Origin: Aporrectodea caliginosa
Lineage: Eukaryota; Annelida; Clitellata; Crassiclitellata; Lumbricidae
NCBI GenBank assembly: GCA_020284085.1
Contig: JACEVL010000972.1
Coordinates: 62,001-126,000 of the forward strand
Length of the DNA: 64,000 nt
Direction: 5' to 3'
Made by a program: the position numbers and the translations under genes. This document shows, piece by piece, positions 1-64,000 of this stretch (positions within the stretch are counted from its first letter, which is position 1; every line of letters starts with the position of its first letter). The notes beneath the pieces are model-generated. The model saw only the letters and a program-made list of their open reading frames with translations. It was not told the DNA's origin and did not search any database.

Positions 1-466
1 TAAAGAAAAAGCTTAGCCACAGATATAGGTCCAGCTTCGTTCTCTATCCGAGTTTGAATGAGCATGCATGTTGGAACTTGACTGAGACGCTCATTTTGTA
101 ATCGTAATCGTAAACCTTTGCGCTGGCAATAAACGAATATCAAAGTGCTTTGCAGAGCTTTTCGCTTTATTCCCAGCTTACTCTGCTACCGAATTACGAA
201 ACCGTAGCCACATGATCTTTGACCAATAGTTTTACCTATTAACCACGGTGTTGCACTCATAAAAATAGCTAAATACGAATGATTAAAACAACGGACTTTA
301 ACACAACAGAACTAGAATAAATAGCAAGACGAAACTTAACAAACAAGGACACCATGTTCTTCGTTCAAATATTGTGTGGCTGCTTAAAGCTTATAATGTT
401 TTATTGTTTGTAGTTCGTGATCATAGTCATTATAATGATTAAGCATATTAATTTGGTCTTTAGCAG
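1..466 (+). other. Receptor A: partial intron upstream of TM exon
   Basis: Non-coding sequence leading into the transmembrane exon at 467. It is paralogous to about 45152-45585 in front of the equivalent exon of receptor D: blocks such as AACGGACTTTAACACAACAG are shared, with small indels. No exon is seen here. Earlier exons of receptor A must lie upstream of the window. Confidence 0.6.
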
Positions 467-631
467 AATCTGATGACAAATCCACCCCATTAAGCACATC
501 ATCAGAAGAGAAATCCACCACATTAAGCACCGCAGGCGTGGCACTAATTCTCGCGTCACTTAGCCTAACTGGAGTCGTCTTCTTGAGCTTGGGATTAGGA
601 TTATCAAAGTTCTTAAGCTTCTTCAATGCAG
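467..631 (+). CDS. Receptor A transmembrane exon
   Basis: 165-bp exon, phase 1-1, acceptor TTTAGCAG and donor GCAG|GTATGC. It encodes a Ser/Thr/Glu-rich stalk and then a hydrophobic stretch of about 24 residues (AGVALILASLSLTGVVFLSL and onward), ending near FFNA. It is nearly identical to the receptor D exon at 45586-45750. Such conservation of an exon-sized block between distant copies supports coding function. There is only one Lys and no strong basic stop-transfer cluster after the helix. Confidence 0.78.
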
Positions 632-1361
632 GTATGCCGTCCGAAGCCATCTTGCATTGCAACGAATGTAGAAAATTTCACTATGCACAGCTTCGAAATT
701 TTTATCAAACTTCAAGAATTGATCTTTATGGAATATGTTTTGAAGACGAATAGCTGTGTAGTAATATTCAGTTATTTGAAATTATTTTTTATTTTATGAT
801 GATATTGTTGTTATTTGATTGGTTGATTGACTGATTGATTGAAGTAATTATAAATGGCAGTTAATTTTCGCAGTAGGCCTATTACTCGACAACCAACTTA
901 CTTACATGTTACTGTGTTTCTAATATAAATGTGATGGTTTTAAAATATTTAGCAGAGCTTCTATACAGTTCTGTACAATATACAGTATACACTCTTTGCC
1001 ACTTAAAGCTATTAAGAGGATGTCTAATGTCAGGCAGACGTTTAAAGAGTCGATTTTGTTGCGTGGAAAACAGTTTAAAATTATTGCACTTTATTCCTGT
1101 TATGTTTGAGGTGGGAATTTCAGACGACGCAGTGATTCGTTAGCCAGAGCAGATACGATTCAGACGGATCCTTCAACTCCCAAAAACCCTCAGATAAGAG
1201 CCACAAGCGCAGAATATTGTGCCATGACAAACCGACCATCGGTCTCACAACAGCCAGAACTTTACTGTGAGCTACGCTTGATCGATCAACCAAGCGACGA
1301 CTACGTCAACCAACCGCGCATCAGCTTAACACAAACTGCCACGTTAAAAGAAGCCACGTAG
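467..1361 (+). CDS. Receptor A (partial): 3' end of IgSF receptor, TM exon plus tyrosine tail
   Basis: Last two coding exons of an IgSF receptor whose ectodomain lies outside the window. Join 467-631 and 1144-1361. The first exon ends in phase 1 and the second can be entered in phase 1, giving one open frame to a TAG. The same pair is found in receptor D (45586-45750, 46216-46427), which supports both exons. The product end is a Ser/Thr-rich stalk, one membrane helix and a tail of about 72 residues carrying three spaced tyrosines, so it should be a type I membrane receptor that signals through phosphotyrosine. An upstream acceptor (AG at 1122-1123) would read into an early stop, so the tail exon boundary needs a transcript to settle. 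Confidence 0.7.
1144..1361 (+). CDS. Receptor A cytoplasmic tail exon with paired YxxL motifs
   Basis: Terminal exon, about 72 codons to TAG at 1359-1361. Counting from the exon start, tyrosines lie at residues 25 (EYCAM), 41 (ELYCEL) and 54 (DDYVNQ). The same positions 25 and 41 recur in receptors C and D when their exons start at the phase-1 acceptors chosen here, which is the main reason for choosing 1144. YxxL/M pairs resemble ITIM/ITAM modules, and YVNQ fits the Grb2-SH2 pYxN consensus. The tail frame is kept between A and D despite substitutions. Confidence 0.72.
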
Positions 1362-1424
1362 GCCCCTTCTTTGAAATAACTGAACTACATTATCCTCGAT
1401 TTGTCAACTAGGGTAATTTATTGT

Positions 1425-1430
1425 AATAAA
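1425..1430 (+). promoter_or_regulatory. Candidate polyadenylation signal of receptor A
   Basis: AATAAA 64 bp after the stop of the tail exon. A similar AATAAA follows the receptor D stop at 46522-46527. Its use is inferred from position only. Confidence 0.45.
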
Positions 1431-1539
1431 TGGTTTTGTGCTTCTGGAACAATTAAACTGAATCGAACTGTAATAAAAGAAATAGGGAAATGAAAAATGA
1501 ACAACATTGGAAAGGGATAACACATGCCCTGATAAGAAG

Positions 1540-1740
1540 TCATTTATTCATTGAGATGACTTATATAGCGTCCCTCCAAAATAACCTACTCAGAGGCGCT
1601 CCCAGCCCAACTCCGGCAATAAAGAACAGTTTCAGATTCTTGTAAAAGATGTATGCAGTCTCTAGATAAAAGCACACGCAGATCTGAAGGAAGATTATTC
1701 CACGTGATCGGCCCAACCACTGAGAAGGCACGACATTGAT
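1540..1740 (-). mobile_element. CR1/L2-like LINE 3'-end fragment
   Basis: Reverse strand shows the recurrent LINE tail of this window (AGAGGCGCT, TATATAGCG) preceded by a short remnant of the reverse transcriptase C-terminus. It is truncated and non-functional. Confidence 0.45.
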
Positions 1741-1799
1741 GATGCTGAATACGATGCAAGCATATTTGTTTTAGCCAAGAACCCGTCGTTAAACGGACA

Positions 1800-1920
1800 C
1801 TTAATTTCTATGAATGCAACAATGCAAGCATGTATGTATTGCATGTATGTATATGTATGTATGCAACTATGCATATTACATATGTGAGTGAATGTATGCA
1901 TACATGTCTCCATGTGTGTA
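1800..1920. repeat. TATG/CATA-rich simple repeat
   Basis: Degenerate TATG, TGCA and GTAT units. Similar tracts lie at 40085-40142 and 62573-62628. Confidence 0.7.
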
Positions 1921-3259
1921 AATTCACTATATGTAGGACCCTATGCGCAATGCGCATTCATGTGGCCAACTTATTTAGAAACATGACTCAACCGGTTAAG
2001 TAAACTTAAGATTGCAACAAACGATATATCACCCCGATTTATGTCTAGCATACCGATCATTCTTTTGCTAATTAATGTTTGCAACTTCCTAAACGTATAC
2101 TATAGCTAATGATAATGTCTTGATTGTAATTATTTCCTGATTTATAACTTTAAAATGTATATCACTTTCTATTAATTTTGACAAAATAATGATTTAGCTC
2201 AAAGAAAAACTTGTTATCCGTCACTTGAATGCAGATGGTGTCCACGAATATTTCAAGGTCCGTCTTCCATGCAAATGGTTTTATTTGCCTCCCGATACGA
2301 GTTGTTTCCGTTGCAATAGGTTCTATATTAATTGACACTACAGTACAATGTTATGCAATGCAAAGCAACGATTCATGGATATGCGATGCTGGACATAATT
2401 CGTTTTTGTTGAAGCACAATGTCAAACCTTGCGTGACTGAACTAAGATTTCCGCCATGAATCTAATCTAGCGATTTCTGCCGCGCCGTTACAACAATGCA
2501 CAAGACATCAGTCGATTGACGCCTTAAGTTAAATCGTAGTCAGGAATCATAATGAGTTGAAGCAGCTTTGTCAAAATTCTTTAAGTCATGTGGAAATCAG
2601 AATTCAGAATAAATGGGGAAGTCTTAAGTTCACATCTGACTGAGAGACATGAACGATGAGACAAGCTTTCTGTTGTCTTTATCGAATTGCTTGTACTGGA
2701 CCATTTTAAATATCCGTTACGTTTATTTTTAAATATGTATAAAATCAAAATGAATAAATTAATATTACGTGATTTTCGTGTAAGACGTCAATGCTTGAAT
2801 CAGAGACGCGGTCAATGGCAAAGCAAGTGGGCAGCTGAGATAGGAAACTAAGTGGTTGATGGATTCGTGAAATGGAAAGTGTTAAGTTGCCCCTTGAAAG
2901 CTGATATTGATCGGGCTGACATTGTGAGTATGGAAATATTGAGTGAGACTGAGCTCATTACACGTACGTGCATTGAAAGCCTTATACCAACAAAACGGTG
3001 ACAAAGCTTATGAAGATCACTGGTTCGTTTCATACGGACAAATCAACCCGTTTTAGTATGCTGTGCGTGAATGAACGTTTCAGAGTGAAATTAAATCTTC
3101 AAAATAATGCCTGCATTGTTGAGGAGATTCTATTTTAATGGGATAAACTTTGTTTGGAAGTCGTCTCTGGGTGAGACATTATTCCAGACCGTGGTAGACT
3201 CCATTTGGGGAGACTTTATATCATATGTTTTATTACAGTGACAACAGAACTTAACTAAG
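1921..3259. other. No gene recognised
   Basis: AT-rich sequence. A 76-codon + strand frame at 2229-2459 matches nothing I recognise and is not kept in the paralogous segment near 47.7 kb, so I do not call it. Part of 2465-2530 is similar to 12905-12966, a small dispersed repeat. Confidence 0.5.
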
Positions 3260-3429
3260 GTCTGCCGAACACTTACAGTCAATCACACATCTACGTCAGC
3301 GCAAGCGTTCATGCTAAATTAATGTTAATGAACCAAAGAGAAGACATTGAACAAGCAGAATACGCTGACATTGATTCAGCTGATAATGGTGAGTATGCAG
3401 CTTATTCTACTGTAACACTATATTATTAA
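3260..3429 (+). pseudogene. Orphan cytoplasmic-tail exon related to receptor F tail
   Basis: From 3260 an open frame runs to TAA at 3427-3429. It aligns with the receptor F tail at about 59954-60130: HIY, a VHAK/AHAK word, NQR, EYADI against EYSNI, and the terminal YSTVT. The acceptor-like AG at 3258-3259 gives phase 1. There is no partner TM exon of the F type nearby and the frame is closed by TAA just upstream (3256-3258). It could be a relic of a deleted receptor, or an alternative last exon for receptor A. Transcript data would decide. The similarity itself is clear. Confidence 0.6.
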
Positions 3430-4500
3430 GGGACTATTAGCTGCTATATGTTGAGTTACTTTGGTAGATTTTCGTGCCTGATAATAATTACTTCAGTATA
3501 GCCAACAGATCACCTTGCGACTGAACTACACATGCTTGACTTCTTTAAATTTCAAAGGAAACAATTTCTCTAACAATATCATTTAAGGTTAATCTGCAAG
3601 CTCAGTAGAAAAGAATATGAAAACAGTTGATTGTGATCTGTACTAATTCATCTGAATCAAGGTCACTTCTTTTCTTCGAAAACGGAGGACAGAGCACAAA
3701 CAGAAGACTCGTTCAATAATTATATAAATATTCCATGCATGAAATATTATGTAGTCTACATTTTACAATTTAAACGAATTATTCAAGGTCAGTGCGTTTA
3801 TTGAAGTGACAGGAAGCAGGAATAATAAATATCGCCAATAATTGTCTTTTATATCAAATATGCCTTAATTAATTATGTAGCACGAGTTTGCTGTCGTCTC
3901 ATTACTTGTAAACTGCACGGATATGGTTTGCATAATATTATTTCTACTATGACGCTGATAACAGTGGGATATTTTACATTATGTACTGTATATAGATTTG
4001 ATTATAAAATTGTCTAACTAATTCCGCATTATGTTTAATGATGCTGGTAAAATATTTATGCTGTTTGAAAAATATTTTATTTTATTTTGATACCCTGTAT
4101 TGTTTTCTGATTTACCTAACCAGGCTCAGTCTAATCCAGTCCAACCTAACTTAATCACATTTGTTCTGACATGATCTTATCGACGTGCTGTATTGAAATC
4201 TAAATTAAATATACATAATGACCTATGCATCGCCGTTATCATCCTACAATCTAGTTTATCTAATGAAATCCACGTGATTCCTGCCCAACGTAACTACCCT
4301 ATTCCAGCTTGCCAGGGTTATCGCTAAAGTGAATTAATGTAAGATTTGTCAGCAAATATAATTGGTTATAGACAGGAGTGAACGCTACTTGAAAATTTAG
4401 TAATAGAAAAATAGGTCAGCTGTTGGGCGTGACGAACTTGATCAGGGTATTGTACAGTCACCGACTCAGTGGAGGCTGGAGCCCGTATTCTCCGCGTTAC
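3430..4500. other. No gene recognised
   Basis: AT-rich intergenic sequence with many stops in all frames. No domain, TIR or RNA gene was recognised. Confidence 0.5.
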
Positions 4501-4529
4501 AATTCGAATGCTCTAACCAATCGATCGGT

Positions 4530-4680
4530 TACCGATCGGAGTCGCTAACGGAAGCGTTAGCGACTGACTTGGATAGTTATCGACTGACTTAGAGACTCGA
4601 CCGACTGAGTCACTTGCTTGTCGACTGACTAAGTCGCTTAGGCTTATCGACTGACTTAACGACTTGATATCGACTTGTGA
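4530..4680. repeat. GACTGACTTA minisatellite-like tract
   Basis: Irregular repeats of CGACTGACTTAG-type units separated by diverged spacers, just before the transposon-like stretch that follows. Confidence 0.6.
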
Positions 4681-5500
4681 TGGCGCCTTTTCCTTCGATA
4701 TAGAGGAATTTAATCGGGCTTACACGTCATTTTCGCGCCATTACATAAGCGGCAACTGACATCCAATCAGAATGGACTTATTTCCCTATTCTTAGTTGTC
4801 GTAAGATTCCCGCTAAAGAAAAACTTCGCAAATACGTTCGTGCTCTTTCTAGCCTTCTAGAATTTATATTGCGCTGCAAAGTTTATGGGGCGCTAGACCA
4901 CGTTCGTCGCATATGAACTGATTTGTTCGCAAGAAAATCAGCATCGAACAAGCAAGAGTACCAGAAACATCGCTGAAGTAATGAGCATTAATCTAGCATC
5001 TGTTTAACGAATTGTGAAACGTGATCTTTATATGTCTGCATCTCGTCGTGTTATCATCTCTTTCAAAAGAAACGTCTTGAGCGCTGTCAGAAACTTCGTC
5101 GACTGCCAGCGACTGTGGCAAAGAAGATTTTTTTCACTGATGAAAGAACCTTTACCATCAGAACAACAGCTTTTGCTCTGCCGGCAAAAAGTGCCATGTT
5201 CACGAAAGTCGCCTGGTGGTCGAGGCTGCAAAGTTTGCGAACAACATCATGGTTTCACAAAGACTTCGAGCTTGTGTGAAAGCTGGGGCTGACACTTCGA
5301 CCATGCTTTGAGATAAACTGTTTCGCAGGTTTCTGAATTCGTAATGAAATTGATATTATTTGACATTGAAAATTACAAGGGACTGTCCAATTTTTGTGTA
5401 AATTTGAAAATTCGGAACAGATTATTTAAGCAACTGTAATTTTTTTAGCCTCGACTACTGGCGACTTTCGTGAACATAGCGCTTTTCAGGGAAATTTTCA
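4680..5500 (+). mobile_element. Degenerate DNA-transposon-like sequence
   Basis: Broken frames contain a stretch at about 5128-5165 reading FFTDERTFTI, reminiscent of the Tc1/mariner catalytic-Asp motif region (FTDEKxF), among stops. The segment 5190-5225 (GTTCACGAAAGTCGCC core) is repeated in inverted orientation at about 5448-5485. Family assignment is weak; it may be another repeat. Confidence 0.3.
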
Positions 5501-5689
5501 GAGATTGTTGAAATTATTTCCCCTGTAAATCCTGAAATTCTCATGAAAAAATCTCAATTAGTTGCTGAGAAATTGAATTTTTTTCGAAGAAATTTTTTAT
5601 TGAGCCATCCTGTACATACACAGAAAAATATCTATCATTCAGATTTCTGTTCATTTTCCTCAAACATACCAGTAGAATGCGAATTCAAT

Positions 5690-5904
5690 ATCCTGTCTTG
5701 CCAGCATGCTATTCACATAGCCTAAATTTAATAGTGTGCCATGCACAGCATGGACCAGGAACTTGGCTTAGGGCCTAAAGCTAGATAGCCTACTCAGTCC
5801 GTTTTCGCCTCGTTTATATTATTGTGAATGTAACTGAAAAGTTTCAATAATTGTATTGAAGTATTGGGAGAAGTAGATCCAACTCATACCTCGTATTTGG
5901 TAGA
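5690..5904 (+). promoter_or_regulatory. Conserved 5' flank of receptor B (candidate promoter/5'UTR)
   Basis: Sequence ahead of the signal exon shares words with the flanks of D (37975-38193) and E (48505-49422): a block with CAATATCCTG and GGACCAGGAACTTG, then CTCAGTC/GAGTCAG, then GGTAGAATGTTT across the start. No convincing TATA box. The conservation may reflect recent duplication as much as regulation. Confidence 0.4.
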
Positions 5905-5932
5905 ATGTTTTCTGTTCTAGTTGTATGCTTAA
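5905..5932 (+). CDS. Receptor B signal-peptide exon
   Basis: ATG then MFSVLVVCL and a phase-1 donor A|GTGAGT. The signal peptide continues in the next exon. The paralogous exon in D reads MFSALAVCL, and a broken copy is at 49423-49449. It is too short to find without the paralog comparison. Confidence 0.7.
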
Positions 5933-8900
5933 GTGAGTATACTGTTTTATAGCAAAGTAGCAAAAACATTGTAAAATTTTCCGTATGAGCTCTGCTTATC
6001 TACAATTTGCGAACCGAAGTACGAATCGATCGCCCTTTCTTTCGATCGGAAAATCGCTAACCCGAAGAATCGCTGTAGTGAAATTCCATTGCAGGCTTCT
6101 ACCCAAAAGGAAGTGATGAATCTTAGTATGTCTTTATTCACTGCTTACCGCTTAGGGTTTACGAGGCATCATGATTGGGCGGACCAAGAGGATTTGGGCC
6201 TGTAGAGCTTTAATAGTGAGCCATTTATTTAGGATTTTCCAGGATTGTATAGGCCTATAAAGCCCTGAAGTACCTATCACAACTAGATTTGGGCTGAGTT
6301 TTTCAACCTAAACACTACAGGGTCCAATTTGGATTTTGCTTCTGCATAACTCTTCTCGTCCCATAGGCATTTAATTCATATTTTTTAATATAGATAGTTA
6401 TTCTAAAATATATGTTCACCTTTCAGTTATCTCGTCAAACGTTGGATCTGTGATGTCATGTTTGAGAAGTTCAGTCGCAGTAATACGCGATAGAGTAGAA
6501 ATGAAATGCAGTGTAAATGGAAGCGATTCGGCAACTTGGACGCACACTGCAATTAATGCAGGAGAGACAGATATTTATTTGGGTACAGATATCGTTGAGT
6601 CGATGAGAACAAGGTACAGAATTGATAAAACGATCAGTGGACAACATGATCTCATCATTGACTCCGTTGACTGGGATCACGCTGGAGGATACAAGTGCAC
6701 TGCAATACAGCAACGGGAATATAAGAACTATGTACAATTAACCGTTTTAGGTAACTATAAACTGATTATGATAAATCTGCGTTAGCCTACACCGGTAAAA
6801 ATCGAATTTTAGCTCATGTGAGTGTTTGCATTTGGGCAAAGTGGACATTTCTAGCCAATTGGTTTTGCCTCTAAGAACACTTTCCACCAATCTAGCGGGC
6901 TTCAGAGTTCCAGCATGACAATTTCGTTTATAATAATAAAGATGCTAGTGTAGCTGGAGACGGTCCACGCTGGACGTCTCACGCAGACACGTAGAGGTAA
7001 ACCAAAGAAATGCCATCCATGGATGATAATTGATTCGTATTCTGACGGGATTGCACCTTCAATGAGGTATATGACATAGAAATCAATGCAGAGCAGGCAC
7101 ACAATGGTTTTGGCCACCGTTCAGTTATCACAGGTTTCCAGTTGTTCTCATTCCAGGATTTGTGCTGTCCATCGAATTCAGACCTCAGACCTAAATGGGT
7201 TTGGCTTCAAGCATGTTCTAAGTGTTCAGGTTAACAGAACTTCCACATAAACGGGGACCGGTTCTGTTCCGACGTTTTTAGAAGACTTACAAAGCTCCAT
7301 GCAAATATTCATAATACTCGATCATTCATTACTTTAGTCATCGGTTTCTATCCACTTGAATCTGACTGATATTGTTAATTAGCTATAAGCTCAATAAGAC
7401 ATGAAATAAACCAAAGTCAGAGAGATATTGACCAAAATTGTATGTACATAATACTTTATGTACGTATGTATGTATCTCCAACCTGTCGTTTCTCTCTGAA
7501 ACTCTTGAGAGACTTGTCTCAATTCAGCTTATGCCTTACCTTGAACAGTCTGGACTACTGCCCCCCAGCCAGTCTGGGTTCAGAGGTCACCATTCCACGG
7601 AAACTGCCCTCCTGTCTCTCCTCTCTGATATTTACTCAGCCATTGACAAATCACATTTTACACTCCTGGCACTTTTTTTCGATGTTTCTTCGGCCTTTGA
7701 TAATTATAGTCGATCCTGCGATCCTGCTGCAGCGTCTTGAACTGTCTTGTGGCCTTTGTGGACCCGCTCTTACCTGGTTCAAATCTTATCTTTCAGATCG
7801 TTCCCAGAGGGTTGTTCTTGGTGATTCCAGAACGGCCTGGGCTGGTGTCGATTTCGGTGTCCCGCAGGGCTCAGTTCTTGGCCCCATCTTGTACCTACTT
7901 TACACAGCGGACATTCCTTCCTTATTTACAAAACACCTGGCCACTGGCCACCTCTATGCTGACGACGTCCAAACCTTTGTACATGGTCCAAACCTTTGTA
8001 CATGGATACTACTATTGATGTTTACTCACGTAATTTGTTATTTATGATTTACACCATTGGTTGCATTACGATTGAAATTGGGCGACCTCTGTTAGCGGAA
8101 CGGTTCGTTCTTTCGGGGTTTCCCATTGTTCACTGCATGCTTAGGCTATTTCTGTTTATGTTGTCTGTGATTACGTGATTATGTTCTCTTCGGTGAGCAA
8201 TAAAGCATTTATTGATTGATTTGATTTGATGGTCCTCCCGTTGACCAGCTTTCTCTTGTGTCATCGATCGACTCACTGTTACATGATCTCCACTCATGGA
8301 TGTCAGCCAACCGACTAAACCTTAACTCCTCTAAAACTCAATTGATCTGGTTTGGAACCAAACAGCGGCTTCTTAAACTTGACCTCCCACTTCACGGGCG
8401 GAATTCATGGGAGGTGTGAAACTCCTATTCCCAGCTTAACCCTCGGGCTACCAAGAGGGGTGGTATCCACCACCAGGTTTTTTTCTTTCATCTCAAACTT
8501 TTTCCGTACGGAATAAAAATTTGACCTTTTACGTAGCTGTAGGGGGTTCATTTACACACGTTTTGAAATAAAATGTGAGATGATATCTCACACCGTTCAA
8601 AAGTTATACCCAATAGGGTGGTCCACGACACAATGGTAAAATTTCATCTTTATCAGAACTTTGCTCCACAAGTTTAGATCTGTTCTACCTCTCCTAAGTA
8701 AGATGTGGACCAAATCTGAAGCAGATTGGAGCATGTATAGAGGTCGCTCAAGGTCACCAAACATTCTTTTGATAATACCATGGCATAGTGGAAATTATTG
8801 ACTGCTGTCTACTCAAAAACATATTATTTGAACCGCTTTTTTGTTACTTACTTTTGAACTGTTGTTTCTCCCCCCCACTCTTCTCCCCCACTCTTCTCCC

Positions 8901-11900
8901 CCACTCTTCTTTCCCCAGTCTCTTCTCCCCCCCACTCTTCTCCCCCACTCTTCTCCACTCTTCTCCCCACTCTTCTCCCCCACTCTTCTCCCCCCACTCT
9001 TCTCCCCCACTCTTCTCCCCACTCTTCTCCCCCACTCTTTCCCCCCCCACTCTTCTCCTCCACTCTTCTCCCCACTCTTCTCCCCCCCACTCTTCCCCCA
9101 CTCTTCTCTTTCAGGCACCAGGAGCATTCCATCATGCACGTTTGATGGTGAAAGCTATCTTTAGCATTAAAATATTTCTTTTCCATCAGCTATTATCTCC
9201 AACTGCCAAAGCACAGTAAGTGTGAAGCACAGTGTAAAGGAGCTGGCACTGTTTGTGAGCCTTGTCTATTTTCGGTTCTGGCATGAAGCTCCTCTGCCTA
9301 TAAGAGCACCACTCAACGATCTATTGCTACTGGAGGATCTCAGTAAATATCTAAATGTGAGTCTGGCAAAGGTTGCATCGACCACATTCGGTAGGCATAT
9401 CTGGTACGTTTCAGAAATTTTGGTCAGCTTGTCCTTGTTTGAAAAAACTGATGGTGACAAACCTCCACCTTCCACACTCCACAGTCCATCAATTATGTGA
9501 AGTGCCTCGACCAACCTCCTGAACCCCTCAGCTCCCTTGGGCTTGCATCTTCCGTCACAGAGAGAACTACTGTCATCGTTGACATTCTGAACTTGAATGG
9601 AAAAGAGAAGGCCCAAGGCTTCCTGGTATAGGATCCTAAGGAATGATGCGATGATCACTCCTACCAGGACCTCCTAAAGGCAGCGTCAGCCATGACAGGT
9701 ATGAACGACTCTAATGTGAGAGCCATTGGTTTGATGTAGCAGTAGAATTAATCGTTGACAAATAATGAAGAGCAGCAGTTCCTTCTTCAGCTCGCGAAAC
9801 GCTGCAGGAACACCGATGCATTCTGCTCTAAGGCCACGCTTATGAAGATGACAGTGGACATAGCAACCCAAGAAAAGTTCCAGTGTTTCCATAGCAAAAT
9901 TAAACATTTTGGAACCTTTTCTTATTTTAATTGCTGCACTATATGTTTTCCTTCAACTCAAATTCTGTTTTCTGTTCTTAGTGCAGATTACCGATTTCAT
10001 GCTTAATATGGAGAAAATACCCTGACCTTGAGCGACCTCTAAATATTCATCAATCTCTCTCAAATTTGGTAAAGGTAATAGGGGGCAGCCATAGAACAAA
10101 AGGAGGGTTGTGGAGGGCAACTCTGAGACACTTTGTGTTTTTGGACCACCCTAATACCCAATATACCCGAGGTATCGGGGGGGGGATGATACAACCCTCT
10201 GGATTTTCGTCTATATCTTATTTGTCATTTAATATTAAGAGACACAAATTATACCATTCTATGGAGGGAATGTGGGGCTACATTTGTGTGGTCACTGAGT
10301 TGACCTGCGACAACCGAAAGTGCTCAAAATAAATTAAAATGTATGAAAATAGGTTACACTTTCACACTTTCACACATTTTTCATGTTTTTTCGATTATAA
10401 CGTAATCATAATTTATTTTAGAAGAGAAATAAATTATGCCGTTGCATAGAGGACATCTAGCGCTATTTTTCATACTGATTAATTTGTTTTTGATGACCGG
10501 AAGTGTTCAAAATAAATAATAATACGCGTAATCTGTGTGAAAATGGCTGAATACAGCATCACAACGTAAACCGATATATATGTAGGCCTATGGATATATA
10601 TATGGATATATATGTATGGATGTATTGTATATTTATACGTATATAAACATGTATGTGTGCATCTTGGATACATGGTTTAGTTTCAAAACACACATAATCT
10701 TATATATGTTTATCCAAAGAGTACAAAATGTACTCAATAATATGAAATATCGCTAATTATCGGTTCCTTTGTTAAAAATGATGTAATTTCGAGGTGCATT
10801 CACATAATGTACAACTAAATATACCATTTTGTACAGAATTGAATGCTGAATCCATTGATGTATTACAAGATATAATATGTGAAACCAAACCCGAAATCCA
10901 GGGGGGTGGTAACCACCCCCTTGGTAGCCAACGTCACAAAAAAGCTTAGTAGCCTGAGGGTTAAATCTGGCCTATGGGGAAGTAGCGGGTTAATTCGCTA
11001 TTCATGAGACAGGTGCAACGCTCTACGCTGCGAATAAGGCTACTCCGACTCTGAGGTAGGAGTAAGGCCTCTATTCCCAGCTTAAAGGCGATTAACAAAA
11101 TGTCGGCCGTCGTTTTTCGTTGCATTCGACGACGTTTTAGACATCAATAAGTGTTTAAGAGAAGCTGTAATTAACTCGTTTCGTTCGCCAACGGCGACCT
11201 TTAAATTGCCTTTCATTTCACCGTCACAAAAATTAATGTTAAAATTTGACGTGATGTCTGACAATGTTGCATTCGAAGTGCCACGTGTATCCGTTAGGCC
11301 TTGATCTGTCCCAACTTCACCGTAAACTTCAAAATCTTTTCATTCTTCCTTTGCTGCTAATTAACGTCCACTCTCATATTTAGGCCTACTGTAACGAAAA
11401 AACGACTCTTGATTTTACATTTCTATTAAATTAGATTTGTTTTGCCTTACCGCCGTCTTTCAATTTTAATTTGTATACATGTACAATTGTACATTGTCCT
11501 CACAACCGTGAAATTCGATATTCCGACCTCCTCACTATTAATACTATATTATATTATTTTTACTTCTGCTTTATTTTACATTCTATTTCGATGCAAATGC
11601 TGCGCGTTTGGTAGTGGGGTAATAAAGGCTAGACTTACTTGCTTACTTACTTTACTTTTCGTCTGTAACGGACCTGTTTGCGCATGCGCGATCAACGATA
11701 ACCACTCAAATATTGGGAAAACCCAGCGTCAGTGTAGTTTACGCTCAGAGTAACTAATCGGACGTCTACTCCTGTTTTATGAATACCGACGACGACTAAG
11801 TTTTATTCAGGGAATAGTTATTCACGGCGTAGGCGCTACTCCCGAGTAGCTTACTCCTATCTTCATGAATACGGTCCCTGAAGTCAATGTATCCTCATTT

Positions 11901-14900
11901 CACATAATTCATCCAGTGTCCGAGACTTGGGTGTCACCCTTGATAGCATCCTGTCGTTCTGCGAGCACCTTATGCACTTGACGCGCTCATGTTACTATCA
12001 CCTGAGGCGCCTGAGAGCCATCAGAAGATCTGTTTCCTCTTCTGTGTTTACAACCATAGTCCATGCTTTCATCTGCATGCTGTCGCATTGACTACTACAA
12101 TTCACTATTTGCTGGGCTTTCAAAGGCAAGCATAAAAATTATCCTCCCTTCAGTCGGTTATGAACTCGGCAGCCAGGTTCATCGCCCGTCTCCCTCGCTA
12201 CTCTCACATCTCTACCTACATGACTGATGTCCTACACTGGCTCCCCGTTACCTCTCTTGTCCAATACAAGGTACTTACTCCGACTCACTACTGCTCTAGC
12301 CTCTTAGTCTGAAGAACTCAACTGGACCTAGCTCCTAAATATCTGTGTGACTTAATGCGCAAACCTCTATCTGCTGTCTCTTTCCGCCCTCTCCGGTCTG
12401 CGGATCGACTTGATCTCCTGGTTACCCGGGCAAGGACTGCCACGGCCCAGCACCGTGCCTTCGCCATCGTGGGTCCTTCTATGTGGAATGACCTCCACCC
12501 TTAATCTGTAGTCGGGGTCCCACCTTCATCCCTTCGTTGCTTGAAAACTTTCTTATTTTTCCCCGGGCTGTCACGCTGAGAGCGCCTCTGAATAGCTAGT
12601 GCTGTAAGAGGCGCTTTACAAATTCTCAGATCTATACGATACGATGTGTGCATTTCGTACAGTACAGGCAGTATGCGACCGCATAGAGCCCAAAAACTTG
12701 GGCCGCCACATTTCATGATGCCTTCTACATGTATAATAATTATTAGTTCTTATTTTTACTAATAATGAAATACTAATGAAAGCATTAATGAGTCCTGACA
12801 CTTTTTATATATATATATAATATATATAATTATATATTATATATATATATATATTGATCGTCATAAAATTGACGAAATAAATAACGCAGATCTTTATCTA
12901 TTCTAATCTAATGACTTCTATTGCGCCGTAATAATAATGTCCAAGATATCAGTCGATAATCGCTTAAGGATCCTGAGTGGCCGAGTGGGTTGGTGCCTGC
13001 TCGTCACGTCGGCGCCCCCGGGTTAGATTCCGGGTCGGTCGGTTTATCAGAGATTAATTTCTCGGATCTTTACTGCGGGTGGTTCGGTCGCATTATAGAC
13101 GTGGAGTACAATACAACACACAATACAACACATCACAATACAACTGGGGCGCGGTGGTTTGGGGTATGTTCGGTGCCTTGCAGCTGAAGGGTTGCGGGTT
13201 CGAATCCACCTCAAAGTCGCCGCGTAGGGACCCTGGGCAAGTCCTTCACTCGCAATTGCTCATGCGCTTCGGCGTGAAACTCCGATTCAGCGTTCGCGCA
13301 GTAGTCGGGAGCGCCTCTGAATGAGAAATCTGGTAGGGGCGCTATAACAAGTGTTCAAATACAATACAAATTATACAATACAATACAGTGAAACTGCAAA
13401 GCATCCTTACTAAAAGTCATTCAGTCAACGACACTTGGCCTTAATTTCATTTATTTTTCTTCCGTTTAATTCTCTATTTTGATGCGCCCAGGAACGTTAC
13501 TTGTGGTCAACCGCAGTATTGCGACTATTTCGATACTACTTCAGTAGTTTTCATGATGCCTTCTACATGTATAATGTATATTATAATACGATAGTTTTCA
13601 CAATTTAAAAATATTCTGCACAAAAATTATCCAGTTGCGGCATCGCTAAAGCAGGTCCACGGCACCTGTTGGTGCCGCGGCATCTGGGTTGGGAAACCTT
13701 GGCCTGCATATTTTGCTTGCTAAGCTTGTAATTTAAATATTAGTTTTAGGAAGTTTTCTTACAGAGGTTATGGATGCCTTTGTCTAAATAAGCATAAATG
13801 TTTCTCTTTCAGCCTCGACTCCGAATTGTTCATCAAACACAGGCAACGCAGATGAAAGAATAATTGAACACGGTTACCTGTGGATGGTGTGCCGCATCAT
13901 TTATATTATAACTGATAGGAACTTGATTCCCATCTTTAAGTGGACCAAAGACAGCACAACGAACGTCATCGTTGCAAACACGACAGCCGCTTCGTTCAAC
14001 CATAGGTCTACAGAACCTTTGACCGCTACTTCCTCAGTGCTAGCGCAAGTACACTCTGATGACAACGGCGCCACATTCAAGTGTCAGATTACATTTCAGG
14101 TGCCAGACAACAGTGCAGTAATTCCAGTTTCTGAATACACGTGGAATTATACGATAAATGTTACGTGTAAGTAATGTTCTTTCATTGCCATCATGTTTGC
14201 TGTTGCTCTTACATTGTAATTCACATTGACATCTTAGCACCTGTACCACCAAACCCACAAGCAAAGTTACGACTCACATCAAATACATAGTGCAGTTACA
14301 GTAACTGTAAGCCCATACATCAATGCCAGCTGGATTAATCTTGTTCCATTTGGGACATAGTAAATTGATCAGCTGCTGATGTTGTTTAAGCAGACAAAAT
14401 CAATTAGGCCTATGTCAATTTTGCCGTTGCATGCAGGATAAAATGTAAAAAATAAGCGTCAGTTCCTGAATTGTTGGTCTCGGATTGAATAGTTTTGAAC
14501 TTAAAAGCAAGCTTGGCAGTAACCTAAGAACAATGTAACTATTAACTTAACGATGAACATACTATAGGCCCTACTCGTTTACCATCTCTGAAAAGATGGA
14601 GTCTATATAGCTCATCGAATTAATAGCCGTTTTCGATTTGCATAAACAATCCGTGCCCGACGCTGCCCTGTCAAAAACAAGCAAAGTAAGGGAACTTATA
14701 ACCATGGTTAGAGATGTATTGTTTTTTGGCCGATTTGGGCTTTGTCTTTTGGCCTAGGTCACCTCTGTGCTAATAGGTAACGAATTAAGGACGAGAATTT
14801 TTAGTTTATATTAACTTTCTTGTAGGTCTTATAAATGAATAAGTGGAGCCTGCGACTATTCTAATAGGCATGAAGATTAGGTATTTCTTCACTAAATTGT

Positions 14901-15283
14901 TTAAAGGTATTGTTTTAGATATCTTTGTTCAAAGCTCTTTGATACCAGATATACATGTAGGCCTTTCTGTATATCGTGAAAAAGGGATTGATTCAATTAT
15001 AAGCACATAATACCGGTACAAGAAACTTAAACTATACATGTGTTAATTTTAGATGGACCGAGGAACCTTAGCATCTCAAGACATAAAGGTCGTCTTGTAT
15101 GTTCAGCTGATGGCAATCCAACCCCGACCTTCAGATGGACAAACGTTGAAACAAACCGATCTGTAGAGGGACGGGTTCTACTATTTAATGAAGCGTTGGA
15201 ATCAGATGAGAAACACAATGTCGAATGCACAGCTGAAAATGACCTGGGGACTCAAAGGAAAAGGATTCCTCTCTTGAATAATG
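5905..15283 (+). CDS. Receptor B: IgSF receptor, signal + three Ig-like domains, no TM exon found
   Basis: Join 5905-5932, 6427-6750, 13813-14166, 15053-15283. All joins are phase 1 and give one open frame of 312 codons. The product would be a cleaved signal peptide, a V/I-like D1, a D2 with the conserved extra cysteine, and a C2/I-like D3. No TM or tail exon of either known type occurs before the next paralog at 29.4 kb, which is a TE-filled gap. Options are a 3'-truncated pseudogene, a secreted product, or splicing across the gap into the TM/tail exons of C. The 7-kb D1-D2 intron carries nested transposons. Confidence 0.65.
6427..6750 (+). CDS. Receptor B D1 exon, V/I-like Ig domain
   Basis: 324 bp, phase 1-1. 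It completes the signal peptide (IISSNVGS) and then shows Ig hallmarks: EMKC on strand B, a Trp 10 residues later, and DHAGGYKC as the DxAxYxC strand F motif. GQHDLIIDSV before it is kept in D (GQHSLIIDSV) and F (GQYNLIIDIV). Acceptor TTTCAG, donor TTTTAG|GTAACT. Confidence 0.85.
7455..8400 (+). mobile_element. CR1/L2-like LINE reverse transcriptase, 5' part of a split copy
   Basis: Frameshifted frames encode RT motifs of the Jockey/CR1 superfamily: SQSGFR, a DVSSAFD palm segment, a GVPQGSVLGP motif near 7855-7885, and YADDVQ near 7955 as the catalytic YADD box. After a small insertion (7990-8228) the frame resumes with LHSWMSANRLNLNSSKTQ. The element is cut at about 8400 by a 3.5-kb nested insertion and resumes at 11881. 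It lies in the D1-D2 intron of receptor B. Confidence 0.85.
7990..8228 (+). mobile_element. Short retroposon insertion inside the LINE
   Basis: It interrupts the YADD region of the LINE and is flanked by the direct repeat ATGGTCC (7983-7989 and 8229-8235). Its 3' end has AATAAAGC and a TTGATTGATTTGATTTG tail, as expected for a non-LTR retroposon or SINE. It also duplicates AACCTTTGTACATGG at its left edge. Confidence 0.6.
8870..9112. repeat. ACTCTTCTCCCCC minisatellite
   Basis: About 18 tandem copies of a 12-14 bp C/T-only unit. It creates long open frames on both strands (Ser/Pro/Leu or Gly/Glu/Arg repeats) that I regard as artefacts of composition. Strand asymmetry is extreme, so a triplex or H-DNA structure is possible. 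Confidence 0.9.
9105..9660 (+). pseudogene. Decayed transposase-type gene fragment
   Basis: Broken frames keep recognisable blocks: APGAFHHARLMVKAIFS, KELALFVSLVYFRFW, then FGRHIWYVSEILVSL. I recognise these as part of a repeat-encoded protein family common in cnidarian and marine invertebrate genomes (GAMHHARWMAKA and RHLWYLSEELV in better copies). Its middle and end are represented at 23147-24891. Stops and frameshifts make it non-functional. Confidence 0.6.
10330..10740. other. AT-rich tract with TATA/TATG simple repeats, no gene
   Basis: Includes a GATATATATGTATGG-type tract at 10575-10660. It is part of the TTAA element. Confidence 0.5.
11881..12640 (+). mobile_element. CR1/L2-like LINE, 3' part of the split copy
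   Basis: Continues the element of 7455-8400: degenerate frames with SACCRIDYYNSLFAGL, VMNSAARFIARLPR, VLHWLPVTSLVQYK and FAIVGPSMWNDL, the usual CR1/L2 RT C-terminus. It ends with a tail (GAGAGCGCCTCTGAATAG, then GGCGCTTTACAAATTCTCAG) shared with the 3' ends of the SINEs in this window. Confidence 0.85.
12800..12855. repeat. (TA)n microsatellite
   Basis: Near-pure TA dinucleotide tract with small interruptions. Confidence 0.85.
12968..13390 (+). mobile_element. Two-headed tRNA-derived SINE, copy 1
   Basis: The first head has an A-box-like GTGGCCGAGTGGGT and a decayed B box. A second head starting GGGGCGCGGTGG has a perfect B box GGTTCGAATCC at about 13197-13207. Between them is a linker with TCAGAGATTAATTTCTCGG. 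The 3' end is GAGCGCCTCTGAATGAG...GGCGCTATAACAAG plus an ACAAT-rich tail, shared with the local CR1-like LINEs. Other copies lie at 25162, 29026, 35986 and 42187. Confidence 0.85.
13813..14166 (+). CDS. Receptor B D2 exon, unusual Ig-like domain
   Basis: 354 bp, phase 1-1, 118 residues, acceptor CTTTCAG, donor T|GTAAGT. Ig pattern: WMVC (Cys 27), then IFKWTKD about 19 residues later, and SDDNGATFKC as strand F. A further Cys lies at residue 6 (TPNCSSN) and is conserved in all four D2 exons of the cluster. Five N-x-S/T sites suggest heavy glycosylation. Not assignable to a named Ig set by eye. Confidence 0.82.
15053..15283 (+). CDS. Receptor B D3 exon, C2/I-like Ig domain
   Basis: 231 bp, phase 1-1. 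It opens with GPRNLSI, then LVCSADGNPTPTFRW (strand B Cys and Trp with the GNPxP motif of I-set/C2 domains) and NVECTAEN as strand F. The same opening is found in C (31968) and D (44536). The donor is G|GTTAGA. Confidence 0.85.
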
Positions 15284-15329
15284 GTTAGATGCTTAACCCT
15301 GATTATTATTCCTTCTGATTTTACCAAAT

Positions 15330-15425
15330 ACAGAGAGCGGCTGAGAGAGACACAGAGAGAGAGGAGACAGAGAGGACAGAGAAGATAGCGCGCGAGAGAG
15401 ACAGAGATAGGGAGAGATGCAGAAA
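15330..15425. repeat. GA-rich low-complexity tract
   Basis: AGAGAGACAGAG-type sequence downstream of the D3 exon. A similar tract follows the D3 exon of C (32310-32430), so it may be an inherited intron feature. Confidence 0.7.
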
Positions 15426-15525
15426 TGAACAGCAGTAAGTTAGACAGCCAGAAAACACAAGGCCCAGTACATTAAAAACAGGAAACAAACTAATTTGATT
15501 TCTATAAACATTATACATATTCAGA

Positions 15526-15888
15526 GTAGTTGTGGCTCCGGATTTTAATAAGTTGACGAATATATACGTAAATACAGCGGGTTCCACAATAGAACTTGAG
15601 GAAGACCCTCATTTCGTATTCCTACGCCCTCGAACTGTCAATGGACGAATCTCAATGACCAAGGTCCTGATCACTGGGTCGCTGCATCGCGAAACTTTTC
15701 GTTGTCTTCCCAGTTTACCCTGGTACCAAATTATACTGCATGGCGAAAGTGGACACGTGTACGCAAAACAACATGGCCATGGTCGTTACACGGAGTCGAA
15801 ACCTCCACCGCAGGATTATCGACGAAGTGTGCTAACTATTATAAACCACTTGTCAGTTTGTGGTTTTGCCAACCTGAATTTCTATTAA
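15526..15888 (+). CDS. Unrecognised open frame after receptor B D3
   Basis: An open frame of about 120 codons following a possible acceptor (ATATTCAG at 15518-15525). It contains NTAGSTIELEEDPHFVFLRP and RETFRCLP. It needs phase 2 entry, while the preceding receptor exon ends in phase 1, so it does not splice simply to receptor B. I recognise no domain. An overlapping +3 frame (15702-15929) is also open, so it may be chance or repeat-derived sequence bordering the LINE at 16000. Confidence 0.2.
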   Translation, partial: VVVAPDFNKLTNIYVNTAGSTIELEEDPHFVFLRPRTVNGRISMTKVLITGSLHRETFRCLPSLPWYQIILHGESGHVYAKQHGHGRYTESKPPPQDYRRSVLTIINHLSVCGFANLNFY

Positions 15889-15999
15889 ACGAATATTTGA
15901 TGATGACCTCTTGTCAGTCAATAACATAGCGACTGACGAATGCTTAAGGTATCAGGTATCATAAAGTAGGCCTACTTTCATTCAGTTGATCACTCTATC

Positions 16000-17205
16000 T
16001 TGCTCCAATATCTCCTTTGTGTTGGCTGGTGCTACCTTATATGTAGAGTGGCTCGCTCCTTTCTGTCTGAGCGCACTAGCTGTTCGGTACTTGTAGGTCT
16101 GCAACTTGGGCAAATTGAACGCCCGTTCAGCCATTCGCTCATCGGCCGCCTTCCTAAATATGCTTATGTATATATGCTTGGATCAATGCTTGGCCCTCTC
16201 CTCTTTGTTCTATATACGGCCGATGTGGAGAGAATTATAGAAGTACATGGCCTCCTCCACCACTGCTATGCAGACGATACACAGCTTTACTAAGTCTTCT
16301 TCTGTGAACCATCACAAACAGCTGAGCAAAAACTGTGTATCGAGCGCATATCAGAGTGGATGACATCAAACCGGTTCAAACTTAATCCATCCAAGACCGA
16401 GTTTATATGGTGCACAACCCTCAGGCGTCAACATCTACTTGACGGCAGTACCTTCGCCCTTGGCGATGCTGAAGTCCACCCAGCTGACACATCCGCATTC
16501 CGCAACCTTGGTGTCCACTTTGACAGCTGCCTGATCATAACGGCTCATGTGAGTCAACTAGCTCGAGGTTGCTTCTACCAACTGCGTCGAATTAAAACCA
16601 TCCGCAGATTCATTCCAACCTCAACCGCCGTCATATTGGTCAACAGCTTCATTGTCTCCAGGGTTGACTACTGCAACAGCCTACTGGCGGGTCTGCCGAA
16701 TTGTCAGCTAAGCCGGATACAATCAGTGCTTAACTCTACCGCACGTGTCATATACGGCCGGACACCAAATGATCACGTCACAGACCTGCTGCGCGACAAT
16801 CTACACTGGCTGCGTGTTCCCCAGCGGATCACATACAAGCTGTGCTTGATAGCCTACAAATCATTGAATGACTGTTACAGTATGCCAGACTACATATCAG
16901 ACTTCTGCATTCGGGTAGCAGACAACCGGAACAGAAGTCGGCTACGATCCTCATAAAAAAAATCTGCAACAGGTCCCGCGGTTTTCTACGAGGTTTGGCT
17001 ACTGTTCCTTCTCTGTCGCAGGAACTACTGCATGGAACAGTCTTCCAGACCATGTAAAGAATGTGCCATCTCTGGAGACATTTAAATCAAAATTCAAGAC
17101 CTATCTATTTAGACAATCATAATTATGACTCTGATTGATATGCTGAACTCATGTGTAGCGCCCTTTCCTTCGGCCTCGGCCGAGCTACGGCGCTATAGAA
17201 ATCGT
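16000..17205 (+). mobile_element. CR1/L2-like LINE 3' half (RT C-terminus)
   Basis: Encodes GSMLGPLLFVLYTADV, then CYADDTQLY, the catalytic box in the CR1/L2 form. One in-frame TAA follows at 16291-16293. The frame continues through TSNRFKLNPSKTEFIW, VSRVDYCNSLLAGLPN and DNLHWLRVPQRITYK to 16956, then a shift, then TTAWNSLPDHVKNVPSLETF and KTYLFRQS. The 3' end is CGGCGCTATAGAAATCGTA plus an (ATT)n tail. It is 5'-truncated, with one stop and one frameshift, so fairly young but inactive. Confidence 0.9.
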
Positions 17206-17206
17206 A

Positions 17207-17283
<77 letters not shown>

Positions 17284-17309
17284 TTTTTTTTTTTTTTTTT
17301 TTTTTTTTG
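17206..17309. repeat. (ATT)n followed by a 27-base T run
   Basis: About 25 ATT units then poly-T. The ATT part is the tail of the + strand LINE. The T run is the poly-A tail of the minus-strand retroelement that follows. Confidence 0.9.
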
Positions 17310-18300
17310 CCCCGAGGTATACAGGATCCCTCAGGGACTTGAACATTATCTATTGTAGAAAATTGTCTGGAAAGGCCCTACTCAACTATCTCTTGACCGG
17401 CGAAAGTGCCCCCAAAAGCCACTGCATTAAAACGTTGTATCGTCATTGAGATTCGTTGGAACAAAAAAGATGTCTCCCTTGGGTCTCCAGTTACGGTGCC
17501 TAGCTTTTTTCCCAGGTCCGAAAGGAAGGTCAGACCTTCGTTGTTGATTGGACCCAGTGTTTCGAAAGCCAAGGGGACAAAAAAATACGTGGAGGACAGT
17601 TGGCTGTATTTGTCTAGTTTGCGGTCCGACGCCTTCTCGGCTGCCGCGCCGGCCGTTTGGGAGGTGTCAGGCAGGTAGGAAGCGGCCAGAGTGTCTGTTA
17701 CGGTCGCATCCCAGATGAGGCATCGCCCGGCGCGCCAAGGGATGAGGGTGAGACCATCCGGTCTCCTGCCGTCTGTTCTCACGAGGCCCGCCGGCTCCTT
17801 TGTGGACGGATAACCTGCACGGACCAAGCCCCGAAAGACCAGATCGTTCAAAGAGGCATGTCGGGGCAAGCGACCCGGGCCCAGTGCGCAGGAGAGCCCA
17901 TGATGACCATCCGTCAACACCGGGGCTCCGCAGGGGCACCCATGTGGTTCGCAAAGCGGGACCCCCAACCGAAGGCCCGCCGCCACCCTGACCGATTCGT
18001 CGTCCAGCCTAAGCCCGCAGCTTGTGACAGGGAGGGCCAGCAGCCAGTCCCCTGCATGTGGGGCGGACACCGCCCTGAGACGTGCCTGATTTTTTGGGTC
18101 AGACAGCCTGGCGTACAGGCCAGAGACGACTCCGTCGATCAGGGGCCTGTCCCATGCCGACTGTCTGTGGGCGAGACTGCCCTCTGGGCGTCGCTCCGCG
18201 CCTGCCCCGATCCACATGGCCAACTGTTTCAAGCATTGCGGGTCGGCCTCGGCCGTCTCTCCCAGCATGGTGGACTGGAGCAGGTCGGTGCTCGCGGCTG
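17310..18300 (-). mobile_element. C-terminal fragment of a retrotransposon polyprotein
   Basis: Minus frame of 296 codons (18268-17378), unusually GC-rich for the window. It contains CGLRLDDESVRVAAGLRLG, then a Cys/His cluster (CEPHGCPCG, GHHGLSC), KEPAGLVRTDGRRPDGLT, WDATVTDTLAASYL and FETLGPINNEGL, ending with RFNAVAFGGTF. I recall this ensemble from retrotransposon-derived ORFs of corals, molluscs and hemichordates. It has no RT domain here, so it is 5'-truncated. A poly-T run on the + strand marks its 3' end. The open frame and GC bias suggest recent arrival. Confidence 0.7.
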
Positions 18301-18332
18301 ATATATTATTATTAATATTATTAATATATTAA

Positions 18333-18375
<43 letters not shown>

Positions 18376-18392
18376 ATTATTATTATCATCAT
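18301..18392. repeat. (ATT)n microsatellite
   Basis: ATT/ATC repeat abutting the 5' break of the minus-strand retroelement. Confidence 0.9.
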
Positions 18393-18491
18393 CATAATAT
18401 GCGTGATGTTCCTCACAGGTTCCGTGTTTCTGAGCGCATTTCCCACCGAATTGTTGCACTTGTCTGGAGGTGCCTTCTTGGCTGTGCTCCA

Positions 18492-19680
18492 CAGGGCCGT
18501 AGCAAGCTATAACTGCGCCCTGTGCCAAGCGTAAATCTAGCGCCCCACCCGTCAAAGATCAACTTAACCAATAACGACCAAATTTGTTATCTCGAATATA
18601 ATACAAGGCTTTATCTTTTTAAAGAAAATAGAAACGACGTTTATGTGCTTCTATTAACATTTCATTTTAGTCACAACAAATTTATTTTGCTGTGAAGGGA
18701 CGTTGAGGACAGGGCCGGAGGTTTTGGTATACGTTCCATGAGGAAATGATTCGACTTACCGCGGTTTCGAATCCCCTCCGTAAGCATGGTTGTCCCATCA
18801 TGTAGGTATAATTAACACGGGTTTATGAAGCAGGCGTGCGCCCCTACCGGCCCTCTACAGTGACTCCTGTAGCGCCATTAGCCGCTATGTCTTTCAGCTC
18901 TTGGTGGCGACAGAAGTGTCCGCTCTGATTGGGCTTCTCATCTCTACAACAGTAATTTCAAAATCGGTCTGGTGTTCACTCCCTGTCTTAGTAGGCCTAC
19001 TTGTTATACTTATTAGCACTTCTGTCTTTTCTTCTTGCCGCTGTACAATTTTCTGGATTAAATCATCTAGTTCTGCATTAGCTGGCAGTGACAACTCGAT
19101 CAACATCCACCATTTCGCTATTTCTGATTAGGCCTATAGTTTAATTAAAAGAAATTCACTGGGGATGCCGGATAGCGGTTCCACATTCAATTACGCTAAA
19201 ATTATATTTATCACTCCGTTTGATTAAATTATCTGTCTTTTCCAAAATTACAGTTTCATCGGGATCGAATTAGCTAACGTCCATTCATTAACAATGCATT
19301 TTTTCAATAAGCGGGGACGGTACATGCAAAATCATCTATGAGCCCTTCTCAGTGCCTCGCCTCGTTTTATAGGCTAATCTACGCGCCTAAAGATACGCGT
19401 TCTTTCGTTCGCTTTTCCACAGCGCAGTATCGCATGCGCCCTTTTCCCCGCTTAGATATCCACAAATAACGGCAGTTCGCCCTATTTGGCTTCTGCGCCC
19501 ATTTTGGTCTATGCCAGATTTATTATTTAATTTTATTACATTTATTTAATTTATAATGTATTTTTCATATTTCAAGATCAACTAATTAGTAATTAAATCA
19601 TTCCGCCCCAAAATTTGCGCCCCCTCTTGAGTTGCGCCCTGTGCCGTGGCACCGTTGGCACATGCCTCGCTACGGCCCTG
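18492..19680. mobile_element. hAT-type non-autonomous element with 8-bp TSD
   Basis: Starts CAGGGCCGTAGC and ends GCTACGGCCCTG, a 12-bp perfect inverted terminal pair. It is flanked by the direct repeat GTGCTCCA at 18484-18491 and 19681-19688. An 8-bp duplication and CAGxG ends are diagnostic of hAT. No transposase frame is seen. GCGCCCTGTGCC recurs near both ends as subterminal repeats. It inserted into a LINE-like sequence that resumes at 19689. Confidence 0.9.
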
Positions 19681-19688
19681 GTGCTCCA

Positions 19689-20065
19689 TCCTAAACAAGC
19701 TGCGGCCATGTCAACTTGTGTCAGAATAAACGAATATTATTATTATTATTATTACTTGTCTGATCTTTGTCGACCCTGTCTCTGACCTCGCAGCCCGTCG
19801 AACTTTTCGCTCTTCGGCAAGGTGGAGCTTTTGGTCCCGCGAGCTCACACTTCTATTAGACAGCGTCGGGTCTTTTTGATTGTGGGTTGCTCCCTCCATC
19901 TGGAATGGCCTCCCACTAGACTTGCGATTGCTGCCTCGGTTAACTCACCGGCGGTTAATACCCTTAAATAACACTTTTGTAGGTGTGGCTGGGCTGAGAG
20001 CGCCTCGAGTAGGTCCGTTGAAGAGGAGCTATATAAATTCTCAGAACGAATGCATGAATCAGTCC
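19689..20065 (+). mobile_element. CR1/L2-like LINE 3'-end fragment
   Basis: Short frames include VAPSIWNGLPLDLRLLPRL, the conserved end of the CR1-type RT protein, followed by GAGAGCGCCTCGAGTAG and GAGCTATATAAATTCTCAG. An (ATT) tract lies at 19735-19754. Confidence 0.65.
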
Positions 20066-20449
20066 CAATGGACTTTAATACAAACGAACCAGAACAAGCA
20101 GACAGACAAGTAACTACCCAGACCGTTGATTTATATTGTTAGTTCAAATGTACGTGTATATTATGACAGAGTAGAAAAGGCGCTATGGAAATGCAAGAGG
20201 TAGCAGAGAAAAATTAGCAGTTATGGATGAAGTTTTGATGGACTGATTTGAGTTATGAATTAGCTAAGGAGGAAGGTGTGAGGATTGGCCGGTCCGAAGT
20301 ATTGATGCAGCAGTCTGAAAAGCAGACAGGATTTGATCATGTACCAGTAGGCCTACAAGTCTCGGTCGATGCACACTCAGTTGCAGATAAATAAGAATAC
20401 TTGCATAGGGTGGATAAGCATCTACAGACTAGACTCACTAGAGAGTGAC

Positions 20450-20620
20450 ATGGGTAACCGCGGTAAACCCCGCGGTAATGGGAACAACATTTGCGGTAAT
20501 ACCGCGGTAGGCTATTGGGGACAACAATTGCGGTAATACTGCGGCAATGAGGTTTACTCTCGAGGTAATACCGCGGTAATGGGGAATGAACCGGCGATAA
20601 AAGAGCGGTAATGACAACTT
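20450..20620. repeat. CCGCGGTAAT-type imperfect repeats
   Basis: Several copies of ACCGCGGTAATGGG and variants in both orientations. A related short block is at 37800-37860, so this is likely the end of a dispersed element. Confidence 0.7.
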
Positions 20621-20752
20621 TTAGTTACACACTACACAACTTATACAGCGTATAGTCTACATATTTACCATACAGTAATAATTATTTACTTCCCTAGTTA
20701 CATCTACTTACTTACTTAAAATTCCTGTTCCAGTCGATATTTTTACGCTACA

Positions 20753-21209
20753 ATGCCATGATCAAAGATTTCAACAGGGAGGAAGATGGCCTACTTGAAG
20801 AATATTGGCTTGCGCAGTGCGAATGAGGACGCGTTATGCATGCTGGTCTATCCAATGTGAATACAACGAAAAGTTCCTATCTCTACAATGCTAATGAAGC
20901 CGTACGCCTACCGTGTAGCTTCGCTTGGTAAACAAAAAAACGAAATTCCAAGCTTTTTCTCGCAGGCATTGCCACAATTCAAGGCTGCACAATAGTGCGG
21001 CATGCTACCTAACTTTCTACTCGGCCAAAAAGCTAAATGCTGCAAAACATTGCGTATAAAACGACTTTTAACTGATGGATTTTAACATTGTAGAGATCGG
21101 AACAAATCGTTTTCACATTGGATAGACCAGAAGCCCTTGCGCGCCCTCATTCGCAGTTTTCTCATTAGTAGTTCATCTTCCTCCCTGTTAAAATCTTTGG
21201 CCATGATGC
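20753..21209. mobile_element. Foldback (MITE-like) element with long inverted ends
   Basis: The left arm (CAACAGGGAGGAAGATG at about 20772, and later CTGGTCTATCCAATGTGA near 20843) returns inverted on the right (CATCTTCCTCCCTGTT at 21174-21189, TCACATTGGATAGACCAG at about 21114-21131). Arms of roughly 100 bp enclose an AT-rich centre. No coding capacity. Confidence 0.8.
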
Positions 21210-21216
21210 CTGTAGG

Positions 21217-21353
21217 TCTAAATATAGATATCATTGGTTCATATCAGGCCGGTGGTATCACGTGATTTTTGCTGAAGCCTCGGGACTGTTTTGGCTGGGC
21301 GCCATGTTGGTTCCCCATTGACGAATGATTGCGCATCGATATCTATATTTAGA
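21217..21353. mobile_element. Short element with a 16-bp perfect TIR
   Basis: Begins TCTAAATATAGATATC and ends GATATCTATATTTAGA, exact inverse complements, enclosing about 105 bp. It lies next to the foldback element, so the pair may be parts of one larger MITE. Confidence 0.55.
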
Positions 21354-22114
21354 CGCGCATACCATGTACTCTCTGTCTTATGCTCTATTATCGCCCATCA
21401 TCGGCTGCTTCGACGTCACTGGGCAGCTCAACACAGGAAGCTCTGTCTAGTTATATATAAGATGTCTAATTGTTTATGGTTCTTATCAATGGTGAACTAC
21501 TTCCTGTCTACGGAATTGTTTTAAAATAAATTGTTGAAAAAGAAAAAAGCGACCGAATTTTAAAAAAAAATTATAGTAGTTAAACTAAAAGTTATATTTG
21601 GCCGTTTTATTAGCGTAGGGCCTATCTGTAATTGCGAATCTGAACTATTTAGCTGACTGAAATTGCACGTTAAATCAGTCGGCGCTCATAGCCTACCTTG
21701 AACCCAAAGGTCGACCAATTGATTACTGCGATGCCAGAATTCACTTCTTCTCGCAAGACCGTATCTAGCCTGAGAAAATTGCTGAGAGAATAGGATCGGA
21801 TCTAGAAGGAAGATGCAGCCATGCAGTCAAGCCTCTAGACGCTATAGGAAGCCAGACGGAGGTCAAGAGATGGGATTGGAGTGGTAAGGAATTCAGAGAA
21901 AAAGTCATGGTAGAGTAGCAGTCTGGTCAAGCTCGGGGAGGAGAAAGTAGTTTTGAGTTACAGAATTCAGTAAAGCAGTCGGAAGGGAAGCGTGGAGAAG
22001 AATGGTTGTAGGAAGAACATCGGAGGATGTCTGACGGAAGGAGAATGGGAGATGAGTTTAGACCAAAGAGCAGGAGAAGAAACGAAAGAAACTAACTGAC
22101 CAACAAATCATTTT

Positions 22115-22117
22115 GTT

Positions 22118-22185
<68 letters not shown>
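22115..22185. repeat. (TA)n microsatellite, transposon target
   Basis: About 33 TA units. The TIR element at 22186 inserted into this tract, which continues beyond its right end at 25147. Confidence 0.9.
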
Positions 22186-22189
<4 letters not shown>

Positions 22190-22497
22190 GGTGTTTTTAA
22201 GGTACATGTGAAATTTTCAACTCAAAATATTTTTTATCGGCCAGTTCAATTTACCATGCCAATTGATGTATGAACTCCATATCCGAAATTATAGCCTGAT
22301 CGGTGGGTATTTAGGACTTGCTCAATGCGACCGAAATTGTAGGAACCCGGTTGCATTATGATTATAGGCATTCTATGCACGATTTCCATACATGCCAGCC
22401 TTAGACTCCTTAGTGGCCGGTTCCCAACAAATAAATATTCATGATGATGACGTAACTGATCTCGTGTCGTTTATGTCACTGACCTCGTGTTGCAAAT

Positions 22498-22975
22498 GGC
22501 GGGTAATGGTGGTTTTCATTATTGCATCATATCGAAAAAGACTCGATAGACTTCTGCAGCGAATCAAGCATGCTGGATATCTTCCTCCTAACTCACCGGA
22601 TATCGATCAGCTGGTGTGTGATGCTGACGCCAGTCTACTAAAGGCAGTGATAAGGAACGATTTCCATGTGTTACCTTCACTGTTTCCACCAATAATTACT
22701 CGTCATTATAATCTGCGACCCCGGCCTCATGATTTCACTTTGCCGGATAGGGATGATCGAAATTTCATACCTAGAGTACTTTAAGGTGTATTGGCTATAC
22801 ACTAATTTTCTTTAGCAATTGGTCTCAGTCATTAATACATTCCTAACCCTCTTATCTATTTGACTATTATTTTGTCTAATCGATATCTAAACTGTTGATT
22901 TTGTAATCTTGTTGCGTTTGTGTCAACGAGTTTGTGAAATAAAGGAATAGTAGTAGTAGTAGTAGTATCGCAGGT
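22498..22975 (+). mobile_element. LINE ORF2 C-terminal fragment with (TAG)n tail
   Basis: In frame to 22784 it encodes YRKRLDRLLQRIKHAGYLP and then HYNLRPRPHDFTLPDRD and NFIPRVL, an ending I recognise from non-LTR retrotransposon proteins of marine invertebrates. It is followed by GAAATAAAGGAATAG and a TAG trinucleotide tail. It inserted into the DNA transposon at 22186-25146. Confidence 0.6.
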
Positions 22976-23039
22976 GAGATGGCAAAATTGACTAGAAAAA
23001 GGCTGAGATTTGGTTGATAGGCAGTACTGAAGATCACTT

Positions 23040-24891
23040 CGGTTATGCGAAGCTACCTACACGAGGAGAGGTTCTCAAGGTGCTGTTCAATTTCCATAGA
23101 CTAAGAAATCATTTTCTGGATGACAGCGTGAAAGAAACGGAAGCTATTGCACTTCCAATTTGAGAAAGAGCACGGATTAAAACGAGGGCTAAGAATTATG
23201 TTTGGGATCAGCTACGACATCTTCATTAGGAATGGCAAGACCTTAAAAAATATTTGGAGGAAGTCAGAAACTGAAGATGGAAAACTGGATTTTTTCAGGG
23301 ATTCCCTGCAGGACCTCTTTGACATTGCGCATAAAGATGCCATGACAGTAATTAAGATAGAAGAGGTTCGACAGTTTTTGAAAGCACAGCGTGAGAAAGG
23401 ACGACGTGGTTCCATGGCAGGCATTGATGTCAAACTTGCAAAGTAAGAAGAGAGAGCACTGGCAAGATCAGCAGCACTTGCAGAGCGTGAGGAACGTTAT
23501 CGTGCTAGCACAGCTGTAGCTACGGAGGTTTTTCTGTTGGAAAAGTCATCTGAGGAATAGGCGTCATAAAATAGCTCAGAAAAAGAGCCAGAACCTTCGA
23601 CGTCTGCTTGGCCACCGAAGCAACGAATGGGAACAATCTCTGTAGTTACTCGTGATGTTGCAGCAGCTCTAGATCGCACCAAAACCAGCAGCAGGAAGGC
23701 CTCTCACATTTTGTCTGCTCTTGCAGCATCCAATCTATATGCAGCACCAGCTGGTGAACTGATTATCAGTCCTTCAGCGATCCATCGAGCTAGGAAAGAT
23801 AACCATTCAGCCCTAGCAGCAGAGAATAGCGAATCCTTCGATCCGAAGATTCCTATTACTCTTCACTGGGAAGGCAAGATCATGCCAGATGTTACAGGGA
23901 CAGGACGAGGGCCGAGATAAGAAGTTGGGGGATTGGAAGAAAGACTTGTGGCCATGTGTTTTGAGACAACGGCAAGTAACACGGGTTGTAAGGGCGACGT
24001 AGGCATCAAGCTGGAAACCATTGCATTGTAGCAACTGAGTACTGAATATCACAGAGACGACTACAATTAGTCGTCTCTGTGATATTCAGTAATAGAGCTA
24101 ACAGTTCACCAAAAGGAATAAAGTTCAGGTACCCAGGGCATTTCACCGCGCGCGTTGGATGGCACGTGCCATCTATGCGATCAGGATGTGGCTTTTCATA
24201 GATCAATTTCCCATTCAACAACGCCAGAGCACAGAGAGGTCATCTCGACAATCCTACTCTCAAAGATTTTGAATCATTTACTTCGAGTGTCACTTTTGTG
24301 ACAGAAACTTACGTGAGGTACTGGTTCACCTGTAACTCACCCAATGAAGCTCCAAAGAACGATCTGGAATCCTTGAAGGCAATCCATACTTACGAAGACA
24401 AGGAAGTCTCATAGGTCGCCCTAACAGCAATTTCCCGACACCTTTGGTATTAGTCGGAGACCCTGGTTGGCCTCAGCCTTTTCGACGATTCAGTCACCAT
24501 CGACGAAAAGCAGCGCATGGCCCACAGCATGCGAAACAATCAGGGATCTGATGAACCGCCAAAGATTCTTCCTCCGATACATAATCCACATACAAAAGCA
24601 CTACCCGACTTCTTCACCACTTCAACCACCAATATATCCCAGATCCTCGGATTGGATGACTCTTTTCTTGATCGAGACCCGCACCAATGGGAGTCTGAAC
24701 AATCATACAGTGAGGCAAAAGACATCATATCTGCCCTAAGAGTGACGAACGATTTGGCCGAAAGAGGAATGGCTCTCATGCAGTCCTTCAATGAAGCCCT
24801 GCGCAGAAACGAGAAAGTGAAACAGTTTTGTTCTGCAATTGTTCGAGTACTATCGAAACAAATTCCCAAAAGCACTAATGGGAATAAGTAA
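23040..24891 (+). pseudogene. Decayed transposase-type gene in TTAGGGTG element
   Basis: Open pieces in order: 23147-23445 (SYDIFIRNGKTLKNIWRKS), 23627-23920 (VVTRDVAAALDRTKTSSRKA, then SPSAIHRARKDN, then ITLHWEGKIMPD), and 24517-24891 (LDDSFLDRDPHQW and TNDLAERGMALMQSFNEA at the C-terminus). These blocks match, in order, an uncharacterised repeat-encoded protein family that I know from cnidarian and crustacean genomes. HWEGK may hold a catalytic acid, but that is a guess. Stops, frameshifts and an inverted segment around 24040-24220 make it dead. Confidence 0.6.
24039..24090. repeat. Perfect inverted repeat, about 23-bp arms, 4-bp loop
   Basis: ACTGAATATCACAGAGACGA followed by CTA, loop CAAT, then the exact inverse complement. 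It lies in the dead transposase gene and looks like the joint of a local inverted duplication. Confidence 0.8.
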
Positions 24892-25161
24892 ATGACAAAT
24901 AACTGACAGTATTTCCTTTGATTTTGCCTCATAACTTATGTTTAAGTGCTGAAATTTGTTTTTTATCTTTGAAATTGCAATGTATCACGTTGGTCTCTAA
25001 GTGATAATTCTTCCGGGGCTTTGAACAAGTTCTAAATCTTTTCCGATTTTCATCTAATTTGACAAATGACAATGTTTTTCAAGATGGAACACAAAAACAA
25101 ACTGGCCGATATTAAATTTGAAACTTTAATTTTAGACACACCCTAATATATATATATATAT

Positions 25162-25571
25162 ATTGTATTGTATTGTATTGTATTTGAACACTTGTTATAG
25201 CGCCCCTACCAGATTTCCCATTCAGAGGCGCTCCCGACTCCTGCGCAGAATCGGAGTTTCACGCCGAAGCGCATGAGCAATTGCGAGTGAAGGACTTGCG
25301 TAGGGTCCCTACGCGGCGACTTTGAGGTGGATTCGAACCCGCAACCCTCTAGCTGCAAGGCACCGAACATACCCCTAAACCACCGCGCCCCAGTTGTGTT
25401 GTGATGTGTTGTATTGTGTGTTGTATTGTACTCCACGTTTATATTGCGACCGAGCCACCCGCAGTAAAGATCCGAGAAATTAATCTCTGATAAACCGACC
25501 CGACCGGGAAGCGGACCCGGGGCGCCGGCGTGACGAGCGGGCTACCAACCCACTCGGCCACACAGGATCCT
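25162..25571 (-). mobile_element. Two-headed tRNA-derived SINE, copy 2
   Basis: Full-length minus-strand copy. The (ATTGT)n tail is at 25162-25185, then the LINE-shared end, a perfect B box (GGATTCGAACC on +) near 25328, and the first head ending in GGATCC at 25565-25570. It sits between two TIR elements in a TA tract. Confidence 0.88.
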
Positions 25572-25597
25572 TAAATATATATATATATACATATATA

Positions 25598-26657
25598 TTA
25601 GGGTGGTTCTTAAAAATAAAAGTGTGAAACTAATGTTCACCAAGGTTCCATTTGGTTCCATTCCATCTAGAAACATCACACAAAAAGTTGTATGAAAATT
25701 TTTTAATATTTAGGACTGCCACAACACCATCAAAGTTTCACCCTTCATCAAATATAGGAGCACTCGAACAGTAAGCATAATAGTTGTATTAAAAAATGAA
25801 AAATGAACACTTAAACCAGGAATAAATTCAACTGCCTCTAGTAGGTCCAGATTACAGCATAATTACATTTATTGCATGCCTGGTTACTTGTGATTACACT
25901 GATTAGTGGTTAAAATTATTTATTAGAGTTATTATTATTATTGAGAAAATGGTAAAAAGTTAATAACTTCTACAAATATGGGCATATTCTGAAAATTAAC
26001 ACATCATTTTATTCAGTTTTAAGAGCTCTTTCTAGCGGTATATTGAATGGCAGTTAATTAGTTTTCAATTAGAATATTTTACAAAAAACCTACAATTTTC
26101 TCGAAAAACGCTTTGTCTCGTAACTTTGGCCCTCTGGTGGGGGCGGAAGACATTAATATTTTTTTTAAATTTTGAACAGTGTTTGATCCATGCCATTATG
26201 CAACTTTTGGCTGCCATTACTTTTCGAATTTCAAATGTTCGCTTATTTTCCACTCCACCCTTTTGTGCAGGCTTGTTCGAATAGATTTGTGGTTATCGGT
26301 CTCAGGAACTCACGGATCAAATACCACTAAAACGCCAATAAAAATTAATAATAAACAATCAACGAGAACATAAACATTGTAGAAATTATTTTTAAGTTGT
26401 GCTTAAGTAAAATCATCCAGCTTTTCTGTTGAAAACTAAACATAGGTCCAAAAATGCGAATCAAATACTTATACTCGAAATGACGAAAATTATCTGTAAA
26501 AGTCAAAATTTCAAAGACGTTGTGGCAGTCCTAGATATTGTTCAATCCTGATAATTTTGTAGCTACATTACTTTAAACCAATTGGCACGGAATGCCGGGT
26601 TGGCGAAAGTAAACAACTGAAGTTGAAAATTTTCCATTAGAGATGCAACCACCCTAA
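25598..26657. mobile_element. Non-autonomous TIR element, TTAGGGTGG ends
   Basis: Starts TTAGGGTGGTTCTTAAAA and ends GCAACCACCCTAA, with TA-rich flanks. No coding frame. The sequence at 26130-26265 (GGGGCGGAAGACATT block) recurs at 37556-37695, marking another partial copy of this family. Confidence 0.7.
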
Positions 26658-26735
26658 TATATATATGTACATATGTATATATATGTATATATATATACAT
26701 ATATATATATACATATATATATATATATTATGTAT
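26640..26735. repeat. TA/TATG simple repeat
   Basis: ATATATGTATATATATAC-type tract to the right of the TIR element. Confidence 0.85.
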
Positions 26736-26750
26736 CTCCTTCAGGGTTGA

Positions 26751-26792
26751 ATTAGTCCCTCCCAGCTGAGGAGTCAGCTGGGAGGGACTAAT
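26751..26792. repeat. Perfect 19-bp stem palindrome
   Basis: ATTAGTCCCTCCCAGCTGA, loop GGAG, then the exact inverse complement. On RNA this is a very stable hairpin. No T-run or gene explains it. It may be a minimal foldback or the remnant of a larger inverted element. Confidence 0.85.
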
Positions 26793-26799
26793 TTTTTAC

Positions 26800-27130
26800 C
26801 ACTTGTTTCTGTCACCAGTAGCTTCTTCTCTTCAATCTCAGAGATTTCAGATCTTGTTGCATTATGTCTCCCCATCTCTTCTTCTACCGTCCCCGACTGC
26901 GGCGTCCGATGACCTCATCTGTCATAATTATTTTGATGCAACTTTCATCCTCTCTACTCATCACAATGATTACATGATAGTACCATCTCAATCTAGCCTC
27001 TCGTATTTTGTCAGTAATACATGCCACCCCCAGCGTCTTTCTGATGTCAAAAGTGTACTCAGATCCATCGAACAAGTTTTGGAGCAGAAGTTTACAACCG
27101 GATGCCCTTTTCGGTTGGGATACTAGCCTT
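26800..27130 (-). mobile_element. LINE RT/endonuclease-type ORF C-terminal fragment
   Basis: The minus frame includes ITDKIREARLRWYYHVI and DEVIGRRSRGR, matching the typical KIREARLRWFGHV and GRPxxRW ending of RTE-like non-LTR retrotransposon proteins. Short and frameshifted. Confidence 0.6.
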
Positions 27131-27424
27131 TAGTGCAAGCGCCTACTCGCAAGGCAGCGAGGGCTTCAGGCTTACTTAAATTGCAGCCTGTAGTACCATA
27201 TTCTCGCCCTGTCACGCAGCGGTCGTAGGGCGTGTGCGGCTCTTATCATAAGATGGGTGCCACTCACGTCCCATACCGCGCCCTGTTATCCCTGCCGCTG
27301 TTGGTCCGCGATTGTTTATTCGTCAGAGTTTAACTGCTTATTTTGCAGCTGGCGTCTATATTTAGAAATGGTTCCATTATCCGCCACATGTGGGCGCGTG
27401 AGATAGCAGTACAGCTCTGCCACT

Positions 27425-27531
27425 CGGTTTTGTTGTTGTTGCTGTCACTAGGATAATTGTTGTTGTTGTTGTTGTTCTTATTATTATTATTATTAGGCCT
27501 ATTATTATTATAATTATTATTATCATCATCC

Positions 27532-27594
<63 letters not shown>

Positions 27595-27599
27595 CCACC

Positions 27600-27631
<32 letters not shown>

Positions 27632-27655
27632 TATTATTATTATTATTATTGTTCC
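27425..27655. repeat. Compound ATT/ATC/ACC microsatellite
   Basis: Runs of TTG, ATT, ATC and ACC trinucleotides. It generates apparent poly-Asp/Asn or poly-Met frames on the minus strand that are not genes. Confidence 0.9.
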
Positions 27656-27899
27656 CTGTACTCAATAATATTTCTTGATAAAATCCTCTTAGAACTGATT
27701 CTAACTTAGTCATACATGGTGGAGAATCGGGCTTTCCCTTAACCTCCGTTGAGCTAACTAGCTCCCTTTAATACCGACAACGGCTTGTTTAATAATTAAC
27801 AGAACGGCCATAAGGCCAGCACCTGATAACCAGCATGTTAAAATGGCAAGACCATCGGGCATAGACCCATAAGCCTTAGCAGTATCCTCGCAGACAATT

Positions 27900-28110
27900 A
27901 CATTGGTATCGTAATCGTAATCGTAAATTTATATAGGGCCACTTCAAGAAATACTCCCCAGAGGCGCTCCCGACCTGACAACACCAAACCACGATCGAAA
28001 AGAATGGTTTTCAAACGCCTGCGGAGAATGGGCAAGGAAAAACTAAGAAGCTCATTACGTAGGTTGCTAGGCACCCTATTGCAGAAAGATGGACTAACCA
28101 CAGCAAAGCT
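27900..28110 (-). mobile_element. CR1/L2-like LINE 3'-end fragment
   Basis: Minus frame with SFCNRVPSNLRNELLSFSLP, the WNxLP-type LINE C-terminus, then the GGGAGCGCCTCTGGGGAG tail and (CGTAAT) repeats. Confidence 0.5.
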
Positions 28111-28783
28111 CTTATACCAGCTCGTATGCCAGGCCTACATGCATTGGAACCAGCCGTCCAATACGTCATAGTGTTAACATTGTTCCCTCCCGATGTCTAT
28201 TTGAGTGGCATGCAATATCAATTTCTTCCTTTATGATTGACTGCCTTATATAAGTCATTGCTGAATGAAGGTTGATACTGAACAGGCCTCAAGTACTGAA
28301 ATAATCACCAGTTGCTTTGGAATGTACGAGAGCAATAAATTAGTTGTAACGTCTTTGAAGAAATCTCTGAAACTATAGAGTATCTTGTCATATATATATA
28401 TTCGTTTATTTAAAAAAGAGAAATCTGGGTGGCACACGTCGAAGCATAAACCAGACAACTAAAATAATAAATGAAAAGAGTTAACAGAACTCTGTCATTG
28501 ATCACGGGCATAAAGCATCACGGGCATTGATCATAGGGATAAAGTTTTTAACATCCTTTTCTGGTAGCGCAAATGGATGCAGTCTAGGACGCAGGTTGTA
28601 GCGAGTTTTGGCGAGAGGTGGAAAGAGGCTCCTCAGAACGTGATTGTCATTCCGTATCACATTACTTAGGAGCCATCATCATTTTGTATCTGCGATTGTG
28701 AATTTGTATAACGATCTGATTTCTCTGTTTTTTATATATCTTAATATTGAGTGTTTCAAAAGTTACTGTTGAGTTTCTCCACA
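28110..28783. other. No gene recognised
   Basis: AT-rich sequence between the LINE tail and the receptor C region. No Ig exon or signal-peptide exon was found. Confidence 0.5.
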
Positions 28784-29025
28784 GTACCCAAACTACCCAA
28801 GTGTGCATACTGTGGTCATCCATCTAATCCCAGTTGGGACGAGGAAGGAAACGTGCAACGACCTGACGATTCTACAAAGGAAGAGTTCGCGTGGGTCTGA
28901 ACAAACAGCCAATGAGAGAGAACGACCAATCACGGAGAAGGTCAACAAACAAGATGGCCAAAAGGATCAACTATTGATCAATCGACCTAAAGATTTACGT
29001 AAGGAAATACAGATCTCGTCGTACC
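28784..29025 (+). other. Open segment of unknown origin, broken by the SINE
   Basis: After a possible acceptor (CTCCACAG at 28776-28783) one frame runs PKLPKCAYCGHPSNPSWDEE and stops after 37 codons. Another, from 28803, stays open for about 74 codons (NERERPITEKVNKQDGQ) to the SINE. Neither matches a receptor exon. It could be the 5' side of receptor C disrupted by the insertion, or chance. Confidence 0.2.
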
Positions 29026-29417
29026 ATCCTGAGTGGCCGAGTGGGTTGGTAGCCCGCTCGCCACGTCGGCGCCCCGGGTTCGCTTCCCGGTCGGTCGCTT
29101 TATCAGAGATTAATTTCTCGGATCTTTACTGCGGGTGGCTCGGTCGCAATATAAACGTGGAGTACAATACAATACAACACATCACAATACAACTGGGGCG
29201 CGGTGGTTTGGGGTATGTTCGTTGCCTTGCAGCTGGAGGGTTGCGGGTTCGAATCCACCTCAAAGTCGCCGCGTAGGGACCCTGGGCAAGTCCTTCACTC
29301 GCAATTGCTCTTGCGCTTCGGCGTGAAACTCCGATTCAGCGTCTGCGCAGTAGTCGGGAGCGACTCTGAATGGGAAATCTGGCAGGGGCGCTATAACAAG
29401 TGTTCAAATACAATACT
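29026..29417 (+). mobile_element. Two-headed tRNA-derived SINE, copy 3, inside D1 of receptor C
   Basis: Full-length copy with both heads (GTGGCCGAGTGGGTTGG and GGGGCGCGGTGG), B boxes GGTTCGCTTCC and GGTTCGAATCC, and the ACAAT tail. Only the last codons of a D1 exon follow, so this insertion, or a deletion with it, removed the rest. Confidence 0.88.
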
Positions 29418-29482
29418 CAGTGTAATTATAGAGATTAATTTATTTGAACTTGTTTATAATTATATACAGTTAACCGTTTTAG
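29418..29482 (+). pseudogene. Receptor C D1 exon remnant
   Basis: Only the end survives: an IQLTVL reading just before TTTTAG|GTAACTATAAACT, matching the D1 exon end and donor of B (6740-6760) and D (38950-38975). Everything upstream has been replaced by the SINE. Confidence 0.75.
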
Positions 29483-30167
29483 GTAACTATAAACTATTTG
29501 TCATGAATCTGCGTTGAACCAGTCGGTATCTAATTTTAGATTATGTGAGTGCTCATATTTGAGCGTTTGTAACCAAGTGGTTTCCTCAGAAAGCACTTTT
29601 CGTTAGTGTAACTGAGGTTACAGTACTGTTCTAACTTGACAAATTCTTTGTATAGTGATGAAAGTGCGGCTGTAGACAGTCCACGCTTCTAGTCTCAAGA
29701 AGACATGCATAGGTAAACAAGAAATGCAATCCACGGTTAACAATAATATTGATGCCGTAAACTGGGGCTACTTTGAACGCTTTTTATGTTTAAACAAGAA
29801 CCACAGACATGTGTTATTGAAATTCATTATTATTTAATTTTTAGCCTAGGGCCATATAAGGACCTGATGATTCAGTTCTGTAAAAGTATTTAATGGGTCA
29901 TTTTATTCCCTTTTAAAAACAAAATGACGCGTTCAAAGTAGCCTATGTCAGCAATAATAATTATAATCTGTAGTTTTTCGCAATTTAGAATAAATCTGCA
30001 CAGGTCTTATCCAACTGCGGCATCCCTGAAGCAGGTAGGTCCACGATACTCAGGTTTTAAAGCACTGATCTACATTGTTTCCTTGCAGGCTTGTTATTTA
30101 ATTTGCTTATTAGATTTACGAAGTTTTCTTACAGTGGATAAAAAAGCATAAATGCTTATCGTTTCAG

Positions 30168-30506
30168 TCTCGCCTCCGAAGTGTACATCGAACACAAGCA
30201 GAGCAGATGAAAGAATAATAGAACACGGTTATCTGTGGATGATGTGCCGCGTCATTTATAGGCCTACTAAAAACACCATTCCCATCTTTACCTGGACCAA
30301 AGACAAAACAACGAACGTCATCGTTGCAAATACGACAACCGCTTTTGACAATATTACAATACCTTTAACCACAACGTCTTCAGTGCTAGTGCAAGTACAC
30401 TCCGATGACAACGGCGCTATATTCATGTGCCAGATTACATTTCAGTTGCTAAACAACACGGAAGTATATGCTACAGATTACGAATACACTTGGAACTATA
30501 CGGTGT
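30168..30506 (+). CDS. Receptor C D2 exon, Ig-like domain
   Basis: 339 bp, phase 1-1, 113 residues. Cys 6 (PKCTSN), strand B Cys (WMMC), IFTWTKD, and SDDNGAIFMC as strand F. It is the closest paralog of the receptor B D2 exon, with DERIIEHGYLWM identical. A TAGGCCTA motif lies inside the coding sequence, where the B copy has unrelated bases. Confidence 0.85.
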
Positions 30507-30994
30507 GTAAGTAATGTTCTATTACTGCCATCATGCTGGTTTTTGCTCCTACCTTGCGATTTACATTGACAATTTAGCACATGTAGGCCTATCACCAAAC
30601 CCACCGGCAAAATTAAGACTCACATGATACGACGATATGCACAATGCAGTAGCCCATACATCGATGATATTAAATTGCATACAGCTGCTTACGTTGTGTA
30701 AGCAAACCCATTTGGCAAACCCATTACGTGAAATAGCCGTTTGGAACATAAACATGATAAATGTAAAAAATAACCTTAAAGGCGTATATGCACTATGCAG
30801 AAACTTCTGAATTGTTGGTCTCGGATTGAAATGCATTTGGACTGACATGTAAAACAAGCATGACAGCAATCTAAGAACGAGACAACTATTGACTTTCCGA
30901 GTGTTTATGCTATAATTATAGGCCTACTTGTTTACCATCTCTGAAAAGATGGAGACTAGCTCATCGAACAAATAACCATTTTCGACCAGAGACG

Positions 30995-31781
30995 TGTAAG
31001 AAAGTTGAAATACTTTATTAACTTCGAAAAAGACAAGAAAACATAAATCCGTCAATCATTGACATAATTATGACAAAGTGCATCAATTAAAACTGTTCGC
31101 CCCTTTCTAACGCCCGACCGTAATGTATAGTGCGTTTCTACGACTCTAAGTTCCACTGCATATCATCGCTACTTCGTATTCGTCGAAGAAAACGATCGCA
31201 ACATTGATTCACTGACTAACGAGCTGACTGTACGACGCTGCTTCTCGTCGAATTGACTATTTCCATTCGCAGTTCTCAGTTCTCCAAGATCCTACTGTAC
31301 GTCCAATTCAACTCAGTTCGATCACGACGATGACTATCTTATCACGCCGACTAACAGTTGTCTACAACTACGACGGCTGCAACTGCGACCGTCTTGTAAC
31401 TTCGTTCGACTCACTGTATGTTCTTCTCTCTGTGTCATCCTTTTATACCTCGGTCGCTAAACAGTAACGCGCTAAATGAAGCGCTTCATAGGGGTGAGAT
31501 GACGTGAGACGCTTCAGTGAAGCGCTTCATAGGCGCTTCATAGGACGGGAAGTGCTTCATAAGCAGGAGATGACTGAAGCGCTTTAGTTCGTTGGCGCTT
31601 CATAGGACGTGAGGCTCTTCACCTGCGGGGGAGGTGCGAAACGGCACAGTGAAGTGCTACAGAGGCTCTTCAGACGACATGAGACGCTTCCTCGGCGAGG
31701 GAGGCTTGAGCCGCGTGAAGCGCTGCAGTGATGATGACCACCGGGTGGAGGAGGAGGATAACAATGGCGAAGTCCGTTACA
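30995..31781 (-). mobile_element. Probable solo LTR
   Basis: On the minus strand it starts TGTAACGG and ends CTTTCTTACA. It has a TATA-type box GGTATAAAAGG (about 31440-31450) and AATAAAG near the 3' end (31010-31020), the expected promoter and poly-A order for an LTR. It contains GAAGCGCTTCATAGG subrepeats (31480-31620). No matching target duplication is seen and no internal coding sequence follows, so the class is uncertain. Confidence 0.5.
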
Positions 31782-31967
31782 GTATCTTAGTTGAAGGCCA
31801 GTAGACTGTTTTAGACGATAAGGAGTTAACTGTCCAAATGCCTGCAACAGCTGCATTTCGATACATACTATTTGATACCAGATATATTTATTTGCCGTGA
31901 AACATGGATTTCTTTAATTATGAACACATATGCGGAACCCGAACTATAATGCATGCGTTCATTTTAG

Positions 31968-32186
31968 ATGGACCGAGGAACCTCAGCATTGTGAGATATG
32001 AAGATCGTCTTGAATGTTCAGCTGATGGTAATCCAACTCCAACCTTCAGATGGACTCAAGTCGAGACAAACACATCCAAAGAGGGACCTGTGTTTATGCT
32101 GGATGCCTCATACGAAATAAAACACACTTTCCAATGCATCGCTTACAACATACTTGGCGCTAAGAATAAAAATGTGACAATCGCAG
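31968..32186 (+). CDS. Receptor C D3 exon, C2/I-like Ig domain
   Basis: 219 bp, phase 1-1, 73 residues. GPRNLSI, then LECSADGNPTPTFRW and TFQCIAYN. Acceptor ATTTTAG, donor CAG|GTTGG. Shares its first 25 residues almost fully with the B and D copies, then diverges. Confidence 0.88.
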
Positions 32187-32309
32187 GTTGGCAAATTTGA
32201 ATATGTCTATAAGATGTATTTCACAATAGTGCATGCTTAATTCTGGTCTAAAAATTGATAGCCAATTGTTAATTAGATGAAAATGGATTACTCCAGACTA
32301 AAAGATCGA

Positions 32310-32373
32310 CAGACAGAGACAAAGACAGAGACAGAGAAAGAGTGGGAGAGAGAGAGAGAAAGAGAAAGAGAGA

Positions 32374-32412
<39 letters not shown>

Positions 32413-32432
32413 GGAGAGAGGGAGAGGGAGGA
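32310..32432. repeat. (GA)n-rich tract
   Basis: Purine-only AGAGAGAG sequence in the D3-TM intron. Confidence 0.9.
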
Positions 32433-32747
32433 GAAAACGTCGCAATAAACAGATTATAGGAATAAACTTACAGGCAAGTGACAGACAGAAGACAGAGACG
32501 ATAGAGTAGGAGATACGTGGACTAAATTACTTGGTATCTCAAGAAAAGAAATGAGTGCTTAAGACACATAATTCTGTTTTGTTCTCTGAGATGTTGCCCA
32601 GAAGTTTCTCGAAGTGGCGCTATATCATGGTTTTTATATTATATTACATTGTCTTTGTATTACAATACAAACGCAGAAAACAAATGCCCACGCCATGAGC
32701 GTCTGTTATCTGCGTCTCCTCTCCGTGTTTTCTCTTTTGTTTTGTAG

Positions 32748-32864
32748 GTCGTCCTAAAGATCCTGGTTGGAACATTACAGCTCTTGCGATTGGAGGATCT
32801 CTCCTGTTTCTTCTGATAATAGCTATTATTGTCTCATGTGTTGTTCACAGGAAAAGGCTGAAAG
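32748..32864 (+). CDS. Receptor C transmembrane exon
   Basis: 117 bp, phase 1-1, 39 residues. PGWNITALAIGGSLLFLLII begins the helix, which runs on to CVVHRKRLK, a clear stop-transfer. Acceptor TTTTGTAG, donor G|GTTTCT (weak). Compact Ig-receptor TM exon, unlike the longer stalk-plus-TM exon of A and D. Confidence 0.85.
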
Positions 32865-33321
32865 GTTTCTCTTTATATAAGAATTTTATTGATAGTTAGA
32901 GGAAATTATTTCGGCTGACATTGAATTAACGCTGCTCGGTCTTGAAGTTGTCATGCCTAAAATTCCCAACTCAACTTCTAAAATGAACCAGTGTATTTCC
33001 AATCGAGAACTGTTTCCTGGGGCTACACTTTTCGCTTATGTCAGACCAAAACTGCATGGAATAAATGTTAACAAATCTTAGAATTTCATTAGAGATTCCT
33101 CATGACGTGTGTTAAATCTTACCTGTAGGCCTACTTTCATTTTTATAACGTTAGTATTAACGATCGAATTAAGAACTGAAAGAACTCCATTGGTGATTAG
33201 TAATGAACCATGTAATCAATCTAAGCTGTTTTTATGTATCAAACGTTCATATAGCGCCTTTGTGAACGTCTTTAGAGCGTTTTCAAAGTTATTTGCTGTG
33301 TGTGTGTGTGTCTATTTTCAG

Positions 33322-33375
33322 ATGACACAAGCGATCGAACTGATGTTGCATTAAATACAAATCTCAATTCATACG
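33322..33375 (+). CDS. Receptor C juxtamembrane exon
   Basis: 54-bp exon, phase 1-1, 18 residues (DTSDRTDVALNTNLNSY), after a strong GTGTGTGTGTCTATTTTCAG acceptor. Donor G|GTTAGC. It joins the TM exon to the tail exon in frame. Confidence 0.6.
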
Positions 33376-33867
33376 GTTAGCGTTAATTTACTGTCTATTG
33401 CATTTTTGTTTCTCATAACATAATTATGCAATGTTTGACGAGACAACTGAAAGACAAAGAAACATTTTACAATAACTAGCCTACATATGTAACGCTGTTA
33501 AGTCTGTCTTGAAGTTGTCATGACCAAAATCTCAAACTCAACTTCTAAATGAGCCAGTATATTTCTAATCGGGAACTGTTTCTTAGAACTACACATTTCG
33601 TTTGCGTCAGATCTAAATGCACTGAATGAATGCTAACAACTCTGAGAATTTCGTGTGTTAAAAGTTACTTTAATCTTTCGAACGGTATTTTGCAGTTATA
33701 AATCTGTAAACGGAATCTGTATCATTTACGATCGAATTAAGTCCTGCAACCATTCCTTTTATATTAGCAGACGACCGTGTAGCCCATTTATTATGACGGT
33801 GTGTAAACTGTGTATGTATAAATGCGTTTATATAGAATCTTCTATCAACATTATTTTACAATTTTAG

Positions 33868-33929
33868 CAACTTCATCAACACACTCCGCCACTGCTCCAA
33901 GCTTGGAGAAAGTAGAAGAGCGGCGCTAA
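33868..33929 (+). CDS. Candidate alternative last exon of receptor C
   Basis: After acceptor ATTTTAG a phase-1 frame encodes ATSSTHSATAPSLEKVEERR and stops at TAA 33927-33929. The only GT inside would exit in phase 0 and break the frame to 34021. If used, it would give a short tail without tyrosines. Weakly supported. Confidence 0.3.
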
Positions 33930-34020
33930 TCATCTTTGCTATGTCGTTAAACAGCAACTCATTAACAAACCTTTATCAACTCTTAATAGTGTTGTCAAAA
34001 TGATTGATTATTGTGTACAG

Positions 34021-34256
34021 TTTCAGACGCAATCCAACCGCGTAACCCTGACGAAGATACCGAGGTACAAAGAGCATCCGAAAGTGACGACTACTGCGCG
34101 TTAATGAAACAACCAACTGCCGCTCAGGAGCAACAAGTTTACTGTGAACTACGTTCATTCGACGAACGAAGCATCAAACAATCATTAACAAAAGAGAAAG
34201 TGGAAAATAAAGATTGTGTGTATGTCAGTGTAGGCCTACATGCAACTCTACCTTAA
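34021..34256 (+). CDS. Receptor C cytoplasmic tail exon
   Basis: Phase-1 entry after TTGTGTACAG. A second acceptor 6 bp on (34026) keeps frame. Tyrosines at exon residues 25 (DDYCAL), 41 (QVYCEL) and 68 (CVYVSV), stop TAA at 34254-34256. Positions 25 and 41 equal those of A and D. The YVNQ site of A and D is missing. Confidence 0.82.
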
Positions 34257-35060
34257 TAATTTCATGGTACGACCTCTAATGTAACTGGGGTGTTATTATC
34301 TTAATGCAAGATCTTTTACCCTCAGCTTACTCGTCTTTTTATTTATTCAAGAACAAATTAATTGGGTCTCAATTTATTCTATCAAAATTATATCGAAATT
34401 AATTGGGTCTCAATTTATTAAAATCAGCAAAAGATTGACTTCCATTTAAGATTTTTATGCAGAACAAAACATATTTTTAAAGCCAACATTAAAATTGTCG
34501 TATACTTGATACACTTGTATAGCATCTTACGCGGAGAACTTGATTTAACATTGTACGGTCATTCTATAGTTAAGAAAGAATTCATTAACAATGAAAACTG
34601 TAGTTTTTTATTGCTTCTTTGCCTGTGCATAACTCACTAATTTTAACATACATAACATTAACTCCTTCGCTATCTATTATTAACTGTACCCTTCTGCCAG
34701 AATGCTAGCCTGCAATATTTTTGTTGCAATTGTAGTTACAAATTTGTATAGCGTCTCTTCAGGACAGCAAGTCAAGCATGCTGAAGCTGCAAATTTCAGT
34801 ACTCATTGTTTGGAGCTATGACTAAAACATCAAAATATTAACATTAGACCCCGGTCCTCAAATCGCACCTGCTTCCTGTTAAATAAGGAATTAGTTTGAA
34901 ATCTGGGCCAATAGTTTTTGAACTTTGATCTCAGGCCAACAACAATACTTAAAATCGGTTCTTATTCTAAATACTTATCGCTAATTTAGCATATATAATG
35001 CCATCTGATTATCTTTTTCTAGTCATAACTAAAACAAGAACTGTTCATGTTGAAGGAGAT
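34257..35060. other. No gene recognised
   Basis: AT-rich. A short tandem duplication of AATTGGGTCTCAATTTATT lies at about 34358-34420. No exon or element ends recognised. Confidence 0.5.
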
Positions 35061-35180
35061 CGCTTGGTTGTAGAACTTGTGGAACTCTCTCTCCCTGTGT
35101 CTGTTCATTCTTCTCTTTCGCTCGAATCATTTCTTTCTCAATTTAAAAATTATCTTTTTCAAATTGCTTGTCTTCCATAG
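35060..35180 (+). mobile_element. CR1/L2-like LINE C-terminal scrap
   Basis: Open piece with LPVSVHSSLSLESFLSQFKN then YLFQIACLP, the usual end of CR1-type RT proteins. Confidence 0.5.
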
Positions 35181-35985
35181 GGTGCCTCTCGGTTTAACGG
35201 ACTGATCTTCTGAATATTGACTTAATTGCAGCTTTGTTTAATGGTTGATGCCATGTATATTGGACACTGGTGCAATTAATTATTATAGAAGTTACTAATT
35301 ACAATTAGGCCTACAATTACGGACTCGTCAGAACCCTCAACCACATGATCATCGACCAAGAGTGTTACCATAGACCACCATGTCGCGCACGTAAAAATAA
35401 TGCAAAGTAGAAAACTGGACAGTAAAAATATCCAGAAATAAACATAGGCCACTCACCCACTACGCTAACACTACACTTTCTTGCTCATAACATTATTGTA
35501 AAGGAGAAATTTGATCATAACCAGGAGATTTACGAGGGTTTAGAGTTTAGACCTTCTATAAGATTTATCAACTCATCTCTATTTACTTCCTCACAATAAA
35601 TACTATTCTCAAGAGAACTGCCCATATAGTGTACGAAATCATGCTTTGCTTAACCAAGCTTTGATGTCAGTCCAGGACCAATATTAAAAAAATAATCATT
35701 CATGCTATTTACCATTTCAGATGGATTGTTAACTATCTTATCCTTAATATTTGAGTAATATAGCGATGATTTTCTACCACTTTGTTCGTATTGTAACTGC
35801 ATAGTGAATTTATTTGCATTCATAGTTTTTTGATTTATTGGTATTACATTGAAAAATCATGATAGGAAGAAGCAATCGCGATCTTGGAGATTTTTCTAAA
35901 ACAGTTTCAATTGTTCTTGCATTTAGCTCTCTATGTGGAGGTATATATTTCATCCAATTCAAACGATTCATATAAGCGCTGCTTA

Positions 35986-36152
35986 TTGTATATTGTATTG
36001 TATTGTATTGTATTTGAACACTTGTTATAGCGCCCCTACCAAATTCCTATTCAGAAGCGCTCCCGACTACTGCGCGGACGCTGAATCGGAGTTTCACGCC
36101 GAAGCGCATGAGCAATTGCGAGTGAAGGACTTGCCCAGGGTCCCTACCTTTG
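35986..36152 (-). mobile_element. Truncated tRNA-derived SINE, copy 4
   Basis: ATTGT tail, LINE-shared end and part of the second head on the minus strand; broken after GGGTCCCTACC at 36152. Confidence 0.85.
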
Positions 36153-36559
36153 GTAACCCATAGCTTATCTCTAAATGCCTTTCTATATCTTAACCAGTGG
36201 AAAGGCCAGAAACATTTGCTTAACTTATTTATCAAATATGTCATAGTTGCTCAAAAACAATATTTTTTAGTAAATTGACGGCACAGCCCCAGGTTATGTT
36301 CCTTTTGAAAACTAAGTTAGTGTGCAAAATATAATAAAAATATTCCATCGTTTAGTTGTGCCACATGAGTTGACAAATTGTCCTAAGTTTAGAAAAGGAT
36401 TATAAGCAAAATATTTTTTGTGAAAATATAATCAATGTTTTTTTGTATTTTGTGTAAGAGGAAGTAAATTTGAAATTGCTATGTTTAAAAGTAGACTATT
36501 TAAAAAGTACTTGTGAGTATTATTCAGCCTTATCAGTGTTATTAAAACATTAACACGTT

Positions 36560-37240
36560 AAAATATTTATTGGTCCATTTTGTGACCGTTGACTTCTTGG
36601 GTCCGGAAACTTTTTCGATGCTCGGACATCACCTGGAACAAGACCTGCTTTTGACCTTCATGCTAGGTCAGAAATTGATTTTATTCTGGGATCAGTGCCA
36701 CTCCCCTTTCTGTCCAATCATTCACCACACTCAACCTTTCTTCAGTCTGCTGACACTCCAACTAAATGCTGTTCTGTTTCCACGCATTTCTATCGCTGAC
36801 CTTCATTTGATAAAGAGCTGCTGCTACTTGCAGACTCATAATATTCCTTGGGCGAGTTCTTTTAGTCTTTTGGCATTCTGCTTCATCACAAGACTTTTTT
36901 CCACTGCAGAACAAAAAGCTGTGTATCGTATTCGTATAGCTGCATAGCCTACTATAATATGGCTGTCCATTAACTGCTATAGAGTATACACAACACTTAT
37001 TAGCCGTCAATAAGCGTCCTCTGCTTGTCGATGCAATGTTGTAACGATCCTTACCTGAACTTTCACAAGTAATGTAAATCAGACAGACAAAATAATGGTC
37101 TGGCTCGAGGTTCCTCTTGGAGTCTAACTCATCGAGCGCGATCGATTTATCGATCCACCAGACCTTTGCTAGGCGATCGACCAAGGCGTAAAAAATCACG
37201 GGGCTACACAGAGGAGGACTGTCCTCCAAAGTTTTGACTG
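36560..37240. other. Two overlapping opposite open frames, no recognised product
   Basis: A + frame (36570-36947, 125 codons) and a minus frame (37229-36762, 155 codons) overlap. Neither shows a signal, domain or motif I recognise. The block CCACTGCAGAACAAAAAGCT near 36901 recurs inverted near 41263-41282, so part is a dispersed repeat. Confidence 0.35.
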
Positions 37241-37539
37241 AGGCCCGTCTGTCCCCTCAAATACAAACTCTGATCCCGAAAAAATCTGCCCCCCTACCCA
37301 AAGTTATATACAGGTTTTCGCATTTCAGTAAGTAGAAAATTAAAGCTATTGCTAAAACGGATAAATAAAAATGCAGTGAAAAGTGATAAATCCAGGCAGG
37401 CTATCAACTTTGTAAAATAAAATTGTAGGCCAAGTAGCTGTAATAAGATCGACGATCGTCATGCAAATTCCAATCTCTTAGACAAAATAGCATATCCGAA
37501 ATTAAGTGGTCAAGGGTGGCATTTAGGGCATTCGCCCCG

Positions 37540-37700
37540 GGTGGCATTTCAGCTCCGTACGCAACTGGATGGGGCGGAAGACATTGTAATTTTTTTTAAA
37601 CTTTTTCCACATTTTTTGACCCCAAGCCATTAGACAACTTTTTGTTGCTATAATTACTTTTCAGATTTCTAATTTTCGTTTTTTCACTCCACCCTAATAA
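37540..37700. mobile_element. Partial copy of the TTAGGGTGG TIR family
   Basis: GGGGCGGAAGACATT...CACTCCACCCTAATAA resembles 26130-26270 inside the 25598-26657 element and ends with the CACCCTAA-type terminus. Confidence 0.55.
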
Positions 37701-37974
37701 ACACCCATCATCCATTGAACTGATCAGGTCAATCAAATGTTGGAAAATTATACAATAGACTTACATATAATCCTAAATCCCACATAACATTCCCCATAGC
37801 CCGGGTTTACCGCGGCTATGGGGATGAACCGGCGGTAAAACCGCGGTAATGGTTACTAATCATAGGACCATGGCTGATATCGACCCTTTTAAAGATATAT
37901 CTGTACATTCAAACTTTGCAGGCCTGCAAACATACACAGGGCTTCCTCAAACAGACAAGTAGAACTTGGCTATA

Positions 37975-38193
37975 GATTTAGCCTAAAGTCAATATCCTGT
38001 TTGCCTGCATGCTATATGTAGAAATTTAATAGTGTGCTCTGCACAACATGAACCAGGAACTTGATATGTATGTAACTCGATACTTAGTCAGTTTTCGTCG
38101 TGCTTTGTGTAAAGAGTAATATGAAAATGTGAACTACGTGTTAGGGAGTTTGGCCACAAAAACATTTTAATCCGTTAGAGCGAGTTTGGTAGA
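37975..38193 (+). promoter_or_regulatory. Conserved 5' flank of receptor D (candidate promoter/5'UTR)
   Basis: Paralogous to 5690-5904 and to the E flank. CAATATCCTG, AACCAGGAACTTG, TAGTCAGTTTTCG and GGTAGAATGTTTTCTG are in the same order. No clear TATA box. Confidence 0.4.
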
Positions 38194-38221
38194 ATGTTTT
38201 CTGCCCTAGCCGTCTGCTTAG
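38194..38221 (+). CDS. Receptor D signal-peptide exon
   Basis: MFSALAVCL, phase-1 donor G|GTGAGTG. With the next exon the N-terminus reads as a normal signal peptide (VVSSIIASSMSS follows). Confidence 0.78.
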
Positions 38222-40099
38222 GTGAGTGTACTGTACTAATAGAAAACTTGCAACAACGTTGTAATTCTTCCCGCTTGAGCACTGCTTCTAAAGAGGGGCT
38301 TTAGGCTTCTGGTCCTTTGAAATGCCATTGACATCTTGCACCCAAGAGAACGTTATGAATCTAGCTATTTAACTATTCACTGTCTCCTTCCTATGGTTTC
38401 TGTCAGTGGAGCTCCAATAGTTCATCTGTTTCAGAGGTTTTTCACCTGTTGCACAATGCATAAAACCCTGAGGTATCAGACACTGGATCTGGCCTGGGTT
38501 TTCAACTGACATATCAGAGAGTAGATTTTGAAAGCTATGCCTCTGTTCTACTCTGTCCATGACGTGACATTATGATTCATGGTAACTATGGTAAGTTATT
38601 ATAAAATATTTGCTTGTGTTTCAGTTGTCTCGTCGATCATTGCATCCTCCATGTCGTCGTCTTTGACTGTTCCGAAAAGTTCCGTCGTAGTAATCGGTGA
38701 AAGAGTAGAAATGAAATGCAATGTAAATGGAAGCCAAACGACAAAGTGGTCGTACATTGCATGGAATACGTCAATAGAGACGAGCATTTATTTGGGTATT
38801 GATATAATTCCTTCGATGTGTTCAAGGTACAAGGCCGATAAAAGGATCAGCGGACAGCATAGTCTCATCATCGATTCCGTTGACTTGGCTCACGCTGGAA
38901 GATACAGATGCACTACAGCTGTACAAGAGATGCCGTGGAATGATATACAGTTAACTGTTTTAGGTAACTATAAGTTTACTGTAATAAACACCGCCTTATT
39001 CTAACCCGACTTGACTACTGCAACTCGGTACTCTATGGTCTCCTTGAATGCACACGGCTTCCTCTTACCAGAATACTCCATCAGGCTGCATCAGGATGCT
39101 TACCGAGAGCATAATATCACACCTGCTCTTCGTTCTCTACACTGGCTTCCTATATATGTGCGCGTTCAAGCTGGCACTCCTCATGTACAGAGCATGCACA
39201 GATCATCTCCCTTCCTACTGGTAACACCTTGCAACTCTGTTAAAGGTCGCTCCTCTCTTCGATCAGCATCTGCTGGAAAGTATCCTGGTACACGTCCTGT
39301 CTTCGGTCGGCGCTCATTGACAGTTGCCGGTCCTTCCATCTGGAACTCTCTACCTGCTCGTGTTCGCAACTCTCTTAGCGAGACTGTCTTTCGCTATAAA
39401 CTCCAAACTTACCTCTCCCATTCTACATAATTATGGCTCTTAATGATTGTCCGGCTTCAATGTGCACTTCTGAACTTTGTAAGGCGAGCATTATCAAATT
39501 ACAGTTGTATTGCAGTGTATATAAACAATGGGCGTTGCTTCAGTAGAAAGTTTATTTGAAACATGTCAATTTTTAGCTTAGGCTATTTTCGTTACCTCAT
39601 AAAAGTAACGTTAGCCTAGCCTATGTTAAGGTTATAATAAAGACCATTTGTCTACATAGTGCTACTCATTTAACTGTGGAACAGTTTCACCTACTTTCTC
39701 ACGCAGACACGTTTAGGTAAGCTAAAGCCATCCACTGCTGACAACTGTTACTAGTCTATTCTGTTGGATTTGCGTGCAATAGTGATAAGACAGATATTTG
39801 AATGCAGTGAACGTTGAACATAACTTGATTGCACACCGACCACATTCCGTCGAATTCAGAGTGCACTCACTAACCGACATACATGTTCTCCAATTTGATT
39901 GCCATTTGCTGGCGTCTTTGAGAGACTCCAACAAGACCTCTTTTAAATATTCATTTATACACAGTACACACGTAGTGCTTCAATAATTGGTTTATATAAT
40001 TATGACTGAGGCTGACAATGAGTATTTTAAGTCGGTTATAGACCTAAGTACGCAAGAAATGAACCAGTCAAAAGTTTAGGTCAATCGATGTATGTATTC

Positions 40100-40130
<31 letters not shown>

Positions 40131-43100
40131 TATATGTATGCATGCAGGTATGAAAGCACTTTATATCTGTGGATAAGTATCTCCACTGGCAGCAAAGCAC
40201 AATGATCTCCAACCCGATTGACCTGAGACTGGAACATAGAACTCCCTGGTGTAATGTCGGGGTAGTGTTGAAAAGTGAGGCACATGTGCCAGCAAATCGA
40301 TCTTAAATAAAATTCCCTCAGCAACATAAAAACCAGTGCAGCGTTTTCATCGTATAAATTATTCCGGTATAATGGATACGGCTGTGGACAATATTCACGT
40401 AAAATAACATGTAGGGATTTTGAGGCCCTCTTTGATCAAACTATTTAACGCAGTGTGAAAGCTGTGGCAGCAGCAAAGCTTGGTTACCCGTTGCATGCAG
40501 ACCATCAATCATTTATTACTTCTAAAGAAAACTGATAGGTATGACTAAATCAACAGTCATATCTGGTCAAACACCGCAGGACAGTCGTAGCCTTGACTCC
40601 TTACTTATACTATAACACTACACTAGGCCTAATGTAAGCTTACTGATAGGTATCCATTGCCAGAATTGATTTGCTTCTTTCGTTGAAGTAACTGAATTTG
40701 TCTGTCTGCAAACCTAATGCAAGACAGTACATTGTTTATCTGTCTTATGTAAACTTTATGTAAATCACGTAGATGGTCTATGATAAAACTTTCAGATTCT
40801 GATCCTGTTTGCGCCGCAAATATTACCGAAGCACATATCGACGGAAAAGAACAAACGAATCTAATGATTTGGTGTAGCATCAGTTACACAGGAAACGGGT
40901 TTTCTGTTTTCAATTGGACCAAAAGCAATGCAGTGAAGAGCATGGCTGCAAATACAATCACTTCTGGTCGAGGACCGTTCACCAACACTTCCTTGATTAT
41001 GCATCAGCTGCACGCTAATGACAACGGAGTTACGTTCCACATTCTAAACAACTCTAAAGAAGTTGCCCACAATGTCTACGAATATATTTGGAATTATACA
41101 CTTTGTAAGCAGTCAACTAATTATGCCAAATGGTTGCTTTTGTACACACACACACGCACATACACACACAGAGGCCTACACACGATATCATGAGATAGGT
41201 AAATAAGTAAAGGCGAATATGCTGCAAATCCTAATAAAATATTGGTTTCGACGAAGGAAATAGCTTTTTGTTCTGCAGTGGATAAAAAATTACACGACCA
41301 AGTTAACCTAAAATTTGAACAAATTTTTAGCACCCATATCATTACTCATTTATCATCTCTGAAAGTATGGAGCGGTGACTTATACACAATTCTCGATTTG
41401 CTTAAGTCCTCTGTGCTTGCCATTTTCACATACACGGCACCATGCAGCTGTGTTAGTAAGCGAGCAACAGAGTAAGAAATCTTGAAACAGTCTGGTATGA
41501 GTGAAGACCGAGGTCACACGGTTTCCTCCTCCCAGCCAAGGATGATCGTAATTTTACATTCCACGTATTAATTAAAAACATCTACTAAATACATCATCCC
41601 CAACCTATATCTCACTCGTTACCTCAACTTACATTGCCACTAGTCTAATTCTATCTTTGAGCAAATAACTGTGAGAGTTAAGAGAACTTTATGTGATTAC
41701 CGCCAAAACTTGTTACAAGTTGCAACCTGTAAGCTTGGTACCGATGAATAAACGAAATTGACTGACTGATTGATTGATTGAATGTCTTCGCTTGCAATAC
41801 ATAACGGAACCGAAACTCTGCTCTTGTTTCCTTGCTCTTTTTTTAAGAAGCTATTCCGATGTACACTTTTGTTTAATTATTTGTCTGCATTTATTACAAT
41901 AATCTTATTTCTTTAATGAAACAGAATTCTGTAACCAAGCTCCTTAAAAGTAAGGCGTTTAATGTTTTCATTTAAATCTCAGTAAACTATTCGACAAACT
42001 TGTACAAGTGATATAGGCCTAGGCCAATCGAAAATCAAGTTTCATTAAAGTGTATGAAGATCACAGAATACATTCACACAAAAACTGGAGTGCGACAAGG
42101 ATGTATCTTGTCACCATACCTATTTAACCTAGTATTGGAAGCAGTAATGCCACTCAGTCTTAACAACAACGAGACAGGAATCAAATTGTATTGTATTGTA
42201 TTGTATTGTATTTGAACACTTGTTATAGCGCCCCTACCAGATTTCCCATTCAGAGGCGCTCCCGACTACTGCGCGAACGCCGAAGCGCATGAGCAATTGC
42301 GAGTGAAGGACTTGCCCAGGGTCTCTACGCGGCGACTTTTGAGGTGGATTCGAACCCGCAACCCTTCAGCTGCAAGGCACCGGACATGTCTTATTACCAA
42401 ACCTAGTTGTATTGTAGTGTGTAGAAGCAGTAATGTCACTCCACGTTTCTTGCGACCGAGCCAACACTGAGACAGGAAATCAAATTAAATAGAGGGCTGG
42501 TGAATAATCTCAGATTTGCTGACGACATTGGCCTCCTCACTAGAAACGGACCAGGCAGGATATTACGAAACAGATCTACTTTAACTGGTTTCGTCAATCT
42601 GACACTAATGAGGACAATGGAACTAATTTATTCTTACCCATCGCCGCCAAATCGCTGGCGTCAGGAACTGATGATAAAGGTGATGAACCTATTCAACACT
42701 CGACAACTAATTTGATTAAAAATCAAAGTACATGCATATTGTTGCTTTTTGATGACTATTATTATAATAATTACTAGACGTTTGTCCGTCCTAAGACGGT
42801 ACGGTTAAACTGACGATAGGAGTGCCATCTACTAAAATGAAATGAGTTTAGTTCCTCTTTCCTCCACCCACCTCCTCCCTTTCCACTCCTCTACCCTCCT
42901 CCTTCCTCCTCCCTCGCCCTCTCCTTCTAACCGTCCTCCTATCCCTTTCTCTGCCACTCCATTAGCCTCTCCTCCACCTCCACCTCTCACAACGGGTCAG
43001 CCACACACGTTAGCAGTCAGTTCCCGGGCGCCGCAGCTGGCCCGTTGGGACTCGAGTGAAACAGCGTAACACGACGCTGGCTTGCACATTACATAGATTT

Positions 43101-46100
43101 CTGAGAGTTTATATTATTAATTAATAAATTCAATCGCTGTCAGTGTTAAATTAATGCATGAGACATGAACCGATTGCACGCACCATAACCAAGCCATTGC
43201 TCTGCATCTGTTCATTCAATATCTAGGCAATGCCGGTGCATTGCAATTTGGGTTTAAACGTGGGATGGGTTGTAGGCCTACTGAAGCTATATTTGCTCTA
43301 AGGACAACCGTCGACCATTTCATCAATAATGGTAGTTCTGTGTTTATGGCCTCTTTAGATATTAAAAAAGCTTTTGACAGTGTTGTACATAACAAATTGT
43401 TCGACTCTTTGTTACAAGCGGGTATACCTTCCCCCATAGTATCTCTCTTAGAAAATTGGTATAGTAAATTATTGGTTAAGGTGCACTGGGGCAGTTGCTT
43501 TTCATACTGCTTCTCGGTGAGTTCTGGTGTGAGACAAGGGAGCGTTTTATCGCCCTCCCTGTTTAACATATTCATTAATTTGTTTGTTGTGCGACTGCGC
43601 CAACTTGATATGGGATGTCACATCAATTCGTTATTTATTGGTTGTCTGCTATATGCGGACGACATGTTGTTAATATGCCCATCTGTTAATGGGCTACAAA
43701 ATATGCTTGACCTATGTATGTCTATTACTAATGATTTGTCTCTACAGTTCAATCTTTCCAAGTCTCATTGCATTGCTGTAGGTAAATCTGCTAAACTTGC
43801 AATTACTCCCATGACTCTGGGAGACGTATCGATTCCTTGGGTGCAATCAATAAAATACTTGGGTGTGATGATTAATCATGGTAAGTCGCTTAATTTTAAC
43901 ACGGAATCGGTGAGACGATCTTTCTTCTCTGCCTGTAATTGTATCTACGCACGTGCCAAAGATCTTAATGAGTTGGTTCATCTATCTTTACAAGAAAGCT
44001 ACTGCTTGCCAATATTAACTTACGCCTCAGCCGTAGTTAAATACGCAGTGAGACAGGAAGATGAACTGAATGCATGTTGGAACTCTGTTTACAGAAAGTT
44101 ATTTGGTTTTAATAAATGGGAATCTGTTAAAGGCTTCATTTGTGGCCTTGGCAGACTAGACTTACATCACATTATTAAGAAACGTCGCATGATGTTCTAT
44201 AGGCGACTAGTTCATTCGACATCTAATTTTCTCCAGGATATTTTTTGGTGTTACGTTGTTGAGCACTTTCTTTGTGACTCTGAACTCGTCGGCATCTTGA
44301 ACGGTAACTTTAGTTGCATAAATGATCTTTACGAACATTTTCGCAGTCTGTGCGTTTGATTTTATGTTTGTTCAGATTTGTGCATGTATGTTTTGTTTCT
44401 GCCTTCGGGCGTAATAAAGTACGGATTAAACCTTTATGCCCACGATATTGATCTACCATAAGACAGTTATAATGATTGCAGCAACTGCAGGTAAAATTTA
44501 TAAAACCTTGAACTGTATTGAAGAGTTCATTTTAGATGGACCGAGGAACATTCGCATCGTTGAATATGAAGATCGTCTTGAATGTTCAGCTGATGGTAAT
44601 CCTATTCCAATTTACAGATGGATTCACGTTGAGACCAGCAGGTCCACATATGGATCCGTTTATATACTGAATAGCACAAACGTCGACGAACATACTGTCG
44701 AATGCACAGCTGCTAATATATTTGCCGCCGAGAGCAAAAATTACATTATCAAAGGTTGATAAATTTGAATGTTACTTTTCCACTTTATAAGCTTTGTTTC
44801 ACAATGCTAAATGTGTGACTTTGTCGGAAACAAAGACAGACAAACAAACAGACCAGCATCCCTGCCAGCATGCTTTTGTAGAGAGACCAGTTCTAACATT
44901 TGATAAAGCGTTGAAATCACGCAATAAACGCAACTTCGAATGCACAGCTGCAAATGCTCTGAGAATTCACAGAAAAATATTTTGCTCTTCGATAACGGTT
45001 TGATGCTTTTTCCAGATTATTAATGCCTTTCGTATCACAACAGTTTAAGGGCAGAGAGAGAAAGGAGACAAAGAGAGAACGACTAATATATATTGTGGGC
45101 ATATTTAATTAAGAAAACGCTAATTTTAACAATTGGTTGTTACAAACCGATAGAGAAAAAGCTTAAACAGTGGCTATCACTGAAATAGCCACTGTTTCAC
45201 TTTACGAGACTTTGTTGTCGGAGGCAAAACGAATTTGATGCCTAGGAACAGACGTAGATTCAGATTCGTTCTCTCTCCGATTTTGAACGAGAATGCTAAG
45301 ACGGACTCAGTTACGCAGGTACCAAATTACGAAACCGCGACCAATAGTATTACCTATAATTAACCACCGTGTCTCACTCATTAGAATAGCGAATTACGAA
45401 TGATTAAAAAAAACACCCCAACGGACTTTAACACAACAGAACCAGAATAAATAGCAAGACGAAACTTAACAAACAAGAACACCGTGCTCTTCGTTAAAAT
45501 ATTATGTGTATGGCTGTTTATATATTGTTTTATTGTTTGTAGTTCGGGATTATAGTCAGTATTATGATTATTTGGTCTTTAGCAGAATCTGTTGACAAAT
45601 CCATCACATTAAGCACAGCATCAGAAGAGAAATCGAACGCATTAAGCACCGCAGGCGTGGCACTTATTCTCGCGTCACTTAGCCTAACTGGAGTCGTCTT
45701 CTTGAGCTTGGGATTAGGATTATCAAAGTTGTTAAGCTTCTTCAATGCAGGTATGCCGTCCAAAGCCATCTTGCATTGCAACGAATTTAGAAAACTTCAC
45801 ATTACACTTGGTTTCCAAATTCATTGATCGTTATGGAATATGTTTTAAAGACGAATAGATACGTAGTATTTTTCAGTTCTTTGAATTTATTTCTTTATAA
45901 TTATGATGATGATGTTGTTTGCTTGATTGATTGACTGATTAGCAGTGAATTTTCGCAGTTTAACTCGACAACAAACTTATTAAAATGTTACTGTGTGTCT
46001 ACAAATGTGATGGTTTTAAACAATTTAGCAGAGCTTCTGTTGATAAGTTCTGTATAAAATGCACTCTTTGCCACTGAAAACTATTAAGAGGATGTCTACT

Positions 46101-46427
46101 GTCAGGCAGACGTTTTTAGAGTTGATTTTTTTGCGTGGAAAGCACTTTAAAATTATTGCACTTTGTTCCTGTTGCTTTTGAGGTTGGGAATTCAGACGAC
46201 GCAGCGATTCACAAGATAGAGCAGGTACGACTCAGACGGATCCTTCAACTACCAAAGACCCTCAGATAGCAGTCACAGATGCAGAATATTGTGTCATAAT
46301 GCACCGAGCATCGACTTCACAACAGCCAGAACTTTACTGTGAGCTACGCTTGAGCGATCAACCAAGCGACGACTACATCAACCAACCATCAGCTGAACAG
46401 AAACTGAAGCCACGTACAACAAAATAA
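38194..46427 (+). CDS. Receptor D: complete three-Ig transmembrane receptor
   Basis: Join 38194-38221, 38625-38963, 40796-41104, 44536-44754, 45586-45750, 46216-46427: 1272 nt, 423 residues and a stop, all joins phase 1. Layout by residue: signal about 1-25, D1 to 122 (C41, W51, C105), D2 123-225, D3 226-298, stalk and TM 299-353, tail 354-423 with Y378, Y394 and Y407. Expected to be a type I surface receptor with phosphotyrosine signalling. D2 has lost its strand F cysteine by an in-frame 18-bp deletion. The D2-D3 intron holds an RTE-like piece, a SINE and a long LINE. Could be a cell-recognition or immune receptor; the ligand is unknown. Confidence 0.78.
38625..38963 (+). CDS. Receptor D D1 exon, V/I-like Ig domain
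   Basis: 339 bp, phase 1-1. EMKC, Trp 10 residues later, GQHSLIIDSV and AHAGRYRC. Acceptor GTGTTTCAG, donor TTAG|GTAACT. Confidence 0.88.
39000..39440 (+). mobile_element. CR1/L2-like LINE 3' end in receptor D intron 2
   Basis: LTRLDYCNSVLYGLL, then LRSLHWLPIYVRVQ, then VAGPSIWNSLPARVRNSL and YKLQTYLSHST before the stop at 39428-39430. Frames shift once. It begins within 40 bp of the D1 donor. Confidence 0.8.
40085..40142. repeat. (TATG)n microsatellite
   Basis: About 10 TATG units in the D1-D2 intron of receptor D. Confidence 0.9.
40796..41104 (+). CDS. Receptor D D2 exon with a missing disulfide cysteine
   Basis: 309 bp, phase 1-1, 103 residues. Cys 6 (DPVCAAN), strand B Cys (IWC) and VFNWTKS are kept. 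The strand F region reads NDNGVTFHILNNS, lacking the KCQITF block present in B and C, an 18-bp in-frame loss. Seven or so N-x-S/T sites. Donor T|GTAAGC. Confidence 0.82.
42055..42590 (+). mobile_element. RTE-like reverse transcriptase fragment split by a SINE
   Basis: Before the SINE: KTGVRQGCILSPYLFNLVLE. After it: RGLVNNLRFADDIGLLT, the FADD catalytic box. The GVRQGC and LRFADD forms are typical of RTE-like LINEs. Heavily truncated. Confidence 0.75.
42187..42466 (-). mobile_element. Two-headed tRNA-derived SINE, copy 5, with TSD
   Basis: Inserted in the RTE-like fragment. The direct repeat GAGACAGGAA(A)TCAAATT flanks it (about 42171-42186 and 42469-42485), a 16-17 bp duplication as expected from LINE machinery. 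The first head is degraded. Confidence 0.85.
42845..42990. repeat. Pyrimidine-rich CCTCC tract
   Basis: Strongly C/T-biased strand, upstream of the LINE ORF. No gene. Confidence 0.7.
43230..44435 (+). mobile_element. Non-LTR retrotransposon with a 372-codon open RT frame
   Basis: Open without a stop from 43241 to 44359. Motifs in order: FGFKRGMG, MASLDIKKAFDSVVH (palm Asp), SSGVRQGSVLSPSLFN, LLYADDMLLICPS (catalytic YADD), SKSHCIAVGK, VQSIKYLGVMIN. Length fits the RT palm to C-terminus. The endonuclease is missing, so it is 5'-truncated. Jockey/CR1 superfamily by motif style; the clade is unclear. It ends with TAATAAAGTACGG at 44410-44423. It sits in the D2-D3 intron of receptor D, 100 bp before D3, and looks young because the frame is clean. 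Confidence 0.88.
44536..44754 (+). CDS. Receptor D D3 exon, C2/I-like Ig domain
   Basis: 219 bp, phase 1-1. GPRNIRI, LECSADGNPIPIYRW and TVECTAAN. Acceptor ATTTTAG, donor G|GTTGAT. Confidence 0.88.
44830..45002 (+). pseudogene. Decayed second D3-type exon in receptor D
   Basis: Resembles the second half of the receptor B D3 exon: VERPVLTFDKAL, then NFECTAANAL against NVECTAEN. It lacks the strand B Cys and Trp half and an acceptor. It suggests D once had two D3 domains, as F still does. Confidence 0.65.
45586..45750 (+). CDS. Receptor D transmembrane exon
   Basis: 165 bp, phase 1-1. Ser/Thr/Glu stalk then AGVALILASLSLTGVVFLSL and onward. Near-identical to 467-631. Confidence 0.82.
46216..46427 (+). 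CDS. Receptor D cytoplasmic tail exon
   Basis: Phase-1 entry after CACAAG; tyrosines at exon residues 25 (EYCVI), 41 (ELYCEL) and 54 (DDYINQ), stop TAA at 46425-46427. A stronger upstream acceptor (TTCAG at 46195-46199) would read 24 residues to a stop without any tyrosine. Confidence 0.72.
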
Positions 46428-46521
46428 CTAAACTACATTAACTTAGATTTGGCAGCTTTGGTAATAATTGCATTAATGCTTTTGTACTTGTGGAACAAAT
46501 GAACTTAATCGAACTGTAATT

Positions 46522-46527
46522 AATAAA
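46522..46527 (+). promoter_or_regulatory. Candidate polyadenylation signal of receptor D
   Basis: AATAAA about 95 bp after the stop, equivalent in place to 1425-1430 in receptor A. Confidence 0.45.
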
Positions 46528-46529
46528 AG

Positions 46530-48500
46530 TAATCTAAACGGGGACACGTAAATTAAACATTATCCGTCTAAGAATAATAGGCCTACTTTAAAAGAAATAA
46601 TTGATCCAATGCAATTTCTACTGCGACGTAAGAGTTTGACGTCATGTCACACCGCGTCACGACAGAATAACTTTATGAAACCTAAACCGTTTTGTAGGGA
46701 AGACATTATGTTCTATTATATTTAACTGTTTAACACGTTTCGATTCAAAAGCAACATAGTACCAATTTACTGCTGTATGCTATTTAACACGTTTCGATGC
46801 AAAAGCGATAACCTAATATTTTACTAAGAGCTCAAAGTATTGTACCAATTTACTATAATTATATAGGCCTAACATGTATGCTTTTAAACACGCTGTTATG
46901 AACTAATATTCTAACTTGATTTTCTCAGTATTGTACTGACTACTGTGTCACATAATTATTCATATTACGCACTACTCAGAAACGTCGTATGTCAAAAAGT
47001 GCTTGTTTTATGGGCTGATTTGCCCATATAAGTTAATAATAATTACAATGGGAACTGAACCTGCATATTTATAGAGCGCTCTTCGTGTTGTCTTCAACCG
47101 CTGGTAAAAAAACAGCACGAGAAAGGAAAACTGAAGAGATACTACCAAGAAAGATCCCACGTAATCGAACTAGGGAACTTTGATAGCCTCGATTTGGGAA
47201 GCTTGGGTAATAACTGGTTTCTGTACTTTGGGAAGAAATGATGTAAATTAAACTATTATAAATTGACTAAATCAGAATGCAAGACGGAAATAGACCATTA
47301 CTGGATTGGGATTTTTAATACTTGGAAAGAATTTAGGATACAGAAAAAACAGCAAAATGTCGCATCTTCAAAAAGGTCACACTCATCAACCTAAAGCTTT
47401 GTTTAATCGGACACTAAAATCCATATATCCCTATACTGGTATGATCAACTTATTTTGACCTATGATGTTAGCTGTTAAGTAAACTTAGATTATTAAGATC
47501 CATTTATCCGCACGATTTAGACCTTCTATATCTCATTGCAACTCTTCTTTACTAATTAATTCCAGCAGCTTCCTCATTGATAACTTTTTAAACATTAAAC
47601 CTTAACTATAATCCTATAAGCCACGTTTCGACTGTTAATGATGGATTGATTAGCATGATATATTACACTAAAATATCTAATATTTCTAAATATGACTAAT
47701 TAATGCTCACAGTTTCCAGAAATCCTGTTATCGCTCACTTGTAAGCAATTGATGTTCATGAATTTTTCAATGTTTCTACGACAACTGTTACGATTGTATC
47801 CAAGTTGCTTTTAGAGACCCAGAGTGGTTTTGTTGGAACAGTGCTATATAAATTGACAGAATTAATATAATTATTTGCAATACAACGAGGGTCATGAATC
47901 ATTCCTTGATAACTCTATACAAAGCTTAAAGTATTGTAAGCCTACATGATTGTGTAAGCCTTTGTTTGACCTGCACGCATACAGTTGTAGTATGTGATAC
48001 AGCAAAACTGAGCATTCCAATCTAATCTATCCAATCCAACGACCATTATTTATCTTAAAGCAAAAGGCATTTGTTGATGGTCCTTTCATTGCTAAATCGT
48101 AGACAGGAATCAAAATTCGTTGGATCAAGCTGGTCAAGACCCGATAGGTTTGGGAACCAGAAATCAAGATATGAATGGCAATCAAGATGAAATAAGTGAA
48201 TCATAAGGTCAGAGCGAACAGTGGCAAGCTTTCTGTAGTCTTAATTAAAGCAAGACGTTCGGTTTAATGCCTTCCACCCGTCTTCAATATCTTAAAATAC
48301 ATTTTAAAGTAAAACACTTCCGGATTGCTTAATGACTAGGCCCGGGTCAGTCAATTGACCCATAGGCCTATATGATAAAATATTGAGGAAGGAGGTGTCA
48401 GTTTCAGCCCGCAGCAATTTAGCATTTTAGGCCTACGAATATATGCAGGACTTACTCAGACAAACCAGCGGAACATGGCGGCTGTAGTTCCATATTTATG
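46530..48500. other. No gene recognised; 3' part of duplication block copy 2
   Basis: Patches align with 1440-2720, for example near 47710-47820 against 2210-2320. A LINE/SINE-like tail word (ATATTTATAGAGCGCTC) is at 47066. No exons seen; the orphan tail exon of 3260-3429 has no counterpart here. Confidence 0.5.
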
Positions 48501-48648
48501 ATGTCAATATCCTGGTTTCTAAACTATCTAGTCATTAACTTAACGGTGTGTTCTGCACCACTTGGACCAGGAACTTGGTCGATAACTCTATCCTGAGTCA
48601 GTTTTTGACTTGCGTTTGTGCTCTACACCACATGGATCAAGGGTTCTA

Positions 48649-49260
48649 GGGCAATTCGTCGCGGACAATTCGTCGCGGACAGTTCGTCGCGAATTATTCT
48701 TTTAAACGCCACAATCACGACTGCATACAACATTTTACTTTCGTAACTTCAAAGGCCCAGGAAGATGAATGAAGATTAGGAAAGAAAAATGAGATGCACG
48801 GGCTCAAGGGCTCACGAAGAGTCAGGCTGACACGTGAACCGAGTATGTATGTAAGTATAGGGTTAGTGTTAGGGTTTATGTTGCACTATATATTGTTTCT
48901 GGGTTGTTTCCCCCTACAAATTTATGTTGAAATGAGCTTGGTAGCTTGACTTTACGGGCTCCATCTTTCATGATGTCTCGTCAACCGAATTAGGTAAGTA
49001 TGAATAACTTAACCGTACGGTCTCCATCCCTCAAGATGTCACGTCAACCGAATTAGGTAAGTACCGATGGTGATGTGCTATTTGCAGTTTATTTGGGTTG
49101 TCTAACCTCTATTGTTACCTTTGTTGTTTGTTGTTTAAAGGTTTTTTTAACCTCTATATTGTTACCTTTGATGTTGAGACTCGAATCTAAGTGTATTTTT
49201 TCAGCGACGAACTGTCCGCGACGAATTGTCCGCGACGAATTGTCCGGCGACGAATTGCCC
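48649..49260. mobile_element. TIR element made of CAATTCGTCGCGGA repeats
   Basis: The left end GGGCAATTCGTCGCGGACAA is followed by two more 15-bp units. The right end has four inverted units (CCGCGACGAATTGTCC) closing at CGAATTGCCC. It contains two copies of a TGACTTTACGGGCTCCATC/CTTAACCGTACGGTCTCCATC unit followed by GTCAACCGAATTAGGTAAGT. No convincing ORF. It splits the 5' flank of relic E. Confidence 0.8.
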
Positions 49261-49422
49261 GGTTACCGGATCACGAGCTTGGTCTATGACTCTTCAGTCT
49301 TCACTGAGTCAGTTTTCGACTTGCGTGTTGTAAAATTATTATAATTTAAGACTATAAACTAGGCCTACATGCAAAGTAACATTACGAGAAATAAATCCAA
49401 CTCTAACCTCGCATTCGGTATA

Positions 49423-49449
49423 ATGTTTCTGATATAGCAGTATGCTTAG
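49423..49449 (+). pseudogene. Receptor E: dead signal-peptide exon
   Basis: Aligns with 5905-5932 and 38194-38221, but one T is lost in the T run after ATG, so the frame reaches TAG after four codons. The donor GTGAC is degraded. Following sequence keeps the old intron (about 50200-50320 matches 6000-6140), but no D1 exon follows. Confidence 0.75.
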
Positions 49450-49689
49450 GTGACTACACTACGTGCCTGCTGCAGAAAACTAGCAGGGCCCTTGTAAAAT
49501 TTCGTGTATGGGAATTGAGGGTTGCTTTTTTGTTAGAGTTTTCTGGTGCTAGGTTTGCTTTATGGACTTATTCGTCAGTTTTGCCAATGATTTTGAACGT
49601 TTATTAGGGCATTTTCTTTGCAAGTCGCCTAGGCCATGGGACTGCATCACGCCTATTCTTCTGATGTGTATTTAAAACCTGAACCATAC

Positions 49690-50200
49690 GAAACGTGTAC
49701 ACCGCCTGTTACAATAGTCGGGTGTTTCGTCTCGGCGGAAGGCGACCGACGCGAAACATTGGAATGACCTCGACCGTTAGTCACTGGTGTCTCTTCAATA
49801 TACCGACCGATACGCGACGAATGCCTTTTCTGCGTACTCCTTGTGTCTCGACGGCTGGCCGGATGTGCGTCATCTTTCACCAGTGAGGGACTGCTCGTCG
49901 GCAGCGTCATCGTGTGTGCGAACGCTGTCACCTGTCGTCGCTCTACTCTTTCGACGCAACTTGGCTAAGAGACTCTGAACATCCATGCCATCTACAGCTG
50001 TCGACGAGAAATCAGTTGGTTGGTTCCTCGTGTGTGCGTGGGCACACCACATGTAACTCTTTTAGCTTACTGTGCATTGTTTTGCCAACTGATGTCATAT
50101 ATTATTCGTAATGGCATTTAACATCATATAGGTCATAGCGCAGAGAGCGCCTCTGAGTAGAAGTCATGATGGGTGCTATATAAATGTTCAGTTGCAAACC
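49690..50200 (+). mobile_element. Probable CR1/L2-like LINE 3' fragment in relic E
   Basis: GC-richer tract with short open frames on both strands, ending in GAGAGCGCCTCTGAGTAG and GGGTGCTATATAAATGTTCAG, the common LINE tail of this window. Confidence 0.55.
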
Positions 50201-50477
50201 AAAGTCGGCCTAAGTCGATCTAAAAAATCGTTGAACCGAAGTAGCGCTGCTGCAGTGGTCCCGTGAAATCCAGCTGCACATTTTGCACTCTAGAGGAAGT
50301 GATGAATCTTAGTATTTCACTTTTTGGCTTTATTTGGTTTACATGTAGAATGCATAAGGAGAAAACGAGGTCTACGACATGAATTAAGTCCAAACAGAGG
50401 AACGTTCCTGTTCCAACAACAACTAATTAATGCGACGCTACGAATGCACAAAGAACTTTAATAAGATTTTGCAGATT

Positions 50478-50565
50478 CGTAGTGGTGGTGGTGGTGGTGG
50501 TGGTGATGATGATGATGATGATGACGATGACGATGACGATGACGATGATGATGATGATTATGATA
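50478..50565. repeat. (GGT)n(GAT)n microsatellite
   Basis: About 8 GGT/GTG units then about 19 GAT/GAC units. The poly-Asp frame here is an artefact. Confidence 0.9.
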
Positions 50566-50569
50566 GCGT

Positions 50570-52259
50570 CTACCCAACTTCACGTTTAGGTCTCTACCCG
50601 GAATTGAGCAAAATCAATGCGTATTTTACAGTTAAGATAGAAATACCGGTCTATAGTAAGCTTGGTTAATAAAGAGTTGTCACTGTGACTGATTGGAATG
50701 TGTGAGGCAAGCAAACAGAAGTGATAATCGTCTAATTTAAGAAGGGATGGATATTTCAAAGGACCTAGTTGTATGGTATTGACGTTGACGCCTTTGGAAA
50801 CACAACACGGGCAGCAGATTTGACTGAATTGGGTGTGCATAGGAAAGTTTGTGTTGATACTTCAGGAAGTATAAATTTCACCCTTTGCTGAAGATAAATT
50901 TATGCGATATTGTCTGGATTACTACTTCAATACACCATCAAATGTTTTCTTAAAACAATTTAACTCCATACAATGATACACAGTACAGTAGGCTCTACAT
51001 CTACAATGCTTTACTGTGCAAAACAATAGAGAATCTGGCTCATATTTCTGCATTAACTTGCATTGATCTATTAATCATTTTTCTATCGAACAATGACTAC
51101 TGTCTTCTTATTTATAATTGTACGCCAGCGTGCTTTCTCTTTCAGCTGTATGCGCTAGCCCCTACCCGACTTTCACTTTGCCGTTAACCCGAGTGTGAAA
51201 TTGACCAAATGTCTATCAACCAATTTCCTAACAGTATTGCGTTATCAATTCGAGAGAGTTGACTTATAATTCATGCTCTGGATAGAGGCACAATTCAGAA
51301 TTATGATACAGTTACTGTCCAGTGGCAGTAACCACTACGTACCCCATTAGTGTGAAATGGTGAGGTATGCTATGCACCCAATATCTAACTCAGAACACAT
51401 TTTCTGCTCATCTTAAGACGCACCTCTTTAGATCTGTTAGATAGACGCATTACAGCGCCGCTTGAGGTTCTTAAAACATGCTATAGACCTATAATAAGTC
51501 TTCATATAGATAAATACGCACAACATGTTCTGCACTGATTTCGTCTTTTATGAATTATTGTAAGATGATTTTTCAACCGTTCATACACGTCCTACTGTTA
51601 CAGTACATGTACATGTATGTTGCCTGTAAATGCATCATAACAATGTCATTTAGATGAGTGACCAGTTTACTTCATATTTTACAACCCCTCGTGAATAAGC
51701 TGGTTTTCTCGCTTAGCTTTCTAGTAACGCTTTAGAAATTTGAAGTTTAAGGTTACGATTACTGAACTTTGTAGTATGAATAAAGCTGATGAGAGATTTT
51801 GTAGAAATGAATTCGGTCCAGCAAATCAGTAACCCCGTTACTTAATGAATCGAAGACCTACGCTGCCATAGTCAACATTATCAGAGCTCAAACTGCCCAT
51901 GTACCGGTACCTGAAAAGACAATCAAACTAGACATTGTTGAAAAATCATTTCTTCTGCAAAAGCTTCAGATAAAATTAATTCTTGCTTCTTAACTTTGGG
52001 CTTTGAAGCTACATGTTCATATTGTAATACACGTCACTATAGCGAAATGCGCTACGTTTGGTGACCGGTTGCATTTGGGATCATTTGACAAGGAAACAAT
52101 ATCATTACAGCCCATAAAATATTTTCCAATTATTTATTTTTAGTAGGGCCTATCCGTGAAATTCTAGTCATTCATAAAATTAACTTACAAGGAAATTAAT
52201 TTTTGAAAAGAATGTAAGCAAGTTCAAGTGTGAAATATTCAAGGATGGGATATTCTTTA
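50570..52259. other. No host gene recognised
   Basis: AT-rich intergenic sequence between relic E and receptor F. A LINE scrap (LKTHLFRSVR then stop, about 51410-51445) is the only recognisable piece. Confidence 0.5.
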
Positions 52260-52267
52260 TGCAACAG

Positions 52268-52444
52268 CAGTGGCGTAGCCAGGAATTTATGATGGGGGGG
52301 TTTGGGATTTTCAATACCGGTAATTTGTGTTTTCAACGGAAAAATTGCGAATATTGTTAAAACTTCATCGTGCTGGGGGCAAAAAAAATTTTTCCCCTAA
52401 GCCAATGGGGGTTTAACCCCCAAACCCCCTTGCCTACGCCAATG
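52268..52444. mobile_element. hAT-type MITE with 8-bp TSD
   Basis: Starts CAGTGGCGTAGCCAGG and ends CCTACGCCAATG. Flanking TGCAACAG at 52260-52267 and 52445-52452 is an exact 8-bp duplication. The inner G/C-run hairpins (GGGGGTTTGGGATT, CCCCAAACCCCC) are typical of this widespread CAGTGGCGTAGC class. Confidence 0.9.
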
Positions 52445-52851
52445 TGCAACAGAATAGACCTAACTACACAGGGTCATCCGTCTTACCCGGAAAGTCTCTT
52501 CTTCAAACTCGTTGCGTATATAATTGCGATCCAATAATAAGCCGTGACGTCATATAATGTAATATTGTTTAACTGTGCAGTAAAGAGAAAGTGAAGCTAT
52601 TTAATTTACTCCTAGTGGAAGGTGAGATTAGTAATGGTGTGTGACGTTACAAACGCAGTAAAGAGAAACTGGCCGAAAGCAATCAGCTAATTGTATCGAT
52701 AACATTGGTTCAAAGGGCACAACTAATGCGTTCATTAAGCCAGAAATTTAACATCCCGAACTGGGTTTGTTAAGCATAGCCTACTGAATATGTTCGATGA
52801 ATGTACAGAGTTATTTCCTTCTACTATGTTTCATGCAGCTTGACTGATTCC

Positions 52852-52903
52852 ATGATGGCATTAGTTTGCTTTGATTTACTTCTAAGTTTTATAACGTTTT
52901 CAG
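52852..52903 (+). CDS. Receptor F signal-peptide exon
   Basis: MMALVCFDLLLSFITFS then phase-1 donor G|GTTAGTA. A typical hydrophobic signal, longer than in B and D. The second ATG (52855) would also serve. Confidence 0.78.
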
Positions 52904-55900
52904 GTTAGTAGGATACAATTAGGTCTACTGCGGTCGTATTAGGAAAATACATGGCCTGTAAGCATTCGGTCGTAATCGTAAACTTCAAAATAAAATGTCT
53001 AAAACGCTACTCTTTAGCTAAGGGCATGGCCTCAGCTTATTATTAACAAGCGCTGCGACGTGTCAGAAGTATGGGTTGTGAAGAGATACCAAAGAGAAGT
53101 TCAGAGTTTAGTTGCCAAAGAATGGCAAATAGTGAATAGAACAGGCTATCGAGAATATTTGTAAGAATATAAGCCCGCTTTTGCGACAGGAAGGTCATAA
53201 CGTAATATTGCGCATCATTGTGTTTTTCTGTATGAGCTTCTTAACTTCTTTCTCCTGGTCGCAGATGCCAATGTACGGTCAGTATACATTTTTAATAGAT
53301 GAGTCTGCAAGGGGCATAAGGGGGCGAACATATTTCTGCCCTTGCGTGGAGTTGAAACCTCGACTTTTTCATTGATAGTTGGGCACGCAATCCTTGTACC
53401 CCTTCGTAGTGCCGCTCAGGATAGCATATAGTTTTGCCTACTAAGCTAGGCGAACTGAAAGTTCTACAAGTTTTAAGCGAGTGTAATAAAATTATTGAGA
53501 ACGTTAGATTATAATTATAGTTTTGATGAAAACTGGTTGGGATGGTATCTAGTTTCATAACAGTAAATAATTACACAGTAATGCACAATGTTATTCAATA
53601 CTTAATTAATCCATAATAAATTTCAACAGCTAATTATAGCTAGGTCTACTTACTTTCGAAGTAAAATTACTTCCATGCCACATAGCCTACGAACGTTTAT
53701 AATGTGGTATGGATACGATTTCACTTTGCTTCAACTTGTCATTGTAATCTAATATTCATTTTTGCACAGTAACTCTGTAACACCCTTTTTGGAAAAAAAC
53801 CAGTCGCTGTATGAAAGGTTGAATTTGTTATAGGCTATCGCTATCAGTTTTGACGAATAGAAATCATGTTAAACATTTAGCATTTGATGGTACCCAAAGT
53901 TGCCCTAAACTCTACCCCTCAAAATCTTTATATAATTTTATGTTCAGAAGGTATACACAGTCTAAAAAGTGTTAATGACAACCTGTAATACATGAGCATA
54001 AAAATATCACAGGTTTGACGTTTCAAGGATCGATGGCTGCTTTGAAAACCATCCCACAAAATGAAATTGCACTGTTACGCAGCGAAGTTGAATTTCATTG
54101 CGCTACAGACTCATCGGAACCACTCATTTGGTCCGTTACATATGCAAGAGAAACGACGTCTGAAGTACTTTTTGTCCTTGGAAATTTGACCTCTATTGGC
54201 GAATCGGGGTACAGAATTGAAACAAGTTTCCGTGGACAATATAATCTTATAATCGATATCGTTAGTTTCTTTCTTGCTGGAAAATACAAATGCTCCGAAG
54301 GATCCTATGGACCAGAGGCCGAAGCAGATCTTGCCGTTATTGGTAAGTTAATTAACTCAATGTGAATTTAATTGATTAGCGCCGTAGCCTATTTCAGTCA
54401 AAATATTGCATGCAGAACTGCAGCTAAAATAATATGAGCAAATCTCAATCGATTTTTAGGTTAATGTATTGTATTTGCTGCTTGAAAGTAATTAGATTTT
54501 GCTCTTTTTTGTATGTAGGATTGTAGGGGTCTTCTTGTTACTATGAGAGGGCATATGGCTAGTAATATAGTTGCTATCACACCTCTATAAAAACCTTTTT
54601 TGAAACGTAATGTGGAGATCGAAGGGTCCTTTTGGTCCGGTGTCGACACGACCACAGCAATCCAAAAGGACATGAATCATTTCACGTCATTGTACATGGA
54701 TGGCTAGGGTCTACCCCTTTACTGTAACAGACCGGTTCAACTGCAAACTATGATCGACGTGTAAATTTGCTACTCCTGTCAGCGTCATGTGAACAAACAC
54801 AAGGTTCCATTTGAAATGTTGCTTCATTTATATGTAAAAATGAAATGTCTACCAGGAAATATATTTATATGCAAAATAATATCGAAAATGATATGCTCTC
54901 AGATTTTCAACCGTTGTGTCGTCGATCTGGGATTACCAATGTGGTGGAGAATGATCACCTGGCTATGGAGTGTCGGCTTTGGTTTGCTGGCGAAGTTGAT
55001 TTTGTTATAGAATGGTTCAAAAATGGAAACATCATCGAAACAGAGACAGTTCATACTCTCATCGAGAAGCAGTATTATATCTGGCCAATTATTAAGTCAA
55101 TGTTGAGACAAGAAGTTAAGTCTAGCGACAATGGTGCGGTATTCATTTTTAAGACAACCTTTAGACAACAAAACAATTCCCGTGAAATCTTTGTGACTCG
55201 GAATTTTACTGTAGCAGTACTGTGTGAGTAATATTACATATTCTTCATGGCTGAATTAATAAAGGTAACGATTTTCATGTAGGCTATTATAGTTCAGTTA
55301 ATCGACAGCCAAATCTAAATATTGCAAATAAAAGAAACTTGAAGCTTAAATTGTTCTTGAGACAAGCAACTTATTTAACGCAAGAAAGTTGCAATAACGA
55401 CAAGGCAATTTGATATAAAAAACAAAACATGACGACTCAGGCAAGTCAGGCATTCAATGATTTATCATGCGTTTTGAGCGTCCTTCTGGAACAATCTTCC
55501 ATTTAATATTATTGCCTATCTTAAAAAATGAACCTGCAAGCTATTAGAACTGCTAGGGGGCCGTCCATAAAGTACGTAACGCTATTTTTGACCATTTTTA
55601 CCCCCCATCTGTCACAAACTGTCACAAAACTCGGACCCCCCCTAAAGTACGTCACACTTTCGAACAGTGATTAAATAATAAAAAGGAAACAAAACAATTT
55701 GACTAAAAAAAGACTAGATTCACAAATTATGTGATAAACTCTTGTGCTATACTGAATCTGTTTATTATGGGCCTGTGAATTATGTTTAATTCAAAAAATA
55801 TTCACTGGACATCATCCATCCATGGTGAAGTGAAGTGTTCATCCATAGTTACGACTGGCATCAATCTTTCACCATCATCGTTTCCTGGAAGGATAATTGC

Positions 55901-58900
55901 AGACAGATCAACTTCATCCTCATCTAGCCACTCAACATCCTCTGACTGTGCATTTTCTCTTCTGGCAATAACTGCCATGAGTTCTCTTTGCCTTCTAGCA
56001 GCGATTCTCAAAGGACGGATGCGTTTTATCTTAGTTGATTCTGGAACAGTTTGGGTTGGCACATTCTCCCGAGCCCGAGCTATTAGATAATACAATGGCT
56101 TGGTATCACAATATATTTTAAAGAATAACGTAATATAATTGTTTATAAGTTCATGATAATAATGATTAAATTATTATAAATATTACCTCTGAATCCTCAA
56201 AATTTTGTATTATAATAATTACTATATATGTAAAATTAAATTCAGAATTTATCGCTCAGTGACATAATTATGCAGCGGACAACATAGAAATAATAATACT
56301 TCCGAAAGCAAGGCTAATACATAAACAAGGCTTCGCAACAGCATTATTACTAGCGCTCCTAGCGAGAGGAATCATGAAAAACACATTCAGGAGATATGCA
56401 TTTCATGCTATTTTGACATAAAACTAATTAAAATGTTTCAGAAAATTTTTGAAAATTATTTTTTTTAAAGCTATGAAATTCTACTAGAAAAATAAACAAT
56501 AAATTATAAATAAAATTTAAAAATTAATGTGTGACGTCACACATGGCCTGACCCCTCCCCCTGTCACAAACTGTCACACTTTCTTAAACCCCCTGGAGCG
56601 TGACGTACTTTATGGACGGCCCCTAGGTAGTTATGCGTCAGCTCGTTTGAGTAATTCTAAATGCTTAAATATTTAAATATTCCGATACGTAATTTAAATA
56701 CATATTTACATACATAATTATATGCCCTGTGCCTACGTACGCACATAAGTAGGCTACATATTAAAGTTCCCATTTCTTGACTATTTAACTTGATCGGTCA
56801 TCAGATGGTGCTTCGGACATCATTATAATAATAATATTAATTTCACGTTGTCATTCACTTATGCACTTTTACGGTGCTCACAGTAAGTCTGAACCTGATG
56901 CAAAAGACAAGTGCGCGAAAACGACTTGCCTAGAGTCGTTAAACGAAGTCTGCACATCCGTCGCGAAACCGGAATTGTTAGACTTTAGACACCTCGCACT
57001 CCAGAAATGACTACAACGCACACAAAGCAGTCCAATAACTGCACGTCTTCTAAAAGAACTTCACTTAATAGCATCACTTACTAATTTGAATGATTTGCTG
57101 TAGATGGACCAAAGAACCTGATGATTGAACCAAACTTTGTCACCTACGAGGTTGGTGATAGTCTTGTATGTTCGTCTGATGGAAATCCCCCTCCAAGCTA
57201 CGAATGGACCCAGACTGATAGTGAAACTGGAGCAGAGAAGACAATTAAAGGCCCTGTTCTTATCATTAATGAAACTATGATAACAGGCATACTGTTGAAC
57301 TTTCGTTGTACAGCTAGAAATGACGTGAAAGACGAACGGATAAACGTTTCAGAAAGTGTCACATTTATTGTCACAGGTCTGGATTAAATACAGAGTTTAT
57401 TTCAGTTTTAAGTAGCATTAAATTCTTTCGAGAGAGATTTTAAAGCGCTACAGTTTAATTGTGCCGTTGAATAAACTTGTCTTCATTATGAATATAAATA
57501 ATTATTTTCAATGCTATATCGACTGTTGCTGTTTCGGTGAGGAAATTTAAAGAAAAAGACACGACGCAAGTCGTTTAAGTAAACCCTTTATGTGTGCCTT
57601 GACCTTTCTTCACCGTTATTCGTCAATAACATGTCTGACTTTGTGTATTATTTTGTCAGAAAAACTCACAAATCTGACCATTACGCCCATCAAAAGCGTC
57701 TATGAGGTTGGCGATCACCTGAAGTGCATGGCTCATGGTAATCCAATCCCCAACTACGAATGGATAGGGCTTCAAACAAATCTAATCACAAATGGAAGCG
57801 TTCTAACCATCGACGACTACATGAGGTCAGATCAGAATCACAGTTTCCGATGTACAGCATACAACACGGTGGCTGGATTTAGAAAACAGATATCGGACAC
57901 GATCACTTTCAGGGTGGCAGGTATAAATTAAAATAAGACTCTTCGCTCTTCACTTTAAAACAAAGAAAAACATTAGAAGTGAGCTTGATCTAGATTCACT
58001 CACTCACACACTGACTCAATCATTCGCTCACTTGATCACTTAACCAATCACTCAACCACTCACTCAACCACTCGCTCATTTGCACATTCATTCGCCCACT
58101 AATTCACTCGCTTACCATCTCATTTACGCACTCATTCTCTCACTCACCCATTCATAATCAATCGCTTACACACTGATTCGCTCATTCAATCAATCATCTG
58201 TCTTTTATTCATTGTTGTTTATACTAAAAACAACTATAAATCAAAAGTAGCTCATTATAAGTAGCCTACAGATGCAACATCGTACACAAATACGTATTAT
58301 TTGCTAAAAATGACAGCTCTGTTACATTGTTCATCATCCAGCTTCGCCGTTTGAAATGAAAGCTTTAATTGTGACGGTCGTAGTCTCTGGAGCACTCGTG
58401 TCGTGCTGCGTCTTAGCCTCGGTATTCTTTGGAGTCAAGGCTCATCAGAAAAGTATTTAACAGTTTTATTCGAAAACTTGTCAAATTTAAAGTATTCTGT
58501 TACTGTTTCGAATTAATATCTAAAGATTTTATTTCTTCAAGTGAAATCTGAAGATGGGAAATCTTTGATACTGACATTTAATTTATGTGCAATTTGGTAG
58601 AGCGATGACACTGTGGATAGGTTTTGACTTACATAGTTTATTCCTCCACTTTTAAGTATGGTGTAATCTGAAGTCCTGCAATGTTCTCTATTTGCAATTT
58701 TAATCCCATCTCTCAGTATTTTTAGTATAAATAAAAATTCCTGATTGAAACAATGTTGACCTCTTCACCCTGCGAGTACCAGTGGGGTCAAAATGACCCC
58801 GAGGTAGTTTGCATTAGTGCTGCTCACCCCCCATAAGAGATATCTCAATGAAATTTTATGACTTTATAGGTATTCCTGTTTTGTACAAAATTCCAAGTTT

Positions 58901-60133
58901 TATTTTACATTTTCTATCACCAGATGGCGCCGGTATACAATTTATAGGCCTACACTGAGTACCAGTGGGCTCGTTTCTGATCCCAGTGTAAACTGAATAA
59001 TTCTGACATAATTTTATGTAAAAATAACAAAATACATTTTTACTGAGCTGTCGACAGTCTGCTAACAGGTTCCAACTAGTTATGAGAAATCCAGTTCTAA
59101 AAAACTGAAGTGGATAAATAAGGAAGGCAGTGCCATCTATGGTGAAACATTCAGTGATATATCTGACAAGTCAAGAAATGAAGCAGTACAGCAATTGTAG
59201 AGTTTAGACGTTGTTTCAGCGACAGCATGACTAGAAATCGGTTCCAGAAAATATCACGTGCCCTTAGATTTGACGATGTGGTGCGCAGAATAGAAAGTCA
59301 ATATCCTAAACAACTTGCACTTATTTGTCAAGTGGACAAAATCATAAGAAAATGATAAGAAGTCGAATATAATCTGTGTCACACCTAAGCGCAATTATGT
59401 CGTTTTCGCCGAGTATACCTGCATAAACTGTAAACAGTAACTGTAATGACCGGATATTGTCAATACTAGTTCTGAACATTGAACACTCGAACACTTTGAA
59501 CACTAATCTGTAACTATTAAATTAAAAATTTATTCATTTCAACAGCCTAAACATGTTCCAAATACTTTACTAATATTTGTTTTTATGGCAATAAATAAAA
59601 ATGCATAAAACGAAGAACTTATTGTAAAAATTGTGTTGGGGTCATTTTGACCCTACTGGTACTCAGTGTATCAAAAAATTCTGGTAGTCTGCGGGTTAAA
59701 GTCCAATTAATAGCATATCGAAATCGATTTAGCAAGTTTAAATTATATGCCATTCGTCTTCTATGCAGAAAAAGCTGGACAACGAGAAAAGCAAAATGCA
59801 CAGCGTACGTCAGATGATGATCATCAGTCACATGAAGAGACCAGTGGAGCACATCATCCACCACAACAAGCCCAAATGGATAGCCAGTCCTTGGAGAATG
59901 AAAGTACTTATGCTGAACTAATGGAGGGAGCATCAACTGTTCACAACAAGGCAGTTTACAATCATCTACACATCTACGGCAACGAAAGCGCTCACGCTAA
60001 GTATTATGTGAACCAAAGAGGCATGGAACTAGCACTACAGTCACCAGAATACTCTAACATTGAGGCAATTGATCTATGTCCAATTCAGCTGAACCATGAA
60101 GCTACAATTTATTCTACTGTAACCCAGCTGTAG
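52852..60133 (+). CDS. Receptor F: complete four-Ig transmembrane receptor with five-motif tail
   Basis: Join 52852-52903, 54013-54342, 54903-55223, 57104-57376, 57660-57920, 58342-58452, 59769-60133: 1713 nt, 570 residues and a stop, all joins phase 1. Layout by residue: signal 1-17, D1 18-127 (C47, W57, C111), D2 128-234, D3a 235-325, D3b 326-412, TM 413-449, tail 450-570. Tail tyrosines Y497 (STYAEL, a strict ITIM), Y513 (YNHL), Y529 (YVNQ), Y544 (YSNI) and Y564 (YSTV), the first three 16 apart. Most diverged but best preserved member. Likely a type I receptor for cell recognition or immunity; function not shown. Confidence 0.85.
54013..54342 (+). CDS. Receptor F D1 exon, V/I-like Ig domain
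   Basis: 330 bp, phase 1-1. VEFHC, W ten residues on, GQYNLIIDIV and LAGKYKC. Donor G|GTAAGT is near consensus. Confidence 0.87.
54903..55223 (+). CDS. Receptor F D2 exon with a substituted disulfide cysteine
   Basis: 321 bp, phase 1-1. Cys at exon residue 6 (QPLCRR) and strand B (MEC), then VIEWFKN. Strand F reads SSDNGAVFIF: the Cys position holds Phe (residue 210). So the canonical bond cannot form; Cys133-Cys151 is the only pair left. Confidence 0.83.
55556..56624. mobile_element. TIR element with GGGGCCGTCCATAAAGTACG ends
   Basis: Left end AGGGGGCCGTCCATAAAGTA, right end TACTTTATGGACGGCCCCT, in the D2-D3a intron of F. Subterminal CTGTCACAAACTGTCACA occurs at both ends. Similar termini are common in invertebrate genomes; superfamily not assigned. 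The minus frame inside is listed separately. Confidence 0.8.
55802..56095 (-). CDS. Small open frame inside the TIR element
   Basis: 97 codons on the minus strand: an Arg-rich half (RPLRIAARRQRELMAVIARR) and an acidic half (VEWLDEDEVDL). No domain recognised. It might be a transposon accessory protein fragment or an exon captured by the element. It lacks its own promoter signs. Confidence 0.25.
   Translation of the reverse strand: MYYLIARARENVPTQTVPESTKIKRIRPLRIAARRQRELMAVIARRENAQSEDVEWLDEDEVDLSAIILPGNDDGERLMPVVTMDEHFTSPWMDDVQ
57104..57376 (+). CDS. Receptor F D3a exon, C2/I-like Ig domain
   Basis: 273 bp, phase 1-1. GPKNLMI, then YEVGDSLVCSSDGNPPPSYE and W, then NFRCTARND. Donor CAG|GTCTGG. 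Confidence 0.88.
57660..57920 (+). CDS. Receptor F D3b exon, C2/I-like Ig domain
   Basis: 261 bp, phase 1-1. YEVGDHLKCMAHGNPIPNYE and W, SFRCTAYN. Similar to D3a over its whole length, so it arose by exon duplication. Donor CAG|GTATAA. Confidence 0.88.
57990..58190. repeat. CACT/CATT-rich irregular repeat
   Basis: Many CACTCACTCAACC and TCATTCGCTCAC-type units in the D3b-TM intron. Confidence 0.8.
58342..58452 (+). CDS. Receptor F transmembrane exon
   Basis: 111 bp, phase 1-1. FEMK then LIVTVVVSGALVSCCVLASV and FFGVKAHQK. Two adjacent Cys in the helix could be palmitoylated or pair with a partner. Donor A|GTATTT. Confidence 0.85.
58768..59695 (+). mobile_element. piggyBac-like element in receptor F intron 6
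   Basis: Left end CCCTGCGAGTACCAG, right end CTGGTAGTCTGCGGG followed by TTAA (59696-59699); the left target is TTCA, one base off TTAA. GGGGTCAAAATGACCCC and GGGGTCATTTTGACCC lie next to the ends. About 59227-59275 reads MTRNRFQKISRALRFDD, matching the conserved (S/T)xxRF..I.R.LRFDD block of piggyBac transposases. It is internally deleted. Confidence 0.85.
59769..60133 (+). CDS. Receptor F cytoplasmic tail exon
   Basis: 121 residues from phase-1 acceptor CTATGCAG to TAG at 60131-60133. A polar Gln/His/Asp spacer precedes five tyrosine motifs: STYAEL, AVYNHL, KYYVNQ, PEYSNI and TIYSTV. Only the first is a strict ITIM; YVNQ and YSNI fit pYxN docking. The last 58 residues resemble the orphan exon at 3260-3429. 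Confidence 0.87.
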
Positions 60134-60189
60134 GATAGGCCTAACTGTCCTCTTGTACGGAGTAACTTCGGTAGATTTAGATGCTTAAC

Positions 60190-60195
60190 AATAAA
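60190..60195 (+). promoter_or_regulatory. Candidate polyadenylation signal of receptor F
   Basis: AATAAA 57 bp after the stop codon. Confidence 0.5.
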
Positions 60196-60199
60196 TACT

Positions 60200-61130
60200 T
60201 AAGTATTGCCAATCAACTTGTGAATGAACAGCCTCATTTTGTAAGACTTCTGTAAGTTTCAAGTAATTATACGTGTATTACAGTAAATCCGTAGTTCAAT
60301 GTTAAAGAGCTGACTGCGAAAGAAATTGGAAAAATTCATTTTAAAATGTAGAGTAGTCAATGTTTTGTGAACCCGGTATAACTTCAAATGTGGAATCGGG
60401 CAGTTTTAATCACATTGAGAAAACCGTAAACTGTTTTAAGTACATTATACATTCCATGTATGACGGAAATGTAGCCTGCGTTTCAGTTTTGACGAATAAC
60501 TTCAGTTCATGCGTTTGTTAAAGTATTCGAGAAAGTATTGTATTAGTATTCGATGAGAATTTATTTTCTTTGCTAACCAAGTCAACGTTTAGATTAGTTA
60601 TGTAGCACGAGTTTGGTCGTGATGTAATTTCTTATAGATTCATTGAGTCAGCGCTTTGATTAATTCTGTAGCATGATGTTGCCTATGATGTCATTTGTTA
60701 TCGATTTTTCGACAGTAAATGTCGTTCATTGGTTTTGCAAAATTGCTTCACATGTATCGGAATTTCTAGGGGAAAGCTTTCCATATTACTTCGGCATTAA
60801 ATTCCTATGTGATGAAATATTTGGTTCATTTTAATTAAATGTAATCTAATTTATCCATTCATTCAGTAGGCTACATACAGTTCAACCTAAACTAACTTTA
60901 CTTGACCTGATTTGGCCGGATATAACCTAAACACATTGATTAAAAAATGTCAATGGAGAGGATGACAAACCAAAATTTACATTATTTTTTCATCACAGAA
61001 AGTCAGTCAAAATCTTTCAGGTCAAGCTTTTGCAAGGTAGCTTGAAACAGAGGAGTTTTAAGTTTCATGCGAGAGCGGAATCAAATATCTAACAGAGCGG
61101 ACACATCGAATGTCAAAATGGGACATGTGG
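60200..61130. other. No gene recognised
   Basis: AT-rich 3' flank of receptor F. Patches such as TTTATGTAGCACGAGTTTG (about 60598 and 3875) are shared with the flank of the orphan tail exon, so that relic and F descend from one duplicated block. Confidence 0.5.
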
Positions 61131-61139
61131 AACACAGTA

Positions 61140-61390
61140 CAGGAGTACCCGATTCGTTAGAGTTCTCGCTTTGTAGCGCGTAGAGAATGGGTTCGAATCT
61201 CTTCCTCCTCCGAAACAGCTACTATGTAGGGAACCTGAGGCAAGAGAATAAGCGGGTGCCCTGCCCTTGGTTTTCGATTGGCGCTTTAGAAGTTTGGAGT
61301 CTACAACTACGATTACAAAGTCCATCACTTACAATTGTCCGGCTCCATGCTGTGATGATTGGTCATTAAATAGTGCCTTTTATAAATGCA
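61140..61390 (+). mobile_element. Second tRNA-derived SINE-like sequence
   Basis: A-box-like TCGTTAGAGTTCTCGC and a perfect B box GGTTCGAATCTC at about 61191-61202, spaced as in a tRNA, then a non-tRNA body and an AT-rich 3' end. Unlike the two-headed family. The head does not fold as a complete tRNA by eye, so I do not call a tRNA gene. Confidence 0.6.
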
Positions 61391-61769
61391 TAATAATTCC
61401 CGACATTGCTTTTAGAACCTGACGTATCAAGTAATTATAAGTGCTTCAACAGCAACAATGATTAAAAATAAAAAATAATGATAAATATAACAGTAGCAAA
61501 AATAAAGCAACTATAGCTCCTAAAAATGCTTGACGGAACACAGATCCTCTGGGGTGAATCACAGCAAGCGCCAAACGTTAAATGATCGGATGCAGCAATA
61601 CTTTTGTGTGAGGGAAACTGTGAACAAAGGACGATTATAGAATGTAAATGTGGTAGCATACATTGTAAACTATGACACAGTTTATAAACGAAATCCTTTG
61701 GTGTGTAGCCGATGAGTAGAGTGAATGTGAAACATGAGCATTCTTTTGTTTTCTTACATTTATTATTAA

Positions 61770-62505
61770 CTAGCAGTTTTTACCCGGCGTTCGCCCGGGT
61801 TTTCCTCAGCGCCCGTGTATTTGAATTTAACGACATCTTCGTCAGCGCCCGTGAATTTGAATTTAACGATGTGCACATTTTTCTTGTATCCCTCTGGCGA
61901 ATTTACGCGCTGGCTTGAAATTGCTTAAAAATAACTCTACGCAATATATACTCCTGGATAGCTAGATTTCAATGTCATTGAAACAGACTATGACCACATC
62001 GAAACTTAAAAATGTCCAAATATCGGAATTTAAAGTAAATTTTGAGTTGAAATAAAGTTGGGTTGAGATCTATAGAAATTCAAATGAAAACGTTCGTTAA
62101 AAAGTTCGTATCCCTAAAGTGCTGCATTGAAATTCAGCCGTGGGCGTGACCACTTCTGATTTGAAATCAACGGTCATCGTGATTGGTTGCGAATCAGAGC
62201 GTTGACCTAGATGCTTCGTGTGACGTACGATTGCATGGTTAGCCCGCGTGACGTGGACGAATGGCCATACTATGGCCGGTATTGGAATAGTCTCGTTGAA
62301 AAAGTTGGAAATTTAAAATGGCCATATATCGGCGTTTAAATAAAATTGCGAGCTGAAAATAGTCGCGTTGACCTAGACGTGGCGTAATAATGTTTTGTAA
62401 AGTCTTTCAAATCGTTAATCCGTTCCGTTTCGGAGCCTTTAGCAGGACAGACAAACATACGGAAGGACAGAAAAAAGAGACTTTGACTTATAATATAGAT
62501 CTAGT
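61770..62505. repeat. Dispersed repeat with ACCCGGCGTTCGCCCGGGT start
   Basis: ACTAGCAGTTTTTACCCGGC and the following GTTCGCCCGGGT hairpin at one end, and ACAGACAAACATACGG...ATATAGATCTAG at the other, a combination I know from widespread invertebrate repeats. No frame of note. Class not assigned. Confidence 0.5.
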
Positions 62506-62572
62506 TAGGAAATTCTTCAAATACAGGTTATTCATAGCTTATGAGAAACTCTCCGTTGGATTGAATTGCAGG

Positions 62573-62628
62573 TATGTATGTATGTATGTATGTATGTATG
62601 TATGTATGTATGTATGTATGTATGTATG
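62573..62628. repeat. (TATG)n microsatellite
   Basis: 14 pure TATG units. Confidence 0.95.
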
Positions 62629-62764
62629 AGCAGTTGCACATTGCCCAGTGCACACATTGGTACAATTGAATGCATCCTAGTTGATGTCCTCTGTCGAATG
62701 GATGAATGGATGGATGCTCGTCAAACTGTAAAATTATTATTATTGTTGCTGTAATTATTATTAT

Positions 62765-62815
62765 TATTTTTTTTTCCCGAGGTAGGCCTACATATGATCC
62801 CTCAGGATTGCAAAA

Positions 62816-62910
<95 letters not shown>

Positions 62911-62915
62911 GTAGC
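62765..62915. repeat. Retroelement tail scrap plus (ATT)n
   Basis: TTTTTTTTCCCGAGGTAGGC and ATCCCTCAGG match the tail of the minus-strand retroelement at 17300-17340, then about 31 ATT units. Confidence 0.75.
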
Positions 62916-63138
62916 GTCATTTCAGCGGAGTTCAGAGATCGGTGGCAGTGTCCCGGAGAGGCAGATGGCGTTCCCCCTTTGAAGAGCCACTGAGATCCGC
63001 TGGAATAGGTATGATGACTCCATTGGATCATGGGTTGCGTCACTTGTCCGTCTTTCCCAACTCAGAAACGAACTGTAGTCCCTTTCTGCTCCAAGCGCGG
63101 CCAGTTTCTAAGGCGACCGCTACAAAAACGTGGGTGAA
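62916..63138. other. Unassigned GC-richer segment between ATT repeats
   Basis: About 220 bp between two (ATT)n tracts, likely a retroelement scrap like that at 17310-18300. No domain recognised. Confidence 0.35.
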
Positions 63139-63286
<148 letters not shown>

Positions 63287-63289
63287 GGG

Positions 63290-64000
63290 TTAGACTGTAA
63301 TTTAAATGCTAGTCGCTGACATGAAAATGGAATAGAGTGTAATTTTAATGGATAAAAATTACGTCAAACGTTTTTGTTCTGTTTCCCTGTACAAGCGATT
63401 TTGTGATTTTTTTTCTAGCGTTTAATAATTGCTGTGAATGCGCTTTCGGATTAGCTGATAAAATGAAGTGTTTTTTTTACCACATCTTAGATCGGTTCAA
63501 CCGGAACTTTCGGAGTTTTCCCAACTCTAAATACCACAATGATGACTAGGATATCAAATTAGATGAATGAATGGACAGACGGATATATGGACAGATAGAT
63601 GGGGATGAACGAAAGCTAGGATGAATGCAGGCTGGCTGGCTGATGTTTCGCTACCAATTACTGCAAAATGACCGGGAAAAGTTGGTAACGCAAGCGTTTT
63701 GCAGTAATTAGTAGTGAAACTGTTGAACCACGAAACGTAACCGTTGTCTCTGTTTGTTTGTCCGTCTGTCTGTCTTTCTGTGTCTCTTTTTCTCTCTCCT
63801 CTCGGCCCTTGTCCTTACTACTAACTGTGACTGAGTTAAGGCGGCTTGCAATTGTGCTGGAATACCGACTTTAGTGTGTGATTGAATTAACAAACATGAA
63901 ACCTGAGTAGTGCCCATCAAGGCATAGAACGAGAATTCGTGACTTCGGGCTTTAATATTCGTAAATATTCGTGAATATTAGGGTATTTTTAATATTCGTA
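63290..64000. other. No gene recognised
   Basis: AT-rich end of the window. The short inverted pair TTACTGCAAAA / TTTTGCAGTAA is at about 63658 and 63698, followed by a CTGT/CTCT-rich patch at 63750-63800. Confidence 0.5.

Follow-up and report, generated by a model that had tools for sequence, protein, structure and literature searches.

A tandem family of V-set immunoglobulin receptor genes with two classes of tyrosine-motif tails in an annelid genome

Clustered immunoglobulin (Ig) receptors that feed tyrosine-motif tails follow a known logic. Vertebrate Siglec/CEACAM and NK-receptor (LRC) genes encode a V domain followed by C2 domains on phase-1 Ig exons, carry paired activating and inhibitory tails, and lie in tandem arrays. 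The Alr genes of the cnidarian Hydractinia are described, in the excerpts available on this system, as clustered IgSF genes with V-/I-set domains, tail tyrosine motifs, and many pseudogenes. In the tunicate Botryllus, the accessible part of PMC12065747 describes FcoR proteins (fuhc locus) of 520–610 aa—encoded by tens of clustered loci—that comprise a signal peptide, a V-type Ig domain, another (sushi) domain, two C2 Ig domains, a transmembrane (TM) segment, and a long tail with ITIM/hemITAM/Yxx[ILV] motifs. Among molluscs, the oyster Ig receptor CgIgIT2 is described as immune inhibitory in the available portion of PMC11999971. For annelids, the titles and abstract starts listed from the open-licence PMC literature contained nothing on a tandem IgSF receptor family, and no paper on annelid ITIM Ig receptors or an earthworm immune Ig expansion was found in that literature.

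The window (the whole stretch of DNA analysed, 64,000 nucleotides) holds seven exon sets or relics of one receptor family, designated A, A′, B, C, D, E, and F, all on the plus strand. In the family layout, a signal exon is followed by a V-set domain (D1), an Ig-like domain (D2), at least one Ig domain of the C2 type, a TM segment, and a tyrosine-bearing tail. Exon sets were grouped by ORF-to-ORF BLASTP without a prior model: D1 of B matches D1 of D (E 7e-40) and of F (E 8e-11), B and C match in D2 (E 4e-42) and D3 (E 6e-30), and the tails of A and D match at E 5e-34. DNA self-comparison of the window adds the relics A′ (3259–3526) and E (48429–50324). Exon profiles recover 3 D1, 4 D2, and 5 D3 exons, four exons each for TM and tail, and an additional D3 fragment. 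The profile seeds are the window exons themselves and match by construction (76–274 bits), while the D3 fragment is a new match at 21.7 bits; the highest control row printed (three rows per profile, 10 triplet-shuffled windows) reached 5.5 bits, and matches of about 10 bits or less were left out of all counts. An earlier note, made from the letters of the window, had counted at least six related genes or relics, a figure that holds, although it is to be read with caution, since B and C possibly make up a single gene.

For two genes, D (435 aa) and F (564 aa), splicing in phase 1-1 yields a complete model with an open frame from ATG to stop. D comprises a signal-peptide exon (MFSALAVCL; 38194–38221), a V-set D1 exon (38625–38963; Pfam V-set over cut-off), a D2 exon (40796–41104) lacking, in frame, the segment with the second Cys, a D3 exon (44536–44754; profile), a second, partial D3 (44878–44991), a spacer and TM exon of type t (45583–45750; profile), and a tail exon (46183–46427) with YCVI-x12-YCEL and YIN before the stop. 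F has a signal-peptide exon at 52855–52903 with alternative starts at 52801 and 52852, followed by a D1 exon (54028–54342) identified by BLASTP and profile, for which Pfam, given the exon by itself, lists no family but Ig_3 (E 0.032). Its D2 exon (54903–55223) has Phe in place of the second Cys, which is thus absent from two of the four window D2 exons. Two C2-type Ig exons found by Pfam (D3, 57104–57376, and D4, 57660–57920), a TM exon of type c (58342–58452; profile), and a tail exon (59769–60133) with STYAEL (ITIM), YNHL, YVN, YSNI, TIYSTV (ITSM-like), and a stop complete the gene.

The remaining sets are partial. B has a signal-peptide exon (MFSVLVVCL; 5905–5932), a V-like D1 exon in phase 1-1 (6427–6750; profile, Pfam), a D2 exon for which Pfam gives only C2-set_2 at E 0.08 (13813–14166), and a C2-type D3 exon (15053–15283; BLASTP, profile); the profile search of the window found no TM or tail exon downstream of it. 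In C, no signal exon was found and D1 is present only as a stub: a repeat element of ~395 nt is followed by the last codons and the splice donor of the lost D1 exon (29025–29482). Downstream lie D2 (30168–30506; profile, Pfam), D3 (31968–32186; profile, Pfam), a TM exon of type c (32748–32864; profile), and a tail exon with YCAL...YCEL, YVSV, and a stop (34027–34256). The exons of B and C splice in frame into one open 613-aa protein, and their D2 exons are sisters in the tree (support 0.97); B (front) and C (rear) may therefore be one gene, or they may be two relics. D-like upstream DNA at 26134–26261 (77% to 37565–37695) suggests a formerly separate 5′ end for C. Of A, the window holds the spacer and TM exon of type t (464–631; profile; 94.6% DNA identity to the exon of D) and the tail exon with YCAM...YCEL, YVN, and a stop (1111–1361), and the intron between the two is 84% identical to that of D. 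D1, D2, and D3 of A lie to the left of the window, at 55.5–61.6 kb of the contig, and this D1 is interrupted by a repeat element of ~380 nt with 91.6% identity to the copy at 29025–29420; the D1 of C was cut away beside a copy of the same repeat. A′ preserves remains of the 3′ end of an F-type gene, namely a tail piece, a stop, and 3′ flank, with 74% over 86 nt to the tail and 76% over 74 nt to the 3′ flank of F. E is a D-type promoter and signal-exon relic with an upstream region (48429–48620), a signal exon bearing a 1-nt deletion and an in-frame stop (49414–49453), and a first-intron piece (50256–50324). The earlier description of the sets as being in different states of decay is accurate for A, C, E, and A′, whereas B and C, given the in-frame splice, are not necessarily a pair of broken genes.

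The window occupies positions 62001–126000 of contig C971 (247,681 bases), as confirmed by sequence identity. Family matches span 0.4 to 223 kb of this contig on both strands, sparsely from 177 to 212 kb, so that the flanks carry more copies and the cluster is larger than first stated. At the left end lie two minus-strand sets, the outermost of which extends past the contig edge; the uniform plus orientation claimed earlier is thus a property of the window and not of the contig. By profile, the contig contains 12 D1 exons, of which one is split in two; 17 D2 exons and 11 D-type tail matches, each group including a single stop-bearing member; 12 D3 exons and a further two fragments; 8 TM matches; and 2 F-type tails. 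Usable phase 1-1 splice sites, scored by thresholds that we set, flank 32 of 46 near-complete contig exons versus 37 of 300 control open stretches. Passes are distributed as 11/12 D1, 6/16 D2, 9/12 D3, and 6/6 TM exons, and D2 exons account for 10 of the 14 failures, four having a gtaagc donor that is one point weaker and four belonging to a third subtype. The claim that all exons are in phase 1-1 was too strong as tested, mainly for D2. Apart from the receptor family, the window gave no match to Rfam (gathering cut-off) and no tRNA, and neither its exact 30-nt repeat pattern nor a confirmed relative of its LINE protein was found in the genome or viral contigs searched; the family profile likewise gave nothing confirmed against viral contigs. 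The best protein match of the LINE, from a JGI metagenome, is 96% identical over 72% of the LINE.

Beyond this contig, a genome of 1.098 Gb in 4544 contigs was searched with proteins D and F. The D query yielded at least 97 scored matches out of 803 first-look candidates, among them at least 39 D1 rows distributed over 14 contigs. In 32 of these rows identity is 47% or higher; the other seven, at 35–39%, may be other Ig genes. The F query yielded at least 78 matches and added 16 D1 rows, all at 44% or more, on 8 contigs, 3 of them new. Both queries together give at least 55 D1-type exon rows on 17 contigs, some of which may be second haplotypes or assembly duplicates, such as two equal-score rows on C1418. 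A genome search with the F tail gave 8 matches, its own included, on 4 contigs (C971, C1418, C1404, and C2183). Since similarity to gene D was the criterion for choosing rows outside C971, the family sample leans to the D type. D2 of D groups with that of A (0.96) and D1 of D with a D1 on C1004 (0.97), a sign of exon exchange.

The F protein, with its V-D2-C2-C2-TM-long-tail order and 564 aa, closely resembles Botryllus FcoR as described in the accessible text, but its second domain is Ig-like where FcoR has a sushi domain, and FcoR is a tunicate protein whereas this family is from an annelid. In COX1, read by means of conserved residues and code tables, TGA stands for Trp, and AGA, ATA, and AAA occupy Ser, Met, and Lys sites, respectively, as in the invertebrate mitochondrial code. 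The mitochondrial order, with genes named by eye, is nad3-nad2-cox1-cox2-atp8-cox3 on one strand. According to the part of PMC4866719 that was available, one mitochondrial gene order is common to clitellates and many other annelid families. The mitochondrial DNA is tied to this assembly because a 2549-nt piece of it is also present in contig C70. Code and gene order indicate an annelid, probably a clitellate to judge by COX1 of earthworms. A tunicate origin, considered on account of the FcoR-like layout, is ruled out by AGA at COX1 Ser sites and the annelid gene order, a cnidarian or sponge (code 4) or echinoderm (AAA=Asn) origin by the COX1 codons, and a prokaryote or virus by the introns, the LINEs, and a genome size of 1.1 Gb. 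The likeness to Hydractinia Alr—clustered IgSF genes, V-/I-set domains, tail tyrosine motifs, and many pseudogenes—is one of description; Alr is cnidarian, and the mitochondrial code of the present genome fits table 5 and not table 4. Siglec/CEACAM/LRC genes share the V-then-C2 order and the tandem array but are found in vertebrates rather than a protostome, and the likeness to CgIgIT2, again by description in a partial source, lies in an invertebrate Ig receptor with an inhibitory role in oyster.

Database searches place the family among Ig-type proteins. A search of F against 5.8 billion proteins (E 0.01) gave 3 matches: P0001 (E 3e-13), P0002 (E 5e-11), and P0003 from krill (E 4e-3). P0002, a multi-Ig membrane protein, and P0003 are taken as general Ig relatives. 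A four-sequence profile that includes P0001 detected two proteins at 1e-5, P0001 and a hemicentin from a spider, among the best 7,997 candidates of a search requiring shared 5-residue words and similar length. P0001, a JGI protein, reads D1-D2-D3-D1-D2-fibrinogen along a single uninterrupted frame of 759 aa, on a contig of 2660 nt, and shares with the family the D1-D2-D3 order, the PxC start of D2, and the Y..WN end. The D1-D2-D3 joins are thus independently supported, as P0001 has them in one open frame. P0001 ends in D1-D2 and a fibrinogen C-terminus, not in a TM segment and tail; the secreted FREP type with its fibrinogen C-terminus differs from F and D, for which Pfam lists no Fibrinogen_C and which possess hydrophobic TM exons. 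The domain order is thus shared by one distant relative in the protein search, and among the described families that could be compared none fits, in agreement with the earlier note.

At E 0.1, Pfam assigns an Ig-type family to all nine domain pieces submitted from the window (a tenth piece was a tail), at or over cut-off in five. Spliced F matches Ig_3 at E 1.5e-18 and spliced D at E 1.3e-15, D also matching V-set at E 9.9e-7; Ig_3, Ig_2, and I-set lie over cut-off in both proteins and V-set in D, which places them in the immunoglobulin superfamily. Pfam lists no Sushi family for F or D (E 0.01) or for three D2 pieces (E 0.1), and no fibrinogen family for F or D (E 0.01); NCBIfam, built for prokaryotes, gave nothing for the ectodomain of F. 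Matches to DUF913, CoV_E, Adeno_E3_CR1, and the like fell below cut-off and were not counted. The structure model of D1 from D adopts a V-domain fold (best model pLDDT 75.8). D2 is assigned to ig, Ig_2, and C2-set_2, and its predicted model is Ig-like, with nectin-like 4 and CD22 as nearest folds. Among PDB sequences, F matches CEACAM5 best (E 3.1e-9), followed by neurofascin, LAR, DSCAM, and contactins. These structural neighbours would speak for lineage-specific, non-immune adhesion or wiring receptors of the CEACAM, nectin, or Dpr/DIP kind, whose V domains would bind between cells and whose tails would tune adhesion or growth. However, it is generic C2 domains that carry most of the better PDB matches (approximately residues 220–405; 293–404 for CEACAM5), and the 55 D1 rows, repeat-broken copies, and loop-centred variability would better fit recognition arms races, which makes the adhesion reading rather unlikely. 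V and C2 domains with ITIM tails occur in adhesion receptors as well, which counts against an immune reading.

The variability in question is centred on D1. Of the matched exons, 26/29 D1, 26/28 D2, 13/17 D3, and 9/12 tails were kept after partial, stop-, and N-bearing rows had been dropped, and one D1 and two D2 duplicate-locus rows were also dropped before pooling. Nei–Gojobori dN/dS, pooled over disjoint close pairs, is 0.56 (0.44–0.72) for D1 (nine pairs), 0.61 for D2 (8 pairs), 0.78 for D3 (4 pairs), and 0.64 for tails (3 pairs), the intervals for D3 and tails extending above 1. In the same nine D1 pairs, the CDR-like loops (BC, C′C″, and FG, with limits that we set from the strands of the D1 model) give 1.05 (0.67–1.70) versus 0.46 (0.37–0.60) for the rest. 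Loop entropy is 2.03 bits versus 1.19 bits elsewhere in 25 sequences, matched by 3 of 103 circular shifts, and is highest in the FG (CDR3-like) loop with 2.52 bits; the 25 rows include the interrupted exon of A, the first part of which is repeat and which is absent from all nine pairs. Individual D1 pairs reach dN/dS 1.2–1.8 but are short and non-independent. Read from sequence, D1 would consist of a constrained framework with free or diversifying loops. Because the D1 loops are the most variable part, the family looks functional and changing and not merely decaying; positive selection on the loops is not proven, since the interval includes 1. That the locus is mostly a graveyard, an old family whose window copies are largely pseudogenes, would agree with the repeat-cut D1 of A and C, the fragments E and A′, and dN/dS values of 1.03 for the A/D tail and 1.16 for the A/D TM (few changes). 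This is very unlikely in view of the low ratio in D1 outside the loops, the open frames of 27/29 D1 and 27/28 D2 matches (three duplicate-locus rows included), and the splicing of D, F, and joined B–C into open proteins.

Two tail types reside in one array: paired Yxx[ILM], ITAM-like with wide spacing, and ITIM plus ITSM-like. Among nine open D-type tails on C971, the first tyrosine is conserved in 9/9 and the second in 8/9, compared with 58% for the mean column; Yxx[ILM]-x9-12-Yxx[IL] is found in 8/9 and YxN in 7/9. The usual ITAM consensus is Yxx[IL]x6-8Yxx[IL], with a spacing of 6–8. The D-type tails depart from it, with a gap of 9–12 and one pair starting with YCAM, and have no strict ITIM; the motif count of the D tail is mildly above shuffles (3%). 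The F tail has seven tyrosines and contains four YxxPhi motifs (0.8% of shuffles), one ITIM (19%), and one ITSM-like motif (2.9%). The ITIM consensus [SILV]xYxx[ILV] is present in F (STYAEL) and in p3 of C971 (SNYAEL), a single ITIM being expected in ~20% of shuffles; the motif count of p3 is within chance (17%). F and p3 tails have 5/6 tyrosines in common at 51% identity. The earlier note's view of a tandem, fast-changing invertebrate Ig receptor cluster with signalling tails is supported, tyrosine-motif tails being present; the innate-immune or self/non-self role that it proposed stays putative.

By analogy with vertebrate receptors, we infer activating and inhibitory functions from these motifs. 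The window would then be a slice of a large annelid tandem family of paired activating and inhibitory recognition receptors on coelomocytes, a reading to which we assign a probability of roughly 0.58. A typical gene would give rise to a type I surface receptor with a signal peptide, V-set D1, Ig-like D2, at least one C2-type Ig domain, TM segment, and tyrosine tail. D1 would bind ligands via its variable CDR-like loops, whereupon Src-family kinases would phosphorylate the tails. Paired Yxx[ILM] tails of the A, C, and D type would recruit tandem-SH2 kinases, leading to activation, and ITIM/ITSM tails of the F type would recruit SH2 phosphatases, leading to inhibition; related ectodomains with opposite tails in one array would thus form paired recognition receptors on coelomocytes. 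The repertoire would turn over as genes are duplicated in tandem, exchange exons, take up repeats, or are lost.

Clustered, diversifying V-set receptors with ITIM-like tails are also, as far as partial descriptions go, the shape of the Hydractinia and Botryllus systems, and annelids are reported in literature excerpts to reject allografts with short-term memory. An annelid histocompatibility complex, in which polymorphic receptors and ligands of the family decide graft acceptance in the manner of Alr/fuhc, could be imagined by analogy; it appears highly doubtful, as the family is spread over 17 contigs and is not one shown locus. No receptor for annelid allograft rejection surfaced in the open-licence PMC literature, represented mostly by titles and abstract starts. 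The family could conceivably supply the recognition molecules for transplantation immunity in annelids, as a V-set complex that is peculiar to annelids, comprises several clusters, carries paired activating and inhibitory tails, and evolved independently of the Hydractinia, Botryllus, and vertebrate systems, with loops under diversifying selection and the V exon exchanged between clusters; we consider this bolder proposal improbable.

What the analysis brings to light is a multigene family of V-set receptors in an annelid, with tails of two classes. Its 55 V-set exon rows and signalling tails provide cloneable candidates for annelid recognition receptors. If the reading as paired recognition receptors is true, a protostome would join the cnidarian, tunicate, and vertebrate cases of unrelated Ig receptors feeding tyrosine-motif signalling, and the family comprises candidate molecules by which such worms may recognise microbes or foreign tissue.

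Beyond the gene sets A to F, the contig on which they lie (C971) harbors a third subtype of the receptor family, located at C971:130195, 140567, 148801, and 213696. Its D2 exons are closely related (81-86% amino acid identity in the three pairs listed), form a single clade with a support of 1.00 and, unlike the other D2 exons of the family, end without a phase-1 donor. The third subtype also features a V-like D1 of its own.

Eight copies or parts of a ~395-nt repeat element, in which tRNA-like boxes were recognized by eye, are found on C971, including those at window positions 29025-29420, 12970-13367, and 25161-25574 and at C971:55650-56029. One copy resides within the D1 exon of A, and another adjoins the lost D1 of C. 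The last intron of C contains an inverted copy of a D1 acceptor region (~52 nt, window 33426-33478; 81-87% to B and D). In gene D, the D2 and D3 exons flank a LINE reverse transcriptase on the + strand (window 43169-44359; RVT_1, E 2.5e-26) comprising 396 codons without a stop. Since a JGI metagenome protein matches this LINE protein with 96% identity, covering 72%, related DNA is present in public metagenomes.

Elsewhere in the genome, further dense clusters of Ig_3 matches on contigs C477, C427, C4536, C19, and C121 (from 150 scored of 2865 candidates in the same genome) represent candidate members of this family at most. Separately, contig C70 (3435.4-3436.8 kb) and C4544, which carries mitochondrial genes, have in common a 2549-nt stretch, 100% identical, spanning nad2 and most of cox1; the copy in C70 is either a recent nuclear insertion or an assembly error.

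Finally, a + strand tail exon at C971:160052-160582 bears the YCxL-YCxL-YxN module twice in tandem, the predicted signalling unit being doubled internally.
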